From the NCBI GenBank assembly GCA_014871385.1, contig CM026428.1, forward strand, positions 1,585,088-1,649,087: DNA of 64,000 bases, given 5' to 3'. The notes under the pieces are model-generated. The model saw only the letters and a list, made by a program, of their open reading frames with translations. It was not told the DNA's origin and did not search any database. Positions within the stretch are counted from its first letter, which is position 1. Every line of letters begins with the position of its first letter. This stretch comes from Ceratodon purpureus (taxonomy: Eukaryota; Streptophyta; Bryopsida; Pseudoditrichales; Ditrichaceae). Shown in pieces: positions 1-64,000 of the stretch. The position numbers were made by a program, and so were the translations under genes.

Positions 1-751
1 TTAGCTTGTTCTACCAAGTGGTAATAAATGACTTTTTTTTAGGTGAAAACAATCAGAGTTCTTCAGGGGTCGAAATAAATATAAATCTAATTTATTTTTT
101 TATATATGTAATCCATATAAATCCAGCACCCTCAACAAGATCTACCACTATTATAGACAACATCCGTTTCATGCTTGTCTCCCACTCCCACTGCAACTCA
201 TGCGGACTTAAATCATAATGAACCCAAAAGCAACCTCATCTAGTACTACCCTACATTTACCAGAACAAGATCTACCATCAGCATGGAAGATGACAGCGTT
301 AGGGTCCAATAACGCATTTGGAACTCTGAGTCGCAGGTCAGAGATGCACACCTTAAACCGTCATGCTCTCAATTATCCAACATTTTACCCCATGTCGCTT
401 TTGGGATACAGTGACGGGGTTGGGTCGTCGACTTCAACTCCAGGACTTGCAGACTTAATCAATGAGGACGTGGGCTAAATGCCGTCATGTACTCAAAAAC
501 CAAAGGTTTTTCACCCTATTTGTTCATTTGCGGTTTCAAGATCTAGATTTCGTTTAGATAGTGTTGGTTTTGGGACGTGGTGACGGGGTTGGGTCGTCGT
601 CTTGATCAGGCAGAGCATTGGAATGCAAGTGCATTGCAGAGAGAGTTCAGTGCAGAGCTCTAGGGTTTCGCCATCGCCACTCGCGCACCACAGCCTTCAC
701 TTCGGAGCGGGAGCAGGAGCAGGAGCGTCGCCGATCTGTGCGCCTGCCGCC
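1..751 (+). promoter_or_regulatory. Upstream region and probable 5' leader of AP4M, with a 20-bp direct repeat
   Basis: There is no convincing gene here; the short reading frames have no recognisable content. A 20-bp sequence, gtgacggggttgggtcgtcg, occurs exactly at 411-430 and again at 580-599. A shorter motif, aacaagatctacca, occurs near 137 and 264. The sequence becomes GC-rich from about 640 to the start codon at 752, as expected for a plant 5' leader. No clear TATA box was found. A regulatory role for the direct repeat is inference. Confidence 0.4.
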
Positions 752-2008
752 ATGATCTCGCAGTTCTTCGTGCTGTCGCTGCGGGGCGACAACATCGTCT
801 TCCGCGACTGTAAGTTCCGCTCCTCAATTGCGCCCTTAGGGTAATTCTCCTCATCAGCTCAGGTTCAATTCGCGGTGGATTCTGTTGCCTTTTTTTCTTT
901 GAGGAGGAGGGATAGGAATCGGATTCGGATTCGGATTTGGATTCAGCTCTGGTAGGACTGGTTGGAGGGAGATCGTCAGCTCGGGTGGTAGATCGTGTTA
1001 GGGGTTGGAGCGATTGCTGGTTCCTTGGGTTTTGGTCAAGCTGGTTCTGCGGATTGCGCATCGCTTTGGTTTTCGAGCGTGTGGGAGGTATATGAGTGCG
1101 ATAGGGTTTTGAAGAATTCGTTGTCGGGATTTTGGAATCCGACGATGTGATTGTGGACCGGTGGGTGGTGGTGATGCTCGTTTCTGTCACTGGTGCTGTT
1201 GATCGAGTAATTGCGGTGGAGTCAGTTTTAGGTTGACGCTGGTATTGGTTTTATTTAAGTTCTGGGTAAGAGAGTAATGTTGCTCGTGATAATTGAGTTG
1301 GAGTTAGTGGCGATCAGAATTTCATCTCCCAAGGTGGTGAGATCACAGTGAATGCGATGATAAATAGTACTCGGGGTCTCCCCATTGCCGTCGTCTGCAC
1401 TATGTTCTTGTGGATACAGTCAGTTTGTGCTTGTTGGCAATGCGCTTGGCTCTGTGGAACTCAATGTCGTAATATCAGGGCTGCTTATCAGTGGCTGAAG
1501 GACTCTTTTGTGTTTCTTGAACTACACCAGACTGTTTATTAGAATTTAGTGCTATTGTCTTTGAGCCTTTTGTCCGGGTGGATGAGTAATATTCTTGCCA
1601 GGGCCGTCGGAGTTTTCCAGCTGCTAACGATCTCTATTATCAGGAGTATCTAATAAAGCACGTACAATGGGGCTCGTTGATCAATGTTTGCAGACAGAGG
1701 AGATGTATCAAAAAGCAGTGCTGAGATTTTCTTTCGTAAGGTCAAGTTTTGGAAAGGAGAAGAAGGCGAGGAGGCTCCCCCTGTGTTTGTAGGTATTCTA
1801 TTCCTTTTTGTTTTTTTCTTGGGATGCTTATTGGAACAGGATATTGACAACCCATTTTCCAACTACAGCATTTCATTTGCGCCTAAGTTTTGTAGACATG
1901 ACAAGTCAGTGAGGCTTAGTAATTTTTACAGACGTTCTGTTTCATTTCCTTGCTTACTTGTTGCTCTACTATCACCTTGTCAGAGAGTGGGTACCTTATT
2001 CAAGTTGC

Positions 2009-2047
<39 letters not shown>

Positions 2048-5000
2048 CCTTTTTTTTTTTTTGATTGATTCTATGAGTATAAATGTCCTGCATTTCTAAT
2101 GATAAATGTTCTTATTTCTTGGTAAAATTTGCGTTAGTATTTATTTTTACTCGTAACGAGAAATGCCAACTCAAGATTGTGTTGAACTGTCTGTTGCAGA
2201 ATGTAGACGGGGTGAATTACCTACATGTTAAGCACTCAGGATTGCTCTTTGTGGCAACTACCCGAGTAAACCCTTCTCCAGCGTTGGTGTTGGAGTTACT
2301 ACAGAGAATAGCCCGTGTAACGAAAGACTACCTTGGAGTGCTTAACGAAGATTCGTTGCGGAAGAATTTTGTCCTGGTTTACGAGCTGTTGGATGAGATG
2401 ATTGTAAGCCTCAGTATCTTTTTCTTGTTCTATTATGTTTCAAAGTTTTTGCATTACGAGAACTTCTTGCGTATTTCGTGCTTAGAAAGTTACTCATCAG
2501 CATAGTACTCCTGCTTTTCTGCGAGATCCTCGAATACGGAAGTGATGGGATTAAACTCATATGTGACATGGCTTTCAGAGATTAGATGCTATTTCTGCAA
2601 GGCATGAAAACTGAGCTGCCTGGGCTTTGTCGTATGTTGTTATGTGCAGGATTTTGGTTATCCGCAAACCACATCAACAGAAGGTCTCAAGTCATTTGTG
2701 TTTAATGAGCCCGTGGTCGTAGATGCTGCTCGGATACCTTCACTGGGCCCAGCTGCTATGTTCGTTGTAAGTTTCTTTTCCAAGTCAGTGGTTGATGGAT
2801 CTTGGCTTTGTTGAAAATAAGAGCAGTTTTTACAAGGGTTCATGAACGTGGCATCGCGAATTAATGTGGCATCACGGGTGTGGCATGTATGGTTGTGGCA
2901 GCAAGGGTCAAAGCGTGTACCTGGAACTGCAGTGACAAAGTCCGTGGTAGCCAATGATCCATCGGGCAAGAAACGAGAGGAAGTTTTTGTTGATATCATT
3001 GAGAAGATCAGTGTGACGTTCAATGCAAGTGTAAGTGTTGCTTGTATTCCTCATCTCTGAAACATCATTTACCGAAATCTGTTTTCATCATAATACCTTG
3101 TTTCTGAGCATATTAAATCTTGGGTGATAATAAATCTTTTGACACTCAGGTAACCTGATAAAAATCTGTAGAATATCTGAATTTGTAATGTTTTCTTGCG
3201 CAGGGCTATGTTTTGACTTCTGAGATAGACGGGACCATTCAAATGAAGAGTTACTTGACAGGAAGTCCGGAAATAAAAGTCGGATTGAATGAAGATCTTA
3301 CTGTTGGGGTGCGCAGCAGTGCTCCAAGGGATTTTGGTCAGTATTATTTTTCTTATTTCAGTGCACTTTTTTTTCACTTTCTACTGGAATTCTGATGCGA
3401 ATTGAATCCTCCAGATTACTTTACCTTTGTCGTAATCCTCCAGATTACCTTTACCTTTGGGGTCCTTGCTGCTTGATGTCGTAGTGTGGTTTGTCAATAT
3501 GCGAGCTCTATTTTTGCACTATACCAGAATCATGTCGTATCTGAATTCAATTTGTCAGGGCCCGTTCAAAGGAAGACTCTAGCCCAATTTCGACACGACC
3601 TAATGCTTGGAAGTCGTGACTGGTGTTCAGCTTGAATTATTATCGAGTCATTTAGACAAGGGATCATGCCTAATAGCTGAGGAATGAAATGGCACCTATA
3701 TGGCTTGACCCTTGGTGTGGAATTTACACAATTAATGGAGCACTAGATCTGCGATGTGGAATTCATCCCAACCGTAGTGTTAGGACTAGTTTTGGTTGAA
3801 AGGAGAAAAAGCTAAGGGCAGGGAGCGATGGATATGGTTTTGATGCAGGGATGCTGCCATTTAAGTTGTACTTGAACCCAAGAGGTGCTTTAACTTTTGG
3901 TCTGTATGTAGTCTCATCCAGTTTTCTTCCTTGAATATGTTCATGCAGTTCCGGATTATAGCAGTGGAAATTCGGTGGGTCTTGTGGTCTTGGATGACTG
4001 CAACTTCCATGAATCTGTGCGACTTGATGACTTCGAAACAGAGCGTGCTCTTACATTGGTGAGTCTTCTTCTGGCAGTTAATGCATGGTCTTATATCTTG
4101 AGTTTATAAACTTCCTCACCCTGCATTGATATTGCGTATCATCAATATGTTACTCTTAGGCCTGTGTGGTGTTCACTTTCTGCACTCCTCAAGATCTCAG
4201 GTGTTTTCTGGGTACAGGTTCCCCCCGATGGAGAGTTCCCAATAATGAACTATCGAATGACGCAAGAGTTCAAACCTCCTTTCAAAGTTTATCCCGTGAT
4301 TGAAGAGAAGGGGCCATTCAAGGTACCTTTGGCTTAGTACCAGGACTTAGGATTAATTATGCCTTTGTATTTTATGGTTCGTTTGAGTTCAGGAAATTCT
4401 CGTCGTAATTTGTATCGGCTATAATTTGAAGGCTGCCCCTGCATGTATCGTTGGGCAGTTTCGGTGTAGGTGAGTTGTTGCTCTGGGTCTTTCTGGGCGC
4501 TCTACTCTGGTTTCTATGTTGTGATTGGTTCTTAGTGTACTGTGGTCCGATATCTGCAGGCTGAGGTGCGTTTGAAAGTTCGTGCCGACTTTGCATCTAA
4601 TATCACAGCAAATATGGTAATCTTGCGGGTGCCTATGCCAAAGACCACTACAAGGTATATGACCTACATATGGGTCTGTGAAGAATTCTGTCACTTTGAA
4701 CCCATTTGTGATTAATTGCATCAGGATTGGACTGCTGCAGGTGAATCTATTGAGGCAAATGAGGGCATGGTCATGCTCCTTGCTTTTGAATCTCGTAATT
4801 AGCTCAAATGTAGCATCCGCAAGTGACTTGCCTTCGATTGGGTTCTGAGAAATTTGTGATCGGTGTGGCAGGGTGAGCTTCGCACTGGAGGAAGGGGCTG
4901 TTGGTCAGACCACAGACTTCAAAGAGTCAACGAAAGTTGTGGAATGGTGCTGTCGAAAGGTACATGAAACACAAACTTGTCAGCCAGACCTTTTCAAATT

Positions 5001-5874
5001 CTTTCAGAGATTCAATATAATTAGACATGTAATGACAGAAAGGTGACGATCATGATCAAATATGTGATCTATACAAATGTGTACCTACCTTGTGTATACT
5101 TCAGAGCATCACTTTGAAGCCTCCTATTTCAGTTTTTCTTTTAGCGATACACAGTTCATTCATTCAATTTATAAATACACATGTTGTGCAAGTGAATAAC
5201 TGGTAAACGGTGTCCATTTCGCAATGTTTCATTGCCTGAGCTTTTAATTGCAACGTGGTTGATCACTGTTGACAGATTGTTGGTGGCTCCGATCATGTGC
5301 TAACAGCCAAGCTGACACTCTCTCAAGAAAGGAATGGTACGTGCTCCATCAAGTGTCGCTAATTACGTGATCTATATGTGAAGTTTGTTGAAGATCTTCA
5401 GTGTGTCCAGTAGAGGTATTTCAGTGTTATTTACAATGTTATCAAGAGTGGAATCTTACAATCGCAGATGTCTATTCCTTTGTAACTTTTTGTCGTCTGG
5501 TGTAATTGCAGTTAATATTAAAAAGGAAGCTGGGCCCATCAGCATGACATTCACAATCCCTATGTACAATGCTTCGAAGCTTCAGGTGTGATTGCACTTC
5601 GAACCAAAGCAGCTTCACGATGCTTCTGGTTTGCATGAATTTTGCATGTATTTCAATTTACGATGGGATACTGCTCTTAATAGTATGTACTGCCCTCTAC
5701 CTGAGCATTATGTCTATTACCTCGAGTAAATAGGTTTTGACGGAGCTTTAATATGTGGATGTGATGATAATGCAGGTAAAATATCTGCAGATTGTTAAGA
5801 AGACGAAGTCTTACAATCCGCACAGGTGGGTTCGATATGTGACGCAGGCAAATTCTTACGTCATTCGCACGTAG
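752..5874 (+). CDS. AP4M: AP-4 adaptor complex medium (mu) subunit, 13 exons
   Basis: This is the medium subunit of the AP-4 adaptor, which sorts tyrosine-motif cargo at the trans-Golgi network, in plants towards vacuoles. Exons: 752-809, 1694-1788, 2200-2403, 2650-2766, 2902-3030, 3204-3336, 3949-4058, 4218-4322, 4560-4654, 4872-4959, 5276-5336, 5512-5585 and 5776-5874. Every junction is GT-AG and phases agree, giving 455 residues; plant AP4M is about 450. The protein starts MISQFFVLSLRGDNIVFRD, the AP-4 mu longin-like N-terminus (about residues 1-140), and continues with DGVNYLHVKHSGL and LVLELLQRIARV. The mu homology domain follows, with GTAVTKSVVAND, EIDGTIQMKSYL, DDCNFHESVRL, NYRMTQEFKPPF and KEAGPISMTFTIPMYN, and ends RWVRYVTQANSYVIRT. 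The start is the only ATG giving the family N-terminus. Intron 2 contains a long poly-T tract. The gene looks intact. Exon edges are by eye against the remembered Arabidopsis protein. Confidence 0.96.
2010..2062 (+). repeat. Poly-T tract in intron 2 of AP4M
   Basis: Thirty-eight consecutive T, two C, then thirteen more T lie inside AP4M intron 2 (1789-2199), well upstream of the acceptor at 2199. It is too far from the acceptor to be an ordinary polypyrimidine tract. It may be the trace of a retroposed poly-A tail inserted in reverse orientation, but no adjacent retroposon body is recognisable. Confidence 0.8.
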
Positions 5875-7162
5875 AAGCGGTGCGAACATATGTTTTGGAT
5901 TTCTGTTCATATGCTCTGAGGTATCCACTTGGTGGCGATGAGTAGTCACTTGTTAGTCATATGATGCAGACACGTCGTTGGCGTCTGGCACATGTTAGTC
6001 AGACTTAAGATATTGTAGTTGCCTCTTAGAGTTGTAGAAGCTGGAGTTGTACATGTAATCGAATAAGCTAGTTTGTTAGATACATAGTTGGTGAGTTGCT
6101 AGGGTTCCCTTGAGAGGGAGCTGGAAGTGGGAGACATGATACGAAACTGCTGCTGCTAGTCAATGGGACTTGCGACGTACGTTGTGCAGTACATTTAAGT
6201 GCAATGAAGATGAGCCAGAATCTGAGATTCCATGTATCGTATATTGTTAGAGCAGCATTACTGTGAATTCATGTTTGTACGATCGGATGTTGTAGCCCTT
6301 TCTGTTTCCTGCGATCTCATAACATAGCTGCGAGTCTTTTCGGTTAGGGAGCATCCTCTCTTTCACATACTCATTCCACTTGTCGAGGTCATTTTGTTGA
6401 GAATATTGTCTGCCTGGTTCGCCCTTGCCAACGCAATGGACGAAATTCACAACAACATTCCTATTTGTTCTCCCACCTAGCAGCAATCGATTTTCCTTTA
6501 TTTTGACTCCTGTAATGCAAGTATGACACCCCAAATATCATACCTCATCAAGGCGTACAGCCATGAGAGTGATGACCCATGAGCTGGTCTACCAGGTACT
6601 CGGCCTCCTTCACCTATCTTCACTTCCATGTCTAAACTTTGGGTGGCAGTTTGCAACTCCCTGTCAATTTGTAGACAGTGGGCTTCACATCATATTCTTC
6701 ATGTCCTTCACAAGCTGGTGGCCACAGCATTCATGTAGCAAGATTACTGTAGCAAGATCCAGGATGTGACCCGTCCAGGTTTCTTTGTTGAGTCCTGACG
6801 GTGAACAATCTATCTGCAGCTAAAATTTTGAGGATCGGGTTCTATCAGTAAGTCTATCTTAGTAGGACTGATTTGATGAATGTTTTTATTTTTAAAGTTA
6901 ATCTATTCACAGCATGATCATTTTTTTCATTATGGATGTTTTGGTTTCATTACGGAGAAGATGAGAGAGTTCGTCAAGGCTAGTTTTTGTGACCTGGGTT
7001 TGAGGTATTTGTGCTGTCTACATATGTAATTTAGAGATAATTTACTCTTAATATACTATCTTTCACAAGGATGAGTTCATCGTTCTACACTTACACCCTG
7101 TTCTGGTTCAACTTTAGAATAGTTCAATCCTACATCACCAACTTCGCACCAAGCAAGGTACG

Positions 7163-7190
7163 CAACCCTAAACCCCAAACCCTAAACCCT
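7163..7190 (+). repeat. Short interstitial telomere-like tract
   Basis: The tract contains three near-copies of the plant telomere heptamer read on the C-rich strand (aaccctaaa...aaccctaaaccct). Short tracts of this kind (telo boxes) are common near plant 5' ends. It is about 800 bp upstream of the PPR start, so a promoter role is only possible. Confidence 0.5.
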
Positions 7191-7239
7191 TATGTCGTCA
7201 TGTCGTTAGACAGGGATCTATATATGTAGGGTTTAGAGC

Positions 7240-7348
7240 AGAGTTGTGCGGGTATCACACAAAATCTACGCAACAGTTACATGTAACATTTAGTGTGGTC
7301 ATACTCATGTTCATTAGAAGCAGATTTAAGAGATACCCGCACAACTCT
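7240..7348. repeat. 16-bp perfect inverted repeat
   Basis: The sequence agagttgtgcgggtat at 7240-7255 is matched by its exact reverse complement at 7333-7348, about 77 bp away. The word gtttagag flanks both arms in direct orientation. It could be a decayed small inverted-repeat element, but no target duplication was established. Confidence 0.6.
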
Positions 7349-7999
7349 GGTTTAGAGAGCTCATGGTGCTTGAATATTCCTGCTAATGGTTCTTCTTGTT
7401 GATCTTCTCTAAGCTCCATGATTTGTGAGAAAGATCAAACAGATCAAGCTGACTCTGCACATTTTGAAGGCTGATTGCGCAAGGTGCAGCTACTTCCAAG
7501 GGCATAATCTCGGATAGCGTCAAGTGTGGAGGCCATGTCGAAATACCGTCTTGAACAAAATCCTGCTAGCGACTGGAATCGTCCTAATGCTTAAACGTCA
7601 ACCAATTTCAAAACAATCAACAGCACACAGAGTCAGTAGACATCCACTTCCTCTTTCAAACTCAGCGAGAACATCACCGTAGTCTAGTGCATAAACCATC
7701 GACCAGCAAATTCTACAATGCGTCCCAGCATACATCCCTGACCCATTGTAGAATTGCCTTATGAAATCTGAGAGGTTTATCAAGAGGTATAAGAGAGAGA
7801 AGGATGGGAGCGGCTGAGGGGACAAGCATAGATTACGGAAGAAATGGAAGAAATTAGGGTTGATGGGCTGGTGTCGAACTTAGGTGAAGCCTGGGAGTTG
7901 CAGTGGTGATCGTCAAGGATTCAAGAGTGATGGACTTTGGACGAGATTTCATGAGGTCGAGGGGACTGGTGACTTGGAGATGAGAAGAAGAGGGAACTC

Positions 8000-10525
8000 A
8001 TGGCGGCCATGATGCGCAGCGGATGTCGGGGTTTAAGAGGCTTCTTGTTGTCTGCGGATTCCAGGAGTTATGCCGCGTTGGGCTTGGGACGTTTGCAGGT
8101 CGGGGAGCTTCCCCAAAAGACTAGTATCCCTGAGTGGGTGCCGCCGCCGGATGAGTCCTTACCGCGTCGTCGACCGAGGAACCGGGGTGCGTTTTGGAGA
8201 TTTTTGGATTGAATTTTGTGATTCTTTCTCTATGTTATGTGGAGTTCTAGGAGTGTGGTGTGGAGTTCTGTATCATTAGTGGACTTGATGTAGATTTTTT
8301 TCTGTTGATTTTTGGGCAAGCAGGGGAGACGGTAAAGCTGTGGCGGAAGTTTTTCGAAGATCCGTCGCAATGGTCCGATGTCCGAGCACAGAAGGTGCAG
8401 TCACTGTACTCCTGGGCTCTGTTGAGAATTGCATCATTTGAAGAACAATGATAGGTTTTTAAGGGCTAGATTGTTGTTGATGTTTTGTTGGAAATCGTAT
8501 GGTGATATTTTGTCGTAATGGGGCGAATTTTTACTCAGATTACCGGCGCTTTGGTGGAGTCGAGAGTGTCTGATTTTGGGATGTGATTTGCAGATCAATC
8601 CAAAGCAGCCAGACTGGATTCATAAGGAAACAAAAGAAGCTCTCTGGATGGAGAGCGCAACCACCCCACCTTGGGCGAGAAGGAGGTTGGCAGCGTTAAC
8701 TCCAGTTCAAGCATCATCTGCTGAGACTGAAACCCTAAGCGACGAAGAAGAAGAAGTCGGTTCTACGGATCATGACTTCCAAGAGTTGGCAACCATTAAA
8801 TCAATGTAAAGCCTTTCCCCTAACGCAGATTTTCACTAGAATTAACATCTTGTTGCACGACATCTTTTGTTTTTCATTTGCTAGTCTATATATGTGTAGA
8901 GGTGCTGTTTGGAGAGGATTTTTCGAAACTGAGTTCAGGGTGGGTTTGGCAGGGAGATGCAGACCAGGGCTTTAAACGCAGATCAATCTGATGACACTCC
9001 AATAGGAACTTCTTATCCTGTAAGAAGACCAAGAAGAGGGCCTGTTGTCATTGGTAGCGATGATGATATCAGAGATCTTTGTTTGAATGGTCAACCCAAG
9101 AACTCGCTCCACATTTTAGAGCAGCGGGGGATCGACCCAAGTGCTTATGCGTACGTCTGCTTGCTGAGGAGGTGCACTAATATCAAAGATCTCGCCGAGG
9201 GGAAGTACGTGCATGCCCACATGGCCGAGAGCGATTTTGTACCCAGCACCTTCGTGCTCAACGCACTATTGAACATGTACATGAAGTGCGGTAGTTTTGT
9301 GGATGCTCGTCAAGTGTTCGACAGAATGCAGGAGAAGGATATGTTCACCTGGACCATGATGTTGACTGGGTACGCCAAGTTAGGTCACCCTGAGGAGGCT
9401 TACAAGATTTACGAGCAAATGCAGAAGGAACGTGTGCCAGTTGACAAAATAACCTTCACAACCATTCTCTCTGTTTGTGCAACTTTGAGGTCACTGGACA
9501 AAGGCCGAAGGGTTCATCAGGATATGATTAGAGCGGGAGTACATCCAGATGTATTTCTGGGTAACACTCTCATCGACATGTATGCTAAGTGTGGCAACGT
9601 GATGCAGGGATACAAAGTGTTCAAAGAAATGAGTAACCGTGATGCTATCACTTGGAATATCATGATTTCAGGAGCATCTCAGAATGGCTACTTCGACGAG
9701 GCCTTCAAATTCTTTGAGGCAATGCGAGTTGAAGGCCGGAAGCCAGACAAGGTGACGTACTTGAGTATTCTTAACGCGTGTTCGTCGTTGGAGCAGGGGA
9801 GGATTCTGCATTCCGACATCGTTGAAGCAGGCTTTGAGCTTGACGTGAGGGTGGGGACTGCTTTGGTTAACATGTTTTCAAAGTGTGGTAGTGTTGAGGA
9901 CGCACTCCAGGTGTTCGAAAAGCTTCCTCAGCGAAATGTAGTTTCCTGGACGTCAATGATTGCAGCATATGCTCTAAGCGGCAAATTTGAGAAGGCTTTG
10001 GAATATTTTGAGAAAATGCTTAAAGAGGGCATACGGCCTGATAATCGTGCCTACACGATTGTTTTAAATGTGTGTGCAACTCTGGGAGACTTGGAGAGAG
10101 GGCTACAAGTCCGTGACCATATGGTCAAAAGTGGTATTTCAATAGATTTATTCGTGGAGAATACCCTAATTCACATGTACTGCAAGTGTGGGAGAATGGA
10201 GAATGCGCACCAATTACTTCAAAACATGAAGAAACGAGATGTGGTCTCGTTCACTGCAGTCATTGGAGGCTGTGTGCAGCATGGCCAGTTTCTCGAAGCT
10301 CTTAATGTATTCAACAACATGCAACGAGAAGGTGTGTGGCCAAACACTGCGACGTTCCTTGCTATTTTGAAGGCATGTGTTGGGTTAGGGTCTCTCGCTG
10401 AAGGCAGGCGAATAGAAGCCCTCATTGCAGAAGCTGGACTGACCAAGGACCCAAATATCAAGCATGCCCTTGCTGATATGTATACAAGGTGCGACAGTTG
10501 CAGGGACGCCCAAGGAGCGTCCTGA
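8000..10525 (+). CDS. PDF-motif plus PLS-class pentatricopeptide repeat protein, probably organellar
   Basis: Four exons (8000-8186, 8324-8394, 8594-8805 and 8953-10525) join with GT-AG introns and matching phases to give 680 residues. The N-terminus (MAAMMRSGCRGLRGFLLSA) is Arg/Ser/Ala-rich without acids, like an organelle transit peptide. Residues about 68-121 match the PDF motif of plant organellar single-strand DNA-binding (OSB) proteins: LWRKFFEDPSQW, then NPKQPDWIHKETKEALW, then PPWARRRLAAL. An acidic linker follows (SDEEEE). From about residue 218 to 675 there are tandem 31-36-residue PPR motifs of the PLS type, such as NALLNMYMKCGSFVDARQVF and NTLIDMYAKCGNV. There is no E, E+ or DYW domain; the protein stops early in a new motif (MYTRCDSCRDAQGAS). 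PPR proteins bind organellar RNA site-specifically. A PDF motif ahead of PPR repeats is unusual. PPR identity is certain; linkage to the PDF exons rests on splice phase. Confidence 0.88.
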
Positions 10526-11533
10526 GTTTCCGCCTAATGGGGATCCTGAAACCGGCGATTTGTTACACGATATTGGAGCATTGACAGAACACACAGATGC
10601 ATTCCATTCTCAGCATTTATACAATTTCCTGCTTGTGTGCAAGGGCATGCTGTATAAAAGGTGCTCTTCGGTGCTCTTGTTTAAGCTGACATGCATGTCG
10701 AGAATGACGCCTGTTGAGTTAGAAGATTGGTGAGACACTGCAGCTCTTAACAGAACTAGAAATTCCTGTGGAATATATGATCTGAAGCTTGCAACACAAG
10801 TCGAACAGAAATGGGTTCTTGAGGTATTTGCTTGACAACATGTCATTCAGCTGCGACTCGATGCGGACAATTTCAAGTAAGAACGCACAAACTTGACTCC
10901 CAGTTACGTTTCCAAGCGAGCACTAACCAGTATCTTAGGGAGTACCGTCTTGTGCTTGTTTTATGAACCTACGGTTCTTTCACTGGTTAGGCAGTTTGAG
11001 TGAAACATGTAAGCCACGGTCTCTTACAAGAAGATTTTTTTTGGTATGAGTAGCTCACATCCGTCTTGTGATCTGCAGAGTGGAAATTCTGGGAAAATTT
11101 AATCGGCTTGTGCTGATTATATACATTATTCACACACTGGGTTTAGGTGTCCTAATCAATTTCTGGGGAAGTTGTGGAGCGTTCGGGGTGCCCGAATTGT
11201 GAGATTTGATGGCTTTAAGAACATTAATTTAGTCTAGTTATTTGAAGGTGCTCCATGTAAAAAGAGGATTAATGACATTGTTTCATTATTTGGCCCTGAA
11301 AGGCAGAAGAAGGATGTCTGTTTCCATATTCGAGTGCTTGAATTGAGTAACCTTTGTGTTTTTTTTGGACCTCCTAATGATTCAATGGAGTAAAGTTTTT
11401 TTCTATACTAATTGTACAACTAAGAATCTGAATGGACATACAGCTGCAGACTTTGTGAAATTCCGCCCTAAACACAGGTTCATGTCGGACTGACGTGTAC
11501 AAAATGGTTTCATTAATTCAAACTAGTGGTGCT
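10526..11533 (+). other. 3' region of the PPR gene
   Basis: Just past the PPR stop, a different + frame stays open to 10733. Its first part looks protein-like (PPNGDPETGDLLHDIGAL), so a frameshift or an unrecognised intron near 10510 may have shortened the PPR protein. The rest is AT-rich with no gene that I can support. Confidence 0.35.
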
Positions 11534-11834
11534 CATTTTGGGAGGACATCCCCCAGGCTGGGACTTACCAAGTGCTACGAGCGTTTTTCAGAGGGGCAGG
11601 GTTGATGAGCCCTTAGTTTTTGGTTTTTTATTTTAAAATTCCTAAGCGTGTCCCTCTGAAGCAATTTGGGGCCGCAGGCCCCATTTTTGAATTCAAAATT
11701 ACCAAAAATGGGCTCGGGGGGGTCCAAATTGAAAATTTGAGGGTTTTGGAAGAAAAAAGCCAACCAATGGGAGTGGCTCCTAAAAACGCTCGTAGCACTA
11801 GGTAAGTCCCAGCCGGGGGACGTCCTGTCCACGC
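11534..11834. mobile_element. MITE-like element, copy 1, with 11-bp target duplication
   Basis: The element is bounded on both sides by ctagtggtgct (11523-11533 and 11835-11845), a perfect 11-bp direct repeat read as a target-site duplication. Its terminal inverted repeats are about 55 bp. They include ggctgggactta (left) and its complement taagtcccagcc (right), then gtgctacgagcgttttt against aaaaacgctcgtagcac. The 200-bp interior has no coding capacity. Duplications of 9-11 bp with long TIRs suggest a non-autonomous Mutator-type element; that class assignment is inference. A related, shorter copy lies at 16646-16803. Confidence 0.82.
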
Positions 11835-11845
11835 CTAGTGGTGCT

Positions 11846-14800
11846 GATGTACAATTACTCAAATCATCACAATTTCATGTGTAATTTACAATCCAAAAGT
11901 ATCACCAGACCGGTAATATTCTACAACCTGCATAACAGACGACGTCTTCAGTTCTACTAAATGGTAGTGTCAGTGGGGGTGCTGTGTTATCTCGGCATAA
12001 ATCCTTCCTTCTTATGAAGTAGAGTCCAGGGCAGGTTCGGATACTGAGTCACAAGAAACAATTACCTTATCTCTTCAGTAAAGGACTCCTACGTGATGCA
12101 TTCCCAATTTCATATTTCAATTTGTACTATGATTGGAACATTCTTAGTCCTTAGACCATACGGTTTATAAAACATTCATAGAACATTCATAGACATTCAC
12201 GTTGATTATGCCTGAAATGGTGTTTCTTTATTTTCTTTAAAAATTTACAGTTCGAAAGGAGAAAAATTATTCTCCGGAGCGGTTTTCCTGCTCTGGGGGA
12301 GGTGTTTTGGTTTATCAGGTAGAAAATACAAAAAGTGCCCTCGCCGGTGGTTGTTCTTCCACCCGGTTTGCAGGTTGTTATTGATCTTTTACTAAATATA
12401 GCATCCTTTGTTAAAATAAAATTTAAAAAAATTATTAAAAAAAAAAAAAAAAAAAAAAGAAAAAGAAAAAGAAAAGAAGATAAAAAGGGCCGGGGTGCAA
12501 TACTTTTCCAAGCGCAGTCCTGGCCGGGCTCTTCCACTTTCCTATCAACAGGAGCACCAGAGAATGCTTTGCTTGGGTTGACATGTATAGTTTCCAACTT
12601 TCCAATCGTTGCCTCCTCTGCACCTGTTCCATAGCTCCTTGAAAAAATTTAATAAGAATCATTTTGTTGGGAAGGGCTTACAAATTTTTGTCGTCACCAA
12701 CAAAATCAAAAAAATCTTGACTTCAATTGAAGTCACAGGTACATGCCCGAATTCTAAAAAAAACCTATTCTAAGACTATTGTCGTTTAAGGGTTAAATCA
12801 TATACATATGGTATGTATAAAATTTCAAATACAGTTTGAAAAATATCGGAAAAACTTCAATGAATTCCTTATTTATTTTTTGAATCTAGCCAATTTTAGC
12901 TTTACTTTTTGTTGTTTTAACCCTTAAAAATCCAGCCGGTTCTGGAGGTTCCAAAACCCAAAACAACCATTTTTTACCACCTTGTGGGAACGACGGTTTG
13001 GACCCAAAAAATTGCTTATTTTAGACATCCAACCGTAAGATCTTGTACATTACCTTCTTTAGAAATACTAATAAACTTTTTAGCCGTTGGATGTTTACCA
13101 TCTCAAAGATCGTAACATTCAAAGTTGCAGCAAAACTTTTTTTGGGCATTGCTCAAATGACATAGTAAAAATGGTGCAAAGGGAGAATCGAAGATTTTTA
13201 CCTTAAACATTTCGCTCATATTTTTTTCCATGTAAGTAATCAAGTTGGGTACCTCCATGCAGAATTTTAGAGACTCATTCCTTTTTTAGAACTTTCATAA
13301 AAATTGTAATCAAGAAGCAGGTCTAAAAACGTTGATATAGTAAAACATGTATCACGTTACGTATACTTGGTTTTAGAAAAATCTAAACGGTGGTTAGGTG
13401 CCTTTATAAATTATTTATTTTTGGGCGAAATTATTTTTGAAAAATTTCAAAATCTCAAATTTTGACAAATTTTGAAAGAAATAATTCAAAAATTTGAAGC
13501 TTGACTTTGTAAGTTATCGAGGCTTCCCTCGTAAAATTGGTATATTTTTTACTTGGGTCTCTTTGGAATTTGAGTGGTGATTTGGTTATGAACATATTTC
13601 AAGAAAAAAACAAGACGTGTGGGACCTCAAGGTTCACCTTCAAATGCAAAACTTGGAGAAAGTTGAAACTAAAGGTAAAAGTTGAGGCCGGAGAAGAAAC
13701 TCATCCTCTAGAGAAGCCTAAGTGGTTAAAAAAACAATTTTCAAAAACAAATCTAGACCATAGATTCCACCATTGAGAATTGATCCATGGACCTCATGCT
13801 CGCCAAGAATAGCCTCTCCAGCTAGTGGTCCATCTCCACCTTCTTTAAAATCCGCACCGCGGTTAAAATGCAAGAAAAAGGGGAACAAAACCCGTGAAAC
13901 ACGGATGGGCCAGGGGACACCGACCCCGGGGGTCGTCCACGTGTCTGATGAGCGTGGGTTGACCGAGGCCGGAACGACCCAAAGCAAAGGTTCCGTAGAG
14001 CCCAAGCCCCGGCTTGAGAAGAAGTAAATCCCAACTCCTTACACTCCTGCTTTGTCGCGTATGGTGCTTTCAGTTACTACTCCTCGTGGCGGGTGGAGCC
14101 GGGAGGTGCGTTGGGATGTCCGGAAGTTGGAGGTGGCTTCAAGAATTACCTTTTCTTCGTTCCGCCAGAACAAAGTGATAGGTCCTCTCCACCTTCTTCT
14201 TGTATCCCCACCTTCCTAGAATTGGATTTATACACTTCCCACTCTAGCTCTACATGCTGTAATTTTTTTTCAAAGACATTTTGAGGGCTTAGAGTTTATT
14301 TTTTGGGCTTTTTATCATGTTTTCGTAAACATGAGCATATAATGTTCTAATGGAATTGTCGTTATTGATTAAGTTTTGATATATGGGCCAAAATTGACAA
14401 TTAGCAATTTGGCAATTTAAATTATCTTTTGAATAAAATTGAATATTATATTGCCATGAGATGTTTTTTTTTAATGAAAAGTCAAAATCAACCAAAAAAA
14501 CCATTATTCTACAGCACCATTTGATAATAAAATTATTTTGAAGTTAAGTCAAATTGTCATACATATGCATATTCATTTTTTATGAACACAATTCTTGTTT
14601 AGATCTTTTGATACAATGTGAATGTAGAGACTTATGGTTTTTGATCAAAAACAACTTCACCATTTGGTGAGCTTCTCTTCACATGTACACTTCTCCGGTG
14701 GACTTGTCCTCTAAAGCTTCTCCTCTAGATGTTTAGACTACAACCGGTCAAGACTCCTTTTGAAATATTTTATTGCCTTCAATTCTTCTCCGGCACATCC

Positions 14801-16645
14801 ACCATTTGCCTCATATAACCTTGTCTTGGCCAAGCATTCTTGACCAACCGGAGGCCTTCTCCACCGTAGTGTAAACCGGTCCTAAGAATACTTCACTAGA
14901 ATCTGCGTTGTCAAGTCACTATCTCTGGTGGAATCGACTCTCATGGAAAACTTAGAAATGTGGGGGTCTAGACAAGTTTTGCTTGGCTTCATTTCTGTGA
15001 CTTCACACGATGCGGTTCGCTTGAATTTCAAGTGATTAGTTTTTATTCAATGCTGCTAGATTTGCATATGCTAGTTGTGAGGCTATGTATTAAAAAACCG
15101 TGTCTCTTTGGTAGTAGATTTACACTCTGTCTCTAGAATCTCCTTGTGATGTTCCCCGAAGAGACAATTAAGATGTGTAACTTATGATACTTTCACCAAT
15201 AATTAAAATGGCTTTCTTACTTTTCACAATCTAGTTGTAGATTCAAGATAAGGATTTAAACAGCATGTGCCGGTGGTTTTTACAATGATGTATCAGCTCC
15301 TACCTTGTACCGTATACTTTAGTTTCAACTTTCTCCAAGTTTTGTATTTGTAGGTAAACCTTAGAGGTCCAATTAAAACTTTGTACTTTCTACGGAGTCT
15401 ATGTACACACTAGTGAAAATCAAAAGAATCTGGATGAGCTGCACCTACAGTGCATTGCAGACCTACCTACAATCAAAATATCAAAATTTGAAATCTTCAT
15501 TGTAAATTTGAATACAATATCGTTAAAGTAGTCGACCTCCGTAGCAATCCTCCGTAACATATGAGCCCAAGAAATGTCTGATTTAATGTATCATGAGCCA
15601 TTGCCCAAGCTATCGTTGATGTCTTCGATGGACAAAAACTCTTTGCTCCTAGAAATCTCTTAATCAACCATTCATTTCGTCCTTGAGGCATCTTCGCTGC
15701 GTTTTGTCAAATGCAACATGTTCTTTAATGTAGTTGGGTGAAGAAGCTGCTCATTTCATATCGATCTAGTCTTCAGGAGTAATTATTTCAATCCATGATC
15801 GCGCACAAACTGCAGCTCTCTGACATTCAAAGTACAATTGAATTCAGCCTTCTACATCAAGATCCACACTTAAATAAATTAATGTCAAAATCAAGATAGA
15901 CTTATAAAATACAGGGCTAGCGCACTCACACAACATGTTACATCTACACATGTGCATGAATAAAAATATATGCGCATATGAGGATAAGAGATGGTTGTAA
16001 TCATTGAAGCCATTGAAAGACGAAGGCTTTGACATAGTTCTATGACCAACTACAGTAACGACTTGGAGGATGTTATATTCACTATATACTGGAGTACAGA
16101 CCAAAGAGTAGCACATGTTTCTCTTATTTTTGAGTACATACAATAACATGCTCTGAAATTCTACTAAAAAGCATTACATCACTACATTCGCCATTCATAC
16201 TTCATTTCAACAACAATATCACTTCACCTTGGGACCAATAATTTTACAATAGCATAACAATAGTCGAATAATTAAATCAACCACAGTGAGCATGACAATA
16301 ATATAGAAGAAATTACAAAACCAAGCAATAGTGTTACAAAGCTTTTCCAAAACAAAAGCAGAGATCTCTTTGAACCTCCGTAATTTCCTACTAAGGTTCA
16401 AGTTAGACAACAACAACATCCCAAAACATAGACATGACAATGGACACCTAAAATAATTAACAATATTAAAACTTAGGGGAAAAAAAACATATTTCAAATC
16501 TCAAATAGCCTACCAAGTGACCCTCCAACCATACTTTGATGGAGAATGAAAACAAAAAATAAGTAATAAGTAAAACCAACCAACATGTAGAGTTCAGAGC
16601 CTCCTACCTCCAAGTCCCTGCCTCCAAGCTGGATCACTGTAATGT
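11846..16645. other. AT-rich noncoding DNA with decayed repeats
   Basis: I see no gene in this 4.8-kb stretch. It holds an A-rich tract at 12430-12475 and a short inverted pair around 12785 and 12914 (tttaagggttaaa and ttttaacccttaaaa). A GC-richer island with no supported product lies at about 13830-14110. Scattered frames of 60-100 codons have no family features. It looks like old transposon debris. Confidence 0.5.
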
Positions 16646-16803
16646 AGTTCTACGAGCGTTTTTCATTGGTTTTTTATTTTAAAATTCCTAAAGGTGTCCT
16701 CCTAGAGTAATTTGGCCTTGGGGGGTCCAAATTCAAAATTTCAGGGTTTTGGAAGAAAAAAGCCAACCAATGGGAGTGGCTCCTAAAAAGGCTAGTAGAA
16801 CTA
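16646..16803. mobile_element. MITE-like element, copy 2 (internally deleted relative of 11534-11834)
   Basis: The arms are agttctacgagcgtttttca on the left and ctaaaaaggctagtagaact on the right. The interior repeats blocks of copy 1 almost word for word: ttttttattttaaaattcct, then gggggtccaaatt, then aagccaaccaatgggagtgg. It is about half the length of copy 1 and lacks its outermost TIR. No clean target duplication was found. Confidence 0.72.
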
Positions 16804-18789
16804 AAATACGTGGATCCCTCCAAGTCCCAGCTAATTAAAATGACTTTTTAAATTAGAATTACCTTTCATTTCCTTTATGTGTAAATTTGGGAGGGTTGAA
16901 AACGAAAATGTTGAAAACCAAAAATTTCAACTCCAAAGGCTGCTGAGTGTGAATTCCCCACGAGGGTTAAAATATGAATCGGGTATTATGAAAGCCGGGG
17001 TTACCCGGCCCGTGGAGTAAAAATTCTTTTACTTCCTGGAAACTTTTTCTGTTTCCTTTTAGTTAGCTGGATGGGGGTTTACCCCATCCTGGTTCGCAAT
17101 CAAACTATTCATGACAGACCCTGAACGTGAATAAAATACATACAATACCAATGATCTAGGTGGCATGGAAAATAAACACTCGATATCAATTCAAAACCCT
17201 AAGAAAGAGGTCAAAACAGGGCATAATTAGAAGACTGGTTGACTCAGATGCTTGCCGACCACGAGAGGATTCGAACTCTTGACCTCGTCCTCCAAAGTCT
17301 AGTGCCCTGTACAATCGCAATAACCATGGGATCAGATGATCTATCTTTTTTATAATTGGGATGTTTGGGAGCGTCTGCGTTCCCAATGTTGGGAGCGTAG
17401 GCGCTTCCTTAAGGTCCCATAAAAATTTAAAAAAGCTTAATTTTAAGCTGCCCGTTTGGGACTTAAAACCTAAAATTTCTAGATGAAGGTCTTAAAATTG
17501 GAATTTGGCTTTGGAAATTCTATCACATACACTTTGCAGTATAGAGAGCATCCAATAAAATTTTTAGGCTAAAATTATAATTTTAACCCCTTCATCTTGG
17601 CTACCCAAAATTGCAGGAAGTCGTTTTGGCTTTCCTGGATTTTTAGGGATTAAGATGAACAAGCCAAGGACTAGTGCCACTATAAGAAATGCGACCTTTT
17701 GCAAGTATTGTGTGGATCTCTCAACATCTCTAATTGAAAGAAAGTAAGGTTTGAGTATCAATACATCTAAAATCTTGATTCCTTGATAGAAATTTGAATT
17801 ACATATGAAAATTTTAAGGGCATTGGAATGACTGCCACTAGAGACTAGCTGATAACCCACTCAAAATAACACTCAATCGTCACGAAATAACTTAATGTGT
17901 GCAAAGTCAACTTCATTCCATTCAAATACGTCCACCATGAATCAAAACCTATTGCCACCACATGACTTTTGTTCAAAAACTATTATAAGCATTTCTTCAT
18001 CTTTATATTACTGTACCACCCAGCCCCTTTATTTTAGGCGAATAAAAGCCAGTTTTTGCTATGAATTACTGTGTAGCGAAAATTAGTGTGTTTTACTACG
18101 TAATTATATTCCCTTTTTCGCCCCCTCGCAACGTCATCATGGTGAGTTGGTGCCCATCGTGACAGAATAGACAGTCGGATGATGAGACAGTCGCCACTCC
18201 GAGACATCCCATCCTCGCTCGCACTTGTCATTTGTCGCCTACTTCGTCACTTCCCCCATCATCTTCTCCCCCACTTCGCCAGTGCTTCTTCCAGCACCTT
18301 CTCTTAGCCTCCCCTTGCATTCTGTCCATTGTCAGAACTCCACTGCGTTCTTTGCGTTCACCGCTCCTCCTCCATCATGCTTTCTTTGTTGTCTGCCTGC
18401 CATCGCCAGCCTGTGCGCTCAGTCTTTTTGCTTTGGCGCCGTTCCTTTTCTATTTCCGATGAGTTCGCCTGAGAAATTTGGCTATTCTCTTCTCGGAGAT
18501 CTGAGATTAGAATTGTGGCCTTGTGGGCGCCACGATTGTGTGTTGGGAACTTGGGATTGATTCCGTTGCTGGATGGGCGCTGGCGCTGTGGGGGTCGGGG
18601 CTCAATTCCGCTGGAGGTGGGGCGCTGGTATTTATTAGCGGTGTTTTTGTGCAATCTTCACCAGCGTCGGAGTCGGTCGGACTTGGTTTGTTGTCTTCAG
18701 TTGGTTTTCTTTGCGCACTTGCATTTGTCTGTGATTTTTGTTTAGGGTTTTTCGATCTGTGCTTTGGAATTTCCGATCTGTGCTTTGGA
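16804..18789 (+). other. AT-rich intergenic DNA and 5' region of the hAT transposase gene
   Basis: Nothing between 16804 and about 18000 can be supported as a gene apart from the tRNA-like segment. From about 18110 the sequence turns C/T-rich and then GC-rich, as for the leader of the transposase gene at 18790. Its frame is open upstream of that ATG without another convincing start. A possible outer inverted repeat is gtaccacccagcccctttat near 18014 against aaaagggctggtaccac near 22456; this pairing is weak. Confidence 0.4.
17225..17310 (-). repeat. tRNA-like / SINE-head-like segment
   Basis: Read on the minus strand, the segment contains a near-canonical RNA polymerase III B box (gagttcgaatcctc). 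It is preceded by gggcactagactttggagga, which resembles the anticodon region of a tRNA. The T-stem does not pair well and no full cloverleaf could be drawn, so this is a decayed tRNA or the head of a tRNA-derived SINE rather than a working tRNA gene. Confidence 0.28.
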
Positions 18790-21700
18790 ATGGAGGGCGT
18801 TGTTGTCGGGGTTGTTCAGGAGCTTCTTTTCGAGGAATTGCGAAGGCAGGCTCATTTGAAGAGGGCGATGGCGGCTACGGCGGGGAAAAGGAGAAAAGAG
18901 AAGAAGGCGGTGGTGGAGATTGACGCTGTTCCGGTCAGCGCTGAGGAGATCCACGCCGAAGTGGAGAGGAAGAAGGCGGAGAAGGCAAGGCGAGCCCGGG
19001 AGAGGAAGGAGAAGCAGCAGCGTGCTGCATTTCGGACTGAGAAGAAGCTGAGGTTGGTGCGAGCGCTTCAAGCGAAGCTCGATGCGCAGAGAGGTAAAAA
19101 AAAAAAGTTGCCGGTGACGCCATTGCCTGCGGGGGAGTTGAAGCGGAGGGAGGCCGTGAAGCAGAAAACAATGACGGAGATGTTTTTGTTCACTGGCCGC
19201 AATTTGCCGGCCCCTTCCGATCCGATTTCTTCGAGTTCAGGGTCCGAGCCTGAGGGTTCTGCACCTCAGCAAGAAGTTCTGACGGTGTCTTCAGACACTA
19301 TGGTGCCGGGGGACAGTGGATCGGGGTTCACTGGACAGGTGGGGGTTCTGGGACTGAGCATTGATGAAGGTGTGGATCAACGCAAGCGTAAGGCTAGCAA
19401 TGTTGTGCACCTGAGCTCAGAGTCGGAGGGTCATGACTGTGATCTGCCTGAGGATCTCGATTTGAGCAACTTGCAGGAGTTGTCATTCTCGGACACTGAC
19501 GAGGAAGATGATTTTGAGGACAGTTCTCCTCCTGCAAAGAAAAGGAAGAAAGATTATGATTCCACCCGGAAGTTCCAAGAGGTTTGGGCAGTGAAGCTGC
19601 CTTGGGCCGAGGGCATTTTGGGAAGCGATGGGGTTTTGCACATGGTGAAGTGCAACCCTTGCACCATTTTCAACAAGAAACCATGCATCATGGCCCCCAA
19701 ATGGGACACCCTTGTGAAGCACGAGGGTCGTAGGACTGCAGACAAGGACATTCCAAAGTATGGGGTGAAGAAGGGGCAATTATATATTTCAAGTGACTGC
19801 AAGCACCGCAAGAACATGAGGCTCTACATTGCACAAAAACCAACAACGGTCTTGGAGATGGTGAACCGTTGCAACAACGTTGAGTTCGTGAAGAAGAAGG
19901 TGCAATTGGCCACCTTATTCCACATCCTCTCTAATGGGCGCCCTCTCCTTGAGTATGAGTCCATGGCTGGGTTGTTCTCTTACCTTGAAATTCCTCATTT
20001 TCCTAGGAAGCACTGGTCTGATAATAGTGGGTGGACTTTGTCTGAGTACATGTTTGCTGAGGTGAAAACTGAGATTGTGAAACAAGTTAGCTCTGCCCAA
20101 TATGTTGCTCTAAGTGCAGACGAAACTAGCACCTTGGATAATGGGTCGTGGATCTCAGTCCATGGTTATGTGGTCCAAAACTGGGTAAGGATCCCATTTC
20201 TGATTTTACTTCAGCAAGTCGTAGATGGTGCCGGGGCTGCTGCACTAACTGATTTGCTTCTGAAGGCTTTGAAGAATGGGGCTGGCCTTGACAAGCCAGA
20301 CATTAGCACGAAACTGCTAAGCTTCGGTGCAGATGGAGCTAGTACTTTCCAGGGTGCCAAAACGGGCGTGACTCAGCAATTACAAAGCCAATATGCCCCA
20401 TTTATGGTAGGGCAGCATTGTGGTGTGCACAAGACAAACTTGGCGGTGAAAGCCTTGAGTGAGCTGCCCATTTTCGGCAGCATTGAGGAAATGTTGAGAA
20501 AAACCCATGGCTACTTCAAACACTCCCCGAAGCGTCACTTGGAGTTTATCAAATTAGCTGAAGTAATGGAAACAATGGGGTTAAAACTCCTGAAGAATGT
20601 TAAGACTCGATGGGTGTCTTTGATTGAGCCACTTCGGAGGCTTTTGGCACAATACCGAGTTGTTATGGCCAAAATGGCCGAGGACATTGATGACAATAAG
20701 GATGCAGGGGTAAGTGAATTCTTTTTCTGTTTGTTTTTTTTTTTTTTTTTTCCTTTTTGTTTTTTTTCGTTTGAATTCTCCTTGTGTATCTCGTACTAAT
20801 GTGTGGTGGTTGTTTGGGCAGGAAAACCTTGGTCTCTTGCAAGACCCCTACACCCTCCTCGGCATGACCTGTCTGCTGCCGCTACTGGAGACAGTTGATG
20901 CACTGGTGTCCTTTTCACAAGGCCGTGATGTTTATGTGTGCGATTTTGTTGCTGCAGTTCAGATTTGTGAAAGTCAGCTGAACAAGCTGTATGTTGAGGA
21001 TACCACTGCATTTCAGGGCGATGAATTCTGGGCCTTCCTTGGACTGGAATCGTGCACCCACGAGGTGACTCATCTTCGATGGATTGAGGACTTGAATGAT
21101 TCCTCGGAGCAGCTTGCTTTCATTGTGAACGGTGACAAGCTTTTTGCAAAGCATGCCCAGAATGGGTCCCTTGTGGCAGCACAATTAGTGGACAGGGTTT
21201 TGTATGCCGAGCTGATCTCCACAGTGAAAACTGAATGCAAGGGTGAGTCCACTTCTTCTATCACAATTGTTTTTCTTTCCTTGATTTTATTTTCTTGCTT
21301 CCTGCTTCATGGTTTTATTTTCTTGCTGCTTTTTGCTTGCTGGTTTTTGATTTCAAGTGTCTGTGAACTTGTGAAGGGGCTGCGAGGAAGCTCATGGGCG
21401 AGCTCAAGGCCCGGTTCCCGGAGCAGCATGTGTTGAATGCTCTTGGTGTGGTATATCCACAATATTGGGCCAATGGTGGTGGCCTAGACACTTTCAGCAA
21501 GCATTTGGAAATCCAGAAGGGGTTTTACTGTGAGCCGAAGTGGATTGACGATGGAACTGAGGGCAGCAAGGGCCGGAAGTTGGTGTCACCGCTGCTTGAT
21601 AGTTGGAAGCTCGAGTCTCAGCAAGGCATGTTTAAGACTGTCATGCAGTCTAATTGGCAGTTGGCTTTAGAGCCACCCTTTACTTGCAATCCCCTCACTA

Positions 21701-21900
21701 AGCTCTGGCGGATCTTGGATGGAAATTCCTTGACTCAGTACTTGTTCTCAGAGTACCTTAAGCTTGCAGAAATTTCTCTTGTCCATGTCATTGGTAGTGT
21801 GGAGGATGAGAGAACCTTCTCCACTCTCAGCTTTCTCAAAAACAAGTTGAGAAATGCTCTCAATGAGCACCTCCCTCTTGTGGTGGGGATGTATTTCTAG
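18790..21900 (+). CDS. hAT-superfamily transposase-like protein, copy 1
   Basis: Three exons (18790-20709, 20822-21242 and 21377-21900) with GT-AG introns and matching phases give 954 residues. The N-terminal third is a basic, charged coiled-coil region (AEVERKKAEKARRARERKEK) followed by a Ser/acidic stretch containing NVVHLSSESEGHD. A Cys/His cluster (VKCNPCTIF, SDCKH) resembles the DNA-binding finger of hAT proteins. The RNase-H-like core is seen in YVALSADETSTLDNGSW, SFGADGASTFQGAKTGVT, GQHCGVHKTNLAV and KNVKTRWVSL. The C-terminus has the hAT dimerisation motif (VEDERTFSTLSFLKNKLRNAL). It is similar to the ZNF862/C17orf113-like group. The frame ends at TAG 21898-21900, but 31 more family-like codons follow in frame to 21996 (LDSFPYQAAFEKWL), so that TAG is probably a recent nonsense mutation. 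Another copy is at 45522-47060. Confidence 0.85.
20737..20768 (+). repeat. Poly-T tract in intron 1 of hAT copy 1
   Basis: A T-run of about 19 plus further T-rich sequence fills most of the 112-bp intron between 20710 and 20821. The second hAT copy has no intron at the equivalent place, so this intron may be a recent gain or may have been lost from the other copy. Confidence 0.6.
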
Positions 21901-21996
21901 AAATTGTACACTTTAGACAGTTTCCCCTACCAGGCTGCTTTCGAGAAGTGGCTTGCTGGGGCAGAGCGTTATGGGCGCTACAGTTTGACAGCTTAG

Positions 21997-22829
21997 CTTC
22001 TCAGGGTTTTATATTGTTTTGTTTCCATTACTTTATGCTAACTTGATTATACTCTCACCTTTTCCCTACATGTTTGATGAATTTATGTTTGTACTTTGTA
22101 TAGTATTCTTATGTTTGGCATCGGAGTGTGTTTGTGTGTTTTGCAGGTCCAGTTTTCGCCACTTAGCTATATCCTTTTGCATGTTGTCGTTATTTTCGCA
22201 TTTAGAACATTTACTTTGTAGCCATTTTACCACAAATGAACTGAACTTGGAGCCTACCATAACTTCACAAAAAAACATTGTATCGCCATTCAAAAATAAT
22301 GTGTTGCACTTGTTCAAAAATTATTGGAGACAATTCCTTCCTTTTACTTGTCAAGCTGTTGCTAGTAAAAAACCTCAAAAAAAAAATTACTCACCTAATC
22401 GTCTTTTTTTATGAACCACATGTCGCCCTATTGCAAAATTTGAAAAAAACTTCTAAAAGGGCTGGTACCACCAGCCCATAACCACGAGTCTCTCACCCAC
22501 TTGCACCAATATTTAAGACCAGAAGCACCACCCTTGCATTCATTGTCACCAATGACTTTAGTTGTAGCTGAAGAAAGTGCTCATGATGACTTAACTTAGT
22601 TGAAGACATTTTTGGTCGATGGCGCTCAGTGGTTGAAAAGTGTTGGTCAATGGGCTGGTTCACCTTGGATCATGAACAGCTTGCTGCACAGCCTCTGACA
22701 TATGCGACTCAAGTGAACTAAGCGCCTTCTTTTACATATTATGTTCTTTTCTGAGTAAGAACAAGCTATCTATGCGAAGTCCGCCGATGCCATCGAACTG
22801 GTGCTACTAAATATGCCAGCAGGATCTCA
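21997..22829 (+). other. 3' flank of hAT copy 1
   Basis: This AT-rich sequence has no supported gene. It probably holds the 3' UTR and right end of the hAT element. The segment aaaagggctggtaccacc (about 22456) is the best candidate for a right terminal repeat. Confidence 0.35.
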
Positions 22830-22830
22830 A

Positions 22831-23365
22831 AAGGCGTGCTCACCTCGAAACTGACATTGTCTACTGCTGTCCAATATTCCCGTTGATCTCGTCCTTCGAG
22901 CTTGCCGCTCAGACCTTCTAGGCAGCTTCGCTGACCTTGAGAATTTGGGCTTCCTGCAGTTGCGCCTCGCCCCGCGGTTCCGTCACGCGGATGCCGGTTG
23001 GACTTGGTGATCAGTTGTCTGCAAGTGGGCAGGGCGACTTCCTTGCACAAGGTATATATATATATTTTTTTTCTTTGTTGTTTTTATTCTTGGACTTCCT
23101 CTCAAGGTATCCGTGTTTTAGGCTAATCCGTACCTCCCAAGACCTCACATAGGATTGTATTGATCGGTTACCATTTTTTAATATTTTTTTGTTCTAATTG
23201 TTTAGTCGGTTACCATTTATTTATCATTATTATTATTATTATTTTTTGAATAAAAGTCGGTTACCATTTATTTATCATTATTATTATTATTATTTTTTGA
23301 GTAAAAGTCGGTTACCATTTACAGCTGACAATGTCAGTTCCAGTATCGAGGTGAGCACGCCTATT
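22831..23365. repeat. Small inverted-repeat element, about 535 bp
   Basis: The left arm at about 22831-22863 reads aggcgtgctcacctcga then aactgacattgtc. The right arm at about 23325-23363 reads gacaatgtcagtt then tcgaggtgagcacgcct, the reverse complement with a small insertion. The arms enclose about 460 bp, including the 51-bp tandem repeat at 23206-23320. No target duplication was identified and there is no coding capacity. Confidence 0.6.
23206..23320. repeat. 51-bp tandem repeat, two full units and a partial third
   Basis: The phrase tcggttaccatttatttatc starts at 23206 and 23257, and tcggttaccattta starts at 23308, an exact 51-bp period. Each unit contains a (tat)n run. A degenerate earlier unit starts near 23163. 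Confidence 0.85.
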
Positions 23366-23998
23366 ATAATCCTCGTAGTATGCTTAAAAGTTAATAAGGT
23401 TGGAATACCATAAACTGTTAACGCCCACAAAGCGTGGGAGAACGCTATATCGCATATAGGGAAGGGTAAGGTGGGAGCGGCGCGCAGTGGCGTCCGTCGT
23501 GGCGCTCCACACTAGCATCCCGCGTTTCCCTCCGCCCTGCCAGTTTCGGTAAATCGCGATTCCGGTAAATTCCACCAAACGTGTGACACTGTTAGCCCGA
23601 GACACCTCGACACACGAGGAGCACGTGACACTGGAACCCCCAAACTGACCGTGACCCCAAAAATTATGACGTCACAATGACGTCAGACATCCGCATCGCC
23701 CTGCTCCTCCCGAATAGGGTTTCAAGTGTCTCGAGAGTGCTTTATCGCGGAGGGGGGTCTCCAGGGAATTCATGGCGCATTGTGGTTTCTGGACGTTTTG
23801 GGGAGGTGGAATTAATAGGGTTTTAGTGAAAATTAAGTTTTGGGTGTAGGATATTGAGTAGCGTCCCTCGCCGAGTTTGGAGACGGAATCATCATTGCGC
23901 CCTCAATATGGTTATTGCTGCCGATTTGACACCTTCCAAAACGCACTGGAGCAGAGCTTTGAAGGAGTTTGGGGTTTTCTGTAGGAGTTTCCAGTGTT
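23366..23998 (+). other. GC-rich leader region before the 24-26 kb reading frame
   Basis: The sequence changes from AT-rich to GC-rich at about 23410. It includes direct near-repeats of tgacgtca (about 23668 and 23679), a CRE/TGA-type motif. No gene is supported; it may be the promoter or leader of the frame beginning at 23999. Confidence 0.3.
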
Positions 23999-26089
23999 AT
24001 GGAGGTACGTATCCCCGACTCCAGTAAAGCCTTATTTTCCTATTTGTTTCTCTTGTTGTTTTTTTGCGGTATGGAATCCTTAACCGCCCATCTGGCTGAC
24101 CTCTGCATTGTGAGCAGGATCACCGAGGAAGTGCCCATGGAGACGGACTCTATTTTCTGGAGCATTTCAAGGTAAGACACTTCTCATGTCGTTTTCCAAT
24201 TTTTAGTATTTACCAACGTCATTAGGATTTACGATTGTTAACCGAAATCCAGTCGTTTCTCTCGAAGCTCAGGTTTAAGGTGATGAAGTACACGATATAT
24301 AGGGTTTAGTACATAAGGGTTTTAAGGGTGTACTGATCAATATCTGCGTAGGGACGACGTCGAAAGGAATGACAAGGATTGGTTTTACCATCCTGTCTAT
24401 TGCCAGAATAAGTGTGGAGCATCTCTTGGAGTCGTGAACAAGTACTGCTTTCTCAGTTTTTTTCCTTTCGGTTGTCCAAAGTGTGGGAACTCTACGCAGA
24501 TTTAGAGGGCCAGCGACATGGCGGAGGAGCCAGTGACACTGAAAAGTGTCATGTACGGGATAACTTACGAGATCATGTACCCTAATCGGAGGCGTGTAGA
24601 GGACCTTCAGGCGGAGTTCGCAACTGTGTGTAAGGGGAAGATGAAGCCGAATGGGGTGAGACGATATTTTGTTTGCATCCAGTGCGGAAAGGGGGACTTC
24701 TCCAACAAAATGATGTTAAACAAGCACCGGTATATTGAGGGATGCAAAGCCGCGAAGCATCCTGATGGTACAACGGCTTTACTCCTACCCTACCCGGATT
24801 TCAAACGTGGAGAGGGGAAGCGAGTTGAGGTGCTCGGGAAGACAACGGCGGCAACAAAAGCGAAGAGTGCAGCAGCAACTACAGGGTCTGTGAAGGGATG
24901 AGTTGGGGGTGTAAAGAGTAAGTCACAAACGAAGTTGACGACGGTTGATGGGGTTTTAGTGAAGTAGACGGAAGGGAAGAGCACTGTCAGGCATAACGTC
25001 GCGCCGGCCGCGAACCTATACTGCGGGAAAGTCTCAGGGGTCATCCGAGATGCGGAGGGCGGGGTTGATTCGAAGAGGAAACGGAAGCAAGCTGCTACCG
25101 AAGCGGCCCCTCCATTCCGTAGCTGTAGAAAGCATCCGACGATTGTTTCACACGATCCTACTGTGGATGACCTAGGAGAGGCTGAAGAGAAGTGTCACCA
25201 CGATGTTGAACTCCGAGAAGAAGACACTATGGCAGGGGAGGGGGGAGTTGCAAATGGAGTGAAGAAAAGACGTACCATGTCTTTCTAGGTTGACGCTGTG
25301 AAGCGACTACTAGCACACGGTGACACAGACCAGACGGGGAGAATGGGGAGCGACAGCTTATTGCCGATGACACCGGGAGGGATATTGAAGTCCGGAAGTC
25401 TGATGACTTGTAACACTAATGCGCAACATCAGGGGTCACAGAGTGATGACAAAGTGGAGTGTGTACCAATTACGCGGGGTATTCGACTGCAAAACGTAGA
25501 TTCTGGAAAGCGGGATAACAGTTTTCACGTGGCATACCGGGAGACAAGGGAAAGGAGTGTAGAAAAAAAGAGCACACTTTTGAATACATCAGAGAACAAG
25601 GTACGTGCTCAACAAGAAGCTATCGACACATTACGTGAGAGGTTCTCAAAAGTAGTACGAAATGTGGTTAGAGGGCAGTTTGCGGGATACTACTCTAGGG
25701 AATGTTCACACTCTTGTTGTAATAGTCAATGTACGTTCAGAAATGTTCGTGATTCATCTTGTGACACTAGAATAAAACTCATAGATAGTAATCAGATGCA
25801 GAATCATTGTAATGTCGGAGATGATTTTCTGCAGTGTCACGGTGACGATATGACACACGAAGAGTCCCTCCTAGCGGAACCAACGACCCCCCTTCCTGAT
25901 TCGGACACTTCAATATCTACTTTGGAGAGGGTGTGCGCAGAAAGAGTGTGGGGCGGGGATGGCGACAACATTTCAGAGCTTCGAAGGTACTGGGCCGAAG
26001 GGGGACGTAGCTTGTACGTGAGCGGAGAGCGCAGAGCAGAGAGCGGTGAGCGCAGATTTGGAGAGCGGAGAGCACAGAATGGGGGATAG
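23999..26089 (+). pseudogene. Unrecognised zinc-finger-like reading frame broken by four in-frame stops
   Basis: Exon 1 (23999-24171) joins by a GT-AG intron to an exon beginning at 24352, and from there a single frame runs to 26089. It is interrupted only by TAG 24503, TGA 24899, TAG 24965 and TAG 25286; no frameshift is needed. The product would be about 635 residues. Cys pairs are visible: YCQNKCGA with FGCPKCGN before the first stop, then CIQCGKGDFSNKMMLNKH with a following Cys, a C2H2/C2HC-like finger. A basic block (SKRKRKQ) and a Cys-rich stretch (SHSCCNSQC) follow. The last 20 codons are the 7-bp GAGCGGN array. I do not recognise the family. It is probably a transposon accessory protein, given its neighbours, which is inference. 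The first exon includes a hydrophobic stretch that may really be intronic. Confidence 0.5.
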
Positions 26090-26092
26090 AAC
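26030..26092 (+). repeat. 7-bp GAGCGGN array, copy A
   Basis: Nine heptamers follow one another: gagcgga, gagcgca, gagcaga, gagcggt, gagcgca, gatttgg, agagcgg, agagcac and agaatgg. The array is in frame with the preceding pseudogene (SGERRAESGERR). AT-rich DNA and then ccctatgaccgtgga follow about 110 bp later, where the MULE-like element begins. Related arrays are at 43983, 54897 and 60139. Confidence 0.85.
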
Positions 26093-26949
26093 CTAAAAAT
26101 ATCACTTTTTTTACTAAAAATAAAATATAAAATTAGAAATTTCGAATATTCTCAGTATATTTTTAGAAATTTACTAATTTTAGTAATTTTATTGACCCTA
26201 TGACCGTGGACTAATTACAGTATTTTCATTAAATTTGTAGTTCATTTTCTCTTTCCGTAGTGATTAATTTTTTTACGTGCACCAATTACTATGCTCCAGC
26301 TCCTTCTAAGTAGTTCAGGCATACATTAATTCCCCTTATCTCCTCTTATTTATATGCAAATTACTGCTTAAAATGTATTGGTATTGAACTTCTTAAGCGG
26401 GATCAAGTAACATTTAATTTCGTAACATTTTCTTAACATTGCTAGAATTCATCCGCCATAGTCTACATGCCTTTCAACTTTTTTATTTTTTTTATTTTTT
26501 ATATTAACTTCCTTTACTCTATCTATCTTGTTAAAGGGGTCAAAAGAGTCCTTTCCTTTAATTCTCTTTCATTTTATTTTCTCTTTCATTTTCTTAATCT
26601 CCTTCATATTATTTTCAACCTTAATATTTATTTTTGCTTTTGTTTACTTTTATCTTTTTAATTTCATTTTTTAAAATTGTTTTTTTTTTTTTTTTTTTTT
26701 TTTGTTTTCTTGTATAATTTCATTTTTTATTTTTATTTTTTAAATTTTAAATACTAAATGACTTCTGCTCAACCCTCATCCTTTTCCATTCAGTTTAGGA
26801 GGACGACAACTTTCAAGTTAATGAAAAGCCGATTTTCAAGGGCGCCAAGCATCTTCTTCAGGGATATTTAAGATAGGATTATGGAATGTCTCTTCTTCTT
26901 TTGTGTTGGTGTTTTGTGAAGCTCTTTTCCGTGGTACGGGACAACAGTT
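26093..26949. other. AT-rich left end of MULE-like element copy 1
   Basis: This 850-bp stretch has no gene. It contains the putative element terminus at 26203 and long T-rich runs, including a poly-T at about 26680-26703. From about 26870 it is probably the leader of the accessory ORF at 26950. Confidence 0.45.
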
Positions 26950-27402
26950 ATGGAAGACGTCAGAGATATTGTTGTTTCACTTGCTGACGATGTTTGGCCA
27001 TTTCAACCATATGTTGAGGTGGAGGAGGAAGAAGAGGTGATGGCCAACAGCCAAGGGCGTCCTTTGACAACGGATGTTGACGTACGACCGGATGTAAGAG
27101 CTGACCCTCCACGTTCAGGAAATTCGGATGATATCATAGTGCTGGAGGAGGACGCAGATGTGCCTTTGCAACCTCATGCATACTCGAAGGTTGGAAAGAT
27201 CCCAAGGAGAACCTATTCCAGGGAATCAGTGAATCGGAGGCGGGGAGGTGGGCCATTGCTGAAACGTTCATACCAAGGACACTTGGCAAGTGTGGGACCG
27301 AAAGTGAACACGAATGTAGTTTGTCATGTAGTACAGTCAGTGGCTGGCAGTCCTGCTGATAGTGTAGTGGGCAACCCTAAACGTGTTAGGTTCGAAGATT
27401 GA
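26950..27402 (+). CDS. Small acidic accessory protein of the MULE-like element
   Basis: This is a 150-residue ORF starting MEDVRDIVVSLADDVWPF. It has two acidic blocks (VEVEEEEEVM and DDIIVLEEDADVP), a basic middle (RRTYSRESVNRRRGGG) and a basic C-terminal tail NPKRVRFED. DDIIVLEED has the form of a SUMO-interaction motif (hydrophobic core next to acids). It converges on the transposase gene with about 250 bp between stops. The decayed second MULE-like copy keeps a recognisable relic of the same C-terminus at 55440-55544, ending NPSKRRKLEDNEF. Conservation of position in two copies supports it as a true second gene. It has no known domain, and nuclear localisation is inferred from the basic patches. 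Confidence 0.6.
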   Translation: MEDVRDIVVSLADDVWPFQPYVEVEEEEEVMANSQGRPLTTDVDVRPDVRADPPRSGNSDDIIVLEEDADVPLQPHAYSKVGKIPRRTYSRESVNRRRGGGPLLKRSYQGHLASVGPKVNTNVVCHVVQSVAGSPADSVVGNPKRVRFED

Positions 27403-27656
27403 GACATCTAATAACAAGTATATGTTTGCTGTAATAAAGGATACATGTCAGAGGATACGAGGTATATAGTGCACTTGTTGAAGATAGAATGTTTTGAAAT
27501 AGAGTGCAATCAATGAGAACGACAAAGCCTTTAATATAATGAAAAAGTCAATACAGCTTCTGAATAGCTGATTTAGTACATGGTATATTACTAAAATCAT
27601 TCACTACGTGACAAATGGCCATTGTGGAAATGGCAGTTCTAAAGTAGGAGGGCTAC

Positions 27657-30600
27657 CTACTTCTTCGCCAAGGGGTGACGCAAGATTCCACTCTCTAGGA
27701 GAAGCTTGACCTCGTTGAAGCTAAAGGTAGGCGCATGGATGAAAAGCTCGGCTTCGGGATCACAGTTGCAGACCTTCAAGAGTATGTAGTAAAGGTGCTT
27801 ACAATACGTGAACTGAGTCCTGCCTCGGAACGTAGTCATCGTCTTCTTGAATGCTGGGCAAGTGCAACCAGGGTAAGAACTGATGGTAATCTGGTAACGT
27901 GTGATGTGTCGAACGACGCCCGAATCCAGCCCAATGATGCAACCGTGGCCTGGCTCAGGTATCATGGTGACGGAACGGAGGCGCGCTTTGAGAGACTTGG
28001 AGGAGCCCATGGAGAGTCGCTGCGCCGGATTGGGACGAGTGGCAGTGCGCTTCACCATCTTGCTGTCTCTCTTGCCTGGGTAGCGGTCAGCGTCTGCAGG
28101 GACTGGCACCGAGCTGAGATTTGCAGGGGGCCGGGCAGAGCAGAAGAGGCGTCTTGGGGAGGCCGGCTTCTTCAGCGGAAGTTGAAACCCTGCTGCTTCG
28201 AGGGCAAGAATCTCGGTGAGTTTGAGGTTAGTACCTAGTTTCACTGGCCAGACCTGTGGAATGGAGGGGAATTCCCGGTCTTTCGAGTAGTGTGCTACCC
28301 ACTTGCGTTTAGAGCCTTTCACGCAGCGCTCAATATCGTCGGAGCAGAAGAAGAACTCTGTCTTCTCCACTATGTTCCTGCGATAGTTAGTCCAAAGCCC
28401 AGTGTAGGTCAGTGCAGTTGTGCAATGGGGCCCCCTGACAATTCTCTCAGTGCACTTCTTTTTCGTTTCAGCTCTTTGGGCCCAGCAGCACTTTGCAGAA
28501 AGTTTGTGAAGTCTCGAAATGTGCCACTCCTTCACGTCGACCTTGGTTTCTTCAACCGCGTTGACATGGCGAATGCCGCCCTTGTTCACAGGTGAAGGTA
28601 GAGGGGAATCAGCTTCCTGGGCAGGAGATTGGGTACCTTCTACCTCGGTGTCGTGTTCGGAGTCGTCTTCTACAATGACGGGCATCTGCATAGGGCGAGC
28701 TCTGACGGCACGTCTTGGGCCTCTTGGGCGTGAGAAGTTTGTCTTGTCCGGGCGAAGAGACTCTTCGTCAGCTCCGATGGGGACGTCGGCTTTTCGCTTC
28801 TGTGAACCGAAGACTTCCGCTCCAGGCATGATAGGCTGACGGGTGCAGAACTCATCCACGCCTGGCATATCGAGCATGGGGTTTTCGAGCAGTGTAGGAT
28901 TTCCCCATTTCTTCGCGTTGCGTTCCGCCATTCGGAGCTTGAGTTCCTTCTTGGACGGTCCTGTTCCGCCGACGTCACCTTTGAGGAACTGGTAGTAGTT
29001 AACAACCTGTAGAAAAGCCTGAACGAAATCGTCCACGGTAGCAACGTAGAGGTGGTTTCCGTTGTTTTCTGAAGCTTGGAGCCACTTGTTGTGAATTGTT
29101 TCGGCGAGGTTACAGGTGGGCATCTCTATGAGTTTTTCTTCCATGAATTTCTGCAGTTTAGACAGTATGTGACGTTAGATTCACCGATTAGAGTTTTGTA
29201 GGTTAGGGCTAGGAAAGCAGTATCAAAAACATCAAATCAGAGTGCAGAAATCATACCTCGGTCATGAATCCCCCCCACTGGCGGAAGCGGTGGTGCCAGA
29301 ATGATAGCCACTGATCGAGTTTGATGAGTCCGCTTTCGCCAACGACCCCGGTGGATGCCCACCAGGCTCGCAACGCGTGGTACAGAGTTTCCGCCTCAGC
29401 CATGCTGGTCGCATTCTTGTACTGAGTGCACATCTTTTTGTGCTGTTCCCAGAGTTCTTCGGGGAAGTGCTTCTGCGTATACGCCACCATGTTCTGTGTC
29501 CAGTGGAACAAGCACGACCTCTCCCGGTCCTCCATTGGGTCCTCTTTGTTGCCATTGCCGTAAAGGATTCGGACTGCATTCCAATTCGCCTGTGCGTTAT
29601 CCGCCATGAACCCCTTGAAGTTTGGCGCTGCAACGCCATTGATCTCCATGACCAGGTTCAGGTTTTTCCAGAAGACGAGCTGGGCCTCTGTGTCCTCGGA
29701 CTGCATGTCGCAAGTGGCGATTGTCATCACGCGGCAGTAGGTGGCGTCGTACACATGGCACGCCATCGTCAACCAGTCTTTGACGCGTTTGACATGGTCG
29801 AACATGATCCATGCATTCTCCAAGTCGCCACCAGCTTGCATTTGGCTGACCAAGTCGACACCACTTCCCGGCCCGACCTCCGACATCTTGAAGACGAAGA
29901 CTTTGTCACGCATAGATCTCTGATCAAGAAACCTATTCTCCTGGAAATACGCCCAGAGACTGTTGCCACGTAGCTTGGTGATACCGTCCATGACTCCGTA
30001 CCTTCTGTTTTTTTTGAAGGTCGCGACTTTGTTGCGGATGTTTGGTGATGCCATGTCTTTGCATCGATCCAGAACAGGAACCAGCTCCTCCATTGTCAGC
30101 TTCCTCGGTGGTGCATCCTCGGGCTGTAGCAGATAGCTCCCGATGAGGGGTTTGCTCGCCTCCAAGACAACGGTGCTCTTTGTTGCTTTGTTGTTCATCT
30201 CTACCTGCTCTTCTATTAAGCTACTAATTTCTGCTTTAGAGTCTCTGTAGTCCTCAACTTTCACTGGATGATGATGTGTTCCTATGTGAATACAAGCTCT
30301 AGTCTGATTCGGTTTGCCCACAACGTAATAAATCTTAGCCTCGCATGTCGCTACACATGATGGAGGTTCTTTACATACCTTGCACACTAGCGTGGAGTCA
30401 GATGGAGGAGGCTGATCAATGAAAAAAGCTTGTAGGGTACAGCCTTCGAACTCAGTCTCGTTAACCTCGAAGATCTTGGGAACACGCTTCAGGAAGTCAC
30501 ACTCCCTGTTGCTGCAAGGCAGCCATCCGACGCAGGTGGAACTTCGAAAAGAGAGTCCAAAGTCGTTTTTGATGTTTCTTGTGATGGTCTTGGTCGACAA

Positions 30601-31476
30601 ATGTCCGTCGTATCGTTTGTCCATTCCCTGCATTGACTTGGCGGCGAGCTTAGAGGATCCTGCAGCAGCTGGGGGCAATTCAAAAAGAATCGGACCATCA
30701 AACTTCGCAGGCAAGTACTCTACTCTCTCGTGTCTAATAGTGGAATAGTCTATCTTCTTCTAAATGTTTTTTGACCCACACGCCTTTGCAAGCTGTTGAA
30801 GGAGCGGAACAATGCTAATTGTGACTTGGGACAATGGAGGAGACACATTGGAAGGAGGAGCATCTGCTTGGACCTTAGGCACCAACTTGACGGGACTGAC
30901 TTCGTCATCAGAAGAGAGAGTTATGACGGACAGAGGAGGAGGTTTCTCTACATCTGAAGTCTCGGTACCAGGCTCGACTTTGACCTTGACATCACGAGGT
31001 AAGGGAGTCTGAATTGTGCAAGTAGAAGAGCGACGTTGGGTGAGGATCTCAGTAGATGCAGCCATCAGAGAATCGGTAAGACCGTAGACTCTATAGGATC
31101 CAGGGAAGAGTCTCCACTGCAACATATTGTTCTCATCTCTCACTGAAGGTTGCCCGAGGGTGTGGGTAACCTCGGCAGTAATGTCATCAAAGATTTCCTC
31201 CCCTATATTGATGGAATCCTCACGGAAATGGAATCTGAGGCTCAGGCAAAGAGAGGAAACTGTAGCTAGACCATCGTCATGTACGCGAAACCTAAGAGGG
31301 ATGCCCATGCCTTGGGCATACAGACAGACCATCCCCATGTTCGCAGACGGAAAGAGGAGAAGAGTGAGTGTACTAGCGTAGTAGTATCGCGAGAGCAAAG
31401 TGAGAGGAATGATGCATCGCTGTTGATCATTTTTTGAAGTTGGAATGTCCATGTGGACGACTAGGTAATGATTCAT
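27657..31476 (-). pseudogene. MULE-like transposase with SWIM zinc finger, one nonsense mutation
   Basis: Exon 1 (31476-29257) and exon 2 (29150-27657) join at a GT-AG intron with phase preserved (GGFMTE|KFMEEKL), about 1237 codons. The frame is open throughout except for one TAG at 30762-30760. Domains in order: an N-terminal region with PLSVITLSSDDE (about residue 195); a Cys/His cluster (CSNRECDF, CKVC, CIHIGTHHHP) like the WRKY-GCM1/FLYWCH fingers of MULEs; and a DDE-like core with HVYDATYCRVMTIATCD, FKGFMADNAQANWNAV and CLFHWTQNM. Then come CNLAETIHNKW, a charged linker, a second Cys cluster and a SWIM finger (YPGCTCPAFK, FTYCKHLYYILL). These features support DNA binding and transposition in the nucleus. 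Two further copies lie at 60031-56091 (decayed) and 63833 onward. Superfamily assignment is by motif only. Confidence 0.8.
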
Positions 31477-31978
31477 TCTGTTACGTAACGAATGTATGAT
31501 TAAAGAGGGACGGCGCTATCTAATTAGAATGTTGCTTTTTGCAGGCCTGAGTTAACAGTGTAGGGATTTTTAGAACTACGCATATAATATTTGAATCGTT
31601 GTGGAAAGTAATTTCCACGGTTGACACACCGGAATACTAATTCCGGTAAGAAAATGTTAAAAATTTAAAAATTTTATGTTAGGAATACGGAAGTACTAAG
31701 TCGATAAGTGAAACAACCGGTTAAGACGGTTGGCCGAATAAATAAGAGAACCGGAAGGTCAGCCGGGTGCGATCCGGTCGTCTGCGGGGGAGGAGTGGGA
31801 GCACCGTCCGTATGACAGAACCCTGACACTGCAGACTTAAGGATAACCACCGAAAGGTACAACGCATGCGGGGAGAATGGCTGCAACCATTAAAACGCCG
31901 CCGGTCGCGATCGTCCAATGATGAAAGGCTACGACCGTCCGTCATGATGAGCTACGAACGGGTGGGCGTGAGGGCAGG

Positions 31979-31985
31979 TATAAAA
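31979..31985 (+). promoter_or_regulatory. TATA box of the gag-like gene
   Basis: TATAAAA lies about 200 bp before the ATG at 32188. It overlaps a short inverted pair, aaaggagg at 31983-31990 and cctccttt at 32006-32013, which would place a hairpin at the transcript start. The related minus-strand element has ggtatataag about 150 bp before its ATG. Confidence 0.55.
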
Positions 31986-32187
31986 GGAGGAAGAACAGCC
32001 GTGCTCCTCCTTTCTTTTTGTCATTTTGTGGCACGCTGGGTCCTTGTGTTCCACGGCGAAGGACGCAGTTAGGGTTGGACGGTAGGAGAGAGACGGTGAG
32101 TAGGAAGTGTTTCCGTTAGGTGAGGGATTGTGGTGAGGATCGTGCGTGCAGGTGTTACCGGAGTGACGGTGAGGAGGACTTAGCCGA

Positions 32188-34053
32188 ATGGGTAGAAAGG
32201 GGAAGGAACCGGCGGAGGAAGGACAGTTGGTTAGGGTACAACGGGTCATGCCGTTGATGCCGGCAGACGAGGGAGAGCAGGAGCTCCTCCGGACCGCCTT
32301 AGAAGCCATGGGCTGTGAGGTCCTACTGGACAAGGCATGGGGTTGGAAACATGCCCTTCCGGCCCAGGAGATCCTCGTCAAGAATCCCGAGAATCGAGGA
32401 ACCATCCGGGGAGAGCCGGATAAGTGGACGGCACAAATCTGGAGGGAGACGTATGGTTTCAAGAACTCTGGAGAGATCGCGACACCGGAGACCCGGGAGT
32501 TTGTGTGGGGGTATATCAAGGGGTCCGGAGACCCGAGAGAAGGATGGGAGCTGGAGGACATCACGAATCCGGAGGCCCGGAGAGTCGTAGGGTTTATGAA
32601 CCCTATTTTCCATCCGGAAAAGCCCAAACGGATAACCATCAAGTGGGCGTCCGTTTTCATTGGGGCCATGATCGGTGAATTCACGGTAGACTGGGGCGTC
32701 ATGATGAAGACGATAGTCGACCGGCAGGTAGCCAATCTCCGGAAGACCAAGAAGCAGGCCACCTGCCTTCCGTCTTTCCTCATTCACCTCTACCGTCACA
32801 AGGGGCTGTTGAGTCCTAAGGAGATCCGGGAGTACGATGAAATCACAAGCATACAGCAGTACGCCGAACCGGAAGAGGTGTCCGATCAGGACGATGATGA
32901 TGATGTTATCGAGGTCTCCCCCACGCCGGCTAAGAGACCCCGTCCCAGCCCGGAGAAGGGACAGCCATCCGGATCACCTCGGACTCCCACCCCGGCCAAG
33001 CGAACCTTGAACACGGAAGTCCAAAAGCCCACCGGGCCATCGGAGCACACCGGGGACCCGTGCCAGGACTTAGTTAACCTTTCGGAGCAGATGACGACGT
33101 ATGCTCGGTTCCTACAGTCGACTAGGCAGACGGAGGGCCGGTTGGCTACGGAGGTAATTGCCCTTACGGGTTCGGACTGGTTGGAGGAATGCCTGAATAT
33201 TCTTCGCAAGAACCGGGACTTGGCCGGTCTCCAGAACAAGCACATGGACTGGCTAGAGAAGTACCGGGAGAGGATTCTGAAGCTCGAGGAGGAAGTGCGT
33301 GATGCCCAGAAGGATTACAGTGACGCCCGTGACCGGGCAGCCGAGGCCATCCGGTCGGTCGTCGAGATCAAGGCCACTTTAGCCCTTCCGATGGATGTGG
33401 CCAATCAGTGCGCCGTTTACCAAGCCTTCTTGACCCGTCAGCCGGATCCGACTGTCAAAAAGATTATAAGGTTCATGCACGACCGGACGCAGGTGATGAG
33501 GGACACTTGGGTGCAGATGAAGAACATGGTGGAGATCATCGGTTCCGCAAAGGCCGGTCCGTCATCAGAGCCACCGGCAGATCGGGAGGGGCCCAGACCA
33601 CCGTCCCCACCCAGGGAACCGGCGCCGGTGCCACCTCCAGCCTCTCCGATACGGTCGACCATCCGGTCAGTCCAACAGGAGGTAGGACATCTGCTGGAGG
33701 ATCCTATCCCGGATACCTTGAGCAGTCTGCACACTCTGCCCAATTTGGCTGGAATCGAGACTGTTAACCCCGGAAACATCCCTTTGGAACCGGACCAAGG
33801 ACCACCACCGGAAGACTTTATGCCGGTACAGGGATCTCTGGAAAAGCTCCACGTGGATCTCAGCGCAGTTCCGGTGGCGGCACGATCTCCATCCCCGGCG
33901 GTGCAAGCAGAACGATACCGGAAGTCCAGCGAACCGTCGGCATCTGATGCTCCGGAAGAAGGCCCCTCGTTGAAGAAGCTGAAGAGGGTACAGAAGAAGG
34001 AACGGATGGATGGAACCCGGCACAGTCCCCGGTTCGATAAGCACAAGGAGTAG
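32188..34053 (+). CDS. Gag-like / plant transposon protein with coiled coil (intact, 621 aa)
   Basis: This is an uninterrupted ORF of 621 residues beginning MGRKGKEPAEEGQLVRVQRV. Residues about 125-215 contain RVVGFMNPIFHPEKP, IKWASVFIGAMIGEF and CLPSFLIHLYRHKGLLSPKE. This resembles the conserved domain of plant retrotransposon gag-like proteins often annotated as putative plant transposon protein. An acidic segment with DDDDVIEVSPTPAKR follows, then Pro/Ser/Arg-rich sequence. A coiled coil lies at about 350-400 (YRERILKLEEEVRDAQKDYS), and the basic C-terminus ends SPRFDKHKE. There is no protease, RT or integrase. The decayed homologue on the minus strand (41020-38826) aligns over the N-terminal region and the coiled coil. 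This copy is the only long transposon frame here without a premature stop, so it may be the youngest. Confidence 0.62.
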   Translation: MGRKGKEPAEEGQLVRVQRVMPLMPADEGEQELLRTALEAMGCEVLLDKAWGWKHALPAQEILVKNPENRGTIRGEPDKWTAQIWRETYGFKNSGEIATPETREFVWGYIKGSGDPREGWELEDITNPEARRVVGFMNPIFHPEKPKRITIKWASVFIGAMIGEFTVDWGVMMKTIVDRQVANLRKTKKQATCLPSFLIHLYRHKGLLSPKEIREYDEITSIQQYAEPEEVSDQDDDDDVIEVSPTPAKRPRPSPEKGQPSGSPRTPTPAKRTLNTEVQKPTGPSEHTGDPCQDLVNLSEQMTTYARFLQSTRQTEGRLATEVIALTGSDWLEECLNILRKNRDLAGLQNKHMDWLEKYRERILKLEEEVRDAQKDYSDARDRAAEAIRSVVEIKATLALPMDVANQCAVYQAFLTRQPDPTVKKIIRFMHDRTQVMRDTWVQMKNMVEIIGSAKAGPSSEPPADREGPRPPSPPREPAPVPPPASPIRSTIRSVQQEVGHLLEDPIPDTLSSLHTLPNLAGIETVNPGNIPLEPDQGPPPEDFMPVQGSLEKLHVDLSAVPVAARSPSPAVQAERYRKSSEPSASDAPEEGPSLKKLKRVQKKERMDGTRHSPRFDKHKE

Positions 34054-35395
34054 AAGTTAGGATAAGGACCGGATAAAATGGCAGCGACTAACGATGGGGC
34101 TCCAGTGCACCCGGCTGCCGATCCGGATAGATAGCGGCAGTAACTAGGAATAGAAGGCGGCCACCGGTCCGGGATTCCCGGATCCAAGATCCGGAATTTT
34201 TTGGTCCCGATCGGCCACTTGGTCGCTTTAGGAATCGATAGGTTTTTAGTATTTAAGCTGGACGTTTTTCCAAGGCCGGGGCCTTGTTTTTGTACGCCGT
34301 TTTGTTGTTGCAGTTGAGAATATACTTTTTGATTTGTTGTGTCAACCGGCTGCTGACGGGTCCGTTGCCGTATGGTTTGCTGGTACTATTGTCTTCAGTA
34401 GTGTTCCGGAGGAGTGTTGAACAGTGGGATAATCCGGAGAGCGCCCGGAGAGACTGGTGAGGTGTCGAGCGTCGAGTGTTGACGGTTTCCAGTCCCGGAA
34501 GGAGTCCGTAGGGAAGGGGAGACGTACTGCAGCAGGGCTGGTAGTCTCAAGGACACGGCGAACCGTGTGTACACCGGGATCCGGAAACGGACCGGTCGCT
34601 TCCTGTAGATGGGATAAAAGCCGGATGTCCAACTGCGAATCCAATCCGGAAGGGAGATAGTATAGTATAATACTATGCAGCCGTAAGTTGATGTCATTGT
34701 AGTATGATTTCCGTATCCATAACCGGCACTGAGTAGCTATCCGGACCGGTACCTAGCCGTACGGAAGGATTATTACTCCACTTCTTGAGTGGTAAATAGG
34801 AACGGTGGGGTGTCCAGCCACTTTAAGTCACGGGACGGTGGAAAATCCAGCCACTTGAAAGGATAGACGGATCAGTGGGAACCGGCCACTAGTCTAAAAA
34901 GCCGGAAAATAGGAACGAGACAAAAACTACCGGATTCGGCCAACCGGTTGTAAGACGGAATACGGTCGGACACCGGTGGTGATTTCCGTTAGGATCTAAA
35001 AGGAGGAAAACTATAGGTCTTCGTGGGAACGAACACGGAGTGGTTCACTTTGGAGGGTATTTAGTGTGAATTAAGTGCCTTCCGGAGGAATACGGATACC
35101 ACATCGTGCTACAATCGTGGAACCGATTCTATTCGATGTGAAGTTTGGTGAGATTAGACTGAGACGTCAGTTGCTTCCTTTTTTAATACAAATATTCCAG
35201 TGCGTAATTCAAATCTTTTAATATTTTGTGGGCTTGGTTTATTCTCTTCCAATATAGATTGATGTCATCAGCTTTAATTCGAAATGCTATTATTTATAGT
35301 TTTCATTAATTTTAGTAGGTTAAGAATAAGGTAAGTATTTAGGGCTGAGTCAGAGGAGTTGAAGGTTTGGGATATATAGGAGGAAGGGAAGTTAG
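34054..35395. other. CCGG-rich 3' part of the + gag-like element and junction to the next gene
   Basis: There is no further ORF. CCGG words continue to about 35120, and the style then changes abruptly to AT-rich. A short hairpin (ccggatc, loop caa, gatccgg at 34178-34194) is followed by six T. A TATA-like gatatatagg at about 35370 precedes the ATG at 35396. Confidence 0.4.
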
Positions 35396-37764
35396 ATGGA
35401 GAGCTATATTGTGAGGAGAGTTCTCTCGTTAGTTAGACACATGAAGGAGAGTGGAGGGTCAGCTCCCTCCACTTATGTCACTCCTAAACCTAGAAGAAAG
35501 GCATATGGTACAGATTTTACGAACAGGAGAGCGAGGAAGAGGAGAGAATTACGTAGGAAGTCAAAGTCGAAAGGCAACCTCTTGAATGCACCTCTGAAGG
35601 TTCGAGGAGCTGGGCTGCCTGTGGCAATTAAATTTTGTAGCATCCGTAAACTCATTCTAGAGTCTATAGTAGAGGTAAAAGAAGAGGTTTTAGAGGATAA
35701 CGTGGTTGAGCTTCAGGAGCATGAGGAAATAAGTAGCGGAGAAAAACAGATAGAGATGACAAAGGAATTAGGGTTCAATTGCAGTCCGACTTTGGAGACA
35801 CCACAACCTTCTTTCGATTTCAAGGAGTGTTCAACAAGAGGGACGGATTCATAGTCGGGCGACCATTCTAACACCGATGTGGTAAGTTTCATAATCGATA
35901 CATTATAATATGCTAATTGTAAATAATGTATTTTTGAGAGTTACCTTCATTTTGATGTAATGTCTTCGTGTTTAATTATTTACTGTATAGAGTTATGATG
36001 CCGCATCAAACCGAGTGGTTGTTTACAATAAGAGATCGGAAGTATTAATACTCGTCATAGTCTTTAATATTTGTGCAGATTGTCGATTGGTTTAGGATTG
36101 ATCAAGAGGTTGTAGAGGAAAAGACGCCAGAAGTGGATGCGGGTGAGGAGTCAGATCCTAAGACATTGATAAGAGTGGCTCGTAGAGCAAGGCAAGAAAT
36201 TATGGAGGCGAGCGAAGGTGGGGAAGCAATAGCTGCAAGACGAGCGGGACGAGGGAACCCCAGAAGTCCATCGCAGAGGAGTCTAGACGAGGACCAATCG
36301 CCCGATAGAATTGCGGGGCCCGTTGATGACATGGAGTGTGAAGAGATAGAGGTGGCGGATCGAGGGAGAGGAATACATGGTCCAGGGAGAGGGAGAGGTC
36401 GAGGTAGTCAAGGGGAGGAGTCAAGGAAAGGTAATTCGCAACTCAAGCTTGCGGCATTGGGGTTGGAGGCTACTGACGGGAGAATGGCCGCGCGTGGAGA
36501 GAACCGAGGGGCGGAGGAGATGGACAGCGCGGGCGGAGATACGGATCGTGGCACAGCCACAGAGGAGGTAAAGGTTCGGGTTTGGGATTTTGGGGATGTA
36601 GGGTTGTTGAATGTTGAAGTGGGTGAGGTTTGGAATTCGTGGATTGCTATGCAGAGGGTCGCGGAGTGAGAGATTCGGGTTGCAATTCCCTCTGCAGCTC
36701 TGTCTGCGACAGCGAAGGTCGCGGATTGGGCATTTCATGTTGAGATTTTTTTGGGGGTTTTGGGTGAGGATACAAATCTAGAGGGAGTGGGGGAGTTGGG
36801 GGAAGGAGAATTGAAGTGCGCCGCCGCAGCAGTGGAGAGTTATCTAAATGAGATGCAAACAATGGAGACGGAGGAAGTTGGGTCGGGGTGGGGCGAGTTC
36901 GAAGCATTCTGCTGGGCCGAAGAAGCGAAGGAGGAGAAGGGCTTCGCGGTCCTGCTGCTGCAGAATGATGCGCACATTGCGAGAGTGATTGAGGTGAACC
37001 TTGAGGGCGCGAGCCCTGTGGTGGAAGATCCTGCCATTGCGGCAGCCATGGCCGCGGCTTTGCAGGATGCGCGTAAGGAAATCCAAGGGAGGCTTACGGT
37101 GGAGGAGGCAACCGCGAAGGTGGGGGACGCAATTGCGAAGGCTCGGGGGTGGGGGAGGCCACATTCTGTACAGAATGTGGTTCATTGGGAGGAAGGGGAG
37201 GTGGGGGGAGGCCGTGGGACTAAGAAGGTGGGGGACGCAATGGCGAAGGCTCGGGGGCGGAAGATGCCACATTCTGTATAGAATGTGGTTGATTGGGAGG
37301 AAGGGGAGGTGGGGGGAGGCCGCACGTGTAAGAAGGTGTGGGGAGGCCGCGGGTGTAAGAAGGTAGGGGACGCGACCGCGAAGGCTCGGGGGTGGGGGAG
37401 GCCACATTCTGTACAGAATGTGTTTGATTGGGAGGAAGGGGAGGTGGGGGGAGGCCGCGAGTGTAAGAAGGTGAGGGACGCGACCGCAATGGCTCGAGGG
37501 TGGGGGAGTCCACATTCTGTACAGAATGTGGTTGATAGGGAGGAAGATGAGATGGGGGGAGGCCGCGAGTGTACAAATGTGGGGGATGCGACATCCATAG
37601 CCGTGGGGTCTCGGGGGCGGGGAGACCCACATTCTGTACAGAATGTGGGTATTGGGTTGGTAGGGAAGGTGCGGAGAGGCCGTGGGGATGCGAAGGTGGG
37701 GGATGCGAGAGCCAAGGCCGCGAGGGTATGGAGTGGGGAGACCCACATTCTGTACAGAATATAG
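35396..37764 (+). pseudogene. Unrecognised gene with a palindromic tandem-repeat C-terminus, three in-frame stops
   Basis: Exon 1 (35396-35881) joins exon 2 (from 36079) by a GT-AG intron in matching phase. One frame then runs to 37764, broken only by TAG 35852, TGA 36667 and TAG 37279. The N-terminus is very basic (FTNRRARKRRELRRKSKSKG). The middle is Glu/Arg/Gly-rich with an RGRGRGRG run. A short alpha-helical region follows (AAAVESYLNEM, AIAAAMAAALQDARKEI). The C-terminus is a repeated unit of about 36 residues: KKVGDATAKARGWGRPHSVQ, then NV-DWEEGEVGGGR. The HSVQNV part is encoded by a DNA palindrome. In the second unit the Gln codon CAG has become TAG. No family was recognised. It lies between two inverted gag-like elements and may be a third transposon's gene. 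Confidence 0.5.
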
Positions 37765-37770
37765 GGACTG
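37110..37770 (+). repeat. Six tandem units (108-134 bp), each with a 22-bp palindrome
   Basis: The core CACATTCTGTACAGAATGTG (20 bp), extended by one C/G pair on each side, occurs as palindromes at 37159-37180, 37267-37288 (one base changed, giving TAG), 37402-37423, 37510-37531, 37627-37648 and 37743-37764 (right arm decayed). The fifth is a perfect 26-bp palindrome (37625-37650). Spacings are 108, 135, 108, 117 and 116 bp. Between palindromes, G-rich coding sequence repeats (gaggtggggggaggccg). All units lie within the open frame of the 35396-37764 gene; the last is shifted in frame. Confidence 0.93.
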
Positions 37771-37849
37771 GGGTCGGGGGCAAAGAAGTTTAACATCTCA
37801 TGACGATATTCTTTGTTTTGATTGCAACTGTTTGTTGGAATCTTATAAT

Positions 37850-40800
37850 TAGTTTGCTCTTTGTCGGAACACAGAAACGCAACTATCATCCGGATAGCAC
37901 CCTAATTGGGCGTAAACTTCCGTATTGTCACTTAGTTCCGAGTATCGTCCAGGGATTCAATAGAGTTTCACCAAGTAGTTACTTCTAATCGTTCCGAGCC
38001 TTGCCACTGCTCGGATAGTGTCTTCGGAACGTAACTCCTTAATTATCTCTCTCTCTCTTTCTCTCTCTCATCAGGTGTTTCGTCCACAAACCCCAACGTC
38101 TCGGATCAATTACCGTCTCACAACTGTCCTAGAATACTCTGGCCAGCAGGTCACACAGACGATCCTTTCCGATCCGTGAGACTACAACGACAAACCAATC
38201 CGGATCTGGGAGAACCAGGATCCGATTATCCCTAGGCGACCCGTACCACGTTCCGAATCCCCCTCTCACAGTGCACGGAACCTCTTCAGAAGTTCAGGGA
38301 GCCCGATCAAGTACTCCTTGATCCGCTTTGACCCTAGCAACGGCTATTCCGCGTGACGTTGGGTTGGGGACGGAACAGTGAGGCTTCACTCCTACGACAA
38401 TCCACTAAATCTTTCCGCTCAATCCCATTACCTTTCCGGTTCGCGTCTCGTCACAACTCCCATCACCTTCCTATCCGAGCTACAGCGGAACTCTCATATC
38501 CTTCCCGAACCATTTACACTTAGCGGGAAACCACGCACAGTACTTGCAAAAACACGAATACTTTACTGATAAGGAATATAGGGAGAAAACATGCAAAACG
38601 AAGACCCGGACTCCATCGCCTTCCCCGTTTAAGTAAGCAGGGGCTTTCACAAAAGCGGCGGCGCCGGCAGTTCAATCAAAACCCTAATCCCTAGTTATCT
38701 ACCTAGAATCCTACTTTACGACTAAACCGGATCTCCCGATCCGGAATCTACTCCTATAAATCTAGAAAGTGACGGCCAGTTGCAGCGAGAGGAATCTACC
38801 CCATCTTTGTCTTCTTGTGTCTCTCCTACTCGCGGTCTTTCTCCTTCGACCTGGTCATCTGTGGCTCGGATCCTCCTGCCCTTGCTGCCCGCTCCGCCTG
38901 CCGCCTCGCACTTCGTTCCGCCTTTGACTCCTTCGCCTGGGCCTCCAAGGATAGCTGGGTAACGATCCGGTTCTTGGGAGACTTGGGAGACTTCGACAAC
39001 ATATGCGCGGGAGGGGTTCCGGTCGTAGGGGTCCGAGTCCCAGTTCCGGTTGTCCCAACCGGAGAGCTCGCATAGGTTTTCGAGTCGGACCCGGAAATCG
39101 TAATGGGGCCCTTCTCTGCCGGATCCTTCCTCTTCCTCAAAACTCTCTGAGCACCGGCACTGTCAGCAGGGGAATCCACCACTGGCGTTCCGGTGGGGGT
39201 AGGCGTCACCGTTTCGGTCTTGGCTGTGGGTGAAGGGGTAAGTCCCCCCTCCTGAGTCACTTGGGTCCGTCCGGTTGGTGAAATGGCTCGTCCCCATTCC
39301 GTTCCCGCTATCTCCCCTTGGTAATCCGCAATGATCACCCCCGATCCGAGTCTTGGAAGGACATCCGGCCACACGGGCCGGGTCATCTGTTCCGTAACCG
39401 TCCGCTCTTCGGATCGCCTAACGGTGACTGTAGTCCCTGTCACTTCCGCCTGACTGGTGGAGATCGCGCAGCTTTGCTGAACCGTGCTGGCTCCGGGTGA
39501 CGCCACCTGTCCTTGGTGTTCCCGGATCATATCCGCGATCGTCCGGGTTGGTTTGAAGATATGTGAGTCGACCGCCATTTGCTCCTCAAGCTGGAGGTTG
39601 CGCTCCAACGGGGTCCTAAATGCTACACCGCGGGATTCCCCTACAACGGTCTGAGAGGGAGATCCGTGAAACGGATGGTTCCGACAAGCGGTTCCGACAC
39701 TGGGACTTTCGACTCCCGTATCGAGCAGCTGCCGAACCTTCTTCAAAATCTGGTTCATCGAATGCTCGCATTTGGAGAGGATCGTGATGATCTTCTGCTT
39801 GTTCTCCAAATCTGCAGGCTGCAGTACATTCTCGTCGAACAACCGGGCCTTGTTGACTACCGCACCCGAATTCCCTACCAACTTCCAAAGCTCCCCCAAG
39901 GTCTCCTCCTGCTCGGCATGGAACTTCCGGATCTCCTCGCTCTTCGTGGCCAGTTCCCTCGTAAGCTCCTGCAACTGAAGCTCCAGCTGCTTCTTCTCAC
40001 TCCGAAGCTTTGGGGCGTCCTTCAAAAGCTCCACCTCTCGGATCACCTCCTCCAATAAACAGCCCCCGAGCGACGTGCAGACTCTCGTGAACAGCGTCTT
40101 GATCCGATCGTAAGAGGCCTGCGCACGATGAGTCTCCTCCCGAATTCCCCGGAACAGTTCCACCGGAAATCCTCGCTCGGAACTGACCTCCTTCCGAACT
40201 CCGTATCTCCCCGGGCCGTAGAGGGCTCCGCGTGCTGCGACGCAGCGCGTTCCGATCGCGACCTAGACTGAGCCTTCGTAGCGGCGGGGTTCGGAATGAT
40301 CGCCGTATCATCATCCTGTTCCGTGGACGCTGTAGCCGAGGTTTCGCCATGCATATCGACATCCATCCCTGGCGGAATCTCCGAAAAGCTGAGGAAGTTC
40401 TTCGTTGACGTATAATCCTCCTCCTCCTTCTCGCTCAGCAACTCATACGCGTGGTAAAGGTGGTAGAAGAAAGGGGCGATCAGGGTCGGCTTCTTTCCGA
40501 TCGATGGCGCCATCTTCTGCACGACTTCCGCCATGAGCACGGCCTTATTCACCGGACGTTCCCCCGTGTACGCTCCGAAGATGGTGTTCCCGACCGTAAT
40601 GGTGACCTGTGCCGGTTTCAGCGGATACAGGATCGGAACGAGGAAGGCTAAGACCTGTCTCTGCCTCCTATCCTTGCAGGCGTCTATCTCGTATCCATTA
40701 TTCTTATGGATCTTCCCGTGAAACCTATCATGCACGTACCTATCCGTCCGGGTTGCCCAAAGGAGTCCGTTCTGCTCAAAGTCGTAAGTTTCTGCCCACT

Positions 40801-41590
40801 GTTCCGCATTCGACAGCGTGGGCTTGCCCCGGATCGTATCGTCTCACCTATTGTCCGGTCTGTCCAGGACCTCCCTCACCATCGCCTCATTCCTCAGCAA
40901 CCACGGCCGTGACAGCAACCCCTCGCACCTCATCCGGGTGAGATCCGCGATCAACTCTTCCATCTCCGACTCTTTGACCGGAGTGCCGGGACTAAGAACT
41001 CTACACTGCACGTGCGACATTGCTACGCCTTACTTCTCTCCCTCTACGATCCGACAGCAAGAAACTCGGCAATCCAACTGCCAGTGAATCGGAAAAGACA
41101 AAACACCTCACCGCTCTTTCACTCCCTACTCCCAGTCCGCAAAAAGGAACTCCAAACCCTAACACCCTCGCTTATATACCCCGGGCATCATAAACGCGCG
41201 GCGGCCCGTAATTGCAGCCGCCACCGTACCAAGCTAGACGCCTATCCGAGTCATGATGACTTCCGCGTCGTTTCGGATCCTAGACGCGGTTACAGTAACG
41301 ATAAGTTCTCGGATCTTTGACCCGTTCCGTGTTTTCTCTTCCGAGTTTCCGGAATCAAGGTTCCGAGAATACTTCCTGTGTTAACTGTTTTAAGGTTTCT
41401 GGAGTATCCGGTTTGTGTTAACTCCTAATACAGCTTGTGTCTAGCTAGTTTTTACCTAATTAACCAAAAAAAATGAAAAATTAATGGAATACTAACTCCG
41501 GATGAGGCTCTTCCGGTTTATTCTGAGTTTCTCGGATCCCACAGCTTTGAAATCTGGAAGAATTCTGGACTAAGGATAAACTTGAAAACC
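37850..41590 (-). mobile_element. CCGG/TCCG-rich gag-like element, inverted copy
   Basis: This segment has the same base style as 31630-35140 but opposite orientation, with its long frame on the minus strand (41020-38826) and a TATA box at about 41171-41178. The word ggaatactaa(c/t)tccgg occurs at the right edge here (about 41487) and near the left edge of the + element (about 31634), consistent with related ends. No LTRs were recognised. A (TC)n run lies at about 38046-38070 near the 3' end. Confidence 0.48.
38826..41020 (-). pseudogene. Gag-like protein, decayed homologue of 32188-34053
   Basis: The frame starts at ATG 41020 (MSHVQCRVL). It aligns with the + copy: MRCEGLLSRPWLLRNEAMV against MGCEVLLDKAWGWKHALPA, and TIRGKPTLSNAEQWAETYDF against TIRGEPDKWTAQIWRETYGF. 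It is broken by TGA at 40846-40844 and by a frameshift at about 40170-40210. From 40163 the last 445 residues are open: a long coiled coil (QLELQLQELTRELATKSEEI), a Ser/Thr/Pro-rich middle and a very basic end. The domain LAFLVPILYPLKPAQ with TLIAPFFYHLYHAYELL is the match to the plant gag-like domain. In the aligned + copy the TGA position falls at ENRG, so an Arg or Gly codon may have mutated. Confidence 0.6.
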
Positions 41591-41860
41591 TAAAAGGCAG
41601 TTAGGACCAACCTAAGTAGGAGCAGTAGCTACTGACAGATCCAGAGAGGTCCAGACTGGGGTGGTAGACGGCTGTACTGGCAGGGACCAGGAGTACGAAG
41701 GACTAGTACCGGCAGGGACCAGAGGAGGACAGGGATAGAGATCCACAGTTCCTACCCAAGAGATCACCTGCAGGGACAGACTCGACTTTCTGGAGGAGCA
41801 GACAGACGAGAAGACCACCAGCAGGAAGGACTTGGAAGGAGGAGCAGTAACTGCCCTATC

Positions 41861-44024
41861 ATGGAAGGCGGCTACCAAGGGTGGGACAAGGAAGAATTGG
41901 GTAGAAGACAGGCAGCAGAGAGGCTGGCTAGATACGAGCTCAGGGAGCAGCAGAGAGCAGCAGTTGAGCTAGGCAGGAACATGGGTGGGCAGCCCAGCTC
42001 TGAGAAGAGCATTGCCGAAGGAAAGACAAGGGACTTGATTGACATGGACATGGTAGGCGAAAATGCAAGCCAGGAGACACTGCTTGGAATAAGCAGGAGG
42101 ACAAGATCAGCTAAGGGCGAACCTGGTCCTAGTTTCAAGAATTGGCAGGAGGATGAAGAGATGAGGAAGTATGATGGCTCAATGCCAACACCAACGACCA
42201 ACAGAAGGGAGTTTCCAAGACCAGGAAGTGGAGACATCCATCACAGTTGGAATCCTCAACTGGAGACAACAGTAGCATACGACCAGTTTAAAGAGGAGCA
42301 GAGGAGAAACACCAGCCGACCTAATACACCAAGACCACGAATACAGACACCGGGAGACTTGGAGGAGACGCTGGAGACACTGAGGAAGAAACTCGACCAA
42401 GTCAAGAGTGAAGACAAGGCCTCACGAGAGGCAGTATCCTATTCAGACCCGACTAGGACAAGCAGATAGGGACAGTAGACCACCAGAAAGCAGACAATCC
42501 ACTTCGTCCAGGACCAGTTCCAAGGACCAGAGCAGGATGAAGAAGAGGAAGATAGGAGACAGCTGGAGCAGAATAAGGCCAGACAACAGGCCAGGAGGCA
42601 GGCGGAACAGGCCAGAAGGGACCAGCAGACCATGGAAGAGGTGTACAGACACCAGATGGAGGAGCTAGGACAAACCACCAGGTTCCAGGAAACCATGGAG
42701 GCTTGGGAGCAGAAGAACAGGGAAGAAATCCAAATGAAGGAAGCCATGAGGTTATGGCACGAGACCAAGAGGATAGAGGAGCACGACCTGGAGAGACAAA
42801 GGCAGGAAGTCCTTAGATCCTGGCAGCAGGCTCAAAGGAGGGAAGAAATCAAGCAGGCAGCAAAGAAGCAAGAGGCCATGTAGCAGGACCTGCTACGCCA
42901 GGAGGCCATGCGCCTATGGCAGGAGGCCCAGAGACTGGAGGACCAGAAGAAAAAGGAGGAGGAGAGACAAGAAGCAACCCGCCAGTCTACCATGTACAGG
43001 TGGCAGGAGGTGTTGAGGGAGGAAAGTCAGAAGTTACAGGCCCAACAGAAGGACATGTGGCCAGGATATGAACAATGTGAGGTACAAGGTGGAAGATCAA
43101 GATCAGCAGAAGTGATGGGGGTACTAGTACCAGCAACTGCTATACCCTAGGGACCAGCACAGAGCCATTTCCACCACCAGATAAGACCAGCAGGTCCATT
43201 GGGAGGAGGAGGAGCATGAACAACCTATGTAGATCACCTGACTAGTGATTTATACCAGCCAGAGGCACCCTTGTTAGTGTATTGGGGAGGTGGGGGAGCA
43301 GACGTGGGAGCAGGAGCCACCAATATAGGGACAGGATTCCGAAGACCAGCTGAAGTAGTTGAAGGAACAATATATGGGACCAGACCACCAGTAGGGGTTA
43401 AAGTACCAGTGGCAACAGCAGCCAGCAGTTATCCAGACCAACCGGTACCACCAGTTTACCCACCAGTTGGAAGACAAGGTATACCACCAGTATACCTACT
43501 AGATGGAAGACGAGGTATAGGACCAGTCTACCCACGAGTTGGAAGACCAGGCGTACCACCAGTCTACCACCAGCTGCAGGACCAGGCTACCGACCAGTTG
43601 GAGGACCAGTATACCCACCAGTTGGAGGACCAGTCGGACCACCAGTATTAGGACGAGGAAGTATGGCACATAGGAAGCCACTGCCTACTCCAAGTACAAA
43701 GAAGGTACAAATGCTGATGCTCATATTCGTCAGTTTGAGCGCACTTTGTGGCACAATGGGGAAACTGATGAGCTGGTTATCATCAACCTAATGGGTACTA
43801 CCTTACTGGATAAGGTCGGGGCCTGGTATGAGAATTTTCTGGAGAGTCACCTTTACTGCTCATCGGAGGAGGTCAAGGCAGCCTTCAAGAGAAGGTATAG
43901 GGACCAGACAAGCGATGAAGCAGTTTACAGGGAGTTGAAGTCCTTCAAGCAGGCAGATAGGGAGAGGGGAAAGTTAGCATGTGAGCGGAGAGCAGAGAGC
44001 AAAGAATGGAGAGCAGAGATTTGA
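41861..44024 (+). pseudogene. Retrotransposon Gag with long coiled coil, decayed by stops
   Basis: One frame runs from 41861 to about 43648, broken only by TAG 42467, TAG 42476, TAG 42881, TAG 43148, TGA 43217 and TAG 43649. After a frameshift at about 43660-43690 the rest continues to 44024. The middle is an extreme Gln/Glu/Arg coiled coil (EVLRSWQQAQRREEIKQAAK; MRLWQEAQRLEDQKKKEEER). A Pro/Tyr/Gly-repeat segment follows (PPVYPPVGRQGIPPVY). The C-terminal part has the retrotransposon Gag core: IRQFERTLWHNGETDELVII, LLDKVGAWYENF, EVKAAFKRRYRD. No pol region follows; the frame ends in the 7-bp GAGCGGN array. Ty3/Gypsy affinity is probable but not proven. Confidence 0.6.
43983..44024 (+). repeat. 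7-bp GAGCGGN array, copy B
   Basis: Six heptamers occur: gagcgga, gagcaga, gagcaaa, gaatgga, gagcaga and gatttga. The array forms the last codons of the gag pseudogene. The sequence ccctataaccgtgga follows about 35 bp later, as in copies A and C. Confidence 0.82.
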
Positions 44025-44157
44025 CATTTAGCCAAATTTTTGAAAGTAAAATAAACCCTATAACCGTGGAAAAATACTAAAAAAAGGCATGATTTTGTTA
44101 CTTTTTTTAGTAAAGGAGTATAATTCCGTGGAATTTAGGGTTATCACTGGTAAAAAT

Positions 44158-45470
44158 TAAAGGTCTGAAAACTTTGAGGAATATATCGAAGTTTGTGTAC
44201 AATAATCGAGCTGCTGAAACCAAGATGTATACCATGTCAGACTGCTTGTCTTCGTCGAATATTTCTTGGTCTTTAGATAAGACCATTGCTAGCTTAAGTG
44301 TCAACCAACGATCTATATAAACGTGAGCAGACGTCCTTGACGTTGTATTAGCTCAATAATTTGTTAGGAACTTTACCTTCTACTTCTTAGCAGTTGTTTG
44401 AAAGTAGCATGTTGTGAGTTTGGAGGAGGCTTCGGTCTTTCATTGTTTTCATCTGATTTGATTTGATTTAATTGGAGTTGATTGCGAAATCCTTCGTCTA
44501 CTCTACTCCAAACACCCTAAAGTAGTTGTGATTCTCATTTCCAATTCGTCTCCGTGTATGTAAAGGATAAAATGTCACAACTGTAACGCTCAAAATATAA
44601 CATGAAGAATGAAATGTTACAAAAGAAATGCTCAAAATTTATATTGCGCTGTAATTTCTCTCTTAACCATTAAAAATCTCACATTTCCATAGCCATATTA
44701 CCTATTCTTGGGAGAGATCCAGATACCATCTCTCGGAGAAATTTTCTCTCTTTCCAGCACATCCAAGACCTCATTCCCATTGGCCCATAGCAATGTCCTC
44801 AACTAATCTAACTCAACGCAACTAAGTTCTCCAAGGGACGCTGTCTCTAACCTCTCGTTGTAAATTAGAGATGCAAGTTTCCAAGAACTCCTAAAAACAC
44901 TCCAGTTGATGTTGGACCGATTAACTTCGTATTCATCCTTCGGACACCAATGGCGACCCTCGTACGAAAAGTAATCCCACCTCGCTAGTCGAAGGCATGC
45001 GTATTCAGGACTACTGTCAATCTCACGCTTCCACCTCTTCGACACAGCACGAGCGTTCTCGACGTCTTCAAACGTAATTACAGTCGGAGGAGTCCAACCC
45101 TGTGTTGCACTACTACCTATATGATCCCAGGGGTTAGGCCCATCCGCCATCCGCTTAAGCAAATCCTGTAAAATCGTTTCACAGGCAACAACCTCAAATG
45201 AATCGCCCATACCTTCAAACAACTCCCTAGCAAGTACAAGCTTAAGTTCTACATAAATCATTGAGCTTATACAACTTCAAGGACGTCTGCTAAGGTTTAT
45301 ATAGATCGTTGCTTGACACTTAAGCTAGAAATGGTCTTAGCTAAAGACGAAGAATTCTTCGACCGAGACAAGCAGCTTGACTTGGTATACATCTTGGTTT
45401 CAGCAACTCCATTATTGTACACGAACTCTGAAATATGCCACGAACTTTTAGGACCATTTCTTATTGCTGG
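44158..45470. repeat. Inverted repeat (about 215-bp arms) around an F-box-like ORF
   Basis: The left arm, about 44158-44373, is matched in reverse complement by about 45240-45470. Shared blocks include gctgaaaccaagatgtatac, cgatctatataaac and cagacgtccttga. Each arm holds a TATA box (TATATAAA at 44314-44321 on + and 45297-45304 on the minus strand) followed by leader-like sequence, so two copies of one promoter face each other. Only the right arm leads into an ORF (45261-44803). The arms are roughly 80% alike by eye. Confidence 0.8.
44803..45261 (-). CDS. Small F-box-like hypothetical protein
   Basis: This is a 152-residue ORF beginning MIYVELKLVLARELFEGMGD, 36 bp after a TATA box. It contains VACETILQDLLKRMADGPNP, then TFEDVENARAVSKRWKREID and CLRLARWDYFSYEGRHW. 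The pattern of leucines, RAVSKRWK and a following Trp-rich stretch resembles plant F-box proteins (ARSVSKRWR-type core), but the match is partial and the usual LPDDL start is missing. It is intact with a promoter, so it could be expressed. The inverted promoter copy opposite could drive antisense RNA across it. Confidence 0.4.
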   Translation of the reverse strand: MIYVELKLVLARELFEGMGDSFEVVACETILQDLLKRMADGPNPWDHIGSSATQGWTPPTVITFEDVENARAVSKRWKREIDSSPEYACLRLARWDYFSYEGRHWCPKDEYEVNRSNINWSVFRSSWKLASLIYNERLETASLGELSCVELD

Positions 45471-45521
45471 TTTCGAGTTTTCTTTTTCCTAGAATTATCT
45501 GTATTATCTAAAAACATCAGG

Positions 45522-47060
45522 CTAAAATACTTGCGAGATAGTGTAGGAGTGGTCCTCCACAACATCACAGAACTGCTGGAAGTGTTGCTTCTGGAAAGAA
45601 GAATCGGAATCAATGTACATCATGTACAATTCTGCTTGGCAGATTTTTATGGCTGCCACATAGTCAGAAACATATATGTGAGTAGACTGAGCAAATTTCA
45701 TCAGACAATTGACAGATTCAAGCAAAGGCATGATACAGGGCAAGGCCAAGAGTGTGCCGATGTCACACAGTAAATCACAGTTGAGCCGAGCCGAGTCCCT
45801 TGCTGCAGCCTGCTTGGCTGTAAGATCAGGCTCCTTAAGAGCCGCATCCTCGCACATTTTCACAATGAGAGTCTTGTACTCTCCCAATACTCTTCGAAGT
45901 GGATCCAGGAGCAAAATCCACCGGGTCTTCACATTACGCAACATTTTTAGACCCTCTGTTTCCATGAGGTCAGCAAGTTTCTGGAACTCAAGATCCTTCT
46001 TTGGAGAAGCAGAGAAATAAGCATACATTGCTTTGCATAAAGATTCCAACTTGGCCACAAGGGGCAAGTTCGAAATCGGTTGAACAGCAAGGTTCATTCT
46101 ATGCGCCATGCAATGCACCCCCAGCATGTAGGGGGCGTGTTTGTTTTTCAACTGAGTGGTGACTCCAGTTCGGGATCCCTGGAAAACAGAAACACCATCT
46201 GCTCCAAACGATACACATCTTTCTGCAATCTGATCAACCTTCAGTCCTCCATAGTGTGACATCGCAATCAGTATAGCTTCCAAGACAGCCGAGGCTCCAT
46301 TTCTTTCCACAAGACGCTGCAATGCTAACAAAATGGAGACTCTCCTAAATCCGACAACTATGTAAATATGAAGACTCAACCAGGACTGGTGATTAATGGT
46401 CGTTACCTCATCGGCTGATAGAGAAAAGAATGGAGCATCAACAATGAGTTTTTTGGCATGAGTTGAGAGAACAGCGGCCATGGACACAGCCATCTCCCAG
46501 CCACAGAACCCAGACCAATGTTTACGATGCATGTCCGGGACATGCAGCTGCGCAAGAAGGCCCTGCATGCTCTCATAGTCGGCCATTGGCCTTCCGTTAG
46601 AGAGCACCGAGAACAGTGTGCGAAATTGCACGAGTTTCTTTTTTTTTTTTTCTCTCACAACACCTTCGACCACCTTCTGCACAATTGTTTCTGAGCCACC
46701 CCTTGCGAAATGGATTCTCTCATTCTTTACGTGTGCTGGCACGTAGAGAGAAAATAGTGCTGGCCCTTGTTGATTTTCCCAAAATCAATCAGAGCCTTTC
46801 GCCTCCCAGCATGTTTCCACAAAGAATCCAGTTTCGGCACCAACAATTTGTCACGACCTTCCACATCAGAACAAATCTTGCAACGGACGGTACGGACCTA
46901 ACAGACTCTCCCATCGTTCCCCATGACTGGTTCAGCCCAGGGCATTTTTGCAGCCCAGCAGTCCTGAAAATGCCGGTTAAATTCATAGCTCCGGCGTCTG
47001 CGACGAGCAGCCTCGAAGACAAGGGACGCCACAGCAGCGTCCAGCTCCTTGCAATCGGAG
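45522..47060 (-). pseudogene. hAT transposase-like gene, copy 2, truncated and decayed
   Basis: Reading leftwards, 47060-46743 encodes RHFQDCWAAKMPWAEPVMGN and LVPKLDSLWKHAGRRKALID, matching the finger region of copy 1. It is broken by TAG at 46900-46898 and by a frameshift at about 46742. From 46742 to 45522 the frame is open for 406 residues and aligns with copy 1: SADEVTTINHQSWLSLH, SFGADGVSVFQGSRTGVTTQ, GVHCMAHRMNLAVQ, NVKTRWILLLDPLRR. It stops at HSYTISQVF, before the hAT dimerisation region, next to the right arm of the inverted repeat at 45470, so the C-terminal third has been lost. It lacks the intron that splits copy 1 at 20710-20821. Confidence 0.75.
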
Positions 47061-48655
47061 TCTGAAATCTACGTGGGTTGTGGTTTACCCAGCGTCTTGA
47101 GAAAGACGTTCTCAGCAGAGGACTCCGTCCCTAAACCTCCCCCGAAATCCAATTGATCAGAACCCACTCCAAGCGCCCCAGACTCCGTCTCGATCACCCC
47201 ACATAACTCAGTCAATCTGCAGCCCCCCTCAAATCCCTTGCTCAACGAACCCAATTCCCCAAAACCTACTCCCCCCCCATAGAGGAACTTAGACATCCCT
47301 TGCTGGACCAGCGCCATCGCAAAACACCTCCCCCGGACTCAACCAAAACCAAATCACACCAATGTAGTAAACACCAATGCAGCGCACCCCAACAAAACAA
47401 GTTACAGAATGGCAAAGAAACAAAACCGCAACAATTGAGAAGAAGGCAATGTGTGATCGAAACTCCCTGCGTGTCTGCATTTGTAAGTCCAAGCCAAACG
47501 ACGCCATCAGAATCGCAGCCAAGGAAGATCCAAGTAAACCGCAGGAACACATACCCAAAATTGGGAAAAGGTGCATGGCCTCTGGCGAGCGCCGGCATGG
47601 CAGAGGAGGAAAATGGCGAAGGAAGCCGAAAATGGAATGAGGAGGAAGGTGGCGAAAGATCTGGATTTGTAGGAAGCAGGAGGCGAAACTTGAGAGTGAC
47701 AACATCGTAGGTGGCGACTGGGATTAGACATCCCTGGGTGTTTTTGGCGACTGCGGCCCCCACTCATACCACGCAGGTGGCGAGGTGATGGGTGCCCATG
47801 TCCGTGGTGGGCGAATACTTAACCCAAATCCGTGATTTTTTGAACTGTCATGATCGCCATCATCAAAATGAGGTAGGGTGCTGGCGAATTATCGCGCACT
47901 TCTCAATCACTGTTTTAGACAAGTGACATCACCATGTGGCATGTTGTAATTGCAAAGAACATTGTGCACCAAAAAGCCTCAAGATCTTAGAAGAAAAAGT
48001 GAGGTTACAATCAGCTGCCAAAATGAGTCACCTAACAGTAATTGCTTATGGAAACCAATGATAACAAACTACCAAAACAAGGAGTGTTGAATTAGATGAC
48101 CAATGAGGAATTCCAAAAATAATGTCACCATCAATTCAAAATAATACACCTCTAAAGATGTGTAGTGGTATTGGTGCTTATGCCTTAGAAGAACTCTCTT
48201 CCAGCTTCAAAGTTCACACGCTCATTCCAGGGAAATTTGAACCTAATTTCTACCCGCACACCACTCGTCCATAGTACCATATCTTCTTGATCAAATAAAG
48301 CCAAGCAACCAAGTAGTAGACTGGGGACGTGCCACAAAATTGATAGACCCAATATTGCAATTCCAGGAGATCGATCAATGTATATTCTGCATCACGGATT
48401 ATCATAAAATGTGCTGATCAGCAAGCATGTGCGTAGCATCCGACAAATAGAATTCCAATTACGCTACTGGCTTTACTTGCATGCATCGAATATCAGGTCA
48501 GCTATCATGCCGAACATTAAGTCCATGATCGACAACCCAGGACTGGAACTACAACTGCCCGGCCGTGCACAACGGGAGAGTACACAGTTTTACCAAAACA
48601 CTATGAAGACGATCCAAATCGATGTCGTCAATTCGTTCAAACCAAAGGTCCTAAA
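47061..48655. other. 5' flank of hAT copy 2 and AT-rich spacer
   Basis: From 47061 to about 47770 the GC-rich sequence is open in several frames on both strands but shows no domain; it is probably the N-terminal and leader part of the decayed hAT gene. From 47770 to 48655 it is AT-rich, with an 82-codon + frame (48411-48659) that lacks support. Confidence 0.4.
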
Positions 48656-48970
48656 CTAAGCTCTCCTCGGTTCCAATTGTTCGCACACATAGCCGGTATC
48701 TTCCTTCCGGATTTCGAACCTCTTAAAATTCCTCCACTGTCTCTCAACCACCTCAGCGCAACGGCGCCACGTATTTCCATCCTCTACGACGGACAGTACG
48801 TAAGTCGTATCCGTTGTATCTTCAGTGGGCATTTCAATGACTGCCTCGGACCTCCCATCACCTGACATCGGCGCAAGCTGAGCCTTCCACAAATGAATCG
48901 ATGACATCACCTCCTGCACGATGATCACCTGCTCAGTCCTATTTGCGAACACTGTTCTAAGCTTCCCCAT
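48656..48970 (-). CDS. Hypothetical protein, 104 aa
   Basis: The ORF starts MGKLRTVFANRTEQVIIVQE and contains VEDGNTWRRCAEVVERQWRN before ending EQLEPRRA. Its codon composition is balanced and it has a GC-rich leader upstream. No family was recognised. It could be a small host gene, the last exon of a longer one, or a transposon remnant. Confidence 0.35.
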   Translation of the reverse strand: MGKLRTVFANRTEQVIIVQEVMSSIHLWKAQLAPMSGDGRSEAVIEMPTEDTTDTTYVLSVVEDGNTWRRCAEVVERQWRNFKRFEIRKEDTGYVCEQLEPRRA

Positions 48971-49540
48971 CGTTCGTTGAACCAGTGCCGGGCGGAAAAA
49001 TTCAACGACGTCAAGTTAAGAGCAGCCCTAGACGAGATTGCCGGACGTAGATGACCCCAGAACTCCGCACCAGCATTAATCGACACTGCCTGAACGGATT
49101 TTCAAGCTGTCCGAGCAACGTTACCAATAGCAGGACGTACGTACGTACAGAACCCCGATAGACAAGCGTGGGCATGAAGAAGAGAAAAGCTGTAAGACGA
49201 CCACCACCCAAAGGTGATCGATCGGAGCACCTTGCTTCATTTAAACTGGGAGCTCGGTGTGTAAATTAGCGGCAATAACCTCTCCTCATTTGGGATCCTA
49301 ATTCCGAGTATGCTCTCCACCTACAAAATGGAGTAACTCCCAAGCAACTCCTGTCTGTAACCCGAACCTCGTCTTTCATTGACGTGATCCTCTGTCAGGA
49401 TGGCCGACAAATTCGGTGGGGCCACAGCATGAGTCAGTCGGCGACTCGGCGCTGGTGGGTCCGCAGTATGTTTGGGACTGCCCACGCTGTTTGGGACTGG
49501 GACCTCGAGGAAAGGAGCCAGCCCGGGGTTTGGGATGGGG

Positions 49541-50015
49541 CATTCAGGGGTCTCTCTAAAAACGCCCATCGAGCTGTGCACCGCGGGCAGGGTCGCCATG
49601 CTGGCAGCGGGCTAATGGGATGTGCTTCAGCCGGTCATCCGTCTCTCCTCATTGACTTCCTCGTTCCCCCATTTCCTTGGCTTGCTCCTTCTTACGCGTT
49701 GGAGGGATTCACCTACCCATTGACTTCCTCGTTCCCCCATTTCCTTGGCTTGCTCCTTCTTACGCGTTGGAGGGATTCACCCACCCATTGACTTCCTCGT
49801 TCCCCCATTTCCTTGGCTTGCTCCTTCGCACAGCTCCTCCAATGCACTCCGTAGCTGCTCCTTGCTCCGCTGCAGAGTGTGTTGGAGGAGCTATGGGAAG
49901 GAGCGGGCCAAGGAATGGGGGGAACGAGGAAGTCAATCTGTGAGCGGTGCGTGGAGACCCTACCTGCGATGCACCACTCGATGGGGGGTTTTAAGAGAGA
50001 CTCGACATTCAGAGT
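49541..50015. repeat. Foldback element with arms of about 130-150 bp
   Basis: The left arm (about 49541-49690) and right arm (about 49890-50015) are inverted. Matches include tctctctaaaaacgcccatcgag on the left, with its complement around 49976-50000, and gacttcctcgttcccccat against atggggggaacgaggaagtc. The left arm also contains a tandem duplication (next entry). A single-stranded copy could fold almost completely. Coding-looking frames inside are by-products. Confidence 0.75.
49650..49835. repeat. 68-bp tandem repeat, 2.7 units
   Basis: Units begin with cattgacttcctcgttcccc at 49650, 49718 and 49786, an exact 68-bp period. They differ by one or two bases; the third runs into sequence that pairs with the right arm of the foldback. 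Confidence 0.92.
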
Positions 50016-50057
50016 TGTAGTTCGAATTTTTATTTTTATGTTTTCCTCCCTCCCTTC

Positions 50058-50984
50058 ACTTAACCCCTAAACTCCCAGGCAACCGAAATGTGGTCGCCGG
50101 CTATTTTGGGCAGGTTCCCACAGTGTCAAAATTAACTTTCAAGTTTTGAGATTTTGCATGTGGATTCTCTAGGTCATTACATACATGCCAAGCTTTGTTT
50201 CATAAGATTTGGTTATGTAATGCAAAAGTTATGAATGGTTGAAGGTAAAAAATCTCAACGCGGGCAGATTTTTTAAATATATTTTTAAAAAATAAATAAA
50301 AATATCATCATTTTGTAGAGATTCATATTTGAATAGAATGCTTTGATTTAGTCCATTCCGACAAGTGAGGTAAAAGATATGACAATTCATGTTATGCGGG
50401 CAATTTGGTCAAGTCTTCATGAAAAAAAACTTTAAGAGCTCATTTTGAATACAATTTTGACAATTTTTCAAAGTTTGAAATTGTAAAAGTTTTTTGTTAT
50501 GTATCACATCATTTTTACCGTTGAAAGTAATGTTATCTACTTTTATGTGGATGCAATTAGCCATTTAGTTTTCCTTGTATTATACATTGTATTTTGATTT
50601 ATATATCTTTTGAAGATGAAAATCTAGGTTTTTTCATTTGATATTTTTTGTGTAGATTATCAAGTCATTTTTATATTAGAATATAAAGTTGTCCATTTCA
50701 AATTTGTAAAGCATATTTTTTGAAAATTCATTGAAAGTGAGATTTCAGCTTTTTAAAGGATAGAAAAAAACTTGTTTTTTAACTTTGAACATTACGATCT
50801 TGCAATTGGTGATGTGTTTTTCTCTAAAATTTTGGAAAAGAATGTCTCAATAAGTTAGCTATAAGATCCTATGGTTGAAATTGCAAAAAAATGTCACAAA
50901 ATTAGAAAAACTAACTGGCTTTACAAAAGAGTGTTGAAAGGCAGTTTTTGATGTGAATTCATGGTGGGCATTTAGGGGTTAAGG
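50058..50984. mobile_element. AT-rich element with short terminal inverted repeats
   Basis: The left end is cttaacccctaaactccca and the right end, inverted, is cttaacccctaaatgccca, about 17 of 19 matching. The 900-bp interior is AT-rich with no ORF of note. A related unoccupied flank (atgttttcctccctccctt then caacttaggg) is found at about 51333-51365, similar to the left flank at about 50038-50057. It is probably a non-autonomous DNA transposon; class unknown. Confidence 0.45.
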
Positions 50985-51110
50985 ATTGTTGAAAGTGATT
51001 TGTAAACACTCCTGTCCAGCTCGACATGTAGCTGGAGCAATATATGACGTAGAAAACTGCCATTTGGAATCAAGAAGCTGTTTCTGATTTACAAGAAGTT
51101 GTTAAGTGCT

Positions 51111-51292
51111 GGGAGGAGATGGGGCGTTGTTGGACTGGGAGGAGATGGGGCGTTGTTGGACTGGGAGGAGATGGGGCGTTGTTGGACTGGGAGGAGATGG
51201 GGCGTTGTTGGACTGGGAGGAGATGGGGCGTTGTTGGACTGGGAGGAGATGGGGCGTTGTTGGACTGGGAGGAGATGGGGCGTTGTTGGACT
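51111..51292. repeat. 26-bp minisatellite, seven identical units
   Basis: The unit starts gggaggagatggggcgttgt and ends tggact. Units start at 51111, 51137, 51163, 51189, 51215, 51241 and 51267, and I see no differences between them. Because 26 is not a multiple of three, and the unit has no stop in most frames, it produces long open frames on both strands that should not be taken as genes. Confidence 0.97.
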
Positions 51293-51360
51293 GGGCATGG
51301 GGCATTTAGGGTCATGTTCAAATTTTTATTTTCATGTTTTCCTCCCTCCCTTCAACTTAG

Positions 51361-52979
51361 GGATGTTGTATTTTGTAAGAATAGTTTTGAATTCAAGTTT
51401 ATAAAATATAACATTTAATGAAAACGAATATCCTTAGAAGCTCTAAAATGATGTAATGGAAAATTAATACTCTTGTGCGTTAAAATCATCCCTAACTAAC
51501 TATCCTGCACATTTTGTACCAGAAGTTAATCTCCTTTTCTACGGAAGCATAATTTATTCAACTTCTCCATGCCTTGGATTATAATGAAAATTTTGATATT
51601 TCATTTCACTTGTGTTAGAAAGTAGACGGTGATTGCATCGAAACATCTATTGCAATTATTTCGATGAAACATCAGATTATAAATATCTGTATTTCAACGA
51701 TAACCATGAACGATGCAAAGAAGTTGGTTATACCATATATCATACATGCTTGTTAAAATATAAGATGAATCTATAAAAACACAGTACAAGCATATGTCAT
51801 AGTTCTAATTATATTTCTGAGTGAACATTAATAATATTTAATTCAACATGAATAGAAAAACTACATCAAATTTCTACAACACTGTGTTAATGAAAGAAGT
51901 TATAATAAAAGTAGTTAGTTACAAAATTATAGATATGTGTTAAATCATGGTGGGTTTCGAAATGATTTTGTAAAGTAATTGACACTTAATTTATGATGCA
52001 CTGGACATGTAATTATGATTTTTTTAATTCAATAATTTGTATTTTTCTAAGTACGTTCAATTACATTCATTTATAAATCTAAGAAGGTGTACAAGGAATT
52101 ATTATTTTTATAATAATTATCTAGGTTTAATTGAGTTTTTAAATCTATTCCAATTTTTTATTTTTAAACCAAATTGAATAATTTCATTCAAGTTTTTATG
52201 ACTTGAATTAGTGTGAATAAGAAAAACTCTAACTAATTAGTACAAGACAGTGGTATATCACATGTATTATATTTATTTACTTTAGGTGTTCAATCACCAT
52301 TAAACTTTTATACATGATTTGAATTTTGATATTTTGAAGTTCCTATTTTAATGTGACTAATCTTTACTAAAAAGGCAAGTCACGTAGTCATATTTGAACT
52401 ACAAATTTCAAAACCCTAATATTTGTTTGTGTACCATAACACCATAGAGGTTCGGCACCTAGCAGACAATTCTTAGTTTTTGGAGAAAGTAAAATTCGTC
52501 TCTCAAAAATTAATTTCTTAATTATTTTATTTAGCAAAAATTAAGTAAAAATGGCTTAGAAATAACAAAATATCACAAAAACTAATTCATTGTACTTTTG
52601 TTTCTATATCTTCGTAATTTTGAATTTTTACATATTTAATTTTTGGAAATATTTTTAGACAAACCTAATATGGTAATAGTGTAGTATTAGAATTAACTTG
52701 TAATTATCCATGACCATTTCTCACCTAAATCATTCCAAAAAAGCCATTCTTGAAGGAAAGTTGAAAAAAAAACATTATAGCTTTCTTCGCATCTTTGATC
52801 GTAGAATCTTACCTGGGACTTCTAAAAGATTACACATAAATTATTTTAATAAATTTAACCACACAAAATTGGGAGATTATGAATTTTGAATTAAAAAACA
52901 TTGTTTTGTTTATCATTATCAAACATGGTCAACATACTTCGTCTTCTCTTTGTGTCAATATTTTGGACTATATAGGGTA
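51361..52979. other. AT-rich DNA without recognisable features
   Basis: This 1.6-kb stretch is very AT-rich, and all frames are short. I see no gene, RNA or clear repeat. Confidence 0.6.
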
Positions 52980-53083
52980 AAGGACCCTATCATTGCGCCA
53001 ACACCTATTGCTGCGCACCTAAGGACCCTACCATTGCGCCAACACCTATTACAGCGCACCTAAGGACCCTATCATGGCGCATC
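52980..53083. repeat. 41-bp tandem repeat, 2.5 units
   Basis: Units start with aaggaccctatcattgcgcc at 52980, its near copy at 53021 and a partial copy at 53062, giving a 41-bp period with two or three differences. It is GC-rich in an AT-rich setting. Confidence 0.9.
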
Positions 53084-53887
53084 AAACCTCAAAGTCTTTC
53101 ATCGTTGCAGCAACGACTAGTTCGACTCAGCAGCTCTTGTTTTGTTTTTTCCAGGTTCACGTCTTGACTATGAGTGTGGGTTAAAGCTTGTCGAGACTGC
53201 AGTAGTTCTTGGGATTGTTTCGTTTCCGACGCTCACGTAAGCCATTGCTAAAGCTGCAGCTTCTCTCGCTGCTTTCGAGGGTTATTTTTGTTGTGCGTTG
53301 GAATATAAGTTACATTAGTCGATTTGGTTTGTTGCGGAGTTCATTTCTGAGCGACTTTGGGGGTTTGGAGAATGAGGTTTAGGAATGGGGCCCGGACTGT
53401 CCCAAGTTATTTTTCTCGATGATTGATTATTCATCTTAGATGTACATGTCTTGTTGCTGTCCGATCTCGGTGCCGATGGATTTTGTCTCAGAATTCTCAT
53501 GTCCAACATGCCTCGTCCTGCTCACTGAATGTCTTGGAAATTTTCGCAGTGTTGATTCAACTCGTAATTCCTTTTGCAGATATAAAGCCTCGTTGCAGAT
53601 TTGTTGCTCATTCCTCTCACTCCTGAATATCTATCTGGTTTAGCTACTAGAGTGGTCCAGGGTTGTTCATGGGACATAAGGACCGGTCCGTCCGTCTGTC
53701 CGTCCGGTCCGCTCGTCCGTCCGTTAAGGGTTAGTGGAGGTCCGTTTGACCGAGACTTACGATTGACCGTCCAAATGGTGAAATGGAAGTTACCTTGGCC
53801 ACCTAGGATGCCATGCGTCTGACATGTCACCAAATATTCCACATATAGAATTGACACGGAGGATGACGTGGCTAAGAGATAGGGCGC
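53084..53887. other. Unassigned region with a (GTCC)n-like run
   Basis: There is no supported gene; frames here are under 125 codons and unlike known families. A run of gtccgtccg-type repeats lies at about 53683-53725. Confidence 0.4.
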
Positions 53888-54082
53888 CAACGCCTTGGGG
53901 GAGGGGGGGTGCGAGCGGCTGAGAGGGGGGCGCGAGCGTCTGGGGAAGGGGGGCGCGAGCGACTGGGAGGGGCGCGGGCGCCTGCGAAGGGGGGGCGCGA
54001 GCGAGGGGGCGGGGGGGGGGACTCGAGCAAGGTGGTGGGTGGGGGCGCAAGCGCCTGCGAAGGGGGGGCGCGAGCGGGGAAC
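53888..54082. repeat. Extremely GC-rich imperfect repeat tract
   Basis: A word close to ggggggcgcgagcg recurs about every 20-30 bp (for example around 53928, 53948, 53988 and 54064), with cgcctgcgaaggggggg between. One strand is nearly all G with several G-runs of seven or more, so it could form G-quadruplexes. It sits abruptly between AT-rich sequences. The Pro/Arg-rich frames it creates are by-products. Confidence 0.85.
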
Positions 54083-54896
54083 AAAAATCAGGCATTGAAG
54101 GAAATTAAGACATGAGTGAAGTTTTCATAGTGACATAAATGAGAGAAATTTCAACTCATGTCGACACAAAAATACATTCAATAGCCTCAGCTAATGTTTT
54201 ATGGACATTGACTAAGGTTAACATATCAGTATCTACGTATAAACATATATATTTTCCTTTTTTTAATTTTTAAAGTTTTTTTGGAGTCATGTATATTATA
54301 CTTTGTCTATATAACTTCTATATGTAATATGTTGAAAGATGTATTACTATTTTTTATTTTTTCTGGCGGTGTGCCGCTCCGGATTCTTTCGAGTACTGGG
54401 CATCCCCAATGGTACTGTGAAAGGAGTTTTTTCCTTACACCTTCAAAAATGATTACTGTCCTAAAACTCTCTGAAATCCTGCAAAAAATTCTGTACTTCT
54501 CCTGAAACTGCCCTGAAATTGCTCAAAATCCTAGTCCTAGATCTGAAACTGCCAACTTAGATCTACTCAAATCCTGGTGGTATTTTCCTAGATCTGATAC
54601 ATTTTCCTATTCTCCTTGGTCTGATCTACAATACTTACTCATTTAAACACCAGATCTACTGGACCCACCAGGCAAATTCATTAACCTGGTCCCTCAAACA
54701 CTCATAACTGCAATTTCAGACATGTACCCCCAAATGTAATCAATTCTTTTCCATTACTCACTGTAAATCCGTACATGATTCTGCTCCCTACTACTAGCAC
54801 TGCCTGGACCCCCAAGGTCCTGAAACTACTCTAACAGCATCTCCCTAAAGTCCTTCAACATGTCCTACACACAAACTACGGACGTCACTAAAGTGC
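54083..54896. other. AT-rich DNA with C/T-rich segment
   Basis: There is no gene. From about 54470 to 54880 the sequence is rich in phrases such as cctgaaactg, actcctgaaa and ctagatctga, suggesting a decayed simple repeat or transposon remnant. Confidence 0.4.
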
Positions 54897-54931
54897 GAGC
54901 TGTGAGCAGCAAGCGGAGAGCGAAGAGCGGT
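54897..54931 (+). repeat. 7-bp GAGCGGN array, copy C
   Basis: Five heptamers occur: gagctgt, gagcagc, aagcgga, gagcgaa and gagcggt. Then taactt and, further on, attttgatgttttttgg follow, which closely match the sequence after copy D. The sequence cctatgaccgtgga follows at about 55044. Confidence 0.82.
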
Positions 54932-55439
54932 AACTTCTTCAATATTTTGATGTTTTTTGGAATTTAGAGCGGTATGGTTATGGTTTCTTATGGACTAACA
55001 ATTTTTTTGGTTTTTAAAATTCTAAATTTAGTTCGTAATGTGACCTATGACCGTGGACAATCTTAGTGAAATGACTAGATGCCCTGAGTTATGGCTGTGG
55101 AAATCTTGGTATTACGGTGAGTGGGCAGTAGGGGCCTGCACTCGTGGATTCCTGTTATGGAAACTGTTCAGCCGAGTCTTATTCTAAGGACATGCAGTGA
55201 GGTAACGCTGTAGCGGCCTTCTGATCTAATTCCAAATGTCGGTTTAGGTACAGATATTGTTATTGTTGTATGACAGTTAAGACCTAGGACCTTTGTAAAC
55301 ATGCTAAAGTGACCTTTGATATGAGAAAAACTTTTTTCCTCCTCAGGTGCCTCCGACGATCGAAAACACTGAACTTCAAGTATTGATCAGTTTTTGCCTA
55401 GATTCAACCGAGTGAACCGAGTGCGTGAATTTTAGTTCA

Positions 55440-55544
55440 GTACGTCGTGAGCCGGCAGTGGTAGTGGATGAACGTCAGCCAACAGCCACTGTCGATGATT
55501 CAAACCCTAGCAAGCGTCGAAAACTGGAAGACAATGAATTCTGA
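55440..55544 (+). pseudogene. Relic of the MULE accessory ORF C-terminus
   Basis: Thirty-four codons end in VDDSNPSKRRKLEDNEF and a TGA. They match in position, orientation and sequence style the C-terminus of the copy 1 accessory ORF (VVGNPKRVRFED). The upstream part is lost or full of stops. Confidence 0.5.
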
Positions 55545-57521
55545 CTACTTTGCACACAAAAAAAGTGATTAGACCATACATGTGCAACATAACATACAAA
55601 TGTATGCACGTTCTGGAAATTGAAACAGAAAGAGTGTTAGTGATGAAGATATAAAATACTGCTGAGGACCCTGAATTGAAAACAGTGTAGACTCTCTAAG
55701 GTCGTGTAACATGGTCAGAAGCCTTTACCCCATTCATGGTCCTATTACAAAGGTGGGTCAGTAGTATACCTCCCTTTGACTAAGAGTTCTCTAGGTTTAG
55801 GGAGTCTAAAAAAGGTTTGTTCGGGCCTGAGCATACATGCGTGACTCCCTCCAAAACCCTTTTACTAGGACCTCTTTAGGAATTACATAGTTCTTTATAT
55901 GACTTGCAAAATGGTTCTTAATGGCGCTTACGTATATTAACAGCGAGATTCACAAGACTGGGAAAACCGGTTTCTAGTGCAACTGCAAATTTTTGGCAGT
56001 GGCCCTTTTAGTCTCACTACTTCATCATTGGAATAAATTCAAGCGATACATGTGCGAATAACGAATCAGATATCACTACTTGTCCAGGTACTAGAGAAGG
56101 CCACTCTCCAGGACTCGCTTTACTTCGTTGAAGCTAAAACTAGCTGCATGAATGAATGTATCCGACTCTGATTCAAGACTGCAAAACTACACTGAACATG
56201 TAGTACAAATGCTTGCAATTAGCCCATTGACCCCGCTTCCCAAGTGCCGTAATTGCCATCTCCTTGAAATTTGGGCAAGTGCAGGCAGGGTGTTGCGAAA
56301 TGGTCAAGTAGTATTGCTGTACCTTTGGAAGCTTCCCAGAATCCAATGTGACGAAGCATCCCAGGGCTGGGCCAGGTAGCATGCACAACTTGCTCACCTT
56401 CGCGTTCAACGATAAGGCAGAGGCACAATTATTGCTATGCTTGGTCGAGGGGGCCTTCTTGTTCCGTCAGTAGAGCTTTCCTGATCGCCGGGTAGGGAAC
56501 TTGTCCGGGTATGCCGGCGTAGGGTAGGCCGAGAAGTCCACTGCCGCTGCCCGGTCTTGAAAGAGTCTTCTCGGTGACATCTCCTTCTGCTGCGGGAGTC
56601 TGAAGCCGGCATTCTCTAGAGAGAGGATCTCTTTCTTTGTTAACTTGGTCCCAAGCTTCATGGGCCACACCTCAGTTACCTTTGGTACCAATAGGACCCA
56701 CTTCCGTTTGCTACCTTTGACGCACCTGTCGATGTCGTCATTGCAGAAAAAGAATTGATGAGTCTCTATTCTGTCCTTCTAGTAGTTCTTCATGGGGCCT
56801 GTGTATGTGGGCGCAGTCGTGCTCTTCCCGTGCTGCACAATCCGTGCCACGCATTTCTTCTTAGTCACAGCATGTTGGGCGAAGCAAGCCTTAGCGGATG
56901 TCTTAGAAAGTCGTGCTATTTGCCACTCGGAAGGGTTGCAGGCGGTCTCCTCAACTGAAGTGACGTGATGGTAGTCGACTCGAGGTGGAGACTGCTGGGG
57001 GTGAAGGTCGGCTTGGTCCTCTTCACTGCTTGTAGGAGAGTCTGCTATTACCACCGTCGGAGGGTACTCGCTCTCCCGGCGTGCAGCTCTAGTCTGGACA
57101 CGAGGTCTTGACACAATGATCATGTCTGGCCTATGAGACTCCTGTTCATCTCCAAAGGCAACATCAGGTTTACGTTTCAGTGAGACACAGACCTCCTCCC
57201 CTTCAAGATGCGGGTCCCTTGTGCACCACTCGTCCGCTTCTGGCATGTTCATAATCGCTTCATGTAGGACTTTCGGGTTCCATGTCCTTGCTGCAGATCT
57301 CTGTGCTCTTCTTTTGACGGACCTTTCCCAAGTCGGTCCCCCTTCAAGAACTGGAAGTAGGCAACGCATTGCATGAACGCCCTTACAAAGTCGTCGACAG
57401 CTGCAACGTACAAGTCGCTGCCCCGATCTCCAGACTGCTGTTTCCACCTGTTGTGAATTGATTCAGCAAGATTGCACGACGGCATTTCCGCCAGCTCTTC
57501 CTCACTGTGATTCTGCACACA

Positions 57522-57548
57522 TTAGGGGTTAGGTTAGGGTTTAGGGTC
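57522..57548 (+). repeat. Telomere-like tract in the transposase intron
   Basis: The tract contains ttaggggttaggttagggtt and ttaggg, near-copies of the plant telomere heptamer TTTAGGG. It lies at the exon 2 side of the copy 2 transposase intron. Copy 1's shorter intron has only gggttagg-like traces. Confidence 0.6.
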
Positions 57549-57585
57549 CGATTACTGACTGTGGAGCAAACACACTGCCCCTAGC

Positions 57586-57906
57586 AAGAATCCTCGGCAC
57601 CGAGGGAAATTGCAAAGGGCTGCAAGGCTGCTGCATTCGGGGCTAGCTTATGGCATGGAGCATCAGGAAAGAGCAGACTGAGTACCCCCAGGAAGAGTGA
57701 TCGACACGGAGGCAAATTGCCAAGGGCTGCAAGGCTGCTGCATTGGGCTCTAGGACATGGCACGGAGCATCAGGAAAGAGCAGACTCAATACCTCCACCA
57801 AGAGTCCTCGGCACCGAGGCAAATTGCCAAAGGCTGCAAGGCTGCTGACTTGACGGTAGGTCATGGCACGGAGCATCCGGAAAGAGTAGAGTTTGTACCT
57901 CCAGCA
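57586..57906. repeat. 107-bp tandem repeat, three units, inside the copy 2 transposase intron
   Basis: Units begin with aagaatcctcggcaccgagg at 57586, aagagtgatcgacacggagg at 57693 and aagagtcctcggcaccgagg at 57800, exactly 107 bp apart. All contain gctgcaaggctgctg and ggagcatc(a/c)ggaaagag. They enlarge the intron from about 106 bp (copy 1) to more than 400 bp. Confidence 0.95.
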
Positions 57907-60138
57907 GGATACTTATGATGCGACAGAGATTGAAAGGCGGAGAGGTTGCTTACCAATTCCATGAAGCCTCCCCATTGGCGATAGCGGTGGTGCCAGAACG
58001 AAAGCCACGTCTCCATATTGGAGAGCCCTTTTCCAGTTGCAGCGCCGGATGACATCCACCATGCTCGGATTGCCAAGAATTTTGTTTCAGCTTCGGCTAG
58101 TGTCGTCGCGTTCTTGTACTACTGGCAGAGTTTGATGTGCTGCGCTCGGAGGTCCTGTCGAATGTTTGCGTTTGTATGTTGCTCCAAAGACTACCTCCAA
58201 TGGAATAGGCATGTCCTCTCCCTATCAATCATCATCTCGGAGGCGTCACCGCTTCCATAGATAATTCAAACTGCGTTCCAGTTTGCTTGCGCACGGTCCG
58301 CCATGAAGCCCTTAAAGTTAACTCTCAAGACCCCGTGAGTCTCCATGATGGCATTCAAATTCTTCCAGAGGACGGACTGGGCTGCCGTGTCCTCTGACTG
58401 CATGTCGCACGCTGAGATTGTCATTATCCGACAGTACGTGGGGTGGTAGACGTGGCAGGCCATTGTTACCAAATCCCTAACTCGCCTCACGTGGTCAAAC
58501 ATGATCCACGCATCCTCCAAGTCACCACCTGTCTGCATACGCTTAACTAGATCGACTCCACTACCCGGCCCTACCTCAGACATCTTGAAGACATACACCT
58601 TCGCCGCATCATCGCCTTGTCCTGGGAACATGTTGTTTTGGATGAACTTCTAGTTGCTGAAGCCTCGCAGCATCCTGATGCCATCCATGGTCCCAAAGCG
58701 CCTAACATTCTTGAACGATGTAATGCAATTTCGAATGTTTGGGGAAGAGAGGTGCTACAGCGGTCAAATATTGGTTCGAGCTCCTCCAATTCCAGAATCT
58801 TCTGCGGTTCACCTTCCTTGGCCAGAAGTAACGGGCCTAGCAGCTCCTTCGCAGTTTTGAGGACGATGGCGGACGGAGTACGCTCCACCTGCTCCTTGAT
58901 CAAGTTCTCTGTATGTTCGATAGCGTCGCGGTTCTCCCCGGACTTCACTGGATGATCGTGAGTTCCCAAGTGAACACACGCTCTCGTCATGTGAGGTCCC
59001 GCACTGACGTAGTATATCCTTGCAGGGCAAAGCGCAACGCAGGTCAGCGGTGTATTGCAAGATTTACAGACCACAATGGAACTCTGCGGCGGGTTCGATC
59101 CAACTTCAAACAGTCTCTCAGATTTCCCATCCCATTCAGTCTTGTTCCCTACCGAAGTCCTGTTTTCATGTGTCAAATACTCACATTTGACATTGTCACA
59201 ACGGAGATGGCCAAGGCACGATGAAGAACGGAAGACCAACTTCAGGTCGTTTTGAATATTCGAAGTCACTGTGCGAGTCCAAGGGTGTCCATTGTGTTTC
59301 CTATCCATTCCCCGTAACTGCTTTGCAGCGGAGTGATGGGCGTGAGGGCCTAGGGGTGGGAACTCAAAAATGACATCGCCGTTGTACTGAGGTGGAAGGT
59401 ACTGAACTTCCTGCATTCTAATTGCATTAAAATTGATGCGCGACAGAACACTCTTGGACCTCTTACGGGCGCTAAGCTTCATGAGGCACTGAACAACACT
59501 TTCTGAAAGGGAGACTGCAGCGGTAGATGGAACGGCTGACTTCACGGAAGCAACTACTTCCTCAGGATTCTCAAGTGCAATTGGCAATGTCGTGTCCTTC
59601 CTCTCAGGGACTACTGTCGTCTCGACTACGTTTTCACTATCAGAATCACTTAACTCATAAATGGTTTGAAGTCCTGGCTGTGTCTTAACTTTCCTCAACG
59701 GCGGATCAGACTCAATGCACACTGTTGTGGACGATCGGGGGGTAAGCAATTCAATAGAAGCACCTAAGACAGACTCTGTAATTCTGTAGACTCTATACTT
59801 CCTAGGTTTAAGCAACCAAAACGTCTCAATCCCCTTCTAAGTTGACAACTGACCCACTGCATGCGAGAGTTCGCCAATGATGTCGTCAAAAATCTCCTCT
59901 TCTACATGAAGTGATTCCTCCTTGAACTGGAAGCGAAGACTCAGAGTTGTAGAACTGATCATAGCACACCCATCTACACCCAAAGGAAACGTAATCGGAA
60001 CAGAATGCGAATCTGCACGAAGGTAAGCCATACTGTGGACAGGAAGACCTCACGGCAACAGCGAGATGTGAAAAAGCAGACACAACAGAGGAGACGATCA
60101 CATAACAATACCTACCCTTCTGGGAAATGCTATTCTGC

Positions 60139-60180
60139 GAGCGATGAGCGGTGAGCGGTGAGCGGTGAGCGGTGAGCGGT
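60139..60180 (+). repeat. 7-bp GAGCGGT array, copy D (most regular)
   Basis: One gagcgat is followed by five perfect gagcggt heptamers, then aactttgcgg and attttgatgtttttgg, shared with copy C. It lies about 110 bp upstream of the copy 2 transposase start. Confidence 0.95.
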
Positions 60181-60524
60181 AACTTTGCGGAAATTTTGAT
60201 GTTTTTGGTGAAGTTTCTCACTCTATAACTGCAGCATGTTGGTTTTATTTTTATTTTTATAACAAGGAGTATGACCTTAAAAACACCTATCACCGTGCGT
60301 GCCTATTCCCGTGCATGCATGGATATGGATTTAGGTAATGAAGACTATTTGATCATTTAGGAATCTTTTATGAATATAGTCTTATCCTTTACTTAGTATC
60401 TAAGTCTATTATCAATATAAAGTAAGACTAATATGAATATAAAGTATAGCCAAGTAACATCATGAAAACAGATTTCCAGCAAGCATCTGGTTGAACTAAC
60501 CGTGACAAAAGAAAAAGAATTAAG
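60181..60524. other. AT-rich spacer
   Basis: No gene or clear repeat was found beyond the sequence shared with GAGCGGN copy C. The segment atcaccgtgcgtgcc at about 60289 may be a degenerate element end. Confidence 0.4.
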
Positions 60525-61986
60525 TGCCGGTACCGGCAGTTCAAAAGAGAGTGGGAAAGCATATCCGACGCAAGACATTTTAGGCTATCATGCACACTGC
60601 CGGTGCCGGCAGTTCACTGCAAGGGTTCAACAGAATTCAAATGACCCTAATATGATCTCGAAGATAGCAAGCTTTTTGTTTCAATAATAAATTTACTACC
60701 TGGCCAAGAGTAAAGTTGAGGTTAAGCTTAAAGGTTAAGCACGCAAACATAATTATTTTACATGAAAAAAAACCGAATAAAATTGAAAAAAAAACCTCGT
60801 GATTGACTGGCGGCACTGGAGTCATTAAACAAGTTGAAGTGAACGACAAGCATCATTCAATCTGACTTTTTCGAAAGAGAATTTAATAATAACGTGAAGG
60901 GTATCATGTGACTAAAATGATTGTAAACATCAAATAATTAGGAGTGCCGGCACCGGCAGTCTAAACATCCTGAGAACTTTGCCCAAGTGTGGCTCCATCT
61001 AAGAACAAGAGAGCACGAAGAAATCAGATCAAGGTACATCTTAAGCCTCCACCAGAGTCACATGCTTGAGGCTAACCACGGAATCCGAACGTCACAGGCG
61101 CCTCATTACCTCACTTTGACCAAGACAGAGCCATAGAAACGCCAGCGCAGATTAGAGCATCACAACATGAAACGACGTCGACAGCTTCACATAGTAATTT
61201 CTGGTCAACAACGCGCAGCTATAAGCCAGAATCCGCACTAGCATGTGTTATCAAAACTGCTTCATGTTCCAGCAATCCAATTTCTGAATCACAATCTCCA
61301 ACACTGCTGCCGACAACGGTGTCTAAGAAATTCAATTTGAAACCAGATTATTCAGCAAACACCAACACTCCGAATGGCTCCACTAGGCGATCCTCCTCAA
61401 GCATTAGCAGCAGACTCTCAATTGTGAAGACTCAGCTGGCTCATCAGACCAAAACGGAGGTACGGCTACATCAGACCAAAACAGCACAAGCGCCATGACA
61501 TCGAATTCTAATTTGAACTTTCCGTCTGCTTAAAACGAATTAGTTTACCGAATTCGGAGTGCCGGCACCGGCAGTCTAAATAGATACTAATACAGTAGCA
61601 TCGCCATAGCCTGCGGACGGCTTGGTCACTCGCTTCGTTGGCACTACATAAAACCTTACAGGTATTGCCGGTGCCGGTAATCGTTGTGAAGTTTGTTCAA
61701 AGATTAAAATATGTTGGCTTAGTTCTATCTCATCAATAACCGAAAGCAAATACTACGATCGGAAAGGAGAATGACTCCCAGGATAAGCTTTCTGAATCCC
61801 TACTAAGGAATGTGCCAATACCGGCACAGCCTATTGAGAGAACTCGGATGTTCTGAAAGAAACACATTGATCAGCGTTCAAGTCATTATATCTGGTAATG
61901 AAGCCCTCTAAGCAACCAAAAATCCGAACATACTAAGAACTGCAGACTTGAGAATAGTTGACTCACAAGATCTGCCGGTACCGGCA
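60525..61986. repeat. Seven dispersed TGCCGG-NN-CCGGCA palindromes
   Basis: Copies lie at 60525-60538 (tgccggtaccggca), 60598-60611, 60945-60958, 61560-61573, 61666-61679, 61813-61826 (tgccaataccggca) and 61973-61986. Five keep both 6-bp arms perfectly. Copies 3 and 4 share the longer phrase ggagtgccggcaccggcagt. The surrounding DNA is otherwise ordinary with no ORF of note. Confidence 0.9.
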
Positions 61987-62133
61987 CATCTACGAGAGGG
62001 TGTAAAAGCATAACTTGTACCTACCGACTTAGTCTTTGGAAACCCGACCGTGATACAATACTCAAGAGCAGCACAGTTCAAGAACGGCATTCCAAAGAGA
62101 ACCCACAAGTTTTGCAAGAGAAAGAGAACATAC

Positions 62134-62896
62134 CTTCTTTCTGCTCGCCGTTTTCAGTTGTCTCGGTGTTGTCTCCTTTCGCCTCCGCCTTCGAGCCAGA
62201 TTGAGTACATCGCTCCAGCATCTCCTGCGGTTCAGACTCCCTCGACATGATCTCTGCTTCTATAGTGGCTTGCGATGCCTGCACACCCGCGAGAAGTCAC
62301 CCACGACTCAGCTATGGCGCACTAGAAGCATTAGGGTTAACACCCACCAACTCTAAACACTAGAAAATTGCTAATAAAAAAAAATGAAGGGACAAGAAAG
62401 ACCGCAAGAAATTGATAGACCTTCAAAGGTGAGCAGCAATGAAAACAAATGCAAAGCGGCTAAGGATTCCTGGAAATGATACCTAGTACGGGCTGTCTAC
62501 CATGCGAGAATATAATAAACTAAATTCCAGGTTGGAATAATGAGCTAACTTGTAGTATGAACTCAGGACAAGATGGTGAGATCGATTCCAAGTTCTAATC
62601 ATTTCAAAGAGGCGGCTGTCACTTACTGCTTTGGCACCAGTATTGTTGGAACAGGATTCCTAAACTACATTTTTCTTTTTCTTGCCCCGACGCTCATATT
62701 GCCTTGTGCTATCGACATCTTCTTTCTCCATCTGAGAAGTTTTAGCCACTCTATCGAAATCTAATATCTTCGTTACACCGGCCATTTCTAACTGAGTCTC
62801 CTTCTTCTTCCTTCCCATCTTACTTGCCTCTAACTGCTTCTTAGTACTGTAATAAAACTTGCCTTTCTTTCTCACCTTCCTAGTCTGATTTTGCAT
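62134..62896 (-). CDS. Hypothetical multi-exon gene or gene remnant, minus strand
   Basis: Two coding-like pieces were found. 62896-62660 encodes 78 Lys-rich residues (TRKVRKKGKFYYSTKKQ; ending YERRGKKKKNVV and a stop). 62278-62134 has a GT-AG style acceptor (gtgtgcag) and donor (aag|gtatgttc) and encodes ATIEAEIMSRESEPQEMLER followed by an acidic stretch. Whether they belong to one gene, and in which order they splice, could not be decided. No domain was recognised. Confidence 0.25.
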
Positions 62897-63832
62897 GTTA
62901 CATCAAAAAGAGTACTCTCATACCACACAATAGATTTATGTGCAAGTGATCCAAGTTCTGAAGCTCACTGGCCAGATTTGATTGGTGAGGTTATCATCAT
63001 AAGTCGAACGTGGTGACCATACCAGGCACTTGCTTTCAAAAGAGAAACTAGAAACGACGTTCAGTTTAAATTATAATAACGACACACCTAAAAGCACCAC
63101 CAGATTATAAATAAATCTAAAAAGATGGCAGATATCTAACACTCATAATTACAGATCCAATGGAATGACAGGCATGATTTATTCAAAGTTTAAATTTAAA
63201 TTCCTGAGAACAAATGACCAATCTGAAATATTACTAATCACTTTATTTTCTGTACTGATTAGCTAACTAATTTTACATTCACTGACATGTACATGAATGA
63301 AATCGTAAATTTACTGTAATATCATTTTAAGAGCGTAAGTAAACATCCATCATTCTTTACTTGCTTCATTCGTCAATAACGTTTTAAAAATATTCCTACA
63401 ATCTAGCACAACATTTAGTTTCTAGAAGAATGTCGGTTAGCAAAGCTCGTTACTATCTGCTCTTTCACTGAAGTTATTTTACCACAATCTAAAGAGAATT
63501 TATCTAAATCACCAAATCTAACTAGAATCTATCTAAATGACGGCTACGTCTAATATTGAGTAAACATCTAACGAGAAGGAATTGAACCATGATTCAGATA
63601 TTAAATATATTCTGGAATGACACCGATGCAAAAATAATGACAGCTCCATAATTGATTCATTCTATTTTCCTAGAGTCCTTTTCATCCACTAATATCAGGT
63701 CCTTAGGATTCAATGTAAACAAATGTATAATTCTACATAGAATAAATAGAGTAAGCACAATGTCCAAATCTTCTCAATTTGTGTTTACAAATTCCTTTAG
63801 CTTCACTTCATTCTATCACCACACATCTTAGC
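62897..63832. other. AT-rich region upstream of MULE-like copy 3
   Basis: There is no supported gene. It presumably includes the promoter and left end of the element that starts at 63833, but no terminal repeat or GAGCGGN array was seen. Confidence 0.4.
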
Positions 63833-64000
63833 ATGGCTCACCTCCTTGCAGACAGAGTGTTAGGCATGGCAGTTCTCAGAGCACATGGGGTTGGAATTCC
63901 TCTGACAGTACGTGTAGATGAGGATGGATTGGGACTTGTGACCGCGCAACGCCTTTGCCTCAGATTTCACTTCAGAGAGGAGACTATCTGTTTAGAGGAA
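63833..64000 (+). CDS. Start of a third MULE-like transposase, cut by the window edge
   Basis: ATG at 63833 opens a frame that stays open for 56 codons to the end of the window. It begins MAHLLADRVLGMAVLRAHGV, then GIPLTVRVDEDGLGLVTAQR and LCLRFHFREETICLEE. It aligns with the copy 1 N-terminus (GIPLRFRVHDDGLATVSSLC; LSLRFHFREDSINIGEE) and with copy 2 (LSLRFQFKEESLHVEEE). It is on the + strand, opposite to the other two copies. Intactness beyond 64000 is unknown. Confidence 0.75.
   Translation, partial: MAHLLADRVLGMAVLRAHGVGIPLTVRVDEDGLGLVTAQRLCLRFHFREETICLEE

Follow-up and report, generated by a model that had tools for sequence, protein, structure and literature searches.

Transposon frames and their in-frame stops

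The window, a 64,000-nucleotide stretch of Ceratodon purpureus DNA (contig CM026428.1, positions 1,585,088 to 1,649,087), holds several interrupted element genes. For two of the classes represented, the superfamily labels hAT and MULE were given by eye from motifs, and are presumed here; 20 window frames, the hAT-like and MULE-like ones among them, gave no Pfam match above cut-offs, and Rfam and tRNA scans of the window were empty. The first hAT-like transposase gene copy (18511–21993, + strand) is open over 18511–20796 and 21367–21897, in different frames, and has a nonsense codon at 21898 beyond which its frame continues to 21993. Family B is an unclassified repeat; in its gene (24506–26086, +) the first ATG is at 24518 and stops are at 24899, 24965 and 25286; a further stop at 24503 is upstream of that ATG, and so may be non-coding. 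The long open frames of MULE-like transposase gene copy 1 (27660–29174, 29254–30759 and 30763–31515, within 27660–31515, −) have one stop, at 30762, and among 38 places scored for this gene there are 37 further ones at 93–94% identity. Another unclassified repeat, family F (35390–37800, +), has stops at 35852 and 37279 together with a conserved, donor-like stop at 36667, and an unclassified gene with TGA at 40846 (38829–41011, −) has about 31% protein identity to 32173–34050.

A fragment of a Ty3-type LTR retrotransposon (41549–43968, +) covers the polyprotein's N-terminal portion, most of it preceding the gag domain, and contains six of the listed stops. Self-comparison revealed no LTRs, and the window has only the fragment. 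It was aligned with 39 further copies. One other copy, L043, has an unbroken frame; with Pfam run on five pieces of it, gag, reverse transcriptase, RNase H and integrase are above the cut-off, the protease match being weak and below it, and the end of integrase being cut by the end of the locus. A second hAT-like transposase gene copy (45525–47100, −) has a stop, at 46900, next to an insertion of 9 bases, and a second MULE-like one (56100–60060, −) has stops at 58121, 58193, 58268, 58652 and 59839.

An earlier note on this DNA had listed about 22 in-frame stops, and a recount reproduced its tally of 17 TAG, 5 TGA and no TAA. All but one of the 22 are exactly where it put them, on the strand it gave, the exception being a stop placed at 58653 that occupies 58652–58650. 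TAG is at 21898, 24503, 24965, 25286, 30762, 35852, 37279, 42467, 42476, 42881, 43148, 43649, 46900, 58121, 58193, 58652 and 59839, and TGA at 24899, 36667, 40846, 43217 and 58268. The list is a partial census, as the translated frames also hold TAG at 56781 and TGA at 56469. Several element frames remain open across 3–6 stops. The associated claim that point changes outrun indels holds in three aligned pieces, where the window copies have 258 private substitutions as against 3 deletions and no insertions; it does not extend to the 9-base insertion adjoining 46900, nor to MULE-like copy 2, which shifts frame near 58.75 kb relative to copy 1.

Earlier codons in sister copies

Sister copies within the same 362-Mb genome as the window allowed the earlier state to be read at 21 of the 22 stops, 40846 excepted. 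At 20 of these 21 most sisters have a sense codon, with the stop being common to one or two sisters in 5 of the 20. The exception is 36667, where every one of the seven sisters aligned, of eight retrieved, likewise has a stop (5 TGA, 2 TAA); it sits within a splice-donor-like GTRAGA, so that it does not reflect decay of the window copy and has to be withdrawn from the decay stops among which it had been counted. For 16 of the 20 the change is C-to-T: 13 are at CHG, 2 at sites where both CAG and CAA sisters occur, and 1 at CG, which bears out the earlier note's reading of CAG to TAG as C-to-T at CHG and of CGA to TGA as C-to-T at CG. Of the other four, which are 24503, 24899, 30762 and a single stop of the Ty3 fragment, two are C-to-G, one is G-to-T and one T-to-A.

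In the hAT-like genes, 21898 corresponds to CAG in five of eight sisters, the close ones, and to CAA in three distant ones, while 46900 corresponds to CAG in 4/6 and CAA in 2/6, two more distant copies also having CAA. That 21898 might be the natural end of the hAT-like protein was considered and rejected, as sisters continue with sense codons. The ten family B sisters have CAG (8) or CAA (2) at 24965, CAG (9) or TAG (1) at 25286, GGA (9) or GCA (1) at 24899, and TAC (9) or TAT (1) at 24503. In family F, 35852 is CAG in nine of ten sisters and CAA in one; the assertion that 37279 was formerly CAG is upheld by both of its sisters, though four other tandem units around it read CAG rather than the five reported. 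Of the six Ty3 stops, five arose by C-to-T at CHG, sisters being mixed for one of the five, and the sixth by C-to-G. In MULE-like copy 2, the replacement of Gln at 58121 and 58193 (CAG in 14/15 sisters at each) and of Arg at 58268 (CGA in 11/15) was correctly deduced, as was that of Trp at the stop now placed at 58652 (TGG in all 12 full-letter sisters). For 59839 the sisters have CAG in 8/9 and GAG in one, and for 30762, in copy 1, TTG in 9/10 and CTA in one; a splice acceptor at either position was rejected in view of these sense codons.

Sequence context of C-to-T changes and the scarcity of TAA

Counts of clean singletons in five families, with Mantel-Haenszel odds ratios, give C>T at CG in 85/483, CHG in 206/790 and CHH in 249/1986, with T>C in 170/2989. 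Relative to CHH, the odds ratio for C>T is 2.07 at CG (p=7e-7) and 2.39 at CHG (p=3e-16), and 2.31 and 2.64, respectively, when the Ty3 family is omitted; relative to T>C, the values are 4.26 for CG, 5.82 for CHG and 2.37 for CHH. Alignment of families and scoring of C-to-T by context, the check proposed in the earlier note, thus gave the predicted enrichment at CG and CHG. The 3′ part of MULE-like copy 1 (five sequences) on its own has no context effect (CG 8/129, CHG 8/123, CHH 21/342). Within CHG, C>T at CWG exceeds that at CCG (odds ratio 2.02, p=0.019), and CCG is not higher than CHH. There is agreement here with Physcomitrium, where CWG and CCG are divided between CMT and MET and CHG methylation is as strong as that of CG (PMC6453930). 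Moss CHH methylation prefers CWH (PMC6453930); no CWH preference was seen among the CHH changes counted here. No significant strand difference in C>T was detected in CG, CHG or CHH. CpG depletion fails to separate host from transposon in the window (0.67 in the PPR frame, 0.24–1.00 in elements), and because of this overlap composition alone is no test.

That TAA never occurs, as had been stated, is not a rule. Sister copies of the Ty3 family have 66 stop positions, of which 47 are TAG, 12 TGA and 7 TAA. Among 766 counted codons in that family 61 are CAG, 9 CAA and 4 CGA, and the census of 47/12/7 fits this codon supply combined with the measured context rates (p=0.71), is rejected under flat mutation (p=0.0007) and marginally rejected under context-blind C>T (p=0.068). 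The probability of no TAA among 20 stops is 0.0019 under flat mutation and 0.016 under the measured context rates; its absence from the earlier list is a small-sample effect. The main reason for the scarcity of TAA is that few codons can reach it by a single methylation-type C-to-T step. Codon supply accounts for most of the excess of TAG, for which reason a tally of stop types, taken alone, is weak evidence. As regards context, the probability of at least 13 CHG among 20 is 1e-9 under flat mutation on 11 frame pieces and 1.4e-4 under context-blind rates. Even the measured-rate model predicts fewer CHG stops than the earlier list contains (P=0.007), perhaps a consequence of that list's having been picked by hand.

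Origin of the stops and what else the copies may record

The reading favored, with a probability put at roughly 0.87, is that these are dead transposons of several families in which deamination of 5-methylcytosine at CG and CHG, mainly CWG, together with codon supply, would have generated the TAG and TGA stops. Silenced copies would have carried cytosine methylation in those contexts, their 5-methylcytosine would have deaminated to thymine, and CAG, CGA and CTGG contexts would have become TAG and TGA in place. On this reading TAG predominates among the stops and TAA is uncommon since the Ty3 frame, which contributes six of them, has many more CAG than CAA codons, and CAA is the less mutable context, CHH. 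From the earlier codons, the context rates, the strand symmetry and the fit of the stop census, all of them observed, we infer methylation as the cause, and the interpretation as methylation decay in the earlier note is to that extent supported.

Codon supply alone, with context-blind mutation of CAG-rich frames poor in CAA and CGA yielding TAG and TGA and no effect of methylation, is improbable, though less so than the other rivals. The lopsided Ty3 supply (61 CAG, 9 CAA, 4 CGA) speaks for it, flat mutation already predicts 46–49% TAG and 25–27% TAA, and context-blind rates are only marginally worse for the Ty3 census; however, singletons show roughly double the per-site C>T at CHG and CG as compared with CHH, and the excess of CHG among the 20 stops is not expected from context-blind rates (1.4e-4, above). 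Very improbable is some other C-to-T machinery, be it RIP-like hypermutation, a strand-biased cytidine deaminase acting on cDNA, or ultraviolet light. C>T does predominate, and mosses are sun-exposed, but within CHH there is no preference for CpA of the type associated with RIP (CA 77/598, CC 118/793, CT 75/591; odds ratios 0.99 for CA versus CC and 1.1 for CA versus CT), both strands are alike (CHG 113/393 versus 100/399), contrary to a cytidine deaminase, and the effect of a 5′ pyrimidine is small and not significant (CHG odds ratio 1.35, p=0.07), though ultraviolet light could contribute a minor share of the C>T. Three of the four non-Ty3 families, moreover, share the context effect of the retrotransposon.

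Programmed readthrough, or reassignment of TAG in transposon genes, would accommodate frames that are open across 3–6 stops, but is scarcely credible given the sense codons carried by a majority of sisters at 20 of the 21 stops with a comparison, the resemblance of the sole conserved stop, 36667, to a splice donor, the 11 of 15 MULE-like sisters that are stop-free over the approximately 600 bases compared, and the absence of conserved in-frame TAGs from otherwise open copies. Equally hard to credit is that the stops are errors of assembly or of base calling where repeats are methylated. Polishing of repeated sequence is difficult and bases in methylated motifs can be miscalled, and copies L052 and L053 are mutually out of frame at one point, so that the assembly may contain single-base length errors. 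Nevertheless, L052 and L053 have no substitution between them over 1.7 kb (L053, on a small contig, is maybe the same place), L043 and L044, in distinct places, have none over about 2.5 kb, L059–L062, spread over three contigs, show no more than one residue of difference in about 190 codons, and some stops are common to several copies.

Methylation-type decay of transposons, the reading preferred here, is already known in plants; literature searches, covering open-licence papers and the best 6–15 of up to 88 per search, listed no title about decay of moss transposons through stop codons. In wheat, transposon transition rates track methylation, being higher at CG and CHG than at CHH, and can serve as its proxy, and transposons have higher mutation rates than introns and untranslated regions (PMC2996936). 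The ranking of CG and CHG above CHH is as found here, but the wheat scan, in the parts of the report available, is a comparison of orthologues with no stop-codon analysis, whereas the present one rests on sister copies and stops. New mutations in Arabidopsis mutation-accumulation lines favor methylated CG and CHG cytosines, and in heated lines CHH also (PMC8145854); there, in an angiosperm, they were observed directly and alongside bisulfite data, as distinct from being deduced from moss sequence. The treatment of the Welwitschia genome, with its high CHH methylation, is at the level of composition and, in the text available, does not include a polarised spectrum per site (PMC8275611).

A different and tentative signal is an excess of C-to-G at CWG and CG sites, which one family shows most strongly and two families lack. 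It contrasts with wheat, where transversions do not differ between transposons and introns (P=0.59; PMC2996936). At 24503, C-to-G at CHG is found in 7 of 10 sister comparisons. It is possible, though on balance doubtful, that methylated CWG and CG cytosines also gain C-to-G, and at CWG some C-to-A, by excision and error-prone copying of the abasic site, with 24503 being a scar of this. The 5-methylcytosine, or the T:G product of its deamination, would be excised and the abasic site copied in an error-prone manner, with REV1 inserting C. Plants are not known to have a TET route. They do possess 5-methylcytosine glycosylases, MBD4 and REV1 (PMC10573277). C-to-G transversions in mammals occur at hydroxymethylated cytosines, with repair implicated (PMC4161303), a parallel in that a modified cytosine is tied to the same change, and a difference in that the modification is 5hmC.

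A striking stop-codon pattern can probably be explained without new biology, and raw sequence with sister copies recovers, without bisulfite treatment, the ranking of CG and CWG above CCG and CHH in a moss. If the C-to-G reading is true, dead transposons would record active demethylation or repair in addition to spontaneous deamination, and should the excess hold in a larger test, old transposons would be a fossil record of methylated-cytosine excision in plants.

Earlier codons at the in-frame stops

Of 22 in-frame stops listed for element genes in the earlier note, 21 were correct in place and strand, the exception, put at 58653, starting at 58652; the stops sit in long frames, or at the margins of such frames, on the plus and minus strands alike. 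Sisters, i.e. copies of the same element elsewhere in the same genome, come from the window's own assembly (362.5 Mb, 151 contigs), and all stops but 40846 (21/22) were aligned to them, with counts given out of all copies with letters. That such stops arise by C-to-T was borne out for 16 of the 20 with a changed codon, the others being 2 C-to-G, 1 G-to-T and 1 T-to-A, with 1 further stop conserved (40846 left out).

In family B (24506..26086, plus strand), sisters have CAG at 24965 (8/10, CAA in 2/10) and 25286 (9/10, TAG in 1/10), and GGA at 24899 (9/10). At 24503, TAC in 9/10 sisters, the change is C-to-G, with CHG context in 7 of 10 comparisons, and the triplet is upstream of the frame's first ATG. 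Family F (35390..37800, plus) has CAG at 35852 (9/10, CAA in 1/10) and, as had been claimed, at 37279 (2/2); tandem units of about 108 bases occupy 36998-37760, where the palindrome CATTCTGTACAGAATG occurs four times and a one-base variant of it at 37270. Among the copies labelled hAT-like by eye, 21898 in copy 1 (18511..21993, plus) corresponds to CAG in 5/8, CAA being in 3, all distant, and 46900 in copy 2 (45525..47100, minus) to CAG in 4/6 and CAA in 2/6, as well as to CAA in two more distant copies. For the MULE-like copies (also by eye), 30762 in copy 1 (27660..31515, minus) is TTG in 9/10 sisters and CTA in 1/10. In copy 2 (56100..60060, minus) the sister codon is CAG at 58121 (14/15), 58193 (14/15) and 59839 (8/9, GAG in 1/9), CGA at 58268 (11/15), and TGG at 58652 (12/12 with full letters, which 3 sisters lack); 58193 and 58268 are each a stop in one sister too. 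Since the change at 58652 is G-to-A in CTGG, it is CHG on the opposite strand (11/12). Copy 2 has two more in-frame stops absent from the list, TGA at 56469 and TAG at 56781. Sister comparison for the six stops of the Ty3 fragment (41549..43968, plus) gives 5 C-to-T at CHG and 1 C-to-G at CHH; sister codons are mixed at one of the CHG stops (11/39 copies one step off, 28 two), and 2 of the 6 are also present in one or two sisters.

Programmed readthrough, by which the stops would be translated through, is rejected because most sisters have a sense codon at 20 of the 21 compared stops. The lone conserved stop, 36667 (7/7 aligned, 8 fetched), is within GTGAGA or GTAAGA, a donor-like motif preserved through TGA/TAA exchange among sisters, which on its sequence would be a splice donor.

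Elsewhere in the window are inverted repeat arms at 44152-44390 and 45227-45465 (239 bases, 83% complementary, 836 bases between), perhaps a foldback element; an array in which a 26-base unit repeats perfectly 7.2 times (51109-51295); two unclassified genes in opposite orientation, 32173-34050 (plus) and 38829-41011 (minus), with about 31% protein identity and long open stretches in both; and a 530-codon unbroken frame, PPR-protein-like by eye (8933-10522).

Sequence context of the changes

Clean singletons were counted, window copy included, in five families of 34, 8, 14, 5 and 7 sequences, after near-duplicate loci (L042, L043, L044, L021, L036, L027, L053, L060, L061) and distant ones (L054, L055) were dropped and tandem-repeat columns of the Ty3 piece excluded. 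Summed, C-to-T is found at 85/483 CG, 206/790 CHG and 249/1986 CHH, and T-to-C at 170/2989. The check proposed in the earlier note, C-to-T by context in family alignments, came out in its favour, with Mantel-Haenszel odds ratios versus CHH of 2.07 for CG and 2.39 for CHG (leaving the Ty3 family out raises them to 2.31 and 2.64). In one of the five families, that of the 3′ part of MULE-like copy 1, C-to-T has no context effect (CG 8/129, CHG 8/123, CHH 21/342). With the flank filter off and tandem columns kept, C-to-T at CWG exceeds that at CCG (OR 2.02, p=0.019), and CCG is no higher than CHH.

This spectrum matches that predicted for 5-methylcytosine deamination, which the sequence comparisons support as the probable source. 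Other routes to C-to-T do not predict it: RIP, given that the singletons have no CpA preference; strand-biased deaminases, there being no significant strand effect; and ultraviolet light, the 5′-pyrimidine effect not being significant (all three with the filter settings of the CWG/CCG split). In a Physcomitrium study (PMC6453930), CHG methylation by CMT is as strong as CG methylation by MET, and CCG methylation is MET-dependent; the preference for CWH within CHH described there, however, has no counterpart among the changes here. Methylation decay of the elements, as first interpreted, is supported, with corrections, and is a known process here seen in a moss genome.

In the Ty3 family CpG is strongly depleted (observed/expected 0.24 for the fragment; whole loci L042 0.24, L043 0.30), with CHG abundant though CG is scarce. 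CAG/CTG is rich (2.0-2.2) in the fragment and in L042/L043, copies with long unbroken frames included; locus L041 is less extreme (CpG 0.61, CAG/CTG 1.67). L043 has, on its minus strand, an unbroken frame of 2287 codons to the locus end, from gag to integrase domains, and the family therefore has unbroken copies.

That point changes outrun indels stands for three aligned pieces, in which 126, 117 and 15 substitutions are private to the window copies against just 3 deletions (of 9, 73 and 1 bases), but not for every frame: a 9-base insertion adjoins 46900, and the frame of the match between MULE-like copies 1 and 2 differs on the two sides of about 58.75 kb.

Prevalence of TAG

TAA had been thought never to occur; it is rare, but not forbidden. 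Among 34 Ty3-family sequences (6 near-duplicates removed), at positions where one codon reaches at least 60%, 66 are interrupted in at least one copy, 47 of them by TAG, 12 by TGA and 7 by TAA. The expectation is 31.6/18.9/15.5 with flat mutation (p=0.0007), 37.9/15.9/12.2 context-blind (p=0.068) and 44.1/12.9/8.9 with measured context rates, partly derived from the Ty3 family itself (p=0.71). The 766 commonest codons counted include 61 CAG, 9 CAA, 4 CGA and 13 TGG, and it is CAG supply multiplied by CHG mutability that makes TAG prevail. The lead of CAG over CAA is smaller in the other nine frames, and in two of them CAA is the commoner.

At flat rates, C-to-T at CHG would account for 9% of new stops in 11 window frame pieces. 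The 13 of 20 stops of this type have a probability of about 1e-9 under equal rates for all changes, 1.4e-4 under context-blind measured rates and 0.007 under measured context rates; the surplus beyond the last may come from the hand-made compilation of the stop list.

Transversions at CHG

C-to-G singletons are also in excess over CHH in the five families, at CHG (OR 2.24, p=9e-6) and CG (OR 1.88, p=0.014), and the ratios drop to 1.80 and 1.84 (both with p about 0.03) once the Ty3 family is removed; two families have no CHG excess (6/157 vs 13/409; 2/123 vs 9/342). At CWG the odds ratios are 2.62 for C-to-G and 1.85 for C-to-A, CCG has an excess of neither, and CG none of C-to-A. Excision of 5-methylcytosine or of T:G would leave abasic sites, whose copying would yield C-to-G and C-to-A beside C-to-T. 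Mammalian 5hmC (PMC4161303) is a precedent for C-to-G at a modified cytosine; a wheat scan (PMC2996936) detected no difference in transversions of TEs and introns, unlike the C-to-G excess here. A transversion signature from abasic-site copying is accordingly offered as a lead only; tentative as it is, the C-to-G and C-to-A signature merits a larger test.
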